In this document: piece by piece, positions 1 through 64,000 of the stretch
Layout of the letters: each line of letters starts with the position of its first letter
How positions within the stretch are numbered: position 1 is the stretch's first letter
From: Clytia hemisphaerica
Lineage: Eukaryota > Cnidaria > Hydrozoa > Leptothecata > Clytiidae
DNA length: 64,000 nucleotides
Reading direction: 5' to 3'
Assembly (NCBI GenBank): GCA_902728285.1
Contig: CACVBU010000791.1
Span: forward strand, 186,001-250,000
Translations under genes and position numbers: made by a program
The notes under the pieces: model-generated
Database searches by the model: none
Seen by the model: the letters and a program-made list of their open reading frames with translations, nothing else
Told to the model about the DNA's origin: nothing

Positions 1-740
1 AAATTAAAATCTTTGAAAAATGAAACCCCCAGATATTTACCCAAGGAATAAGTGTGCGAAATTTCAGCCAAATCGAACAATTTTTGAAGTCTCCAGGCTG
101 CCCCAAGCTTTAGCCTCGTTTTGGCAAAAAACTCGTCCCCCCAAGCCCCAAAAATCACGAAAAAATCACGAAATCACGAAAAAATACCCCTAGATATTCA
201 CCCAGGCTGCCCCAAAGTTTTCGGACGGACGTGCAGATCCAGAAATACGAAATGTCAAAAATCGACTCCCTCAAAGGGTCATAAATCTTCGTAATTTGGA
301 ATAAAGCTATAGTCTCTCAAAACGTCAAAAAAGGGAGAGAGGCTTTTCGAACTCTGGCTCGAAAATAAACATTACCTTGCAAACCTAGTGCCCTCCCCTC
401 ACCGGGCCTATAGCAATGTATATGAGAATTATTACTCGAAAAAAATAATTCGAGAATTAATTTTGCTGACACTTTTTAGGATATTTGAACTCGGCTGATT
501 TCAAATGCGTGTTCTGATCTTTGGGCTCTTCCAGAAAAATTCCGTTCATGGGGGAGGGGGGTGGAGGTTGAATTAGCCAGGGGTCATATAGTCTGAATCG
601 CAGACCTCTACAAAAACCCAGGTAGTATCTATAAGGAGCACAAATCCGTTAGTGAATGCCAGCAGCCTAGGGGTCACAAAATTAGCCACAAAATCCAGGT
701 CTAAGTATGCTTATGACCGGGAGGATTATATATATTATCT
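1..740. other. Intergenic, no gene seen
   Basis: No open frame here looks like a protein. The stretch contains short iterated phrases (several AAAATCACGAAA copies near 145-185, and two related CCC-AGATATT-ACCCA phrases near 28 and 190). It also holds a solo copy, near 523-552, of the arm of the hairpin found at 3120-3199, and one copy of a dispersed unit at 590-668. It reads as repeat-derived DNA. Confidence 0.6.
590..668. repeat. Dispersed repeat unit, copy 1
   Basis: The segment beginning AGTCTGAATCGCAGACCTCT and running to CCAGCAGCCT recurs almost unchanged in inverted orientation at 21514-21589. Its first 20 bases occur again at about 33000-33022. The similarity is far above chance in this AT-rich background. 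I see no coding potential and no pol III boxes, so the parent element is unknown. Confidence 0.7.
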
Positions 741-876
741 CTATAACCCTTCGAACATCTTGGGGTCAAAGAGCCCCCCCCCCCCCAAAAAAAAAAACGA
801 ACTTTTTTGATAACTTTTGAAATATTTATTCAATTGACTTGAATTTTGCAAGTGTGCACCAAATACCAAATATGTA

Positions 877-2110
877 CAGTGTATGGCCTCCAAAACGGAG
901 ACGGCCCCCAAAACGGAGGTCATCATTAAAATGAAGATTCTGACTTGTAGATTTATCAGAATTAAACCATTTTTGTTTATTTTGAAAGAATGATGGTCAT
1001 ACTTAAAAATGAACATGTTTTTGCTGGTTTGAGACAGATTCAAAATAACATTTTTGCGTCTAAAGGAAATATTTTAAAACCAAAATTAGATAGAAATTGC
1101 ATATAACTCACTCTAGCTCCTTGGATATTGAAAATAAGTTATGAAAACGGGGTATAGGAAACTTTCTACACCTAATTCCGTTCAGAAAATGCAGATACAT
1201 CTGTGACTTTAGAGGATGGGTAAAAGATATAGCATCTTGAAGGTCAACCAGTATTTTGGAGCCCTAGAATCAGCATTGATTAATCCGAAAGTTCTAAATA
1301 TGAGAAACAGCTAAAAGCCTTGAGTTAATAGTTTATAACAAAAAATTAACATTACATACAATTTTTTTCGCTGAATCAGCAAAAACGGTAAATTCTCTCA
1401 TTTTTTGCAAAATATAGGAGAAAAATATCTTTAAAGCTTAATATTTTCAGTTTCAGTTAAGCTTTTTTTCTAAAATTTTCACAGCTTATTCCATAAATGA
1501 ATGGAACTATTTTCAAAAAAGATTTGTTTTCAAAAACTTGATTAAGACGTTGTTAAATCAAAATGGTCATTTTGAAAATTTCTAAATTTTCAGTTTGGAC
1601 TTTGCAATATCGAAAAATCTTGAAATATTTCATAAAAATCATATATTTTACATCCATCGGGTCGTAAATTTAAGGGGAAACACAAATATGTTCATAGTTT
1701 TTTCCCCTATTACCACTGGGCTTAATAATTTAATTTTAACTACACCTCCGTTTTGGGGGCCCCCAACCTGCATTTTGACAACCAGGGGTATACTGTAAAC
1801 ATTTTATCAAACAAATTTATGCCCAAAACCCTCTAAATCACATTTCTAAATTATGGTCAAAATTTTGTATTCATATCTTAAAGATATCTCGAGAAACCGC
1901 TAAAATTGCAAACCTCCGTTTTGGGGGCCATTAGAAAAAAGCTACCTATCTTTAAGCGATTGAAAAATATTGTTAAAATTGAAAATTTTGAAAAAGAACT
2001 TCTGGGAAATGAAGTAGAGATGTTAAAGTTTTTCATGCAGCAAAAACCTTTGTAAAACCTCTTTTCCTCTAGATTTGAGAGAAATTTTAAATTTGATCGG
2101 CTTATTTTAG
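877..2110. repeat. TA-flanked element with CCTCCGTTTTGGGGGCC word, copy 1
   Basis: The left end reads TA then CAGTGTATGGCCTCCAAAACG. The matching right end (CGTTTTGGGGGCTACATACTG then TA) is seen in the second copy at 14794. Positions about 1610-2100 align with about 14280-14765 at roughly 90 % identity by eye. The word CCTCCGTTTTGGGGGCC and its complement occur near 886, 903, 1744 and 1912. The right terminus of this copy is missing, ending just before the next element at 2144. TA target sites suggest a Tc1/mariner-type non-autonomous element. No transposase is present. Confidence 0.7.
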
Positions 2111-2143
2111 GGTGGCTTCAGCAAAATTAGATGTAAAATCAAG

Positions 2144-2428
2144 TACACGTTTTTTTTTTTAAGAAACACACTTTTAAGAAACATGAGGCTCAGAATGCCT
2201 AAAAACTAAGAAACATCTAAGAAACATGCTGAGGCTGAGAATGAGAAAATAACATTTTTAAAACGGTTTTACATTTTTAGAACCTTCCAATCTTTGCGTG
2301 AAAAATAGGCTGATTATGTCAAAAAGTTTAGAAACATGTAAGAAACATTTAAGGCTCAAAAGGCCGATTTCTTAAGAAACATTGAGGCTGCTTGGTAGAA
2401 CTAGTTTCTCAAAAAAAAAAAACGTGTA
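2144..2428. mobile_element. TACACG-type MITE, AAGAAACAT word
   Basis: Inverted termini TACACG-T(n)-AAGAAAC and GTTTCTC-A(n)-CGTGTA bound about 285 bases. The inside holds six to eight copies of AAGAAACAT, interleaved with GAGGCTCA/GAGGCTGA. The same termini occur at 33276, 34979, 41378 and 59285, each with a different word. TA at both ends fits a TA target duplication. No coding capacity. Confidence 0.75.
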
Positions 2429-3119
2429 CATTGTAAGGGTCAGTAAAATGCACTGCCAGGGTGCCTTTTCACTGCTCAAGAGCTGCACTGCAAAGGTCCG
2501 ATTTTGAAAGCCAATTTTTCGGCGGCACATGCCGTCGTTTAGAAATCGAGCGCCCCTCGGGAAATTTCGGCATCATTGATGACGTCGCGCCCACCTGATG
2601 ACGTCATCATTCTTTCAGAATACCGAAAATAGGACCTCCTTAACTTTTTTTCACTTTAATTTTCTTTGCTCAAATTTCTTTTCTGAGGTAACTCATTGTA
2701 TCTTTGGGGCTGAGGGTAAATTTTTTGCCACCTGTTGGTATCGTGTATTTTACAGAGCAGCCAAAAAAGGCCTTTTTTGCCTAAATAGCCCTGGGATACT
2801 GCATCTATTGATTGGAAACGCTATTACCTTAATTCTGACAAGTGTTAGATATTGATGATACAAAGCTTAACAGCAAAGGTTTTAGCAAAAACTGAGGAGT
2901 GGTTATGCTGAAAGTGAGCATTTTAGGTAAAAAACGGACCTGTCTGTAAATTACCAAAAGCTCCAGTAGTTCCGGCAGGTGGTCAACATGTATTTTACAG
3001 ACTGGTCTGCAAAGTATGAAATACTCATGAGAATGAATTTTTCTGTATTAGTCTTTTATTTGATAAATCAGCCTTCAGGAACAAATCCCAACCAAATCGA
3101 ATGAGTCAATCAGTCAATG

Positions 3120-3199
3120 GGCTCTTCCAGAAAAAATTCGTACATGGGCGGACAATATATCCTCCACCCCCCATGTACGATTTTTTTCTGGAAGAGCTC
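3120..3199. repeat. Short perfect hairpin element
   Basis: The left arm (GGCTCTTCCAGAAAAAATTC, then GTACATGGG) is repeated in inverse at 3171-3199 after a GC-poor loop. It looks like the smallest kind of foldback element. The half-copy at 523-552 shows that it is dispersed. Confidence 0.7.
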
Positions 3200-4167
3200 A
3201 ATACATGATTTTGGTCAAGTTTACATTCCAAATGTAAAAATACTAACTAGACAGGTGGCCAAACAAAAATTTTGCACATCATTTTCAATAATAGTATCCA
3301 TATTTAATTACCACTGGTCAAAATTTCAAGGTCATACCACTTTTTTAAGGGAGCTAGTAAAATTTACTATGGAAGTATCTTAAAAAAATAGGAAGATGCT
3401 CAAGGGAAACATAAAGCGTATATCTCAACTTTACAAAGCGTTTATAATGGGTGCTGAAAAATTAATAACAAAATCCACCTACTAATAAGACAGCCCTTAG
3501 TTTTTGTTTTTATTGCAACGACATCACATGATATTTAGAATAAATATGAGACTGCCTTTAGTTTTGACTAAAATTTGTGGACATTATGGAAATCTCGTAT
3601 TTGAATGAAGAATGCTGGGTAAATAAAATTTCAAACAAGAAAGTGAAAATAATTTGAAGAAGACTTACTGTGAAGACATGTTAAAATAAAGTTGTCCAGG
3701 TTGGTTTGTTATTGGCCACCATTCCTTTCCTTTTCCTGTCACTTTATTGGTATATTTTTCAGTTAAAAATTTCATACTTTAATTATTCTAGAAAGAAAAT
3801 TTTAACAGAATGAAATCTTTAAATTTTGACAAAAATAAAATCGCCAAGTTTCATCCCCTCTTCAAAATTAAATACATAAACCAAAATTACAATGGCCTTT
3901 GGAATTGACATAACTTACTTTACTTTCATGGTAACAAAAACTTATTTTTTTTGGCAAATTTCTTACTTTCTCCTACCACAAATTATTCAAAATTTCTGAT
4001 AAAATTGGCAATATACCTAATTATTTTATTTTTTGCAGGAACTAATTTTCATTGTTTTAACTTTGAAATAAGCAAGGAAGATAACTTTTAGAGGATGAAT
4101 TTAAAATGTTTCCAAAAATTCAAAATAACAAAACTAGATCAATTTGAATATATTTTCTTGAAAGAGA

Positions 4168-4398
4168 CTATAAGATTTGTATGAGTTTCTCTGTTCTTAT
4201 TTTTGCACCTTTAGCCTTTACAGTCCAAGAGCTGGGGGTCAAAATAGGCTCAATGAGGTTACCAGACATATTATATAGTCTGGTAGAATACGATTCCTCC
4301 CTGAAATTTGGCACATAATCTTTCTGATCCTGACTATCGTAAAGAATCATCATAAAAAGTGTTAGCAAGGCAAGACCCCAAGGACACATTATTACCAT
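4168..4398 (-). CDS. Doubtful 76-aa open frame with hydrophobic N-terminus
   Basis: The frame starts MVIMCPWGLALLTLFMMILY, which resembles a signal peptide, followed by a polar tail with no recognised motif. Just upstream of the ATG lies a TATATAAA. However, the surrounding string (AGTCTTCTATATA..AGAGCTTT) matches the arm of the repeat family at 7296-8965 and 39887-40340, so the apparent promoter is repeat sequence. I do not recognise a family. It is more likely a chance frame than a gene. Confidence 0.15.
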   Translation of the reverse strand: MVIMCPWGLALLTLFMMILYDSQDQKDYVPNFREESYSTRLYNMSGNLIEPILTPSSWTVKAKGAKIRTEKLIQIL

Positions 4399-4821
4399 TT
4401 GAAAGCTCTAAAAATTTATATAGAAGACTTTTAGTGCACCTAACTGGAGAGGTTTAGGGAGGAAACAGTAAAAAACTGCGTAAAAACACAAATTTAAACA
4501 TAAATATTTAATCAAGTTAGTTTTTTCTTTAACAAATCAAAATAACCTTTTATCCAAATGAGCCTGAATGGACTACTGAGACAGAATTGTTACTAACTTT
4601 GGGGCATTTTTTCGATTCTACAAATTTGTTTGCCAAATTTCCTTCAAGTTCAACCTACTCACAAATTAATCAAATACTTAGATTTTTTGAGTACAATTTC
4701 CAATTTTGGTCAAAAGTGTGAGAATTTTGATGCAAAGATTAAGAAGTAAATTGCCGAAATTTCAAAAGAAAGTAAAAGGGAATGACATTAACACAAAACA
4801 GGATTATCCAGTAAAATTGCA

Positions 4822-4827
4822 TTTATT
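4822..4827 (-). terminator. Poly(A) signal AATAAA of polyubiquitin
   Basis: AATAAA on the minus strand, 89 bases downstream of the polyubiquitin stop codon. This is a normal 3' UTR distance. Confidence 0.75.
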
Positions 4828-4915
4828 AAGATTTAAGATGTGCTAATTAAGTGTTACAAGTCATGACTTTAATATACTAGAATGTATTGTCTCTTGTTTA
4901 TGATAACTTGTTTAA

Positions 4916-6517
<1,602 letters not shown>

Positions 6518-9500
6518 ATGGCGACGCAGACACGAGAAGCTCCATCTTCCAACAACAAAGAGCAGCAGCAAAAAGATTCAGCTGAGAAATCTGCAAGATC
6601 TGTATTCGGTGAGAAAGATTAATTTACAAGTAATGAACTGCATGAAAATCTAAAGGTTTCTTTGCCTGATATACCTCTTAGGAATACCTTACTAGCTCTA
6701 ACATAGGTATCGTGGTATAGTGGTTGTCGACCTTGGCTTCTGTGCAGGAGGCCAGCAGGGTTCGATCCCCACTCACGGCAGTTCACTTGGCAAGTGAACG
6801 TTCCTTCGCCCAGGTCAACCCATGCCATGTGAGGGGAATTGGGTAGTCAGTTCAAGGTGCTGACGGGACGCTCATTAGTAAGCGCCTATAGTTGCGAGAA
6901 TAGGCCTCTAAAGCCTCCTGAGTCCTGCAACTCAACCAAATAGAAATAGAAATAGAAATAACAGCGTCAAACGAAAGTCCCTGAAAGTCTCTACTGTCTA
7001 TGGACTGGGGTCCCAAAGTAATGTGTATTTTGAAGAACAACCCAAAAGGAAACTTTTCACCCGCCTAGCATTTTAATTTCCTACCTAGCGATTATTCACA
7101 ATCATTCTTGGAAGAAAAATACTAGCTACTTTGTTCAAATATGCCAGATTTTGCCTAATTTTGCTTCTGTTTGCGAAAATTGGTCGTCATAGTTGGTGTT
7201 CATAATCGCACACTTCTATTGGGAACGTTGCGAAAAATTGCAGCACACGCCCTGAGGGAATTGTTGCAAAAAACTGCAACGTAGCCGCAGAATTTTGCAA
7301 CGTTGCGGATCTGTGCAATTTCCCGAACTTTTTCCCAGGCAAAGCCCTAAGGGCGGAATTTTTGAAAATTTCAAACTCATTTTCAGACATTATCAAGTAT
7401 ACCATTCAAAAGCTCTCAAAAAACTATATAGAAGACTTTTAAACAGGTATAGCCGATTTCATTACCTAACTCAAGATAATTCACGCGATGGCATTCAAAA
7501 ATTGTGTGAGGTTTTCAAAAACAGCAAAAAAAAAAAGAAATTTGAATATGTTTTTTAAAAATAAATCTTTTCAAACAAAACTTCACAATATTGGTTCTAA
7601 AGGTGATATAAGTAGGTTGAAAAAAAATTTTGTGAAATGGGCCAAAATTGCGGCACAAATCAAGAAAAACACTATGTTGATAAAACAGCAGCCACAAATT
7701 TGTTCAATGAGTAAAAATCATTTTTTTCAGATGAAAGTCGTAGCAAAAGGGTACTATCCACAAAATATCAAAAATGGAACCAAAATTATTGGGTCATTGG
7801 GCTAGAATTGCAGCTCAAAGTTGACGATTTTTTTTATATATGCTTTGATTGAAGCCACATTTTAAGCATATTGAAAACCTTGCAGCCACAAATTAAACAC
7901 ATAAGTATCTTTATAAGACCTTAAACTACCAATTTCAAGAAAAATGGTTAAAAAATATTGAAGTCTTAAAGCAGGACAGCACATAAACCAACCCTAAAAA
8001 TGCCAACTAATACTTATATGTAACAGCTAAGAAGGTTATAGTTACAAAAAATGGTATTTGCAGCCACAAAATGTACACTCTTTCTTAAAATAACACTGTA
8101 TTGTGTCAGATTGTGTTTGTTTTGCATTAGGCTTTGCAAATATTCATGTTTCGAAAACAAAACCCAACCTGGAATGTGTAAATTGATAATTTAGTGATTG
8201 AAGCCACATTTTAAGCCCATTGAAAACCCTGCAGCCACAAATTAAACCCATAAGTATCTTTATCAGACTTTAAACTACCAATTTCAAGAAAAACGGTTAA
8301 AAAATATTGAAGTCTTAAAACAGGACAGCACATATAAGCCAACCCGTTGAGTGAGCCACAGTGACATACAGCCACAAAACCTGCCCTCACTTTGCCATCT
8401 TATGTTTCAAGACTGAATCACTCAACTTCAAAGGGAGCCACATTTTTGGAAAGCTCATCAATTTCCTTATTTTATGGAATTTTGTACTACACAGCAGCCA
8501 CAAGAATGTCAACGCTGTGGGCTAAAAAGTGGCTGTGATTGAAAACCTCACTTTTTGGGGTTCTACTTTTGAATGCAATCACGCAGAAGATGCTATTTGG
8601 TCAATTTTAGACCAAAATGTGGCAAAAAGTGGAACTTGTGTATGAAATATCTTGAGTTAGGTAAGGAAATCGGCTATAACAGTTTAAAAGTCTTCTATAT
8701 AGTTTTTCGAGATCTTTAGAATGTTATTATACATGATATTGTCTGGAAATAAGTTTGAAATTTTCAAAAAGTTTTGCCCTTAGGATTTTGCCTGGGGAAA
8801 ATAGAAATTGCCCAAAAAAGGGATGTTCCACCATTGGGATTTTAGGGGATTTTTTCCTGAGGCATAACAATCCTATAGAGAAGGTCTGGAGAAAGTTTCA
8901 GCTAGATCTTATTTTTTTTCTACAAACAGCCTGTATTTTTGTAACACAACCACAATTTTGCGTGGGAGGACTATTTTCCTCAGATGTATAATTTTCAAGC
9001 GCCTTCAGAGGTTTACTGTGCACGTAAGAAAATTTCAAACAGCTGTTATCAGGTTATCATTTGATAGCTATGCAAGTTTCCCTCCACTGATGCAAGTTAC
9101 CCAACTTTACGGTAGAAGGTCAGGCTAGCTCTAAAACTCTAAAACTGCAACTAATAACATGAAAACCAGAATATGATTCTTCAATGGGAATCAAAACTAT
9201 AAAGTGCACTTACAAGCATCAATATGTCAGATCTAACAAAATTAATAACAGCACTGTCATCATTGACAATAAAACAAAGGATTTTCTGTCAAGAGTCTTG
9301 TAAACATTCCAACAACTTCCATCAAAATGATCTGCCACATCTAAGTCTACCATTTTTAACATGGTCCCAGGATTGAGCGGAGGACTGCAGAACGCCCGTG
9401 AGCTCCCGCACAGGTGAAAAACTGTAATCTGTCAATCATCTTTCTCAAACGAAGAGATTCTAGCTTTACGATAGTGCTGGGATCTATCTATCTATCTATC

Positions 9501-12500
9501 TGTATATTTCAGACTAAAAGGTCCTAGAACCCATTATCCATACATTTGTTTGTTTAAAAAAAATGAAATATGAATAAATGAATAAAATGTTAAGAGCAAT
9601 AAAATATTTTGAGATTTTAATTAATGCTTAATAACAAGGAGAAAAAGAATGAATTAGACTAGTGGATCATCAGTGGATAGTATTCAATCATCATTATCCC
9701 TTTACTTTTATTCCTAGAACTTTTGCAAAAAAAAGGAAAAATAGAAAAGTTGTATTTTTTTACTGCTCTATTCACATACTTCTATGTGGTGTTTTTTTGC
9801 AAACATCAAAAAACTGATTTTTGTCCCGCTTTTGCAGGACTTAAGCTTAAGTGCTTGCGTGCAGCAAAGGGTACAAAGTCTAAATATGCGTTTCCCGTAA
9901 TTTTTGTATGAAGAGTTTAAGTCTATACTGAAGGGGTTTTTGTTAGTTTTTCAGATTTTCCAAGGGGGTTATTTAAAGGTTTCAGGGGGTTCTCTTCTCC
10001 TAAACTGACATTAATAGTCATTTTTCAGACCCTTTTCCACAAAATTTCACTTTCCAGGGGTGTCAACAAGGGGTGCCACAAGCAAAAAATGGAAATACGG
10101 AATGCGCAATTTATGCATTCAACAGAACGAACAAAATTCAAGACGGTAAAAAAAGTTGTTTTTGTTTAGAATAGCTTTCCTCTATCAAGAGGTGATTTCA
10201 CATGGGATTTTTATGAGAGTAATCCTAAGTTATCGTAGAACGCAGAGAAATAAAAATATTACTGTGTACTTACATTCCAATATGAAAAAGTTTGGACATT
10301 CTAGAGGGTACTTTTCAAGTCTTTTCTAGACATTTTACTATCATCCACGAGGTCTATTTGAAAATCTTTTTTATGAGACGCTTGGAATCATCGTAAAAAT
10401 ACATTCATCCCCTGTGGGGGATTTGGAAAAAAGTCCAAATCAAAATCTTCCGCAATAACAAATGAAAAATTTTCAAATTATGTGATCACGCTAGAAAGAA
10501 GTCCCTATCACAACATCAAGCTAACCGCTTGGGAGGGGGCCTCCTTCAAAATGCACATGTTTCGAGACCCAGTTTGTCACCCTGCGACCCTTTTGGAACA
10601 AAGACAAATGTTTTCAAATCTTACAACAGAATAGCTGGGATATTTGACAATGTTATGGAATTCAACAATGCTAAAATTGCAGAATTTTGCGGCGCTGTCA
10701 TTCTATGCAATTTCCTTACCTGATTTTGACTTTGAGAGTCTCACATTCAAACTTTGATGTTTTTATTGTACAACCTTTATACTTGGACATACAATTTTTT
10801 CAAGCAATATATAAAATTATTGGAGTGATAAAATTGATTCAAAAGTATACACGCAGTTGAAATTCTGCACTTAAGCAGACTTAAGCGTTATAAAATGTTA
10901 AACTGAAAAAAATCGAGAATGATTCTTTCCTGAATTACAAGTATTGTTCAAGCTCTATTAAACCTTTTAGCTAAGTAATTCAAAGAAATAATTTTGTGAC
11001 AGAATACTGTCAGATTTTTTAAACCAAATTTGAAATACAGTTTGTTAGTTTGTAGACATTCAGTTGTTGATATGTAGACGAAGGTACCTAGTCGTTTGGG
11101 AGAACATGGCCAGCCATTGTGGCTGGAAACTACTTATCTGCTCTGCATTACTGAAATAAAACTCTAATACTTTAAAAAGGACATCGTGCGAGAAGATTTG
11201 CATCGTTAACCCACACGTTAGTGTGCTATTTTGAACAAAACTTATTTATAGCTAATATCTAATCACAGTTTTTACTTGCATCCACTGAAGTATGGAGTAA
11301 TTAGTTATGTAATTAGACTGTTGCTTTCACCTAAAGGAATATAGACATATAACTGACATGATAAAACTTGTAAAAGGCCTGTGACCTTCTGACCTTCCTG
11401 ACCCTGGATGAGATGAGCGAGGATGTAACAGCCCACATTTCTTGGAGACATTTCATCCTGTTGAGTTTCTAGCATTTAGCTGTGCCGTGACAGTTTCAAT
11501 CTGAATCCAAGATGTGTAAGGTTCCTTGTCTTTGCAAAGTACAAAGTCTTTATTGAGTTGCAGAAGTTGGAGTGATATGTAGCTTTTTCCTGTGGTAATA
11601 AATTGTGTTTTTAATTTGTTAAACTTCAGGTTATGTTCAATGTTGTAGATTATACATTTGTTAAGAGTTTTTAAGCGGTTTAAGGTTGGACTAATTGAAA
11701 TAAGGTCATCAGCAAATGCCACGGTACATGTGTTTGTGCCATCTTGTAGATGTGCTCCGATTCGGAGGTCTAAAACTTCTGCAATAAGATTCTCTGTAAC
11801 TATTATAAAGATATGGAGACAAGATTGATCCCTGCTTGACTCCTTGTGTTAACAACATGAAAAGGTTTGATTTATTATTACTTTAAATAATTGGCTTTTC
11901 AAGTATAAGTCTATCAAGAATTTGAGGATAGATAATATATGTATATTGGTGAGTTGTTTTTGGACCTACCTGTAGGTCCTATAAGTTAACCCATGTTCGT
12001 TAGTTATTTAGTCAGTTAGTGCGTTCGTTACCAGCTTTTCTAGAGATTGGCTCATTCAATTTTTCTCATTTTTTGCACAAAGATACATAACCATAAACCC
12101 TCGAATGTGACATAGCCCGATTTTCGATAAAAAAACTTTTTGGGCAAATTTCAGCCAAAAAACAACTAAAAGAGTTTTTTGGTGAAAAATTGGATCATTA
12201 ATTTTTTTTTGATTTTTTGCATGAAAGTAGGCTACCATCATAGGTAAAAGATGGCTCAATCAGATTTTCTTAAAAAAAATTTCGGCTCCAAAACACATCT
12301 TTAGCTATAAGAATCATAATTTATAAGCATAGATCAATGTTCTTAACTAAATTACTCAATTTTTTGACGATATATATGTTTTTTTACTAAGTCATAAGTT
12401 GAAAGAGTATTTGTGATTAGACATGAAACTTTGGTTCCTAGACGTGTTATTCACAAAAAAATAGCCAGAATTTGATCTTTTTTTACAAGCACATTACCAA

Positions 12501-15500
12501 TTACTTAACTATTAGCTTTTCTCAAGATTCGCTCATTCAATTTTCAACACTTTATTGATTCAATCGATACACCTATCGATACATAACATAGACTTTTAAT
12601 CAATAAGAATTTAGCAATCCAAAATTAGCGATAGAAAATTAGCAATATGAGATTTATCGATAAAAAATGAACGTTAATAAATTTGTTATAGAAGCCACTG
12701 CAGTGCAATTTAGCGATAACGATAAAAGATTAGCACTATAAAATTAGCGATGCAACTTATCGATGCAACTTAGAAGTCATTGTAGCGTTCAAAGTCTCCG
12801 AATTTTTACAAACAAAAATATCTAAAGACAGCAGTTGCGTTTAAGAAACAGAACACCCCTATCTGTCCCTCAGCCGCAAGTTTTGTTAAGCCGATCATAG
12901 ATTTTTCTAAAGCTCTGTTGTTTTATTATTCTTCATGAATTTCACTTGCAAGCGTCTCTTATGCTTAGTTTTATCGTAAATCCCCAAGTGTTTCTATCTA
13001 ATGCTTAATTTTATCAACTTGTTTTTACCTGAAGTGTTCCTAAGGCTAGTTTTGGAAAGAGTTCATAATTCTTTGCTAACGAATAAAAAAAAAGGCATTG
13101 TGACCAATTTCATCGACAAAGCAATTTATTTATAGAATTCAATAACTTTATTGATAAAGACTTTTGAACGTTTAAAGCTTATCGATGACGAATCTACAGT
13201 TATCGATGAAACCGATCAAGCTATCGATAATTTTACTATTGATAATACACTTTTCAGTAGATAATTTTACTATTGATAATACACTTTTCAGTAGAAAGCG
13301 AAAGTGATCCTTTTCCCATGGAAGGTCACTTCACAGTTGATACTTTTCTAAGCAATTCTGCTTTATGAATCCAGCACACATTAAAGATATTTGACTGAAT
13401 GAAAAAATAAATGAACTCAAGAAATTTTCTTAAAATAAAAAGATTTCAATTTTTTTGAAAATTATGTGTGATTACAAAATTCTGAAAAAGATTCAAAAAT
13501 ATGATGAAAATCACTAATTTTAGTACCAAAGTAATGAATTCAGTTGATATGAGTGGTGCATAATGTCTTGAAAGAGGGGAAAAAATCCTGATGACACCCC
13601 AATTTCGAGGGGGTTCCATCAAATTTTGAAAGCAGGTGGATCCTAGAGTAGGGGAGGTTGCTCTAGACGGGTGGGGGGGGGTGTAGTGACACCCTTCCAA
13701 ACTATAGCTCAGAAAAGTCACTTACCATGGCAAAATATTAGCTGTGGTACCAAAAACTTTAGCTGATCAGCCTCTTTTTCTCCTAATGTCACTAATTTTC
13801 CTATATGGGTTAACTAGATCATTTCATGAGCAAAAACTCTTTCATTTCTTTTTCATCACAGTTGGGAACATCCCTTACGAAGCAACAGATGAACAACTCA
13901 AAGATATCTTCAATCAAGCTGGACCTGTTCTGAGCTTTCGGTAGGAGTAATAACTTGATTTAAAGCGACTTTCCTAGTACTCATTGCATTTTTTTATTAG
14001 TCGGCATTTTTAAAGGGCGGAAAATAGTGTTTAGCATTTCTTATTTATGACTCAAAACGCTTTAAGTTATGTGGACACCTTTTCCTGATTATTTGTCAAA
14101 AAAGAAAATTCTTCAGCCAAAGTGGGGGAAAAGTTACTGGATCTCATTTTCGTAAAATCGCAATCTTAAATCTTTCTTGGACCTAGAGTTATAACCATTC
14201 AAATTTTATACTCAATAATTGTCTCTTTCGGAAAGAACAAAGAAAAAAGAGAACGTCCAGCGGACGTTTGACACAAAAATCTCGAAATATTTTATAAAAA
14301 TCATAATTTTTACGTCCATCGGGTCGTAAATTTAATGGAAAACACAAATATGTTCATAGTCCCCCCCCCCCATATTACCACTGGGCTTAATAATTTGATT
14401 TTAACCACACCTACGTTTTGGGCGCCCCCAAACCTGCGTTTTGACAACCAAAATTTTTTGATATACTTTAAAAATTTTATCAAAAAAATTTATGCTCAAA
14501 ATCCTCTAAATCACATTTCCAAACTATGGTCAAACTTCTGTATTCATATCTTAAAGATATCTCGAGAAATCGCTAAAGTTGCAAACCCCCGTTTTGGGGG
14601 CCATTAGAAAAAAGCTACCTATCTTTAAGCGACTGAAATATGTTGTTGAAATTGAAAATTTTGAAAAAGCACTTCTGGGAAATAAAGTAGAGATGTTAAA
14701 GATTTTCATGCAGCAAAAATTTTTGTAAAACCTCTTTTCCTCTAGATTTGAGAGACATTTTAAATTTGATCAACGTTTTGGGGGCTACATACTGTAACGA
14801 GTTGAAGTCAATCCAAAGAAAAATCCCAAGATGCTTTTTTAGTTCAATCTATTGGGAACAAAATCATTTTTCCAAAATTCAACTTCTTTGAAGTAGGTAA
14901 TGTTAAAATTCTTAAGATTTTAATTGTATCCTGTTCAGTTTTTTGAATTTAACCAAAATTTTAACCATTAGATAGAAAATATTACTTGCTTTCTGTAAAT
15001 ACATACTTTTGACGTATAAAAATTTGTTGTTCTAAAGATATGACCAATACAAGAGAAGGTGTCATAAAGGGTGTCCACATACTTTAAGCTGATTCAATGT
15101 CAATTAAATTTGTAATTTTGCTTTTTTAGAGCCGTGTTTTCAATTATGTTTATTCTGGTTTATTTATGTTTTTTTGTTTATTTATAATTATTTTTTTCAT
15201 AGACTTGTATATGATCGAGAAACAGGGAAGCCGAAAGGTTTTGGATTTTGCGAATACAAGGATCAAGATACAGCACAAAGTGCCATCAGAAATCTTAATG
15301 GCACAGAAATTCATGGAAGAACACTGCGTGTTGACAGTGCTTCAAGTCAAAAAGCAGCTGCTGATGAAACCAAAAGTAAGTAAACACAGTCCAATAATAA
15401 ATCGATGATTTGCAGTAGGAACAGGATATTTTAGATATCAGAAATTTTCTGATGCTGAAAATAAATGTAGAATATACAGTAACTATTTTCTCAAAATTAC

Positions 15501-18500
15501 TTTTCTTTCGTTTTAGGAACAAAAATACTAAATAACCTTATCCTTTAAGAAAAACCTTTCCTAAAACAGAAAACATAACTTCGCTAGTGCAAGCGCCATT
15601 CGTGAAAATCGTTTTATCATATTTTTATCACAAGAAAATTTCTAATATTCGAGTATGTGGAATTCTTATTGTGCTACAGTGACACCCTGGGATTTCAAAA
15701 AGATAAAAAGAACTGTGTACACTTCTAGTCTAAGCATTTAAAAAAGATTTTTTTGGTCTAAGGCCTGTCCAAAGGTTACATTAAAAAGTAACTTGGGTTG
15801 CTTATTATTTACATTTGACTACTTTTTAAAAATCCCCTTTGAAAAAGTGACCACTCTTTTGAATATTCTTCTTGTTTCGGATCAAACTTTCAGCTGTGGA
15901 GAAAGAGATTTCACCATACGGTGATTCAGTCAATCCAACACGAGCACCAGAAGCCATCACCAGCGCAGTTGCCAGTCTTCCTCCTGAACAAATGTTCGAA
16001 CTTATGAAACAAATGAAGGTTAGCCTATCTATACAAACTAATTAAATTGTTACTGCTACTGTTACTGCCCGGGGGGTCCTTAGATAAATGGAGGGTACGG
16101 TATGTGCCGTCCTTAAGGGTACCTTTTTTTATTTCCAAAGTCCCGCTAAGGGTCGGAAAAATCTGAGAATCTAATTTCAGTCCCACTAAGGGTCGGAGAA
16201 AAAGGAAAATTTCAACTTTTAACTTTGGAAAGATAGAAATTTGGTCAAAATTGGTCAAATTTGTCCCAATAAGGGTCAAAATTGAAAACATATTCCTTTG
16301 TTTTCTCCTTTTTAGTCCTGGTAAGGGTCAAAAGGTCGAAAGTCGGGCAGCATCCCCCTGTCAGCTCGCCACCCTAGTACCCCCCCCGGGTGTTACTGTT
16401 AGAAATAGCCTTTCTTTTTTAATTCTTCCAAATGTTAATCAGCTCTCAAGAAGTCATGGGAAATTTTTGTTATGTGATGAAAAGTCAAGGAAAACTTTTA
16501 TCGCCCCTAAAATTTAAAAGTAGACTTTTTAAGAAAATAACTATTCGCTTTGTGAAAAGTCTGTCATTTTCCCTCTAAGATCTGGCGTTTGAAATCTGAT
16601 TGAAGAATTATCTCAATAGTGTGAGGTCCAGAACTATTTTCGTCTTTCCCATACGGAGACCTAAACTTTAAACCTTAGATCTTGATGAAAATGACAAAAT
16701 TTAAAACCCTCGACTGAAGATAAAGACAAAATGGGAAAGTAAACTAAGTTAGTGTTTTCTGTTTTTTACAGCTCTGCATCCAAAATAATCCTGAAGAGGC
16801 AAGGCATATGTTACTACAGAATCCACAGCTGGCTTATGCCCTTTTACAAGCACAAGTTATCATGAAGATTGTCGACCCTAAAGTTGCTGATGTAAGTGGA
16901 ACTGTTATTATATCCCCATGAAGATTTCCCGTGAGAATATGGATCAAGGTTTTAAAGTAGCTTGAATTGAAATAGCAATCATTTTCTTCGAGAGCTCTAA
17001 ATAATTGTCATAATTCAGCTCTCAGAATTATACGTGGAATCGACCGAAAAGATGTGTTAATCAGATCAAGTTCCTTGATTAGATCAAAGCTCATTGATTA
17101 GATTTCTCTTTCGCAATAAGGGTGCAAAGCTACTTAAAAACGGTTAAACAATTAGACATTTTAGAAAAAACACGAAATGTATTTCCATGATTGATTAGAA
17201 TAATGTTGTATATTTAGGTATTATATTGGAAATTGTAAGAGTTTTATAATACTCAATCAAAAAAGCAATGGTTTAACTCTTTAAAATGTCTTTCATACAA
17301 TATTTGGAAACTATTGACTATTTCTGTTCAGGCCATACTTCATCAGCCAAGGGGTGAACCGCTCCCTATCAACACACTTATGGAGAAGGCTGGTATTGGT
17401 CACGAGCAGAAACCCGGCCCTGGTGGTCCTCCGCCACCCCAAGACTGGAGGGGTGACCATCCACCACGGGAGATGCCTATCAGAGATGTATACCGGGAGG
17501 AAATGGGTAGACCACCAAATGATTTTGGTCGCCCACCAATGAGAGATATGAGAGGACCCCCACCACCTGATAGAGGTAATGTTTGTGTCCGGTAACTTTT
17601 CTAATCAAGTGACTTTTTGTGTTGTTCTATTACACTTTTTTATAAGCATAAAGTTTATAAGCATACTTATACAAATTCGGTAAAAAAGGCATAATGCTAA
17701 GCATAACTCATAGCTGAAATGTAAAAAAATTCGTGTAGCTTTTCTAAAACGCTGACCTTTTTAGGGTTACTTTTAAAGTTGTTTGAGCTTTTTTAGACCA
17801 AAGATTTTCGCCTGCGGTGCCAAATTACAAAGAAAACCTTCAATCTTTGATTTGAGCCAAATAAATTTTCCCACTTTAAGATTCGAAACTTTCATGAGCC
17901 CAAAGAATAAAAAAATCGAAGTCTATAAAGGTATAAAAACAAGAAGCCCGTTGGGCGTGAAGGCCCAGCAAAAGCGAAAAGTAACGTGTTGAAAACAGTA
18001 AATGTATGACCCCGTTGACATGGATCACAGTAAAGACAGGAAAGATTTTTTCAAAATCACCGCGGTACTTCTCATTGGTTTGACACCTGAAATTTTATTG
18101 AATGGTGTCCTACCAACCGGGCCTACAGGCGCAGATTCACCCGGTTGAATACGAGTTTCAAATATCGTAAATTTTTTACCTATTTTTTGCCTTAACAGTT
18201 TTGGTAACGTCAGTCTTTGGCCGATAAAATATTTTACCATTGAATCTCACGAACCTTTTTGTTCCTTACATTATTAATATGCCCTTCTTTTTAAGATTTT
18301 CGCCCACCACCAATGGATGATCGATTTCGTGAAGGACCGCCATTTGATCCACGAGACCGCCCGCCACCCGCAGATCCAAGAGGTGGACCACCTTCCATGC
18401 CGCCCATGGATCGCGGTGATCCGAGGGTGAGGGAGGAAATGCGACCACCTCCACGTGATGATCCAAGGGGCCCGCCAAGAGGTGCATTAAGTGTCTAAAA

Positions 18501-19416
18501 GTATTTTCTTCCTTTTTACTTATCAGTTATTGACCAGGGAAATCACTTCAGAGAATCTTCAGATTTCAAAAAGACTACACCAAAAGAAATCACAATTATT
18601 TCTCAATACTTTTCAGATCGTCCACCACCGAATCGCGACCCAAGAGACCCTCGTGGAGGACCCCCACCACCTGTTTCAGGAGCTGAACTGATACGAAGTG
18701 GAGGACCTCCATTTCCTCCTGGTCCTGAACACAGGGACCCGCCTTCTGGTCCACCACCCCCTGTTACTTCTGCACCTTCATTAGGTATGTTGAGAGAAGA
18801 AATACCATGGAATGATTGTTTATACAATTGTTGTGGTATTCGAAAATAAGCTTACCGTATTCCTTCTCTTTAGCGCTGCATTCTGAAGAGCACCCACTTA
18901 AAATCTAAAAACATGAAAAGAGCACTGGGTTTTCAAAAATTAGTTATTTGCTAAAATTATATACATTAGGTGTTATAGACCCGGCAAGTCAAAAGGTTTC
19001 AGTTTTCCTGGACTTATTGAATATAGTGCGACTTTTGAATGATAAGTATTTTATTTTATTTTATTTTAAAGGTGCAGCAAACCCAGTTGCTGGTTTGGGA
19101 GGACCTGGTGGCCCAAATGAAGACGAAAAAGTAAGTGAAAAAAACTACCCTTAAAGGAGAGGATTTATTCATTTGCAAAAGAATTGATCGAAACAATCGT
19201 TAACCCTTCATCATTATTGCAAATTTCACATTTTTTTTGTGAGTAGATAAGATTCGATTTTCAAAATTAACAACCTCTCCTCTCCAATTCTTTTCATAGC
19301 AACGATTGATCCAACAAGTGTTAAACCTTACCGAACAACAAATCAATATGTTACCTGAAGATCAACGCGAGAATATACGCATGTTACGCTCACAATACAA
19401 TAGCGGTCGCTCCTAA
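6518..19416 (+). CDS. Cleavage stimulation factor subunit 2 (CstF-64)
   Basis: RNA-binding subunit of the CstF complex, which recognises the GU-rich element downstream of poly(A) sites during pre-mRNA 3' processing in the nucleus. Exons: 6518-6608, 13862-13940, 15203-15375, 15894-16018, 16772-16891, 17332-17575, 18296-18481, 18617-18784, 19072-19130, 19300-19416. They sum to 1362 nt (453 aa) with every phase closing. An RRM spans residues about 28-105, with RNP2 VFVGNI (29-34) and RNP1 KGFGFCEY (68-75). The hinge follows ([29 protein letters not shown]), then a Pro/Gly/Arg/Asp-rich middle ([13 protein letters not shown]). The C-terminal helical domain ends [17 protein letters not shown]. Vertebrate MEARA repeats are absent. 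Intron 1 is 7.25 kb and repeat-laden. The donor of exon 7 is weak (GAG/GTGCAT), and reading through it gives a stop within a few codons. Exons 7 and 8 are symmetric (phase 1-1). Confidence 0.96.
6706..6961 (+). mobile_element. tRNA-derived SINE
   Basis: A box A-like GTGGTATAGTGG (6711-6722) and a box B-like GGTTCGATCCC (near 6759-6769) mark a pol III promoter. No acceptor stem can be paired, so this is not a tRNA gene. The body contains a perfect small hairpin (GTTCACTTGGCAAGTGAAC, 6781-6799). The 3' end is an (ATAGAA)n tail at 6939-6961, a normal SINE ending. It lies in CSTF2 intron 1, in the sense direction. Confidence 0.7.
7296..8965. mobile_element. Long-TIR element with GCAGCCACAAA word
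   Basis: Arms of about 190 bases (about 7300-7485 and, inverted, about 8655-8840) share TATAGCCGATTTCATTACCT and CAAACTCATTTTCAGACA-like strings. The interior carries repeated AGCCACA/GCAGCCACAAA words. It also has a direct repeat of about 145 bases (about 7848-7995 and 8200-8345) about 352 apart. The right 390 bases recur at 39957-40340. No transposase frame is visible. It is probably a non-autonomous DNA transposon inside CSTF2 intron 1. Confidence 0.65.
8966..11452. other. CSTF2 intron 1, no further gene
   Basis: The stretch holds a short (TATC)n tract at 9482-9503 and AT-rich sequence. I see no coding exon, RNA gene or clear element in it. Confidence 0.5.
9482..9503. repeat. (ATCT)n microsatellite
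   Basis: About five ATCT units in a row in CSTF2 intron 1. Confidence 0.8.
11453..11880 (-). pseudogene. Fragment of a non-LTR reverse transcriptase
   Basis: Reading the minus strand, about 11760-11870 encodes [15 protein letters not shown], a reverse-transcriptase palm block. After a frame change, 11453-11730 encodes [17 protein letters not shown], the catalytic FADD block, ending in a stop. Both ends of the protein are missing. The sequence differs from the CR1-like element at 54112-57168, so it is a second non-LTR lineage. It is a dead relic in CSTF2 intron 1, antisense to the gene. Confidence 0.75.
12551..13292. repeat. TATCGAT-word element
   Basis: At least seven ATCGAT hexamers, mostly within TTATCGAT or TATCGATA, plus many ATTAGCGATA phrases, occur in both orientations between about 12555 and 13240. 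At its right end a unit of about 34 bases (CAGTAGATAATTTTACTATT and following) is tandemly duplicated (13224-13292). The hexamer is palindromic, so the words define no strand. Clean terminal repeats were not found. The structure resembles the other word-iterated elements here. Confidence 0.5.
13941..15202. other. CSTF2 intron 2
   Basis: Apart from the repeat copy at 14278-14794 this intron has no identifiable feature. It ends in a standard pyrimidine-rich acceptor before exon 3. Confidence 0.6.
14278..14794. repeat. CCTCCGTTTTGGGGGCC element, copy 2
   Basis: Direct copy of about 1610-2100. This copy keeps the right terminus (CGTTTTGGGGGCTACATACTG followed by TA at 14795-14796) and lacks the left part. 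A long C run at 14361-14370 replaces the T/C run of copy 1. It lies in CSTF2 intron 2. Confidence 0.75.
16068..16390. mobile_element. MITE with 8-bp target duplication, CTAAGGGTC word
   Basis: Termini CCCGGGGGGTCCTTAG and CTAGTACCCCCCCCGGG are inverted repeats. They are flanked by identical octamers TGTTACTG at 16060-16067 and 16391-16398. Inside, a word of the form TCCCACTAAGGGTCGGA occurs four times (near 16140, 16180, 16262, 16315), all in the same direction. An 8-bp duplication fits hAT-like or related DNA transposons. It lies in CSTF2 intron 4. Confidence 0.8.
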
Positions 19417-19628
19417 TTTAGCGAACAACGTATCGTGTCTTTTAAATCACCGCTGGATGTGCCCATGTACAATTGTTGGTGGACTTTCATACATTGCAAT
19501 TTTGCAAAAGTAGAAGACGCTTTTTTCTGAAGATTTTGGAATACGATGATTCAAACGGTCCTCAACGCACCGTTTTAACTTGAACTTTGATTTTTCATCG
19601 ATTCTTTTTCTTTTTTATGTTACAAAAT

Positions 19629-19634
19629 AATAAA
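19629..19634 (+). terminator. Poly(A) signal AATAAA of CSTF2
   Basis: AATAAA about 213 bases after the CSTF2 stop codon, the first canonical signal downstream. Confidence 0.7.
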
Positions 19635-20450
19635 ATATGACAAAAACAAGGCTATTATGGAGTTGCTAAAAATACCTCTCTTTGCTAGAGTTTTAAAACA
19701 CTTTCCTTTGCTTGAATTTTTCTGATCCGATTAAAAAACTTCCCCTCTCATTGTTTTTATCAATTAACCTTACTACAAGGGGTTCACGGTGCCCTGATTA
19801 ATTCGACCAATCTCTATGATTTGAAATGCTACGGAATTTGCCATCGATGTTCGTCCCTGATGATCTAGTCTGGAGATCCATACTCTCTATTCAAACTTAC
19901 ACCACATTAGCAAAAACCCCATCAGAAGCTACTCATTGATAGTATGGTATTTTTGACCCCGTTTGAATTTGTTTACATTTGGTTTGAATTTTGTGCCAAA
20001 AAAGCCGCTGATAAGGTTAGCCAATCAGATTCGCGCACTTCCAATCAAAACAATAATATCACGTGATTTCAACAATTGTTTAACAGCCAATAAAATTCTG
20101 CGACCAGACTTGGCATCTACAAAAATACCCGGCTACTCTGTTATTTCTATATTATTATTCGTTTGAACTAAATGCTATACTTCGAAACCACACGAACAGA
20201 GTAGACGGGTCTCCCAGCTACTGATGATCGGTTTCCAAATTTTATTAATTTTTTGCCCATCAAATCGAGGTCATAAAAAATATTGAATTTAAAAAACGGG
20301 GATTTTCAGACTTCATTCGTTTTCTTTTTCTGATTCGTTGATAGAAATTTCGATTAGCTAGTATATTCCAGACACGACAGAAGTGAAATCAAGCGGGAAA
20401 GCACTTTTCAATTTCCATTCTCTTTTTTGCACGTTTGAGACATTACTTAA

Positions 20451-20862
20451 GGTCAGGGCAAACCAGTCCAACATTTCATCCAACATGATTTTCCAATGTT
20501 GGATGAAATGTTTGATGGAAAAACTTGCGTTGGATGAAGCGAAAATCAAGGCCGGGGCAAACCGATCCAACATTTCATCCGACTTGACTTGGAAAAAAAT
20601 GAAAATTCAAAAAATAAAGAAAAAAAGTACCACCAAACCAATCCAACACGAAAAATTACACAATTCAATGAAATAGCTTCTTTGATCTCGCCGCAAATGT
20701 TGGATGAAATGTTTGATGGCGATCAAACTTCATCCAACACGATTTTTTTCTTCTTTTTTTGAATTTTCATTTTTTTCCAAAAATTTGAATTGACCCAACA
20801 TTTCATCCAACATCAGAAAAAAGGCACGTTGGATGAAATGTTGGATCGGTTTGCCCTGGCCT
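20451..20862. mobile_element. TTAA-flanked element, TCCAACATTTCATCCAAC word
   Basis: Termini GGTCAGGGCAAACC and its inverse (as AGGCCAGGGCAAACC) are flanked by TTAA at 20447-20450 and 20863-20866. The word TCCAACATTTCATCCAAC, or its complement, recurs through the body in both orientations, so most of the element can fold back on itself. TTAA targeting is characteristic of piggyBac-type transposases. No coding capacity. Confidence 0.7.
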
Positions 20863-21513
20863 TTAAGGCTCTGATCATAGTGATTTTTTTTATATTTGCC
20901 ATGTATAAAATATATAGTTTTCTGCGTGATGAAGCCAACATAAATATGACATGTTCTACATTTTCTGTTAGGCCAACTATTCCTGAATCGGAAAATTTAA
21001 AAATCAGAATTTAAAAATTTTATGAAGAAGAAAATGAAGACTTTATTGCGAAGAAGAGTATTTCAACTTTGAAGAGCTTATTTTCGGCGAAAAAACATTT
21101 TGAAAATGTTTTTACGTGAGATGGTGTGTCTTTAACCAAACCAAAAAGAGAATTTCGGAAAATTGTTGTAAAACTAAAAGCTCCTTTATTGTTTCGAAAT
21201 CTTGAAAATGGTGCTTTTTGACAAATTTTTCATCCCAATTTTTCGTAGAAAAACCGTCATAATTTTATTGATACATTAGATTAGAAAATTTTTCCGAAAA
21301 TTTTTAAATAGTTCAATTCTTTGCGGACAATTAAAAAAAAGTTTGAAACAAAAAGGTTAGTTACCCATTAATACTTAGCACTTTTTGATGAAGAGGGTAT
21401 ACATCTTATTAACGTCTTTTCAAAGTTCACAACGCCATTCTTATGATTATTAAGTATTGGAAATTAATTCTTCCGCCTTCTCGCCACTTTTCCGCTGCTT
21501 GCCAGCCTTGCTT

Positions 21514-21589
21514 TAGGCTGCTGGCATCCACTAACGGATTCGTGCTCCTTACAGTACCTGGGGTTTTGTAGAGGTCTGCGATTCAGACT
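21514..21589. repeat. Dispersed repeat unit, copy 2 (inverted)
   Basis: Inverse of 590-668, with a few substitutions and a short deletion. It starts AGGCTGCTGGCATCCACTAA and ends at CAGACT. Confidence 0.7.
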
Positions 21590-22142
21590 AGCCTTGCTTC
21601 GGCTATCTATATCCTCTTCCCTGTATCCGCCTCTTTTATCATGTAGGATTCCTCATAAGTCAGGATGGGGGAATGATGAGGAATCCTGTCAATTTTTTAA
21701 TTTCCAAAGAATAATACGCTATGTATTGTTTTGATCACGTGACATAATTATTTCTACCTAATCGGGGGGGTTTGTGTAATTTATAATATCAACTTTAACC
21801 TTTTAATGTCTTCTTTCTTTGATAAAAATTGCGATCTAAATAAATTTATAACAAGGTTTAAACATGAATTTTTTCTTTAAACTCTGAAAAATATTAATTT
21901 TAGTTAATAATCATGAGTAAGTTAATTTTTTAACCCCCGTCTTACTTTAATCTCTCTGCCTGATCATAAAATTTCCTTCGACGTGAGCTAAAGTCACTTT
22001 TTACCGATTTTGGCTGTTCGGAAATTTTTTAAATTTTGTTTTTTTGCGAGAAATTATGAAAAAATTCAAGAAAATATAAAAATTATAACATTTAGGGTTA
22101 TTTGTTATTTTATTTGATTTTTTGTTGAAAGAAGATGTCATT

Positions 22143-25100
22143 ATGGAAGTCAGGGTAAGAACTTTAATTTTTTGTTGTTGTTTATTTCCCATTTTCGACC
22201 GGGAAAACAAACCAGATTTTTTGAGAAAAAAAATTTCCAAAATTTTTGTTTATGCCACCCTTTTTGCATAAAACCTTCAGCAAAATAGAGACACTGGCTG
22301 AATTGTAATTTATTGATTATGGTTTTGTTGTCAATTGATATTTTTTGTTTGGTATGGCTCATTCTTATTCTTTCCAAATTTTAAATATTCTTATTTCAAA
22401 TGATATTTTTTCTTTTTAATAGCTGGGAGATAAGACATTAGGACAACATGGCTCAAACATTTACTACAAAGAATTTTTTGTTACATCAAATTCTGGGGTT
22501 AGACATTATCGTCCTGGCAGATTTTATTTTGTTCAGAAATCCAAGAGGTTTGAAATTGCCATTGCAGAATTTCAGTTGATTTGGCATAATTTGAAGGACA
22601 GTAAAAACTATGCCTCCGTGAAACTCTATTTCAAACCTGAAAAAGATTTTGATGATGATGAAGAAGAAGCACATGGAATGGTAATTTCTTAACTTTATTT
22701 CCATTTATAATAAAGCCTTAAGTTTTTCATTATTTCACAAAACTGATGCCACAGTTGGGATTTGGCATTGATATTCTGATGTCCAATTTTTCTTTTGCTA
22801 TAATATCTAGTCAAAATGTTGAAAAATTGTGTGTTTGCAACATGCTTACATTATGTGACAGTATGTGACTAAAATTCGCGCAAACTGGGGAGGCAATTTT
22901 AGATGGTTTTTTGGCACCCTCTATGAAAAGTAAATAGCTTTTTAAAAATTATGCGAGCGAAGCAAGTACAAAAATTTTTGGGGTATTTTCTCTCTTTTAT
23001 GCTGAAAACTGCCATATCTAAGGTGTTAAAGAGTAAAGGGGTGCTAAAAAGTAAGCAGAGGCGTCTTTTTGCGTCCTTTTTATTCTGCGCCCCCAAACAA
23101 AATTGGCTGCTGGGGGGTACTGCCCCCTGCCCCTGCCACCACACTACTGGTGACAGCTTAAAGCAATTGGCAATAAAATCTACCCCCTCCCAAAAATTAA
23201 GATTCCTAACACTGAACGAGTTAAAATTAAATTGACAGAAAAAATCAAAATTACTAGTTTCGGATAAACTGCGACAATTTCAGACAAAAACAGAATGACT
23301 TTAAAACAATAAAAAAATCCAGATTGTATTTTATTTTGGTACAAAATCGCACCAAAAAAAATTGAATAAAATCTTCCGAAATTTACAATTTACAAGCATG
23401 TGATTTATTTCAAAAATCATGGAAATTTCATTTTCTTTATTATTTGGTTTCGTAAATTTGAAATTACACACCCCCAAAAGGCTTTTTTGCTCACTTTTAA
23501 TTTTTGCGCACGTTTATTAATGTGCGAAAATAAAAGGCATTGCAGAAATTGATGGAATCAAGGTTTTGTGAAAAAGTTTTTAATATTTTAGTCCTTAGAG
23601 ATCAAAGCTTGAAATCTTGCTTCAAAGTTTGTCAAAATTTAATGATCTAAACAAAATTTTTTGAATGTTTTTTTGTATATAAACTGGCAGGACTTAAATA
23701 GTCAGATTGTGATTGAAAAATTTTTTTCCTTGATGTAATTATTTTTTTGACGAATGACCTGGAATGACCTAAAAAATTAACGTTTAGCCTAAGGCCAAAG
23801 TTGACTTCAAATTTTCAGGTGTGTGATATCAATCTAATTTGTTGGGTACTTCTCTTAACTTTGAAAAATCATTAAAATTAAAAGCTAAAAAAATGAATTT
23901 TTGTGGTTTCTCAGGGTGGGTTGGTTTTAAAATTCCAGCCTCAGACATAATTGTCCTTTAGTGACATGGTGGTATACCCAAAAAACTTTGGTACAATGGG
24001 GGTACTAAAATACCAAAAAGGTAGTATCAGACTAGTTTGAGAATTTTTTTAGTGCATTGGTACTAAAATGAAAAGTTTGTATCAATTTTTGAATAATTTT
24101 TAGAATTTCTGATGATTATTCAAAATTTTTCACAATTTTTGCAAAATAGATTTTCTGTTGCAAGTTCAATTATTTTTGCTGTCAGTCCAAATATGTTTGA
24201 TGTTTTCTCATCAATTCATAAATCAGCATCGTTTAATAAAAGTAACAATTTTAAATCAAGAAATGAATATGTTGCAAACATTTGCACTTTTTTTGAGAAA
24301 ATTTGCTGCCCTGAGATAGCCTGGAGATCCATGCTATGATTTCTTATTCTATATACTGATGGCGAAATATATAGCATGGTATGGGCTGAGAGTTTGAATT
24401 TCCCAGATCCTAATAACGGTTGAAAACATAACCAATCAAATTTTGTTATTCTTTTATTTACTGGTCACACTTTCTTAGAGAAAGCGCAACTTCCAAAATT
24501 TGGTTTTTGTTTTAGTCATACCCGTCCTGTATACATCAGATTATAAAAATACAGCACGATTCTCCTGTGATAGCCCTGAGAAGGCATATATTTGTCCTGA
24601 GGAGACCAAAATTAGGTGGTCTCTGCATCAAAATTTTTTATTAAATATGTTTATACTAAAGGATCACTTATAATTTGGTAGATTTCAACTAATATCTACT
24701 TTTCAAGGTTTTGAAAGAGAATTTTTTTTCCATCTGTTTAAAAATAGATTTCAAAAGATTTCGTTTGAAACATACAATTATAATCTGTATTACTTTTATT
24801 GATATTCTTTTTTTTTAATTGGTTTAAAAAATTAACCAAAAAGATAAAATCCAACTTCCTATCGCTATGATCTGTTCCAGTGATGACCCCAAAATTTTGT
24901 TAAAATATTTTTTTTAAACAGTTTTCTACATCATTTTCTGACATACTTTAACTGATATAAATTGATTTCAAGATTCTGGCTCCTTTGAGCATCAAATTTG
25001 ATCTGATCCTATTCTTTTTTTAGGGTACAAAATTAAAATTCTTAAAAATTGTTCTTTTTTTATGATCTTAAGCCGATCCTGAGCCTCATTATTCTCAAAA

Positions 25101-28100
25101 AATTGTTCTTATATAAAAATAATCATAACCCTCTGGATTAAGGGAGGAATGGATTTCGGAGCAAAGTCCAGTTTCAGGAAATTAAATTTTAATGGTCCAT
25201 GGAGTGTCAAGGAGAAGGACTTATCAAATCATCAATGGAAAGGAAACAACATTTTTCTAGCTTTTTTCCTTTGAAGCCTGTGTATTATATCTAAATTGCT
25301 AGTTTTCAGTAAAAAATCTAAAATCTCAAAAAAATTTAAAACCATTTTAATTAATGCCATAGGTTATTAATTTAGGCAATTTTTGGTGCCAAGTTTGACC
25401 TGGATGGGTTTGAGGCTGAAAAATTTTACAGTCAACCATGAAAAGTTAGATCCTGAAAAATAACACACAGGTCTTTAAATTTCTTAAATTAGGCCTAACT
25501 TTAAAACATTGAAAATTTGATGGTAAAGATTTTTGGTTATCAAAATATTGTGAAAAATTTAATGAAAATTGATTTTCGAAAGAGATTCATTTGAAGGTAG
25601 ATCTGGGTAGATTTATGTAAACATATTACCCAAATGCTTCCAATGAAGTTGCTCTATACATCTGAAAAAGAAATCGGGACCAAATTTTGTAGAACGCTTT
25701 TCCTCTAAAGTCATTTTTTTGCAGTAAATATTTATAATTAATTCAAGTACAATAAAGATAAATTATAGATTGTATCAAACTAAGTTTGATCCCAACCCCT
25801 GTATGCCTTTTTAAAGTGTATACTCCTGTATACTCTGTTTTTATAAGAACTTGTAGCTGCATGTAGAGACTTGGGTATTATTATTTTGCCAGTTCTCCTC
25901 ATTCTCAGTTTCATGAGCTTGTGATTGAGCTTGATTGAGCTTGTCAACATTAGACAAATATCATTTATTTTGATTAAAAGGTTTTTATTTTAAATTTAAA
26001 ATTATCGATTTTTTTTGTTTCAACCATTCCTATCATCAAATAAAAAATAGTTTTCCTTTATTATCATTACACATCACAAAATTATTTTGTATATGTATCA
26101 AATTTCAAGATTGTTTACGCAAAGAGTTTCTAAGGGTTTTTTATCAGCGCTTTAGCAAATTAATTAAGGCACTAAAATGTTATTTGTAATATGTTATTTT
26201 TTATTTGTATAACTTTACCGCTGGTAGGAACTTTACAATTAATTGCTTTCAGCCCCTTGATCAGGGATTTTAAAATAAATTATTCATTTTTTTTTAATTC
26301 AAAAACATAAAATTTTTAGAATATGATACTATTTGGGAAAAATCCAAAAAATCCAAAAAATTAACACTTTGTCTAGCCTGGTAGCCCCTCTACTGTATAC
26401 AGTATTTCCTACCTTTGAAATAGGTAACTTTTCGTTAGAGGATGAGCATAAGCTTACACTTTTTTTTGAAATGAGTGTCGTTACTTTGAGATGGCCTTGA
26501 AAAAATACAGTTCACAAAATGAAGGGAAAATGAAAGCAAAAAGGCCTTTAGTCACTTGTAAGCAAAATCGTAGCGTAACTTAAAGGTGTAGCATAATTTG
26601 CATTGGCACCAAAGATAAAAGATGTCGACATCCACATATAAATTGTTTACTGTTTAACCCTATTCAACCTAGGCTTTTAGGGGCGGTTCAGAACTAGGGG
26701 GGGGGGGCTTTTCCTGTACCACCCCTTAACTTTTGATGTAGTGGGTCTTTTTGGATGAAATTTGGCACACAAGATCCTTGTCACGTAAGGTAACTTTTGC
26801 CAAAAAATTTTTTTGATGATGTCACTCATCATGCCCAAAGTGAGCAAAAACCGAAAATTTCCTTTGTTCTTATAAATAGCTATTGTATTCTAACAAAAGA
26901 TTTAGGAAAAAGTTGCCTGAGTTTAAAATATTTTATCCTAAATATTCAATAAATTACGGTTTAAACGATATATTTGACATTAAAAATCAATTTGTATTGG
27001 AAAAGTGTCAATTTTTGTGACACGTTACTGTCAGATATGTCATCATGCTCAAGGTGTGAACATTTTTAGGTGTCAAATTTTTTTTTATTTTGAAGCTAAA
27101 TAAAAGTTGGGAATTTACAGAAAATTTCACGGCAAAAGATCTATTATTTCAGGAGCTATTACCAATAGTTTGACCTCCGAACAGAATGAGCCCCACCCCC
27201 CCTAGGCCGAATAGGGTTAATGAACTTTCATTATTTTTCACAGTTCTCCTTGATCACAAATTATTTTTCTCTTTGATTTCATTTAGGATGAAGTTGTGGA
27301 AGCTAGCCGTCAAGTTGTTGTGGAATGTTCCAAATTTGCTGCTTGGGAGTGTACATCAAAGAGTTGGCATCAAAGCTATGGGACCACTCTGTATGATGGA
27401 GTTGAAGTGGACAAGTTAAAAGCTCTCAGTAAAAATCAACAGAAAATCATACATAGAAATGATAACTCTCTCCGAAAAGTGAAAATTTTGAATTTCCCGC
27501 AGTACAACCGGTACAAAACATGCATCAAAATGCTCAATCTTGGTGTTCCGATGACTTACTTTCAGCTTTTAGCCAGGGGTGGTTTGGACATCAAGAATTT
27601 GAACACTTTGATTTTATTTTCTAAGAAACAATTTGAGAAAGAGGACGTGGAAGACTACTCGCCAACACTAGACGTACCAGGTTGGTGAACTTAGATTTCA
27701 ATTCTGATACAGATCACTTGGTAAATACAATTTTCAAGATTTCATCTAGAGAAATTTTAAAAATGCGGAACCCTATTCGAGGTTATCTGATAGTCGACGT
27801 CAAACTTTTTACGACACGCTAAAGGCTCTGAAGTTTGGGGAAATCTTTAACTAGGGGAAGGTTTTCATTATTATAAATTCGATCTCTTGATTACTGATAG
27901 ACAACGTCCTTTTCAACTCTTTACCCAAGATTTTGATATCCTCATCTTGCTTTTTCATCAATTGAAAAACTTTACTTTTTCTGTATAGTTCCCGTATTCA
28001 AAGGTCGACCTCGAAAGCGGAAAAATATTCAAAACCCTTTCTCGAACGATGACGCCGTCACAAACAAAAAGATCAAGACAATCGACATCAAATCAAACTC

Positions 28101-31100
28101 TACGAAACAACCGACTCAAATCAAAATTGACCATAAAACGAATGGTAGAATCGGTCCTATTCTGAACAAACCGATTGAAATTCATCCGCCACCTCCTGTC
28201 AAAAGAGTGGTACTTGATCTTCCGAAACCTGAGCCTCCTCCTGGGCGAGGCGTACGTGGGAGAGATACGATTTGTCATGAAAAAAGAGAATACACATTAA
28301 AGGTATTATTTTTTATTTTTTATTTTGAAAGCAATCACAATACCCTAGAAATAACCACAATAATTCAAACGGGCCTTGTGAGAACGACAGAAGCCTAACC
28401 GTAGCTCGGACTTGTTCGGAGACCCATTTTGAAATTATGTTGACTCTTTTATTTCCTTTTGGTCTTATTTGGCCCTGAAAATCATCAATTTTTGTGTATT
28501 TCAAGTTTTGGTGCGAATCACAGGGGACTGATGTTTTTTACCTAAGTATTGCGCCCAATAGATAACATTTTTATTCACCTTGAAGTTTTTGACTGCGCTT
28601 TTTGACGATCCACCCTATTTCTGTTTTGTATTCTAAGTGTTGTTTTTATCTCTTGAATTGTTTTGAAATTCTCTAATAATCTTTCTTATCCGATTTTGAT
28701 TGTTCCGTTTAGCCAGGATAATTAGTGTCGTGTAACAAATTATAAAAAACTGTAAAAACTTTCAACTGCGGTAGAAAATTTCGTTGAAAATCCTGCCGTA
28801 AAAAATCTGAATTCAATTAGTCATACGAAATGCTTCTTTCTTCGTTGTGAATTACTTCATTTTTCGAGGTCTAGAGCAGCTTCTGTGTGAATATTGAAAG
28901 TCGTTTCTTGTACAAATCAATCAATTCGACGTGTTTGATCTTGTCTTAGCTATGAAGCAAATTTGACACCAAACGTTTTTTGATAATCTTGTCAAATATA
29001 ATTAAATGCCAAACCATTTCTTACTGCGCACTGACTTGAATTGTCCTAGCAGCTTGAACTCAATACTTCTAATGATTCCAGGAGAATACCCGGTTGTCTA
29101 AAGTCGTCATTCATTCCTTATGTGCCATTATTGGAGGCAAGGAAATGCAAGGTATAATTTAAGAGGAAATAGGATGTTCAGTTGATTTAAAAAAAACCTT
29201 ATTTTGCGAAAAATCCTTGAAACCAGATGTTGTTTTTGTGTCGTCAATATTGCTATCTTAAATCAACCTGTTTAAATACCAGAATATGAGACTTTTTTTT
29301 AATCCAATGAGTTTTTCTTAGGATAAAGAGGAACACCATCGATTCTCAGAAGATTTGCATCGTTACATGTTGAACAATGGAACACCGATTCTCAAGATAC
29401 CACGTATCGGCTGTGCGCCAGGTAAGGATTGAGGAAAAGCATTTTTTCGTGGTTTTCTGATTATTGCTCTGTTGATTATTTTTTGCAAATAATGCCTTTA
29501 TTATGTAATACGATAATTGAAGTTCTGTTGTTTAGCTTCATTTAACTTCTAATGATTTTCGAAATTAGAACACTTGAATAATTTTGTGTCCATTTCAGAT
29601 GACGATGGATGTTAGGAAAGTCTCAAAATTTCTTTTATCCCTGTTTGACCGATTGTCGTTTGCTAAAATATTTCTGGAATTCGAAATAAATGCTCAAATT
29701 ATTTCAATTCCTTTTTTATTCTTTTTCAAGTCAACCCATTGGTTTTGTACAGAGCTGTCATGGATAGAGGCGGATTTGCACAGGTGAGATAACCATCCAT
29801 GATTTATTTATCGTTTAAAAAACCTGTACGGGTCAACAATTAACGAAAACCGTGAACGTTTATACGTCTAAAGTATTCAATAGTGACTTTCATATATTAA
29901 CCCTATTGAGACCCCTGGTATGACTGATACCTTTTGGAACAACCCGCAGATTTGACCAGCGTAATCGAGGACGGTAAAAGTGCTGATTTACTGTCGTCTT
30001 CAGTCCGTATAACTCTATCTATCCCTATCCGTCACAGGAAAAACGCCATACATAAACTTGAATTCTTGCAAGGCTTATGAAAAAGTAGGTGGGAACCAAT
30101 GGTGTCCCCATCGAACTTAGGAGGATTTTTTTTCTTGTCAAGCGCTCACCCTGGGCGCTCACTTGTTGCTATCATCCTCGAAGGAAGTACTTATGATTTA
30201 TCATTACGTTTACATAAACCCAATTTAAATGATTTTGTGGTCTCGATGCAATATCTAGATTTTAATTCGATTTTCAAATCGCAATAAGTTTGGCCACTTA
30301 AACTAAACTTGAAAACGTTGGGTCTTTCCTTTGTGACTTTCCATTGTCATCTTGTTGTCAAAATTAGAGAGTTGATGCGTGTTGTTGTGCTTATAAATCG
30401 CTCATATTCTGATTGCGTTGATCTTAAGTAAGTATTCAAGCTTCATGTTTTGAACTATCGTTTAATCTGGAGAATTTTTTAAATTATAAGATTTTTAGCA
30501 TGTAGTTTTAGAAAGCTCTACGTACTGGAAATATATACTCGCTACGTATAATCTTTCCATACAATATAAAGAAACCCGAAAACTGTGTTTGGCCGTTTAC
30601 GATAGAAAAATGACGCAACCAAGACTTGTGTGTGTTAAAGGTTTTTCAGTGTATCATTCTTTTTTCGCAGGTAACATTACATCGTAATTGGCGAGACGTA
30701 TACGATTGTTTGGGCCATTCCACTATGATCACAAACGCTGCTACTGCTACAAGGAAGCTCTATGAACGGTAAGTACCGTATTACTTCAAATAAAACGCCC
30801 GCGCCCCGGGCGTTTATTAATTCATTTCTTTAGGAGGGGGCATCTAAAAGGAGGGAGAGTTTATTAAATAATCTATAATGAAGGTCACTTTTAAATGAAG
30901 TGTGAGTTCGAATCATAAGTTAGAGATGAAAAACAGGTCAAAACCAGTTTGAATTCAAAAAGAATACAATTGTTATCATATATCTAAAGTTTCTCTTATT
31001 ATAATTCCTTACATCTACTTGTATCAAATAAACTCCCCTCCTGGAGGGGAGGTGTTTATTTGAGGGGGCGTTTATTGAAAATTATCTCTCAAAAGAGGGG

Positions 31101-32811
31101 CGTTTAAAATTTGGGATCGTTTATACGAAGTAATACAGTACTAAAGCAATTGCCTATACAATCAAATCTCGTTAATTCAAACTCTATCATACCCATTTAT
31201 CTTTGATTCGAACTAAAATATTGGTAAACATTTTCCCTCAGCTGGGAAACCGTATTCGAAAATATTTTCTATGTTGAATCTTTTTCTTATTCGAGGAAAT
31301 GTTCCCTTTTAATCTTTAGAATGTTGCTTCCCTACGAGAACCACATGCGTAGTAACCCTGGGAACCCTGGGAAAAGAATCAGTGACAAACGCGCTCACCA
31401 AGCCACCCTACCAAAATTCAGTTCCAATGATCTTATACGACCTCGAGAACATTTTGAACACAAGAATCCTGAGCAACAGACACACAGACAACAGCAACAA
31501 CCTATCGTTATCGCACCAAAAGTCCCGCATGTTAATAGTATGCCACAAAACGCAGTTAACAGTGCGGAAAATCTCTCTATTTCCTTAATGATGTCCAAAC
31601 AACGTGGTCGCCCGTCTAAGAAATTCCGTAACCAAATCGAAAAATTACGGTCTCGTCAAACGATGCAACTCAACGAAGAACAGCAACACGCCCCGATGTT
31701 TGCAGGTAAAACCGCGCGCCTACCACCCCGCAAACAACCCTGGGTTAATGAACTTAACGTTGATATTGCTTCGCGTCAGCACACGGAAGTGCCAATGTCT
31801 TCAAACCCCGCATTTCGCAATAAAGATAAAGAAAGGCGGTTAAGTGATAGCTCAGATATAGAGCTTATTTCTCCGCGTCGGGGCACGGAGATCCACTCGC
31901 CGCTTCGCCAGGGACGCCGAATATACCCTTCAACTAAAGATTCAGTGGGTACCTCGTCAAGTGGAACGAACGGGTTTGTTCCGGACGCTTTTGTATCAAA
32001 TGTACACAACTCTACGGATAAAGAGCAGCCTAATTCACAGAAAAAAGGTCAATGCGAGTTCAAAATTCAATCAGTGCGTAGCTTAGCAACAGTTGACGAA
32101 AACAAGCCTTCATCTTCACAGCAACCGAATGAAGCAGCCTCTTCAGGCACCACCCAGTATGTTCATTATCCTTACAGTACAACGAACACTTATGAATATA
32201 TTCCAACCAAATTCTATTCTCTAAGTGGTTCCAATAAACTGGTACCCATTAACGCTCTACCTGTTGGAAACTCGGGAAAACAACCTACTCAGAAAGCAAT
32301 GTTCCGCGATGCTGGATTTTCGATGCGGACTTTTCGACACGATCAATCTGCAGACAACACTTCGTACAAAATCAAATCGACTGCTCTTAAAAATCACGAA
32401 CCTTACATAATACATCACCCTTCGCATTTGAATAGAGGTTACCGTGAAATTCCGGGACAATATCCAGTTATTTACACGCATCAGCCGGGTGTGAGAACCA
32501 CTGGGAAAAGTGAGCGCTCTACAAATTACGTAAGGCAAGATATGCGGTACGTCACGAGTGCTCCCGTTGACTATAGCCCACCAAATGGTACTATTGTTTA
32601 CGGTCGTGTGCAACCGCGCTACGAAAAAATCTCCCCACGTAGTTCCGGGACAACGTCGACGCGTGGGCGAGGGCGTGGACGTGGACGACCGCCGTCACGC
32701 CCATCTTCGTCTACAACTTACGTTAAATACATCGATCCGCCGGCACAATCAGTTCAAAAGTGGCCTGCTGGTACAGAGCTATTGAAAGTTAAAGCCCATG
32801 TTAATATGTGA
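22143..32811 (+). CDS. ARID5-type AT-rich interaction domain protein
   Basis: Probable sequence-binding chromatin regulator acting in the nucleus. Coding exons: 22143-22154, 22423-22680, 27287-27680, 27989-28302, 29322-29421, 29731-29783, 30671-30768, 31320-32811. They sum to 2721 nt (906 aa) with all phases closing. Residues about 5-200 match the N-terminal BAH-like region of vertebrate ARID5B (LGQHGSNIYYKEF, RFYFVQ, IAEFQLIW, SVKLYF). A basic KGRPRKRK follows at 226-233, like the KGRPRKKK of ARID5B. The ARID spans about 325-415 (HRFSEDLHRYMLNN, VNPLVLYRAVMDRGGF, WRDVYDCLG, RKLYERMLLPYE). The single long last exon is disordered and Gln/Ser-rich. It carries AT-hook-like RGRPSK (505-510) and RGRGRGRGRPP near 858-868. 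ATG at 22143 is chosen because it splices in frame; the ATG at 22135 does not. Elements are inserted next to splice sites (30776-31138, 26657-27216). ARID5B recruits PHF2 in vertebrates; that is not shown here. Confidence 0.93.
22681..27286. other. ARID5 intron 2
   Basis: A 4.6-kb intron. It contains a relic of the TACACG superfamily (about 25035-25120, with GTTCTTA words around GAGCCTC), a GC-richer patch at 22860-23160, and the TTAA-flanked element at 26657-27216. I see no hidden exon. Confidence 0.55.
26657..27216. mobile_element. piggyBac-like non-autonomous element
   Basis: The left end reads TTAA then CCCTATTCAACCTAGG. The right end reads CCTAGGCCGAATAGGG then TTAA (TTAA at 26653-26656 and 27217-27220). 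Termini starting CCCT at a TTAA target are typical of piggyBac. The 560-base interior has no transposase. It contains two related phrases (CATCATGCCCAAAGTG near 26829 and CATCATGCTCAAGGTG near 27040). It ends about 70 bases before ARID5 exon 3. Confidence 0.75.
30776..31138. mobile_element. TA-flanked MITE at an ARID5 splice donor
   Basis: Termini CCGTATTACTTC and GAAGTAATACAG are inverted repeats flanked by TA (30774-30775, 31139-31140). The body iterates GGGCGTTTATT-like words in both orientations. The left TA forms positions +6/+7 of the intron donor (G/GTAAGTA at 30769-30775), so the element begins immediately after the 5' splice site of the ARID exon. Tc1/mariner-like by its target. Confidence 0.8.
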
Positions 32812-33275
32812 TTTGTCCATTTTGAATAGGTCGATGAAAATGTTTTATTTAGTGCTTTGTTTGTTTGTTCAGAATATCTCTCGTAGTTTTGATTTTTCGA
32901 AATTTTTTAATTTTTTATGTAATACTTTTTACTTCGCTTGAATGATCAGGAACAAATGCTTTCTCCTTCAGATGCTTCTATATTTCGCCTGATTGGTAGT
33001 CTGAATCGCAGACCTCTATAGACAATATATTGGTCTATCAGAAACTTTTTTCGCCAGAAGTTGACCAGAAGCCTACCTAATGTGCCTCGCCTCTGTTTTT
33101 GACCATCAATAAGCCTTCTTTTGTCTATATACTTAGCTTTTCAAAGTAATATTGTTGCCTGTTTGGTCGATTGGATGAAAGGTTAAACCTTTAAGTTAAG
33201 GCTTTTTTTTTCACTACAAATTAATCGAAAGCGGTTTAAGTCATTTTTTAAAATGGATTGTAAAAAAAACCTCGA
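32812..33275. other. ARID5 3' UTR and spacer
   Basis: Downstream of the ARID5 stop codon. It contains the third, short copy of the dispersed unit (AGTCTGAATCGCAGACCTCT, about 33000). No canonical AATAAA was obvious close to the stop. No other gene. Confidence 0.45.
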
Positions 33276-33620
33276 TACACGCTTTTTTTTTATAAGAATG
33301 GTGTAAATCCATTTCATCATGGATTTTCTAAACTTTTTTGGGAAAATCATCCTGAAATATTCTTACAGCATTCTTAGGTTAGGATCCTATTCACTGGATT
33401 TAATATTTAGTACATACGTCTCAAACATAAATTTTTGTGAAAGGAGTGAGCCTTATTTGGGGGTAATTGACAATTCAATTGAAAATGCTCTAAAAATGAC
33501 ATTCTTAGCTTGAGTAGCAAAATTCCATGATGGTGATATTCTTAGCATATTCTTAATTTTTTGGCCATTTTTATCATGGACATTCTTATAAAGTGTATTC
33601 TTATTTTAAAAAAGCGTGTA
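33276..33620. mobile_element. TACACG-type MITE, ATTCTTA word, copy 1
   Basis: Inverted termini TACACGC-T(n)-ATAAGAAT and ATTCTTA...A(n)-GCGTGTA. About eight ATTCTTA/TAAGAAT words lie inside. The element at 59285-59646 is an inverted copy of the same family (shared TGGTGTAAATCCATTTCATC near one end). Confidence 0.8.
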
Positions 33621-34978
33621 CACGTCTCGACACCTGAAGATATTTAAATTGAAAATTTACTTCAAGGTCATTATTTTTATGAAATTTCGTTCACTAAATG
33701 ATTATATTTTTATGCAAATGTACATAAAACCCTAAAACAATCTTTATTTTTTCCTCTTTTCAGTTTTACTATACTACAAGGCCTACAACGTTTACTTAAA
33801 TTTTGATTTTTCCAGTTCAATTTTTAGTTGTAGTTTTATATAACTCCGTTTTATTCATTTTTACAGTAACAAAGTTTTTTTAGGAATTATTCTTTTATCG
33901 TGTACAAAGTATTGTAGATAGATTATCACTACTCCAAAATCGAATAATTTTTTTGATTTTTGACAATTTTTTCACGCCCTCAAGGGGCGTTTTCACCAAC
34001 GCCGTCTCTTTCTAGCAAGCATTCTATAATGTACTTATTGAATTCAGAGCTGCAAATAACGGGTAGTGATCGGTAATCATCAGACATTTTTTGGTTTCCA
34101 CCGGCCATTTTGAAGAGTAAATTTTACTTTTGTCCGGTGAAAACTTGAGATGGCTTGTTGAGTAAATGTAACGAAGCACTTTCCCTGCTCTGTTTTATTT
34201 GTTACTTGTTTTATTTTCTCATAATCAGTAGCATTCAATGACTAGAGAAACATTTAGTGGTATTTTAAACCTAGATCTTGAGCTATTTTGTCACTCCAAA
34301 ATTTTTTTTAAAATCACTAAACAAGTCACAGATGATATTTTCTCAAAGGCCTTTAAAGAATAATCAAGAAAATGATTACCATGTCCATTCTAAGTTGATT
34401 ATTTATGTTTATACAGATTTTATAATATTTATGTAGTTAGAATATTCTTTTTGGTTTATTTTAGAGAAAACAGCTTTTACCTTTAAAATGGTTAATAGGC
34501 TATACAGTTTTTGAACATACCGAACATGCTTAATTCTATCCATTGCATTCTGGGGGGGGTCTAAACGGTAACGGACAGTTGGGGTAGGGCTGTCAGTGAT
34601 TTCCTTTTTAGGGATGCTGAAAGTACAGAGGTTTCATCCCTATTCATCCTCCTTAGATCTTCAACTTTGACACCTCCTTTCTCTTGTTCAACCCTCGCGG
34701 CTTTGCTATAGTTTCATATATTTGCTATTTTTTTGTTTTGGTACTAACCCTACTCTCTTATTTACAGTAACAAAAATCAATGGCAATTATGAATATAAAA
34801 TAAATGAAATGCATGGAAGAAATCAGCAAAAGCAACTCCATCATATTGCACGGTGACCTTTGGACAAACTTGGAAATTTCCATGTAAAAGTTTCTTCGCT
34901 AGATAACACTTACATACGTAATTAAAGATGAAAAAATTCAATCGGAATAGTGTTTACGAATGACTTTTTTCACGGCCA
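33621..34978. other. Intergenic, nothing recognised
   Basis: AT-rich spacer between two inverted-repeat elements. I see no gene, RNA gene or clear repeat. Confidence 0.5.
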
Positions 34979-35349
34979 TACACGTTTTTTTTTTTATTAG
35001 AACACCTAAAATTTGGCTGAGCCTGGATGTGCTTATTTTTTTTAGCAATTTTCAGCCTAAAATGTTCTTAAATGCGTTCTTAATTTTTCAGACTACTCTA
35101 AATCGACAATATGATACAAAATAAAGAGCACTTAAATTTGGCAAAATTTGGACAATATTTGACTCTTGACTTTTGAAGATCCACCCCTAAATTCGGTTAA
35201 AACTGCTTAAAAAGAGGAAAAAATTGTAGTTTCTTGTCATTTTTTCCCAAACTGAGGCTGGGCATGTTCTTAAGATGTTCTTAATTTTTCGACGAATTTC
35301 AGCCTATATGTTCTTATAAACTAGGTTCTAATAAAAAAAAAAACGTGTA
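34979..35349. mobile_element. TACACG-type MITE, GTTCTTA word
   Basis: Termini TACACG-T(n)-ATTAGAAC and GTTCTAAT-A(n)-CGTGTA. Seven GTTCTTA-like words alternate with GAGCCTGG, TTTCAGCCT and GAGGCTGG phrases. It has the same design as 2144-2428 and 41378-41668, but the word differs. Confidence 0.8.
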
Positions 35350-35664
35350 CCACACCACTGATACACGATTCACTAAAAGGTAAATTGTTTTTTTCTCTAA
35401 GATAATAATCGGTAAATTTTTTGTACTTTGCTCCCTCTCAACAACCTAATCGGTAATGATCAGTAATCATCAGCTACCTCAATAACCGTTTGTTTTTTTT
35501 CCGGGACCCCACCCTGTTTATCAATTCTTCAAATATTTTTCATCAAAAGATTTCCTTATATTGCTCTATATAGCCTGACTTTATTTTTATACCTCGTTTT
35601 CGGTACACTAAATACTAAATACTAGAAGTGTACTCCTAACCCCTTGAAATGTTTACAAATACCG

Positions 35665-35670
35665 TTTATT
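35665..35670 (-). terminator. Possible poly(A) signal of convertase A
   Basis: AATAAA on the minus strand, about 315 bases after the stop codon. It is the nearest canonical signal I found, so a modest assignment. Confidence 0.45.
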
Positions 35671-35983
35671 AGGCATTACAAATTTACAACCATTGTCGAA
35701 AAAAGGTTAAAGAAAGAGCATACGAGCTTTCATCATAGTAATATTGAGCTATTTTGCTCATGGTTTTATATAAATTGGAAATATTTCCAAAAATTGATAT
35801 AAATTACTACATTTAACAAATATAAAATATACACATTTTTGTCAAATGGCCTAAAATCTCGAGAACAATTCTCAATTAACGATGTGGGCGGCAGTTTTTC
35901 CTTAATTGCTCCTGGAATTACTGTAAGCTTGAGATATCATCTCTATCTAACATATCGTCCTATTAAAACCCTGAATCAAGTTG

Positions 35984-38900
35984 TTAGGCTTTATCACCGC
36001 CATAAACCGTTATTTTCCAATCTAAGACGACACCCGAGCAATCTTCACCTCTCTGACATTCAATTTTAGGATCTTCATAACCAGCGTTAATTTGAACACG
36101 TGGTTCACCCGTTTCTTCTTCTTGAACTTGCACCTTCTTGAAAAGATGTGAAGTCTTTTTATTATGACGGTGTGGAATTCGAGCTCTTGAATCCTTCTCT
36201 ATAGAAACCTCTTGTACTCTGTTTTGTTCATTTACTTCTAATAAGCGACCGACTGTTTCGCCGCGCGGCCGTGGTATAGTGCTTTTACGTGATATCAAAT
36301 CATCTAATTCTTCTAAGAGTTCATTTCTATAGTCTTTGTTATTCTCTACCGTATTGCCATCTTTAGATCTTTCGATATTTGGGATATCGCTTCGTTTCAC
36401 TCCTTTAGGGTATGGTAAGGTGAAGAATGGATCCTAAAATAAAACGAATTTCAGCTGTCAGTTTAGTGTTATTAGAAAATACCTTATCAACCAATCTTCA
36501 TAATAGCGCTTTCAACGCCAGCTCTTAATCCGCCACAGGTCCAAAATATCGCCAATTATTGTCGGCGTCAAAAGGACCGAAATGTTGGTTAAAAGTAAAG
36601 CTTTTCTCTATTACTCGATAGGAGTGCTCACTGGGATCGCAGCTTGGTTTAACTTCAGATGGTATTTGAGATTCAAGCTAAAGATAAGAGCGCCTGACAA
36701 CAAATTACAAAAAATCAAGATTTTGCCCCCTATGTTGATGAGAAGATTTTTGGGAATTCAAATTCCCTGGACTTATGGTAATTTTTAATGAATCCATTTG
36801 AAGGAAGTTCATTATTTATGTACCTTTTCTCTTCGTTGGTCCCATTCTTTATGTTTGCTTTTCATTTGAGCATCAATCACATCTTCTTCAAGAGATTCAA
36901 CGTCGTTGTTGGAATCAGAACCGAAGGAGGCCGCCTCTACATCATCTTCCGGATTATTGGCTACTACCACGTGCCATGATCCTTTTTTGTGGTCCGTCTC
37001 ACCTGAAACAAAATGGAACTACAACTTATTAAAGATTTGAATTGAGACGATTTGGGGGCTTGAAGACTCGCTGTTATACGGTTTAAGGACTCAATAACAA
37101 AAAAACATCTTAACTTTTTGACACTATATAACCAGGCCCTTTCAGATTGCCAGGGTTTTTTTACACCACCCATAATCACTTTTGATCTAGACTAGAAGTT
37201 GTTTTTTGTAACAGATTTGGAACACACATTCCCTACCATGAAATAAACTAAATAGAATGATGAAGGGTAGATAAGGAAATTTAACAATGTACGAGTCTGT
37301 TTTCCCATCTCTCTACCAATTCAATGATATATATAAAAAAAACACTTACCCCAATAAAAGACGCTCATGAAATTCCATTTATCCAAACCTTCAGTCGAAT
37401 CGTCATATTTTCGAGTACTCAACATTTCACTTTCTGTCCCTGCAGGTGAGAAAAGCTTTACAGAGACGTCGCCACGTCGTTTATGGACAAAGCTGACGGT
37501 CAAAACGACGTGTTCTAATCTTTCGGGCATTCCTCGTTTAACATCAGCGTCATCCTCATCTTCCAAGCATTCTGTGGCTCGTGCTGAGAAACGGATGGCG
37601 CCTGCTTTGGATGGAATATTTCTATAAAAAAGGATTTATTGGAGCATTCAAAGTAAGTTGATTGATTATGACTTAGGTTTATTGATTTATGTTGGATTAA
37701 ATTTGGCTGATTTTACCAGTTTTAAGGTAAATCCTCTAAGATTCTCAAAAAGGACCAGTACGCCTCACATTTTAAATACCCGTTAAAATTTACGTTATTA
37801 TTTCAGCTCAAAAATTTACTTAAGACAGTCTTTTTAGATCAATTTTGCATACGCCAAATTAAATGATCAACCGCAAAAATAAGTTGACGTAATGTATTTA
37901 AGGTAAAATGAGATGGTCGGAGACTTTTTGGAACAAATACTTCACAGAAAAACCGTTTTAGTTTTTATGGTGATATACATACGATGTAACGACCTATCTA
38001 AGAAATCTCGAGAAAAAGTTATGGTATCCCAAATCAAAATCGTAAATATCTTCTACGCAGAAAAACTTACGCTTTTTCATTATTTTTTGCGATAACACAT
38101 TTGACATGGTTTCCTAACGGCTTCATATTTTTAGCAGCTTTGACCAGTTCTTCTGCGTCCAAACGACCGAAACCAAATTTTAGATTATAATGAAAATCAG
38201 CTCCATTTCTTTTCCATCCATCATCTACGGGTGAAGTGATTTGAGCTGAACGCACTATTGCATCTTGTACTTGGCGCCAATTCAAGTCTGGACTAAAATT
38301 TGGAAACAATTTGTTTAGAGATTTGAATTCGTAGCATAGTGAAGCCATGGCCGTAGTGTAAAGTTAAAACATTCGGCTATGGTGTGCAAGGTCATAGGTT
38401 CAAACCCCTTGCACTTAAAACCTCGCTGCTAAATGCTTAGCAATTAAAGCAAATGATCAAGGGAAAGCTGGGAAATCCAGGGAGAAAGAGTGGCTTCCTA
38501 CGTACGAGAAGACAGTTATCGAAAGAAAAGCCTTCAAGTCGCCTCTGACTACAATCTCATTACTTAATCAATCAAAAGCTTGTGTTATTTCGAATGAATA
38601 AATTGCACCAGATAACAGATTAGGCAGCTTCAATATCAATCCAAGAACTATGAATTTTCTAAGGAAGACATACTTGGATTCAAGAAGGAGAGCAATAACA
38701 CCAGCAGCAAGAGGGGCCGATGCAGAAGTCCCTTTGAACTCTTCTGTACAACCATGATATAAATCCGTTGTCACCTAAAATTATAAAAGTAGAGATGTTT
38801 AAGGAATTTACCAGCTGTAATGTTAACAAGTTCAACTTAGTCAACTTGTACAGCGTATGCGTTTGGCTTCTTGACATCACCAACACATGTTAAGCTAATA

Positions 38901-41900
38901 AAGGATAAAAGCAAGTCCGAGAAAATTCATCAGGCCAAGATATTCAAAGCAAAAGATGAAAATTTTGATTAAAAAACAGCTATATTTCGTATATTATCAT
39001 ATACATCATTCAGCCAAATGATTTCTGTAAAACAAAGTTGAGCTTAAAAACGCTATTACAACAGGTTGTTTCTGCTTTTTAACCAAATTTTCATTCATTC
39101 ATTTATTCATTCATTCATTCATTCATTCATTCAGAAGGACAGACTTACCATGGGGTTTTCTCTACCCTCTCTATGAGAAGCTCCATTGAATGTCACAGCA
39201 AGAGTGGACGAACATTTTTCTGTGTAGTAGGCTGATGTACCGTGATCACCAATGCAACCAATAGAAATAGTGTATATTGACGTCGTATATCCGTCACAAT
39301 TACAATCGTCGTCCGTCAGCCCTCCATTGCCCGTCGCCCAAACGAATATGTTGCCTTTTTTGTCTCGACCCTATGAGCAAGAAAACATTAAATTCATTCG
39401 AGTGTTACAGCTAACTATTTTGCAGTGACTTTGTCTCAAGGTTTTTTAAGGCCCCGTTTTACTGTGGACTATATACTTCATCTTCTAAAGGCTAATCTAT
39501 CGGTCCTAGCTTTACCTTATTACCAAAAATTATGAAAACAAAACCATAGAAAATACATACATACCTCGATAGCTGCTTTTTTGAGAGCATTCGTAGCAAT
39601 AGGACCCGGCTTTCCAAACGTTTTCCCATCATCTTTGGGTCCCCAACAATTGATATAAATATCGACATGATCATTTTTAAATCCCAAGGCAGCAGCTTCT
39701 AGCGCATCCGTAGCTTGACCATCAAGCATTCGGACACCTCCAACTTTAGCGTTATAAGCGACGCCCACACCGCAGATTGAATTGTTTGCGGCCGCAACTG
39801 CTTCACCGGCGCATCGTGTACCGTGGCTAAAAGAAAAGATTTGTGTGGTAATTTTTTGAAAGATTGGTTTAAATTTCCTTTCGTTCATTCGAAAGCTCTC
39901 AAAAAACTATATAGAAAACTTTTAAACGGGTATAGCCGATTTCATTACCTAACTCGAGATATTTCATGCGCAAGTTCCACTTTTCGCCACATTTTGGTCT
40001 AAAATTGACCATAAATTGCATCTTCTGCGTGAATTATCTCGAGCTAGGTAATGAAATCGGCTATACCCGTTTAAAAGTTTTCTATATAGTTTTTTGAGAG
40101 CTTTCGAATGATTTTGATGATATTGTCTGAAAATGAGTTTGAAATTTTCAAAAATTTTCGACCTTAGGGTTTTGCCTGGGGAAAAAAGAAATTGCCCAAA
40201 AAAGGGATGTTCCACCTGTGGGATTTTAGGGGAATTTTTCCTGAGGCATAAGCATCCTATAGAGAAGGTTCTGGAGAAAGTTTCAGCTAGATATTATTTT
40301 TTTCCTACAAATAGCCTATACTTTTGTAACACGACCACACTATAAGTAATTGTATAAATCAATAACTAACTATAATTATCCAAATTCCCTTAAATCGAAC
40401 AAATTTGAGTTATTCGTTCGTATTCGAGTTTTGTAGATTTTACTGTATCCACCTGTCAATAGAATAATGGTCACATCCTGTCTAATTATTTCCCCAAGTT
40501 TGATTCACTTTGATCGCTCAGTGCAAATATTTGTATGAATATCTTACCAATTATCGGGATCGGTGTCCCTGGGCATCGGATCTTCGTCATTGTCATTCAA
40601 ATCACAACTGGCTTTCTCATCCTGAAATTATTGAAAATGAAATATGAGTACGATTATTTAAGAAAATGATTACGTTAGTAGTCTGTGTTTTACTGAGTGA
40701 AAGTTTTGAAGTTTTGAAATTTTGAAATCTTGTACTGTAATTTCACGGACGAAAATAAGAATTCGACGGTATTCGGTATTTTATTCATTAAAAATGACTT
40801 ACGCATATTACGAATACACGATTCTTTTATAGAAATAACTTCTATAAGGATATCAGGGTGAGATTTCGGAGTTAGAACAATAGGCCTTAACAATCTATTG
40901 TTTAGAACAATTGAAAAATTAAAATAATGCTCACCCTCAGCCAAAGCACATTATCTTATAAAAAAGCGTGTAGTTACAGCTCTCATATCAATCGTTTTTT
41001 GTCTCGATTAGAGGTTAATTTTCTTAAGATTTTTATGAAAACTAATTAAAACTTACATAGTTTGGTTGTAGATCTGGATGTGTGTGATCAAGTCCTATGA
41101 ATGAGAAAAATTGATTTAGTGAAAACCGAAAGTTTTCACCCTTTGTTGGTTCGAAAGCAGAAAGTTTGTGCTCTTAAAAAAAATTGAAAAATTCCAAACT
41201 TTTGAAAGCTAGGTTTTAGATTTAATAAAAATACCTTACTCCTAGTATGCTATCAAAAGGTTCTCTATTTTCATTGAAATACTTCCCCAACGAAGCTCAA
41301 AGTTTTATAGATATTGATAGGGACTAACATTTCCTCTAAGCATAACAAGTTTCTGAAGAAATTTCAATGTTTTTAGATACACGTTTTTTTTTTATAAGGA
41401 ACCTTAACTTTGCTCTGAGCCTGGAGTTCCTTATTTTTACAGAGAATTTCAGTCTCAAAGTTCCTTATCGAGTTCCTTACGACATAGGAAATTTTGAACT
41501 TTTTGCCCCTTGAAAGATCAAAATTTGGTCAAATAAGTCCCAATAAGGTACATTATTTTCAAATCCACTTATTCTCAGCCTGAGCAGTTCCTTAACAATT
41601 CCTTATTTTTTGAACCATTTTCAGCCTCGAGTTCCTTATAAACGTGTTCCTTATTAAAAAAAAACGTATTTCCTTCCATTTTCCATTTTCAAATATAAAG
41701 ATAGCCACACCGTGACCACCAATAATGAGAAATTATATCGTTTATTTTGCTTTGTCAGCATAGAGGCGCGCATCCTTTCAATGTCATAAAAAAGAATATC
41801 TTTATTTTCACTTGGCTTACCTTTCCTCTAAGCATGAAGACAACTTTCTGAAAACAATTAAATGGTTAAAACTTAGTTCCCCATAAAGAACTTGGCTTAC

Positions 41901-44373
41901 CATCATCTAGAACACTGATGACAATACCCTTGCCAGTATATCCTTGTTTCCAAACATTGGACACCTTCAAATCAACTCCTCCTGGACTGTGGCCCTGTCC
42001 ATTGTTATGCTATAAAAAACGAGAAGTTACTTAATTGGACAGGATGATTTTTAATGACTAAATAATCATAGTCAATTTAATTTGTTGGTATTACCAGCCG
42101 AAATCAGATTATAGATTACGAGATTGAATCAGCAAGCTAAAGTACATTTCAAATTAGCTAGTGGTAAATTTTCAATTGCGTAATTTTGATAGATTTCGAA
42201 TTAGATAGCGATTTTATACTTTTTGGAAAGGCAATCCGGAGTGGAATATTATGCGTATAAAATGTTTCTAAAATTTTCAAACACGAAGATGAAAAACGAA
42301 AAATAAAAAAATTAGCTTTTTATCTAGCAATGCTATAACCACCATTTTTAGACTTGAGAAACTTCAATCTTTGCAGAATCAATGTCAGATGTGAAATTTT
42401 TCTTCGAAAAAAAACAATTCAGTCGAAAGATATTTGACACGAAAGGAGGCTAGGTAGGCTTTTCCAAAGTTTTTTAGTTCTACAAGAAAAGACGAAAAGA
42501 CGGGGGTTAACGAATGAGTTACAGCATCGATGGTTACAATTTGTTAATTACCAACATAGTTTCTACCCCCCTACATTTAGGGGGGCTTGGGCTTTGATGA
42601 ACAAGGGTGGTGTTAAAAGTATGGCTTTCCTAAGGGGGGGGTTTAACTGTTCAGAGCGTAATTAAGCTCAAACTTTTGTGTTGTAAAAAACCACCTGTGA
42701 AGCATCAAAAATTTATATTACATGTTCATTCATAAAACAGGAGACATAAGTGATGTAATTCCGTTGGTGAAACAAAGTACACCGTTTTCGTGAGACAGGG
42801 GTGAAATTTCCATTCGTGAGAGTGAGACAGTGGTCACTGTCCCTTTGTGAGACAGGGGTGTTTTTCCATTCGAGAGACATGGGTTTATTGTCCCGTCATG
42901 AGTCAGGGGTGTAATTTGCATTAATGAGACATTGGTGTATTTTAAATACGCAAAATATAGGTTTACATTACATTTATGAGACAGTGGTGAACCGTTTCTT
43001 TATAAAACAGGGTTGTACATTCTTTCATGAAGATGTCATTTTCTTCAACCTTTTAGATTTGAGTTTACTTTTCATTTATGGAGCTTAATTTCCATCAACG
43101 AGAGAACAGTGTAGGGGGGGTTTGTAGGGGTTAGAAATACCGATTTCCCGTCAAAGTTTTTGCTGAATCCCGGAATCCCGAAAATTGAAAAATAACACCG
43201 TCACACGTTTGTACAGGTTCAAATACCGGCATAATGACAAAAAATAAGGCCAAATACCGTCACCGTCTGATTTTGAAACACCGTTTTCCCGTCTTTTTTT
43301 TCGTCAAATCCCGTAATACCGTACTAAAAAAGGGCCAATTCCGTGACACCGTAAAAGTACAAACCCCTCCCCGGTGTACCTACCAAGTACCACATTTTTT
43401 TGAATTCAGGATCTGTTGGATAACCATCTCGTTTAAACCTTTCCAAAACTTTCTGTTGTGTAGCTTTCAGTACTTCTTTTTCATTGGTTAACAAACCAGT
43501 CTTGATGTGATCTCGCTTTTCAATCTTACTGGATGTCTCCACATGCTTGAAGTGGAAATATCCGTCTTGATTACCAATCTAAAATGAAAATGTGAACGGT
43601 TTCAGGATTTTGTGGTTTAGTTTTTGTTGAAAATGCAAACCCATTTAGCAATGATTAGGTTAATTATGGTGAGAGATATCTGACTTTCGTTTAAAAAGTG
43701 TTGAGTACTATATTGAGGAGTATGCTCAGGAAGCGTGTCAGAAAATTTTCTAAATTCTTTAATGGCTTATGGGTAAGTAGCCCACAAGTAGCTGCTTCAT
43801 TTTGGTTAATGTACTAAGTAGTTTCATTTTTGCAGCAAAAGTAAGAGTAGGATTTTAAGAACAATTTGAGGCTCAAAGTGTCATAAAATAAGAACAGCCG
43901 AGCCTTTCAACAAAAGCTTACTGATTCTTATAAGTACAATACAAGAGTGTATTAGACCTGGAATTAGACTACATATTTTAGGGTAAAACTTGCTAATCTA
44001 ATGATACCACCAGGGAACTTCATTATTACCACCACCAACAATACCACCCACTACTCCATACCTTTCCTATATTGATAAAGCCATGTTTCTTGGCGATAGT
44101 ATCGGCTATTTCTTTTGAAGGTGGATCAACTTTCACCGCCCATGTGTTTGTATAAAATTGACGTTTATTGTTCTCTGGAAACTCATTCTGTAAATATTCT
44201 CTATGCCGGCGCTGTAGGTATCGTTTGACCTTCTCACGGCCTGTTGGCGTCAGATAAACGCGCTTCTGTCCTGGCAAACCGTCCGTTATACTCAACGCTA
44301 TTATGTTAAACGTCACGACCATTAAAACGCATTTAACCATACTGTTAATAGAAAAGCTTGTAGGGTGCTTCAT
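35984..44373 (-). CDS. Proprotein convertase A (furin/kexin-type, S8B)
   Basis: Secretory-pathway serine endoprotease that should cut precursors after paired basic residues. Exons (minus order): 44062-44373, 43384-43578, 41901-42009, 41057-41094, 40548-40621, 39565-39826, 39149-39370, 38674-38774, 38071-38292, 37350-37621, 36824-37002, 35984-36433. They sum to 2436 nt (811 aa), all phases closing. A signal peptide lies at about residues 12-30 ([17 protein letters not shown]). The prodomain ends in the autocleavage site RFKR (151-154). Catalytic residues: Asp204 (SVLDDG), His244 (CHGTRC), oxyanion Asn345 (ATGNGG), Ser421 (GTSASAP). The P domain follows ([26 protein letters not shown]). Its last strand ([13 protein letters not shown]) comes only after an acidic insertion of about 150 residues. 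The protein then stops, with no Cys-rich or membrane segment, so it is probably soluble or secreted. Paralogue of the gene at 44995. Confidence 0.95.
38346..38540 (+). mobile_element. Possible SINE with pol III boxes
   Basis: A box A-like TGGCCGTAGTG (38348-38358) and a box B-like GGTTCAAACCC (38397-38407) are spaced as in tRNA-derived SINEs. The flanking GTGCAAGG..CCTTGCAC pairs around the T loop rather than forming an acceptor stem. It lies in the intron between convertase A exons 8 and 9, directly beside the acceptor of exon 9. The 3' limit is uncertain. Confidence 0.4.
39091..39132. repeat. (TCAT)n microsatellite
   Basis: About ten ATTC/TCAT units with one interruption, in the intron just downstream of convertase A exon 7. 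Confidence 0.9.
39887..40340. mobile_element. Long hairpin element, relative of 7296-8965
   Basis: Arms of about 80 bases (39887-39967, and inverted at about 40030-40109) pair almost perfectly around a loop of about 62 bases. The arms contain TATAGCCGATTTCATTACCT. The right-hand 230 bases continue as in 8740-8965. The loop and left arm are the inverse of about 8575-8740, so the structure is a fold-back of one end of that family. It lies in convertase A intron 5, about 60 bases from exon 6. Confidence 0.75.
41378..41668. mobile_element. TACACG-type MITE, GTTCCTTA word
   Basis: Left terminus TACACG-T(n)-ATAAGGAAC, right terminus GTTCCTTATT-A(n)-CGTA (slightly decayed). About eight GTTCCTTA words alternate with GAGCCTGG, TTTCAGTCTC, CTCAGCCTGAG and TTTCAGCCTC. 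It lies in convertase A intron 3. Confidence 0.8.
42730..43020. repeat. Degenerate tandem repeat, GAGACAGGGGTG core
   Basis: A loosely periodic array (about 30-45 bases per unit) built on CATTCGTGAGACAGGGGTG-like units, with six to eight recognisable units. It lies in convertase A intron 2, immediately left of the element at 43110. Confidence 0.55.
43110..43378. mobile_element. Inverted-repeat element, ACACCGT / CCCGT words
   Basis: The ends share GTGTA..GGGG..GGTTTGTA in inverse. The body repeats ACACCGT, ATACCGT and TCCCGT many times. Its right end lies within about five bases of the convertase A exon 2 splice donor (minus strand, TTG/GTAGGT at 43384/43383). Target duplication not resolved. 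Confidence 0.5.
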
Positions 44374-44994
44374 TTTTCCGAGCCAGGTAATTCTAAGGAT
44401 TTTTCAATACCGGCTTTTTCGCTTTATTTTTCCATGGCCATTTCAATCAACATTAAATATTTAAAACCGTAAAAAAAGCCATTTATATATTTAGGTTTAT
44501 AATTAATTCATTTTGATGTTTTTTCTTCTCTTTAATTGTTATATCTTTGCTTTAAAATAAAAAGTGTTGTAGTTATACTGAAAGTGAGCTTATGAATGTT
44601 CGAATTATATTTTATTCGATTTTTATCCCAAAAATATATTCTTTTGATGGAATACATAGAAAAATTCGAATCTTTTTTTCCTAGCACTCATATTGAGCAT
44701 ATCAAAACAAAAAACAATACTGTTTCACGCCTAAATGATTTCATTCCATAAAACAAGCGGCTAAAATTGCAAAAGCCTCGACAGCTCCTCTTCTGCATCA
44801 AAATTTCATTATCGGCAGCTCTGATATTGATTTTTGATTTTTTTTTATTAAAATATTGAAATTTTGTTTATGTAAGAATTTTGGGAATTTTTTGGGTAAA
44901 AAGTGTGAAAGATGTGACAAAATGGATTTTGTTTGATTTTATCGGTTTCGAGCTTTTTGTTTTGGCACTATCCTAAGTGCTTGAAGCAAAGGGT
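44374..44994. promoter_or_regulatory. Shared upstream region of the two convertases
   Basis: 621 bases between divergent start codons. AT-rich with no repeat element I can recognise. It must hold both promoters, but I see no decisive TATA or factor site. Confidence 0.4.
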
Positions 44995-47900
44995 ATGGAA
45001 AGTAATCTATTAACGTTCGTTTTGCTTATTACAAGTACTATTGTATACCAAAGCGACGCATTCCGAGTCATCAAGAACAGTCAATACGGCAAGAAGCAGC
45101 GATTTCATTCGCAAGCTCAGTTCGATAAAATACATAAATTTTTACAACGTAGATACTCGATAGCACATCAGAATGGAACTAGTGATGATAAACATTCATA
45201 TTACACAAACTCATGGGCTGTTCATGTTTTCCCACCGGAGAAAATAATCGCAGATCGTATTGCTGAAAAGCATGGTTTCGTCAATATAGGTCCGGTAAGG
45301 GAATTCGAATCATATAGCCTAAAGTTATGTTGTTTTCGGTGTCAATGGTTTTTGAAATGTGTATTTACCTGCTTATGAGTGCGTTACAGTAGCAAGAAGG
45401 AGGGGTGTAGGGTGCAGAGAGGGCAGTAAATCAAAAATTGCTTCGGCCGCTTAATTTTTAACAAACATGTTCCGAATTAGGGGTGCCAAAATTCTATTTC
45501 CTTCAATTTATCCTCTCAATCTTGGCCAAGCCACCAATAAAGTTCTCCTATTAAATCATACCTATCGTGTCTTTTTATAGATTGGTAATCTACCGGGCCA
45601 TTTTCACTTCAAACATGATAAAATAAGCAGTAAACGTAAAAAACGAGAAATCAAGAAAACTGATCTTTTGGAGCTCGAAAATGAGGTAAAGTTTACTCAT
45701 CAAAAATTTGCCAGTTGTAAAACATTTCAGTTCTTTTTCAAATTACTGTATGTATCTTTAGAACAGTTAGGATTATGAGTTCTTGTAAAATTCTAAATGT
45801 TCTTGTAGATCAGACCACTATTTTGGGTTTCTATAACATCGGTTGCGGATTTTTGGTCCATTGTAGCCATTTTTCTCCTGACCTGAATTTTTTTTCACAT
45901 TTCTGAAGGGTTTTGACACTTTTGCTAAATAGTCCTGAAAGAGTACTACAAGGAAATTATGGTATTATTTGTTACGTTTCGACTGTTGGGAACTAGTTTT
46001 TGGCTTTTCGTCTTGCTATTTGGCTACCCAAGTTGAAATGTTCTTTTTTGCAAAGTTTTTTTCTCTTTCTCAGTTCATGATTTTGACACAAAAGTTTCAA
46101 TTAATATTCATAAAATCTATTGAATTGTACATTGTTTATTGAAACCAGCACGAATAAGTGACGTCAATATATTTTAACGTCAAAATAATTTTACATTTTT
46201 AACGTCAAAATGATTTTTTTGCATACCATGGCGGCTTAAGAAAGGCATATCTTTTTTTAAATTGATTTTCGTGATTTCCCGTAAGCAAAAAAGTTGTTCA
46301 GAATTAAATATCCTTTCCAACAGTATATAATATGTTAGGGTTTTTCGAAGATGAAATTTTTGCAAAAAAAGTGCTGACGTCAACAGAAACATCATTTTCA
46401 AGAGTGTCTCTCTCATTTTTTATTTTTCTTACTTCATGATGAACCTCTGTACAAAATTTCAGAGCTCTATCACAATTTGAAGTATACATGTGATAATCCG
46501 CCCCACTACCCATGTGATTGCCCTGGAAATTTAAATAGTGAGAATTCTTTTATTTCCAGGTTCAATATGCAATCCAACAGAAGATCTTGAAAAGATTCAA
46601 ACGAGACAATCAACTTGTTTTCAATGATCCTATGTTTCAAGATATGTGGTACTTGGTCAGTTCCCTAGAATTTCGGTTTTATCTCAAAAATCTTTGCGGT
46701 TTGGTAAGCCAGAAATCAAGGCAAATCTTAAAAATCATAAATGTACAAAAAGCCTCGATAGATAACGCTATAGTAGCCGGCAGCCGTATCATTAGCCTTT
46801 TGATTCCAGGCTTAGTTGTCTAGGGATGTCTGTTTACCAACGAAACTGAGAACTATGTACCACCAGTTTCATAATTTGTACCGATAAGGTAATAAAACTT
46901 TTTCAGGTTATAAGTCTTGGGAATTTTAGAACTTTTAATTAAACTTAGCAAATACGCAATTATCTGATAATTTGTTTTTTAATATCTCATTTGTAGGAAA
47001 ACACAGGTCAGACGGACGGTCCGCCGGGTGTTGATTTGAATGTCATGAATGTTTGGAAACAAGGTCTATCCGGACAAGGGATTGTAATTAGTGTTCTTGA
47101 TGATGGTAAGTTAAATTCATGCAATATTTTCATCATGCAAAGAGGATCTGGAGTTCCCGAGTTATTCCTGAACTTGCATATTCGATTCATTTGAAACTTG
47201 TTTTTTTTTATTCTTTGTTCTTTTGAAGTGAAGTCATGATAAAACATATAGTTCATATACTTTAGGTCTCGATCACACTCATCCGGACTTAGAGCCTAAT
47301 TATGTAAGTATCAAGAATTTTCATCTGCTTAACTTGTCTCAGAAAAAGACGAACTTTAACAAGTGACTTCAATCTCGGTATTATCATCTTTTCAATCAAA
47401 TTTTGAGTTTTCAGTTTTTACAAAGTCGCCATTTATTCAATCGCCTCTAGTCCATATTTCTTACCACTTAATGGTCAGTGCAGTCATTAAGATTAAAGTA
47501 AAAGCCGCTTACTTACCACTGGGCGAAATAAGAGATTTCCAATCCTGGAAATATCTTGAAAGTATGATATTTCCATATACTTTTGTAAATATGGAAATAT
47601 GACTTTTCTATATTTCCAAAAATTAGAAATATCTTGAAAATATGATACCTTATCGGGGAAAACTTCGTCGGGGAAAAGTGTGGAAAAGTGACGAAATGTC
47701 GGCCAAGTGACGAAAATTTTCCCCGACCTTAATGCGCTTACCAAAACCAGCAAGTGACGAATATTTTTCCCCGACGAAAATCTTTCCCGACGAAAATTTT
47801 CCCCGACGAAAATTTTCCCCGACGAAGTTTTCCCCGATAAGGTATTTCCACAACTTTGGAAATATAGAAAAGTCAAACTTCCATATTTACAAAAGTATAT

Positions 47901-50900
47901 GGAAATATCATATTTTCATGATATTTCCAGGATTGGAAATCTCTTATTTCGCCCAGTGTACCATTTATTCATTCTTTTCAGGATCGATACGCAAGTTGTG
48001 ATTTGAATGATAACGATGATGATCCAAGACCACGTGATTCAGATCCTGATAATTGGTTGGTTGACATTTTATCCTACAACGCTTTGTTTTTTTCACACCT
48101 ACCGGGTGTGCAACAAATAAGTTACTCTCTTTGATTTGATATTGCAAGCAGTAAAAGAAATATTTTTCAAAGATTGTTTCGGAATCATCCAGAACTTAAA
48201 ATTTGGTGTATTACGATGCCGAATGCTTCAAACCCACAAAATTTTCAACATAAAGAGTTTCCAAAAGTTTTTCTGTGTGCGCATCATTGTTGAAAAAGGT
48301 GGAGAAGGTGAAAGTTTTGAGAAAAATGCTTCGTTTGAACTGTTGCAGCTCATCTCGATTCACAGATGATGGAATGTATTTACAGGGATGCATAATCTTG
48401 TAAATGAATGCTTTTTACATAATGGAAATACATTTCCTGATGCATAAAATCGTTTTGTGCGTCTATTTATTACAATCGATTTAATACTCTCGATTTTCGC
48501 CTTTTTCTGTCATTTTTTAAAATTGATATTTTAGGTTTTTGAACATAACCTCTGAACTAATGAAGTAAAATTAAAAAGTAATACACCAAATTTTAAGTTA
48601 AGCTTTCCTGTGAGTGATTCCGAAAAATTCCTCTTTTCTACTGCCTACAATGTCAAACCAAAGAGGGTAACTTATTTGTGGCACACCCGTTAGATTCATT
48701 TCTATATGGATTTCTCTTCTTTTCTGGGCCTTTTAAGGTTTTTTAAGTTTAACTTAAAAGTTTTTAGCTCTGCATGAATATTCCTGTAGATAATAGCCAC
48801 GTTATTTAGTATCGGCGCTCATTTGACTTCCTTTCCTTTGCCATGCCATTTGCCATGAGTAAGAAAAAAAAGCCTATGCAAAAACAAAAAAACAAGCTTT
48901 GTGTTTCATTAATAAGACAATTAATCATTCGATAAATCTTCTTATCGGCGATCCAAAAAATATCTGCAATCTGATTGGTTAAAAAGAGTACAATATATCT
49001 TGTATTTTACATGTAAAAATATAAATTGACGAAAAGATGTTGTTGCATTGTAGCGGTAGAAGCAATCTAGCGTCACTTTGCTACAAAAGTGTCCTCCAAC
49101 ACAAAAAGTGCATTTTTTGGGTCACCGATAAACCAGTTATCAGACATCTGCTCGTACAATATGGAAATATTTCACTCGTTCCGGATTTTCCGTATATTTT
49201 CCTCGCCTAAAGGCTCGGAAAATATTGTACGGAAAAATCTCGGAACTCGTAAAATATTTCTCATATTGTACTCGGAACTGTCCGATAACTATTACGTATT
49301 ATCTTCTTTTATCTTTATCTTCCAGCCATGGAACACGCTGCGGTGGAGAAGCGGCCGCTGCAGCCAATAATTCGATGTGTGGTGTTGGTGTCGCTTATAA
49401 TGCAAAGATAGGAGGTTGGTAGCTTTATTTTCTCGTAAATCCATTTCCCCCAAACAGGGATACTTCTCAAAATTGCTTGACTGTTTCAAATATATCATAT
49501 GCGATTCCCTTCTTTGGTTCTCAAGGACCAGAGATTTGCTTGTTTGAAAATTTTCCAAGAAATTTTAGTTGCAAGTTGGCATTGATTAATGGCCAATAGA
49601 TTTCCAATGTTTGATTAAGTTTACTTTTTTTGTTAGGAATTCGAATGTTGGATGGTCAAGCCACTGATGCATTAGAAGCCAGTGCCCTTGGTTTTCGTGG
49701 AAACCATATAGATATTTACATCAATTGTTGGGGTCCTAAGGATGATGGTAAGACCTTTGGGAAACCAGGACCAATGGCTGCAAACGCATTGCGTTTAGGT
49801 GCACAGAAAGTAAGTCAAATAAAACTATGTCATCTAAAATTAACATTAAAAAAAGGAATATGGCCAGCAAGATGACTGATTTTTATGGTTTATATTACAG
49901 TAGAGTCTCTATAACTGAAACATCTATAACTCGAATGAGTCTTAACTATCGTTGGCACTGAACTATCTTTATTAAATAGAGCGACTCCTTGATTCACCTC
50001 GGTGTTTAAAACTTGAAATTTCAGACTTTGACTGACAAAAATACCCCCAAGAAACAAGACTGTTCATTGATGTACCATTGATGTAACACAAATTGGTGTT
50101 CTTAGTTTTTTGTTGGTTTTCTCTCAAATGCAGGGTCGTTATGGTTTTGGTTCAATATACGTTTGGGCGACGGGCAACGGTGGGTTGACGGACGATGATT
50201 GTAATTGTGACGGATATACGACGTCTATTTTTACGATTTCTATTGGTTGTATCGGAAACCGTGGGTTGTCAGCCTACTACACAGAAAAATGTTCATCCAC
50301 ACTGGCCGTCACTTTCAATGGAGCTTCTCATAAAGAAGGAACTGAGAATAAAGTGGTATGTCTAGTAGTGTTCGTTGTGTGTGACCGAACTTTTAAAATG
50401 GAACCTGGAATGGGTATCGCTCTAGTAATTTCTGATTGTCCGTAATCAAAATGGTAGCTTGAGTTGCTCAAATGACTAGTTCCGAAAAGCAATGTATCAT
50501 CCGCTCCGTTCTTGTTTTAAAGTTTGATGATTTAAACTCTTTGCATATTCGCTCACATTGAAGGGTCTGCTTATTGCCTGTATAACCGCATTCCTTTTAC
50601 CGATTATTTTTATATCAGTTTTGTTATTATCCCTTATACATTGTTTTATGAGCCAGAGGCTGTTCACCCTGGAGACCTACTGCGGTTATGAGCACGAACG
50701 TACGCAAAAATCGATCTGTATCTTTACTAAGAATCGAAAAAATAAACTTTTTTACAACACGTTTAATGCCCAGGTTAAGTGAGCATTCTTATGTCCATTC
50801 ATGGCCTGCTTGGCTTTGTTTTGTATAAATCTGTGTGGTTGTTTGTTGTTTTTTTGCACAAGACTTACTGCATCGACAAGACTTGATGTTAGAGTATGTA

Positions 50901-53797
50901 TAACGTATCTACTTTCTTACATCAGGTGACAACAGACCTGTACCATAAATGTACTGAAGAATTCAAAGGGACTTCGGCTTCAGCACCTCTAGCTGCTGGT
51001 GTTATTGCATTGGCACTCGAAAGAAAGTAAGTTTTTTTGATACACCCTCCATGTGACCCGATGTATGATAAAGTGAAGGAACTAAATACCAATAGATGAT
51101 GGGAATGGGTGGGAATTTCAATTTTATCAAATGGTGTTTCGCTTAATTTTCAACGGGTGTATAGAAGTTTTATTTTTCATTACCAGTATAGAGCTAATAC
51201 CTTATTGCATTATTGCTTGTTTTGATTGGTCGCTCTAATACTAAAAAATGGATTCTTATAGATGACTTTTTTTGAAAAGCTTATGGTTGTATGCTGAACG
51301 AAATTTCTTGATTTTGTTTTTAGTCCCAAATTAACTTGGCGTGATGTGCAAGATTTGATCGTTCAGACGGCTCTGAAAACATCACCTCTGGATGACGGAT
51401 GGAAAGTCAACGGGGCGGGATTTCACTTCAATCATAAATTTGGTTTTGGGCGGCTAGACGCCACCGCCATGGTTAATAAAGCAGGTGAATGGGCGGACTT
51501 GAAATATACGTTACCTCAGCACAGGAAATGTACAGCTGCTTCTTCACTTGAACGAGTGTAAGTGTTGACCTTTTTTTAAGGATATTAAATATCAGAAATT
51601 ATACATCTACGAAACCTAAAAGCGTGTAGAAACTGGGTTAGAGTTTATCTATGCATTGACTTCGACGATTGACTTTCTAGTCTATTCATGCTTTAAAGGG
51701 AGATATTTGGCACTGTGATTCCTTCTACTGTCCTGAGCAAAACTTCAAAATATTTTTTCCTAAGTCGAAATATTCAAGTAGAACCGATAAATCCAACCTA
51801 AAAACCGATTTCTTCCATTAAAGCAGTTGTTGCAGGTTAATTTCAGAAAGAAAATTGTTAATTTTCAAAATCGTATTTTATGCTTTCTCTCGTATTCAGA
51901 AACATACCAAACAACGATGCAAAAGAAATTTTGGCTCCAACCGTCGCTTGTGAAAACACAGTCGCCAAAATCGACCGCGTAGAACACGTCGTTCTGACCG
52001 TCAGTTTCGTGCATCGGCGACGTGGTGACGTAAGTATAGATCTCATCTCTCCGTCAAACACACGTAGCGAGATGTTGAGCACTCGGAAATATGACGATTC
52101 GGACGAAGGGTTGGATGAATGGCATTTCATGACTGTTTATTGTTGGGGTAAGAGTTTCTTCATTTTATCTCTCGAATACTTTGAAGGGAAGCTCTTGTTA
52201 GCAATAATGATCTTAGTCTTGAGCCTTATATAAACTGCCAAATTAGGTCCATTTACTTTCTACATCAATGATAACATTTTTCACCAACTGGGTGCTTCTT
52301 TTGAGGATCATTCCTTTAAAAGTCTTAGAAAGACTAGAAAGTCTTTGTCTTTACCAGAGCCAAACAATAGTAAATTAAAAAGCAACAAAAACAACAGGAG
52401 TATTTGACCGAGAATCACTTTCTTGACCATAAAGTCTCCTTCGGGTACAAGCTCTGTTTCAAAATGAAACACTTTCACTTTCACTATTTCAGGCGAAAAT
52501 CCACGTGGTACATGGAAGATCATTATCCGAGATAATTATGAGCAAGGAAATGGAATGTTTTCTGATGGTTCAGAATCTGCTCCTGATTTGGAACAACTAG
52601 AAGATCAAGTCATAGATTCACAAATGAAAATACAAGCGGTAAGTGTAGAGATTGATCATTTTTGAAAATGTCTTTTTATTCCTATCGAGATTCAGCTTGC
52701 ATCCAATTCTTATATTGATGTGATTTTCAAATAAGAACAATAATCTTTTCATGTTTTCTTTTTCGTAAGATTGTCTAACTGACTGCATTTGCCTCTCTCT
52801 CTAATTCGCTTTTCACGGGACTAAAGACTTTTTCCACCGATCAGAGATATATTCAAATTATAGATTGTATTTTGCACTACTTTGCATCTAAGATGGTCAA
52901 TTCTTTAGTTCGAATTACAGAGAGATTCGAATCATAAACTTTTTTCTAATCTAATTCTGCCACAACATTTCAGTTTTCTTAACACTTCTAACTTGACTTT
53001 ACTTCACTTAGCGGCGTTAACCTCTAAGGATCCTTGTGCCATTTGTCAGTCCTCTTTCATGGAAGTCACACTCTTAGTTGTTGTATTGGGAAGATATAAA
53101 GATCAGAAAGCTCTTCTAAAGCACCAACTATTTGTTTTTATTTTCTCAGAACCCATTATATGACGGTACCCTGAACAGTGGTGGCTTACGTAGAGATCAA
53201 ATATCACGGCAACCGAACTATTATGGCTATCCTGCATATAATTATGGACCTATCAACTATCCATACGCGAACTATGATATCATGAATTACGGGCGTTCTT
53301 ATATTCCCGCCACACCTGAGGCGGGCGAAGAGGGTGCTTATTATGAAAACGAAGAAGAGGGTCATGCTTATCTTGAGCCAATGACCAGTGAAGAAGTTGA
53401 AAAAGACGAAGAAAGAAACGCACGTGACTTTGTTGAGCATGCGCACCAGACACTTCATAAAAAATATTCTCACCATGCGGCCGCTGATGACAGCGAGCGC
53501 ACGCGGCGTGATGAAGTTGATGACGCGCGTAAAGCAATTTTAGATTATTACACACGAATGAATAATGTGAAAAAGACTACTGTACACAGTGATAAATACA
53601 AGAAGGTACAAGTGCAAGAGGAAGAGACAGGTGTACCACGTGTTCAAGTCAGTGCTGGATATCAGAACCCTAAGATCCAATGTGTAGGGGACGAACTTTG
53701 TTCTGGAGTACTCTTGAAATGGGTCATCACTTTCTATGGATCTTGTGTATCGCCTGATTGCCCTTGTGTACCGCCTGATTGCCCTGCACAAAATTAG
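44995..53797 (+). CDS. Proprotein convertase B (furin/kexin-type, S8B)
   Basis: Paralogue of convertase A. Exons: 44995-45294, 45581-45685, 46560-46655, 46997-47105, 47266-47303, 47982-48055, 49326-49414, 49637-49809, 50134-50355, 50926-51026, 51324-51557, 51900-52147, 52493-52638, 53150-53797. They sum to 2583 nt (860 aa), all phases closing. Start: [20 protein letters not shown], a signal peptide. The prodomain has an extra basic stretch [11 protein letters not shown] and ends at RFKR (147-150). Catalytic residues: Asp202, His242 (CHGTRC), oxyanion Asn343 (ATGNGG), Ser419 (GTSASAP). The P domain has [18 protein letters not shown] and LSTRKYDD. Its last strand ([13 protein letters not shown]) follows a long acidic, Tyr-rich insertion ([23 protein letters not shown]). 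The tail is Cys/Pro-rich ([14 protein letters not shown]), with no membrane segment. It has two more introns than A. Function as a processing protease is inferred from intact residues. Confidence 0.95.
47517..47958. mobile_element. CACTG-terminal MITE (CACTA-like), CCCCGACGAAAATTTT word
   Basis: The ends CACTGGGCGAAATAAGAGAT and the exact inverse are flanked by TAC on both sides (47514-47516, 47959-47961). A 3-bp duplication with CACTG termini is the CACTA/EnSpm pattern. The inverted arms run about 115-170 bases, so the whole 442 bases is a hairpin. The centre repeats CCCCGACGAAAATTTT. The element ends 23 bases before convertase B exon 6, inside the acceptor/branch region. Confidence 0.85.
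48102..48690. mobile_element. TA-flanked MITE with about 110-bp TIRs
   Basis: The left arm starts TA then CCGGGTGTGCAACAAATAAG. The right arm is its inverse, ending GCACACCCGT then TA. Both arms run to GAACTTAAAATTTGGTGTAT-like sequence, about 110 bases at roughly 85-90 % identity. A second, smaller inverted pair (GATGCATAA) lies inside. It is in convertase B intron 6, with no coding capacity. Confidence 0.8.
49134..49290. mobile_element. Hairpin element, GTACAATAT word
   Basis: Arms of about 70 bases (AGTTATCAGACA... and the inverse ending ...TGTCCGATAACT) pair around a short loop (CCTAAAGG). Within the arms GTACAATAT and GGAAAAT phrases repeat. It lies in convertase B intron 6, about 35 bases before exon 7. 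Confidence 0.7.
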
Positions 53798-53828
53798 GCT
53801 TGACTATCTTAAACGCGTTAACACTTTT

Positions 53829-53834
53829 AATAAA
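53829..53834 (+). terminator. Poly(A) signal AATAAA of convertase B
   Basis: AATAAA about 32 bases after the stop codon of convertase B. Closely spaced, giving a short 3' UTR. Confidence 0.7.
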
Positions 53835-54420
53835 ACAATTATAACCTAGTACTTTATATTGTATTTTATATTTTTCATAGAATATAATATTTGAATTCGA
53901 CTTTTTCTGTTTAAACATTTCAAATTAAATTTAGTGTATTTTTCATATTTTTGTAATTATTTTATAAAACATTTTAGCAGATATTTACAACAGTAACAAC
54001 GTTATGGTAGCAAATGTGAGTTTTCCTCCTCCTTGTAGACCTAAGGCTGTTAATAAGATAGTCCATAGTTCGTGTGCAAGAGTTCCAAGTCGATGTAGGA
54101 GCAGAGGAATGTTAAGAGATGAAAAAACAGCCTTTCTGATTACTCAAAGTTCAACGATCACTTCTATTGAAAATTCTATTGTAAAAACGTTGATTAGGTC
54201 ATTAAATGAAAGTCCAGAAAATGTGGCTCGCCATACAAATCGGACGGTTTCTACTTAACGCAATGATATTAAATTGGTTCTTGTAAAACTGTCAGAAGTC
54301 GAGTAAAATCAAAATTAAGTTAGAAAAAAATCTAAATTTTTCTGAAAATTATGAAAAATCACTTCCAAAACCACTTAAATCCGACCATATAACAACCACA
54401 ATCTCGACCAAAACATCACA

Positions 54421-54579
54421 ATGACGTCAACAAATCAAAAAAACACTCCCAATCCACTCTGCACGCCCACATCATGTGCTGACGATCAGAACAAAGAAAG
54501 CCTGGCTTGTTCCAAATGCAACCGACTCGTTTACTACATCTGTACAAGGTTACCTCCTTACATGATAATCGGTATGTAA
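54421..54579 (+). pseudogene. LINE ORF1, N-terminal zinc-finger part
   Basis: A 52-residue frame with CSKCNRLVYYICTRLPPYM, the PHD-like Cys pattern found at the start of many CR1-clade ORF1 proteins. The frame stops at 54577, where the family would continue into a coiled coil; a frameshift is likely. Confidence 0.65.
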
Positions 54580-54688
54580 AGATAACTTGCTAAACTAAAG
54601 GAGACGATAAAAGAGAATGAGAAAACGATCAAGAAGTTGAAAAACACAGAACACCGCCTTCTGGAGATAGTAGTCTCAAAAAGAAGAA

Positions 54689-55383
54689 ATGTCAGACTTA
54701 AAGAAACAGCTGTCTAACGATCCAGCATTCCATACCGTGGAATACGTAGAAAATAAGCTGGAGAAAAACTGGAGGATTTTCGTACACAGATTCTTTCCAC
54801 CATCAAAGAGGAGTGTACGAAATCGTACGCAGCTGCAGTAACTGCCGATAGAGAGACTGTCTCATCCAACGAATGTATTAAGACTGCTGTTAAAGAAGTA
54901 AATGAAGAAGAAGAGGCAGAACAAAGAGAAAAAGTAAAAAGATCGAAAAGCATTATAATCCACGGGGCTGAAGAACCAGCTGAAGATGCACCCAAGTATG
55001 ATGAAGAGTATGTGAAGACGCTCATTCAAAACCTCCGGGCGAAAGTGAACATCAAACAATTGTTTAGACTCGGTTCGAAATCTGAAGGAAAGACTCGTCC
55101 AATACTGGTAACATTGGGTAGCGAGAAAGAAAAAGAGAACATCTTTGGGAACCTCACCGCTCTCAAGGGTAACAACACGTACAAAGGAATGAGTGTATGT
55201 GAAGACCTGTCTCCAGATCAGAGGAAAAAGTATGAAGACCTGGTTGCACAAGCAAAAGACTTAAACGAAAATAACAAAGAGGCACTGAGAACCAAAGTCC
55301 TAGACAAAACCACAGAAAAACAAAAGAACCAAAAACTCACCGGCTGGCCTATGAGTGTGTGCTGTGAAATGTCATGCCAATAA
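54689..55383 (+). pseudogene. LINE ORF1, coiled-coil and C-terminal part
   Basis: The frame beginning MSDLKKQLSNDPAF shifts near 54775 into SIIIHGAEEP, RPILVTLGSEKEKENIFGNL and YKGMSVCEDLSPDQRKKYED. These match the conserved RNA-binding C-terminus of CR1-like ORF1 proteins. It ends in unrelated residues at 55383, just before the segment where the endonuclease should be. Confidence 0.7.
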
Positions 55384-55711
55384 TTCAGTGAAAATTGATG
55401 AATTATGACTTGAAATTCATTGACTTAAATTCCAAATTTGTAAATTAAAATAGCGACTTTTCTCTGACTTCCCTCGCATACATCCTTCTACAAAGGTGTT
55501 CTGTCAGAAATGTGAAAATCAGAAAACGTGAAAACTGTCTGATCAAAATTGAAACAATTAAAAATGCGTAAAAAGATAATTGCTTTATGCTAATTATAAG
55601 AAAATATGTTTTCTCTAAGAAATATGATCTTTTTATAAGATCAAAGTTCATTAACACAAAGTTAAAATGATTTTGTCCATTTTATAAGCACAAACATTAC
55701 ATACTCAACTA

Positions 55712-56877
55712 TTGAAATATATCGACAGGTGCTGTGAAAGTATATCAGACGGAAAAGTTGTAGACTGCATCTATTTTGATTTCGCTAAAGCATTTGATAC
55801 AGTGCCTCATCGTAGGCTTTGCAAAAAGCTAGAAGGGTATGGCATAGTTGGATCAATAAAGAACTGGATTTCATCGTTTCTGAGTAGAAGGAAGCAGTTG
55901 GTCAAAGTAAACCAAGCAAAATCCAACATGGATAGTGTATTAAGTGGAATACCACAAGGAAGTGTCTTGGGCCCTCTACTCTTTGTACTGTACATAAATG
56001 ATCTGCCTGACAAGGTGATTTCGGCTCTGCTACTTTTCGCAGATGATACAAAGATCTTCAAAGAGGTAGATTCAGTCAATGATTCCCTTGCCATACAAAA
56101 TGATATAGACACACTCGAAAAATGGTCCAATGATTGACTATTACAGTTCCATCCGGATAAATGTCACGTTCTTACAATCGGCAAATTCGTAAATATAAAA
56201 CACGCTCATCCGTATTGTCTTGGTGATATTCAGCTTGAGCACGTATTTGAACAAAAAGACCTGGGTATATTGGTTGATGCTGAATTGACATTTGAAGACC
56301 ATATAGCCAATCAAGTAAAAAAAGCCAACTCAATGCTTGGTGTCATCAAACGAGGTTTTACCAACTTAACTCCGGAGATCCTCCGTACGCTATATTCAAC
56401 ATTTGTCCGACCACACCTTGAGGACGCACAATCAGTTTGGTCACCAAGATTACGTAAACACGTCAACTTACTCTTGAGGGAGTGCAAAGACGTGCAACAA
56501 GATTGGTCCCAACGTACCGCAGCCTTTCATATAGTGATAGGCTCAAAATTCTCGGCTTACCAACACTCGAATTTCGAAGACGATTTTGTGATATGGTACA
56601 TGTTTACAAACACCTCCACTACTACGATAAAACAACAATACCTGACAAGTTGACTAAACATCCGCGTTCAAATCGAAGACACCCCCATGAGCTTCTACCT
56701 AACTTCGCAAATGACGGTTTCCACGGACCACAAACGAAATCCTTTTATTACAGATGTGTGTCAACCTGGAATAGACTGCCGAGAAATGTCGTTACAGCAA
56801 AGTCTATCAAGACTTTCAAAGAAAACCTCAACGCGATGCATGGGAAAACCATCCCTCAAAATACGATTCAAGAATAG
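55712..56877 (+). pseudogene. LINE ORF2, reverse transcriptase remnant
   Basis: Blocks seen in order: YFDFAKAFDTVPHRRL, SGIPQGSVLGPLLFVLYIND, LLFADDTKIF (catalytic Asp pair), QKDLGILVDAELTFEDHI, then the thumb/C-terminal part (RPHLEDAQSVWSPRL, QRRATRLVPTYRSLSYSDRL, FYYRCVSTWNRLPRNVV). TGA at 56135 interrupts it, where the family has Trp. A frameshift lies near 56480. The N-terminal endonuclease and early palm blocks are missing. Confidence 0.85.
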
Positions 56878-57168
56878 TGTAAAATAAGATCGGTTAGAGG
56901 CCCACTGTGAGCCTAGCTTGTAAATCTGTATAATAATAAGTTATAATTTTCTCAAGCTCTAGGCTTTCCATATTATGGTGCGGTCATGATGCGGTTGTAT
57001 TAGTATAATCGCTAGGAAATTCTGAGCAAGAAGATATAGGTACCTTTTCGTATAGGAGAGGTGTACCCAAAATATAAACCCTAAAAGTTTGCGCATAATC
57101 AGGCTTGAAACAAAAGAATTTTGTCACAACACGCTAATTATGCAGATTTTTTATAGCGACAAAAAAAG

Positions 57169-58211
57169 TTATTCAGTCACAACTTAACCATCAGATTTAT
57201 CCAAGTGACTGAATCAAACTAGCTTAGATTTCTAGCCTAGTAGGAGCCAAGGGAGAATCTGGTATGATTTGGAGTTACGATAAAGAAAAACTAAAGACAA
57301 AGCAAGATTCTATTCTTTTAAAATTCCATACTTTTGACCTGGGAAAAGTTGAAGATTCGTTTTTAACCCTTCAAGATTTTATTGATTGGTCTAAGCCTTG
57401 CCAAAAAATGTTGAGGTCCCAAATAATTTTTGAAACCACTATCTCGAATCTATAGTATTCTCTGTCAGAATCTTATCAAAGTCATATTTTAGCTGGTGGA
57501 ATTTTGTTAGCGTATTTTAAGCATTATTTGGCAGTTTAGTTACATAAAATGGGTTGATATCCTAAAATTATCAAAAATGCTTAGATTTATGGATGGAAAT
57601 TATGCGGAGTACTTTTTTTAGTACCCTTGTATACTACGTTTAAAACACCATTGGGACGATGAGGAGAACAATCTAAGGATCAAAAATGTTTAAGAAATTG
57701 AAAAAATTATTCTTTGAAATGTAGAAAATGAAATGCCAAGGTGAAAGAACTTTTTAACTGATTTACTTCATTATTATCTGAGAGATGAGGATGGATGGGA
57801 GGATGAAAGTGTGAGGTAAATAGATTCGAAATTATATAGATTTAATTCTTTTCTAAAAAATTTTAGTTTTCAAACTATTTACAAATTCAAAAATTTACAA
57901 AACTTAACTGTAACAAAAACTTAAAGTAAAATTTTAAGAGAAAAAGATGGCGCCGTTTTAAGAGAAAAAGATGGCACCGAAAATTCACTATTCTCAATAT
58001 TTTCCTTTTCGTCAGCCAAAAAACAGGCTCAAAAACTAAATTTCGTCTTGTTTAAGTGTGTCTTGGTCAGCAGTTTCAAATGTGCTTTTAACCTCTTCAC
58101 AATTGACAGGAAAATGTTCACACACTCGAGTTTAGAATTTCTCCTTCAATAGAAACGTTCCTCATTGACGGTAAACCATCCAAAAACTCTTGGAACGTTA
58201 TTCAGATCCCC
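57169..58211. other. Spacer between LINE and trehalose gene
   Basis: No gene seen. A 25-base unit (TTTTAAGAGAAAAAGATGGC and following) is tandemly duplicated at about 57930-57982. The 3' UTR of the trehalose gene should lie at the right edge; I could not assign its poly(A) signal. Confidence 0.5.
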
Positions 58212-61200
58212 TTACGCTGGTAAGGTGACAATAGACGAGGTTTCTTGGTTGAATTTCGATGATTTGGGTGAATATTTTCGTCGTCCAACATTCTCTGGTC
58301 TTGGTTTCCTAAAAAAAACAGGGTTCAAAATACAGTTTAATCTCGCAAATCCAAATTTGAGAGGCAAGTCTGGATTGTTTGAATCGTAGAAAATAATTCA
58401 TGAAAGTTTCTCCTTGATAAGCAAAGGCACAGGGAATTTCTTTAGTTACAAACAGTGGTAAAGAGAGACGAATAACAAAATGTCTGACTGTTGAGAGTCA
58501 ACAGTATCAAATATAAATTTACTACAATTTCAAATGGTAGTTTTTTAAAGTAAGATCATCAGCAAAGAACCATGAAACCCTGCTACCCTAATATGGGTTC
58601 ATTCCAAAACAACGCTGTAATATATGTTCTCTCACTATTTTCAGTGGTCAAACATACCTTGTAGACATGTGTCTTTCAACCCATTTAAGAAGAGTGACCA
58701 CAGAATCGGTGGATGGGAGTCGTTTGTCAGCCATTGTTTTCGTCATCTACAAAGAAAAAATAAAGGTCAATTAATACATAACAATGTATATGTATATTAG
58801 GTTGTAGTTTAGGCCGTTTGTTTTAAATTATAGGCCAAATTCTATCACGCTGCTAATCCAAAACTTTGCGGGACATAAAATCTAAACGCTGCAATAATGA
58901 CGAGTACCTGGCAATTGCAATTTTTTTTTTTGCAATTTCAAAACAATTTGAACAGTGTCAAATTCTTCATAAGAAACCCTGAGACCGCGGAATACAAGCA
59001 ATGTGGTCAATTTATTTTTTACATACATGGTTGTTGACGATTCTGAACGAGATAGCCATCCCCTTCAAAGCTTTCATTGCGTCTTCATCTGTGACGTCAT
59101 CACCAGCAAATAAGATGCGAACTCTATATCAAAAGAATGAGAAATTTTGATTATTTTTAACGCTTGTTTCTAGTCTCGTTATACGAGTAAAACTTGGAAT
59201 CCGGGGACTATTTAGGCATATACAGATAGGCTTAAAAATCCCCATAAATGTTTTGTCTTGTATCGTTTCGACTTTTCTTGTTCCATACACGCTTTTTTTT
59301 CATAAGAATACACTTTATAAGAATGTCCATGATGAAAATGGCCAAAAAACTAAGAATATGATAAGAATATCAATCATCATCATGGAATTTTGCTACTAAA
59401 GCTAAGAATGCCAATTTAAGAGCATTTTCAATTATAAATTATCAATTATCCCCAAGTTAGGCTCACTCCTTTTACAAAAGTGCCATTTTATGCTTGAGAC
59501 GTATGTACTAAATGTTAAATCTAGTATGAATTAGGATCCTAACCTAAGAATATGCTGTAAGAATATTTTAGGATGATTTTCCCAAAGAAGTTAAGAATAT
59601 CCATGATGAAATGGATTTACACCATTCTTATAAACAAAAGCGTGTAAGTGCTTCTACGGAAAACACTTGATCACGTGATCATTTAGCAATCCAGGGATGT
59701 CAATGTTGAAAGTTTTAGCAATTGAATTGACCATTTGCGTCGAGTATATCAATTCAAAATTCATACCTTTCGGACCAATCAACACCAAAAGCAGTTCTTA
59801 AAATATGAATGGATGCTCTTCCTCTATTCCAGTTGACATTTGGGGGTTTGATTTCCAAAGCACAATGAGCTTGACCAGCCTGTACAATAGTAAAATTATT
59901 TCAAGTCGTTCTACATATTTCATAATTCTATGCAACCGATAAGATAAGGATTGGTCCAGTGCCAAAAACACACAGTTCTTAAAATGGTTTTAATGCCAGA
60001 AAGGCGAGCCTGTTTTTCTTTGTCAGCGCCAAGACCATCATTTTCACATGTTATATCATTATTTTGGGATGAATGCATATTCGTGATGTTGTCCTTAAAC
60101 TTGAAAATTTAAGAAAAACCTAAATAAACTGCCATTTTGATGACGACCTAGGTAGATTAAACTTAAAAGAACGATGCGTAAAAGACATTTAAAGCAGTGA
60201 CATGTTTGCGTGAATCATTCTGGGATGGTTAACTAGAATAAGTCGTCCTTTTCTTTCGGCACTCCATGTTAAAAGGGCTCCATCGAGTGGGGAGGTACAC
60301 ATAGATTTATAAAGCCCCAAGGGCTAGATGGAGTGCTTTAAGCTCTTCCAAGCAAAAAAAGTGAATATCGCAAAAAAATATCGCTGCTATTGTTTTCGAA
60401 AACCCGCGAAGCTTCTGAGTGGTCAAGTGCTAAAATTCTATTGCAATGTCACGTGACACACTTTTCAGCAAAAGCACGATATCCAGCCCTTTGGGCGTTA
60501 AAAATCTAGGGAGGTACCAGGCCATAGAAGGATATAAATAATAACTTACAATGAATCCAGAATATGTGATCAATTGTCTGGCTTTTTCGATCAGTTCATT
60601 CCTTTTCTCCAATGGAACTTCACATAATGATACGTCAACAAAACGCCCTTGTTCTCCACCCAAGCACCATGTTGACAGACCTGAGAAGGTATAACGTAAA
60701 AGAATTTGACGATTTTTTTAGACCGCGGAACTACGTATTATACTAGAGCTAGACTAGTAAACTAGTAAAGTTCTTGTTGGAAATATACTGTCTTAAACTT
60801 ATCACAAAACTATATAATGGATACTCTCCATTCCGAAATTTCATTACATAATAAATAGTAAGTTTTCATAAATCGAATCTCTCATCGATTGATCGTTCAA
60901 ATTAAAAGGGTCAGTGAACTGAATTTATTGAAAAGTTCTTCATACCTCTTCATGGAGTTGTTTCAGCATCCTTGCTAATCGTTCTTGATGCTCCGCTGGC
61001 ATAGGATGTACAAACTTCGATCCATCATTATGGATAATATCCAATCCGTGATTGCCTGCATATGTTAGCCCCTCAATACCAACCATAGATTTAACATCAT
61101 CAACACTACGGCCTGATATGACGGCGATAAAAACATCAGGGTGATTTGAAAGACGTTCTAATAAACGTTTTGTTTCTGTCGGGATTTTGGCCATAGCTGG

Positions 61201-61296
61201 AGTGGGAGCTATTGGAGCTAATGTACCATCGTAGTCGAGGAGTAAAGCAAGGAGAGCTCGATCACCAACATAGCTTTCATTTGGTATGTCATGATG
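58212..61296 (-). CDS. Trehalose-6-phosphate synthase/phosphatase, C-terminal phosphatase part (partial, frameshifted)
   Basis: The HAD-type trehalose-phosphatase half of a fused TPS-TPP enzyme, which makes trehalose from trehalose-6-phosphate. Exons in minus order: 60946-61296, 60550-60680, 59767-59879, 59027-59123, 58658-58746, 58212-58308 (stop). Motif I is LLALLLDYDGTLAPIAPTP (nucleophile Asp in DYDGT). Motif II is VISGRSVDDVKSMVG with TYAGNHGLDI. Then come CALEIKPPNVNWNRGRAS and motif III, FAGDDVTDEDAM. The order and wording closely match insect TPS. The exon at 60550-60680 is 131 nt but lies between two phase-0 junctions, so one base is missing. The reading frame changes at about 60622, inside what should be an Arg codon of the conserved HYRE. 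The glycosyltransferase (GT20) half is not seen up to 64000, so the gene continues past the window or is truncated. Either a recent pseudogene or an assembly error. Confidence 0.9.
59285..59646. mobile_element. TACACG-type MITE, ATTCTTA word, copy 2 (inverted)
   Basis: Inverse of 33276-33620, with the same termini (TACACGC-T(n)-CATAAGAAT) and eight or more AAGAAT words. It lies in the intron between the trehalose-gene exons 59767-59879 and 59027-59123. Confidence 0.8.
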
Positions 61297-61532
61297 CTAT
61301 GTTTAGAGCAGCCATACGGAAATGAGGCCCTAGCAACGGATGCGATTTCCCGTTGCTAAGGAGAAAATTGTATACCAGGGCTCATAAGAAACCCAATATA
61401 TCGGCAGATATTTATGCTACGGCCTTGAAATTTTCAGGGTATGTTCAGGAAGGATAAAGGATCCTAAAAAGCCCTAAATCCCGAAATTGATAAATTTTTC
61501 ACCAATTTTCAAAATCTCATATGACTACCCCC

Positions 61533-61977
61533 TTAAGAGATGAAAAAACAGCCTTTCTGATTACTCAAAGTTCAACGATCACTTCTATTGAAAATTCTAT
61601 TGTAAAAACGTTGATTAGGTCATTAAATGAAAGTCCAGAAAAGACGGCTCGCCGTACAAATCGGACGGTTTCTACTTAACGCAATGATATTAAATTGGTT
61701 CTTGTAAAACTGTCAGAAGTCGAGTAAAATCAAGATTAAGTCAGATTAAGTTATAATTTTCTCGAGCTCTAGCTTTCCATATTATGGTGCGGTCATGATG
61801 CGGTTATATTAGTAGAATCGCTAGGAAATTCTGAGCAAGAAGATATAGGTACCTTTTCGTATAGGAGAGGTGTACCCAAAATATAAGCCCTAAAAGTTTG
61901 CGCATAATCAGGCTTGAAACAAAAGAATTTTGTCACAACACGCTAATTATGCAGATTTTTTATAGCGACAACAAAAG
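61533..61977 (+). mobile_element. Internally deleted LINE derivative
   Basis: The first ~206 bases match 54112-54317. The remaining ~235 match 56936-57168. Everything between, i.e. both ORFs, is gone. Both parts are about 95 % identical to the longer element. The junction falls in AGATTAAGTTATAATTTTCT near 61740. It is non-coding, so it would depend on the parent LINE for mobility. Confidence 0.85.
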
Positions 61978-64000
61978 AAACCTATTTACTCGACATAAAC
62001 TCCCTTAAGGTGGTAGTCTACCGCCAGATTTCAAAAGTCAAAAAATCACATTTTTTGCAATAACTCAAGAACTTCTTTACATTTCGTAATGAAATTTTCA
62101 GGAAATGTATATCAACTATTAACATTTCTAAAAATAAAAAAAAAATCTAAAAATAACCAAAGACGGGGGTAAAATCAGCCAGGGGGTAAAATACTTTATT
62201 TTGCTTGTGTCAGGTTTTCTGAATAGTCGGCTTGACCTATGAAGTTAGTTTTTTTTTAAATGACTAATATTTAGAAAAGGTCTGGAATGAGTGAAAAAAA
62301 AAATTAAAATATTTTTCCAGGGGGTAATAAACTGAAAAAAACGCTTTTTTGAGATTAAAAATCAGGAAACCAATTTTAAAACTTTTTAATCCATTCATTC
62401 AATGCACAATCATTTAAGGAAACTTCCCTGAAAATTTCAAGTCTGTAGCTACTCTCAATCCTAAGATATTTCTGACAAGGTGTTTGCGAACCCCCGGAAA
62501 CGCATTTTGAGAAAATCAAAGAAAAAGACAAAAATGGCTATCATTTTAAGCTGGAAAGCTCTTTTCAAAAAATTTCTTCACTGAATACTCATCAAACCAG
62601 TCAGGTTTCATAAGTTAAAGTAAAACATTTCACAAAAATTGATAAATTATCCAAAAATCAACAAAAACATGTTGCGCTAAAGTTACGTAAATATAGCAAA
62701 CTTTGCGGTAATCTTGCGATAACATCAAATTTAGGTGAAAACAGCCACATAAGTGTGACAAAATGTTCATTGGAATTCCAGCATGACTCTCTATAGACAT
62801 GGAAACTTTTCTAGTGCATATTTTTATTCACATAGACTTGAATTGACAATGAGCTGGCTTGATTGAAGGCGGTGCCTTCGCTTCGGTTACCGCCTAGGCG
62901 GTTATGAATGGCTGGTGTCAGATGAGAAATGTGTGTCTCCAGAAGTTAGATCCAGTTCATTATAATGCACATTTCTATCTCTGTTACATCATGTTGTGCT
63001 TGGAAATATCTCAGTTACATTTAAATCCACTACAAAACAATATGTGAGCCACCAAAAGCACACTGTCTATGCTCAAAACAAAATGCCGACAACTTAAATG
63101 TTTTTCGCAGAAATCCAGCAACACAACCAATATAGAGCAACTTCATAGATTCTGTAGAGTCCATTCTTCATTTAAATAAATCATTTCAATCAAAGAGATT
63201 AAGTTTTGATCTAAAACTTGCCAAGAAATCTGCAGAATCATGCTTACAGCTTGCTTTTCAGCTGGTTTTGATGTGCTACACTACTGCAGCTACCATCTTT
63301 AATTTCAAAGATTACGTAATGCCACGGAAAATAATATTTTGACGAGGAAGCTTTCTTTTGGCGTATCACATTGCTTAGACGATCCTATCGTCTACACAAG
63401 ATCACTAAAAAGGGAATAGTTTAGGAGAGGCGTGATAAATTCGGGTGGAGTAAGCAGTGGCGGAGATGTTTACAGTGTAGACGATACCAATTTGGCGCAA
63501 AAGCAATAAACTGAAAAAAGCCGTGGATTTGCCTTTGCGTATTATTGACGTTTCGGTGCGGCCATTTTCAAAACATTCGAAAACGCACAGCATCAACTTT
63601 TTCTTTTCTACACTGGCTGAAGGATTTTTTTGCATGAAATTATTTTCTTTATGGGTTTATTTTGTAGCTCAAATTTAGAATGTTAGTTTGCAATTTATTT
63701 GCAACAAGTATTCAAATTTTAAGAGCCATGCTTCATATGTTTAACATACTTTTTGACTTCAGAAACACAAAGACTAACAGGTTTGTTATTAATATTTTTT
63801 ACTTCCAACCTTCTTTTTTCTTCAGTAATTTAACTCAAAGACACCACACTTGCTGTACATTTAGTATCATTTTACACATTTCCCTTCTGATAAAACAGCT
63901 TTTTACCTTCTTTTCAATACTCCCTATTTTTGTTTTGTTAGAAATTCTACAAGTTACTAATTTTTAACTTTTATATTTTTTATATTTGACATGTTTAGTA
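61978..64000. other. Right edge, no gene recognised
   Basis: This should be intron or upstream sequence of the trehalose gene on the minus strand, but no glycosyltransferase exon is recognisable. A short GC-richer hairpin (GGCGGTGCCTTCG..ACCGCCTAGGCGG) lies at about 62873-62900. The rest is AT-rich and unassigned. Confidence 0.5.

Follow-up and report, generated by a model that had tools for sequence, protein, structure and literature searches.

Fixed arrays of family-specific words at the ends of a group of MITEs in Clytia hemisphaerica

The window, a 64,000-nucleotide stretch of Clytia hemisphaerica DNA (assembly GCA_902728285.1, contig CACVBU010000791.1, positions 186,001 to 250,000 of the forward strand), contains five short elements, in each of which eight sites (s1 to s8) of a short word, here called box 1, were mapped. 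Element 1 (2144..2428, + strand) belongs to family D with the word TAAGAAAC; its sites lie at 2160-2167, 2175-2182, 2207-2214 and 2218-2225 (s1-s4) and at 2328-2335, 2339-2346, 2373-2380 and 2404-2411 (s5-s8, with s8 inverted), and its second motif, box 2, is of the GAGGCTSA type, as taken from the other family D copy, L078. Element 2 (33276..33620, - strand) belongs to family B with the word TAAGAAT, and its sites are located at 33596-33603, 33581-33588, 33548-33555, 33537-33544, 33369-33376, 33358-33365, 33324-33331 (s7, decayed) and 33293-33300. Element 5 (59286..59646, + strand) is of the same family and word in the opposite orientation, with box 2 reading TCCATGATGA and sites at 59303-59310, 59318-59325, 59351-59358, 59362-59369, 59545-59552, 59558-59565, 59592-59599 and 59623-59630. 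Element 3 (34979..35349, - strand), of family E, carries TTAGAAC in its two end sites and TAAGAAC in the inner ones, except for TAAGCAC at s7; its sites are 35324-35331, 35309-35316, 35276-35283, 35265-35272, 35075-35082, 35063-35070, 35028-35035 and 34997-35004, and at least 39 other copies share 97-99% identity with it. Element 4 (41378..41669, - strand; left (s1) end at 41669, terminus CGTA) belongs to family C with the word TAAGGAAC and has sites at 41646-41653, 41631-41638, 41598-41605 (TAAGGAAT, read by eye), 41587-41594, 41472-41479, 41460-41467, 41426-41433 and 41395-41402. Within a proprotein convertase gene, it separates the pro-domain frame from the subtilase frame. A sixth copy (40815..40972, - strand), decayed and shortened and by eye nearest to family B2, was absent from the initial annotation. 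The five elements with TACACG-T(n) ends and TA edges listed there were recovered, except that the last starts one base later than given and the element at 41378 ends in CGTA, not CGTGTA.

Each element is rich in one word, as had been noted: six exact copies of TAAGAAAC in element 1, eight and nine of TAAGAAT in elements 2 and 5, five of TAAGAAC in element 3 and seven of TAAGGAAC in element 4, the eighth site there being TAAGGAAT. For elements 1, 2, 3, 4 and 5, respectively, the count of the word was equalled or surpassed by some 7-mer in 120, 29, 281, 29 and 18 of 4000 random 330-bp pieces taken from the rest of the window. The word counts by themselves are thus only moderately unusual, and recurrence across the genome is the stronger evidence. 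The pattern TACACG-T8-N{0,12}-TAAGGAAC has 1071 matches genome-wide against none for the reversed control, and TACACGY-T5-N{0,20}-TAAGRAH-N{5,35}-TAAGRAH has 8930 (control 0), a figure in which a single end is often counted repeatedly.

The five elements are real, and they are MITEs (non-autonomous DNA transposons) of a group with many members. They are short (241-512 bp in a table of 32 copies), have inverted ends, occur in many copies, are flanked by a target duplication and are without coding capacity; no frame of 100 or more amino acids overlaps any of the five in the window. The layout is TA|CACG-T(n)...A(n)-CGTG|TA, and the 2-bp TA duplication is backed by two empty sites, of which one is exact and the other has CA. 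Once TA is counted as the target site, the termini are CACG...CGTG, of the 5'-CAC...GTG-3' form of the CMC (CACTA-Mirage-Chapaev) superfamily, with an altered end in element 4 and some older copies. The combination of CAC/GTG ends with a short, 2-bp duplication fits this superfamily, to which the elements probably belong; the duplication is 2 bp in animal CMC-NA elements and 3-4 bp in Chapaev. A TA duplication is also the rule in Tc1/mariner and pogo elements. Published CMC MITEs include elements with CAC/GTG ends and a 2-bp duplication (PMC6004678, PMC4079192).

Thirty-two chosen copies from seven families follow a common plan of eight copies of box 1 in fixed places and orientations. The word is TAAGAAC in families A, E and F, TAAGAAT in B and B2, TAAGGAAC in C and TAAGAAAC in D. 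The s1-s2 spacing is 15 bp in 29 of the 32 copies and 14 bp in the three F copies, s2-s3 is 31-34 bp in all 32, and s3-s4 is 11 bp in 29 although the words differ. The 32 copies were taken from 51 rows, comprising 33 elements found and 18 loci fetched. Fourteen of the 33 (L004, L005, L008, L010, both L012, L013, L020, L022, L023, L026, L030, L036 and L039) were left out without a fixed rule, either because few copies per family were wanted or because an end was doubtful, and five of the 18 (L074, L075, L079, L080 and L090) because one end was missing or truncated. Element 4 is absent from the table because its right end is altered. Sites were moved by no more than 2 bp to wherever TAAG fitted best, a step that biases all families equally towards TAAG.

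Agreement of the sites with family gave a score of 1461, compared with 1239 (sd 13) in shuffles, none of 20,000 of which scored as high, a significance that the shuffles, here and below, overstate because the families are related. Site identity is 93% within an element (family consensus) and 77% between families at the same position. Across the genome, the site after TAAGGAAC reads TAAGGAAC again in 511 cases and TAAGAAH in eight (the mixed-pair counts being 8 and 9), and the site after TAAGAAT reads TAAGAAT in 1411 cases and TAAGAAC in 77, counted in this order only; the earlier observation that the word is homogeneous within elements and differs between families is borne out. The same annotation held that the motif touching the T-run matches the internal word and proposed testing whether the one predicts the other. 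Among the ends listed, the two words agreed in 47 of 55, against 18.9 expected by shuffling (0/20,000 shuffles as high); these 55 are drawn from 80 distinct ends, the other 25 lacking a further site 6-9 bp after the first. The match is usual but not general, since in family E the end motif is TTAGAAC and the internal word TAAGAAC in 8/8 aligned copies.

Box 2 occurs about four times per element and is family-specific, none of 3000 shuffles scoring as high when one copy per family was used. Its description as nearly constant is correct for the three non-ATTCTTA elements of the window but fails over more families. The combinations of the two boxes vary: TAAGAAC pairs with AAGGCTTCGA in family A and with AGGCTGAAA in families E and F, and AGGCTGAAA-like boxes accompany TAAGAAC, TAAGGAAC or TAAGAAAC.

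We consider it probable that the ends of these MITEs are fixed arrays of putative transposase sites and that related transposase lineages with preferences of their own drove the family-wise change of those sites, in keeping with the co-evolution of word and transposase specificity suggested previously. The eight box 1 and roughly four box 2 copies would then be recognition sites for the transposase at near-constant spacing, and several autonomous lineages, related to one another but each preferring its own form of box 1 and box 2, would have mobilised their own non-autonomous copies. If the preference of a DNA-binding domain shifted, only elements with enough sites of the new form would keep moving; the sites of a family would come to change jointly through selection on binding, while the sequence between them drifted.

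Homogenisation by gene conversion or local duplication within an element, the other explanation offered initially, would account for eight near-identical sites per element. It fits poorly because the flanks were not homogenised along with the sites: around s2-s7, flank identity within an element is 40% (5') and 36% (3'), compared with 49% between families at the same position. The homogenised stretch would be just some 8-10 bp, an unusual length for a conversion tract, and the spacing, including the 11 bp of s3-s4, is preserved. A family effect that would favour conversion is seen in the 3' flanks (2/5000 shuffles as high; 363/5000 for the 5' flanks), where perhaps the word reaches one or two bases further and some flanks enter the next site. 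On balance, conversion is quite improbable. Still less credible, to the point of being very improbable, is that the words are host-factor or promoter-like sites, given that the eight sites include the one beside each T-run, which usually carries the family word, and that a single genome has different words in different families, a divergence that one host factor would not be expected to produce.

A founder effect, in which each family descends from an unrelated parent with its own array and sites never switched, is unlikely but the strongest of these competitors. In its favour, the middles of the elements are unrelated between families (one copy per family, two of C), and some families share little spacer sequence (38% identity for A-B, 34% for A-B2). 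That the ends are related where the middles are not is as expected of separate deletion derivatives and counts for the preferred reading. Unrelated parents would not, however, be expected to have the same eight positions, orientations and spacings in all seven families, and the spacers of C and E are 70% identical yet the words differ at all eight sites (site identity 61%). C-E is the sole one of 21 family pairs with sites less alike than spacers. In the spacer tree the nodes between families have only 34-75% support, too low to fix how often the word switched or which word is ancestral.

Autonomous relatives, proposed as a further check on transposase-driven change, were sought among transposase loci. 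TACACG-T(n) ends with an own word array were found at 0 of 22 CMC loci (among no fewer than 106 PF02992 matches, many of them with open frames), several of the loci being too short for both ends, and around the frames of ten CMC loci no inverted CAC...GTG ends accompanied by a duplication came up in a scan. The first 100 of 511 C-family left ends had, by eye, no listed PF02992 match within 10 kb. TACACG ends were seen at 0 of 12 Tc1-like loci (of 115 PF13358 matches), and by eye none in a 601-bp stretch upstream of a single pogo copy (among 77 PF03184 matches). PF13359 (DDE_Tnp_4; PIF/Harbinger/ISL2EU) has 152 matches. Three candidates were rejected: an end pair 4.95 kb apart (C94) is two separate short elements, TACACGTTTT in L045/L046 lies inside a stretch common to both and is no terminus, and L071 holds just a nested decayed copy.

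Among the closest known systems are the Jozin CACTA elements (En/Spm, CMC) of Chenopodium, which have CAC ends and arrays of short motifs near both ends, with different motifs in related elements; in two of the four elements printed the array variant also stands at the terminal-repeat end, and in the other two, by our reading, end and array differ by one and two bases over nine (PMC8978399). The novelty first claimed was therefore too strong: joint change of end motif and array is already known from plant CACTA elements, and what is new is the fixed layout of two boxes. Jozin elements duplicate 3 bp and carry a 12-bp motif 19-23 times (PMC8978399), whereas the present elements have a TA duplication and eight box 1 sites in fixed places, together with a second box that combines variably with the first. 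CMC-NA MITEs of wasps and polydnaviruses share an animal host, CAC/GTG ends, a 2-bp duplication and the lack of a detected autonomous partner, but the main text of PMC6004678, from which the word 'subterminal' is absent, describes no arrays under that term. In the hAT elements Hermes and Herves the transposase binds at or near the ends, in Hermes via multiple BED domains (PMC10368747, PMC3143072). A silkworm MITE whose terminal repeat contains CACGTTTTT was rejected as a relative, as it is Tourist-like with a TWA duplication (PMC2997013). The present elements differ from hAT elements, which make 8-bp duplications, in their 2-bp duplication, and from MITEs of the Tc1/mariner and pogo type, which share TA duplications, in their ends (TACACG, compared with known ends that start CAGT or similar).

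How a transposase changes its DNA-binding preference while many sites must follow is, in our view, an open question. The genome studied here has no fewer than four words for box 1 and several for box 2, set in one and the same framework of fixed sites and repeated in thousands of copies. These elements also offer a real case in which to consider the notion that a change of specificity lets autonomous transposons evade titration by their own MITEs. A tentative reading, less likely than not, is that the transposase recognises box 1 and box 2 with distinct DNA-binding modules, each exchanged or retuned independently of the other in one genome; switching either box would then release a lineage from the old MITE copies, thousands in number, that sequester its transposase.

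The route of change is open to binding assays and could be read from the sequence in mixed family F, in the ends and middle of family E, and in box 1 and box 2 separately. Mixed words within single elements, which the initial annotation regarded as evidence against its reading, do occur in a minority of copies (family F, where words are mixed, and single-base changes). At least one foreign word or end is present in six of the 33 elements found, one of the six being two elements run together. In L036 a TAAGGAAC body bears a TAAGAAAC end, in L020 a single TAAGAAAC stands inside, and in L022 a C end is joined to an A end.

All five TACACG elements of the initial annotation (2144, 33276, 34979, 41378 and 59286 in the window; families D, B, E, C and B) were found again, with some details of their first description corrected, and a sixth, decayed element was located at 40815-40972. 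The window carries frames for polyubiquitin, a proprotein convertase with a P-domain, a trehalose-phosphatase and a reverse transcriptase, a set that points to an animal. The element at 41378 and the decayed copy sit between frames of the proprotein convertase gene (minus strand, 37321-44403; P-domain, subtilase and pro-domain frames), and plus-strand frames at 44977-53797 resemble, by eye, a second proprotein convertase copy. The genome to which the window belongs measures 417 Mb in 951 contigs.

The ends were defined from empty sites. The joined flanks of two elements, at loci L009 and L028, were searched against the genome and matched copies of the surrounding repeat without the insertion. 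For the L009 element, aligned with window 14090-14260, the junction holds a single TA, and the alignment gap lies elsewhere in the flank; for the L028 element, aligned with locus L079, it holds two bases, CA in place of TA. Because of both empty sites, TA is taken as the duplicated target, and the element starts with CACG and finishes with CGTG. Among the listed ends, the base after CACG goes with the word at that end: 16 of 18 TAAGAAT ends have C, whereas T stands at 22 of 25 ends with TAAGAAC and 7 of 8 with TAAGGAA.

Eight sites of one short word (box 1; s1 to s8) can be aligned across 32 copies of seven families (A 4, B 6, B2 3, C 9, D 2, E 5, F 3). On the left side s1 and s2 lie 15 bp apart (14 bp in F), the step from s2 to s3 is 31-34 bp in these copies, and that from s3 to s4 is 11 bp in 29/32, the remaining copies having 10 or 12 bp. 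The middle between s4 and s5 varies by family; beyond it, s5-s6 measures 11-12 bp in 30/32 copies (7 and 13 bp in the other two) and s6-s7 33-35 bp, and s8 is inverted and adjoins the right T-run. The homogeneous core has seven letters (TAAGAAC, TAAGAAT) or eight (TAAGGAAC, TAAGAAAC), and the s3-s4 step stays at 11 bp for both. One turn of DNA is close to the 11-bp step and three turns to the step of about 33 bp, so that several copies of a protein could sit on the same helix face.

The eight sites of an element are 93% identical by family consensus, or 90% as the mean over the 32 single copies (F 78%, E 86%), and the same site is 77% identical across families. The family agreement score of the sites was 1461 against 1239 in 20,000 shuffles (sd 13, largest 1313). 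The 7-bp flanks of s2-s7 reverse this trend: they are 40% (5') and 36% (3') identical within an element and 49% identical to the same position in other families, with some family effect (shuffles as high in 363/5000 for the 5' and 2/5000 for the 3' flank). Spacers of families C and E are 70% identical and their sites 61%; the remaining 20 family pairs all have sites more alike than spacers. Replacement of the sites at kept positions, as read from these alignments, agrees with the prediction for selection by a binding protein and not with that for copying of tracts. The middles showed no convincing similarity between families in 28 comparisons (best C-E, 2/200 shuffles as high), and two C copies whose ends match have unrelated middles.

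The spacers after s2, s4, s6 and s7 hold a second motif (box 2), which the places within one element again have in common. A (AAGGCTTCGA, four places) and B (TCCATGATGA, three places) show it most clearly; C, D and E have a AGGCTGAAA-like form, and the motif is weaker in F and B2, where the B2 form is AGGGTGAAA. Described initially as nearly constant in three of the elements, this motif proved family-specific once more families were compared (summed best 10-mer agreement 343; 3000 shuffles with one copy per family gave 321, sd 5, and at most 341). Box 1 is common to A, E and F, and box 2 to C, D, E and F, so the two boxes combine differently. These combinations are the strongest new point and go beyond the initial observation.

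That the word beside the T-run predicts the internal word was mostly borne out at the next site. The 80 listed ends come from contigs C1-C12; a second site lies 6-9 bp on in 55 of them, and the words agree in 47 of these 55 against 18.9 by shuffling. Genome-wide, the word 5-9 bp behind TAAGGAAC at s1 is again TAAGGAAC in 511 cases and TAAGAAH in 8, and the order TAAGAAH, then TAAGGAAC, occurs 9 times (all controls 0). By hand count of the listed strings, 10 of these 17 exceptions show TAAGAAA, a single G-to-A change, beside the spacer of family C (ACGTTTA or GCGTTTA), and 2 more do likewise with an extra spacer change; these 12 appear to be C copies in decay. After TAAGAAT the next word is again TAAGAAT in 1411 cases and TAAGAAC in 77, counted in this order only.

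Identity of end motif and internal word holds for most ends but fails in family E, where TTAGAAC stands at both ends in 8/8 aligned copies and the inside reads TAAGAAC, or TAAGCAC at s7. Mixed words within single elements, which the initial annotation had set against its own reading, occur in F copies, which contain both TAAGAAC and TAAGAAT (in loci L074 and L075 TAAGAAT at s2 lies next to TAAGAAC at s1). Of 33 elements, 6 (L018, L020, L022, L036, L038, L039) carried one or more foreign words or ends; in L022 and L039 these come from two elements, or extra sequence, run together. Divergence is also highest in F: its copies have spacers 73% identical, compared with 98% for those of E, which were drawn from a best-match search, so the mixed words of F may reflect either decay or a true mixture.

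The family C end pattern matched the genome 1071 times (reversed control 0). A pattern with two TAAG words behind the T-run matched 8930 times (control 0); the number of ends is smaller, since 100 listed matches represent only 80 distinct ends. The element at 34979 has at least 39 other copies of 97-99% identity among 40 candidates scored of 4725; because the query also contained the element at 33276 and other sequence, the 39 copies are a minimum, and the figure of 4725 does not count copies.

CAC/GTG ends with a 2-bp duplication are given as marks of animal CACTA-Mirage-Chapaev (CMC) MITEs in passages of PMC6004678 and PMC4079192, and a passage of PMC8978399 describes arrays near the ends of CACTA elements. 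The genome is also rich in CMC transposases, with at least 106 matches to the profile PF02992. On this likeness the elements are described as MITEs working like CACTA-type elements; CMC membership is likely, although a parent with such ends was not found among 22 CMC loci, 12 loci of Tc1-like type and a single stretch of a pogo copy. Four loci (L048, L049, L050 and L051) encode single-frame CMC transposases of 760-822 aa, whose own ends were not found; the two that were scanned, L048 and L049, match PF02992 and also, near the cut-off, DUF1258 (PF06869). For four related CACTA elements of Chenopodium, end sequences and array motifs are printed in PMC8978399; by our own reading of these, the terminal-repeat end carries the variant of the array in two of the four, and in the other two end and array differ by one and two bases over nine. 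Data showing end and array changing in step are therefore already in print, without discussion in the passages concerned. Searches of open-licence papers did not turn up a fixed layout of eight sites in which two boxes vary independently.

Other transposases were observed in the same genome. Tc1-like frames (PF13358) recur every 4.0-4.4 kb or so, at least two in a row, on contigs C625, C353, C491, C924, C248, C61, C672, C254 and C907. One example, L056 (1-3309), combines an intact Tc1-like frame of 384 aa with a frame at 3-365 in which, by eye, we see a resemblance to the terminal part of a viral-type SF3 helicase/Rep; L056 thus looks like a replicon in tandem repeats that brings its own transposase. 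Ten pogo-like copies (PF03184) of equal score, among them G000:C652:115427-115957 and C34:1660899-1661429, look like a recent burst; nine of the ten have open frames of 509-511 aa.
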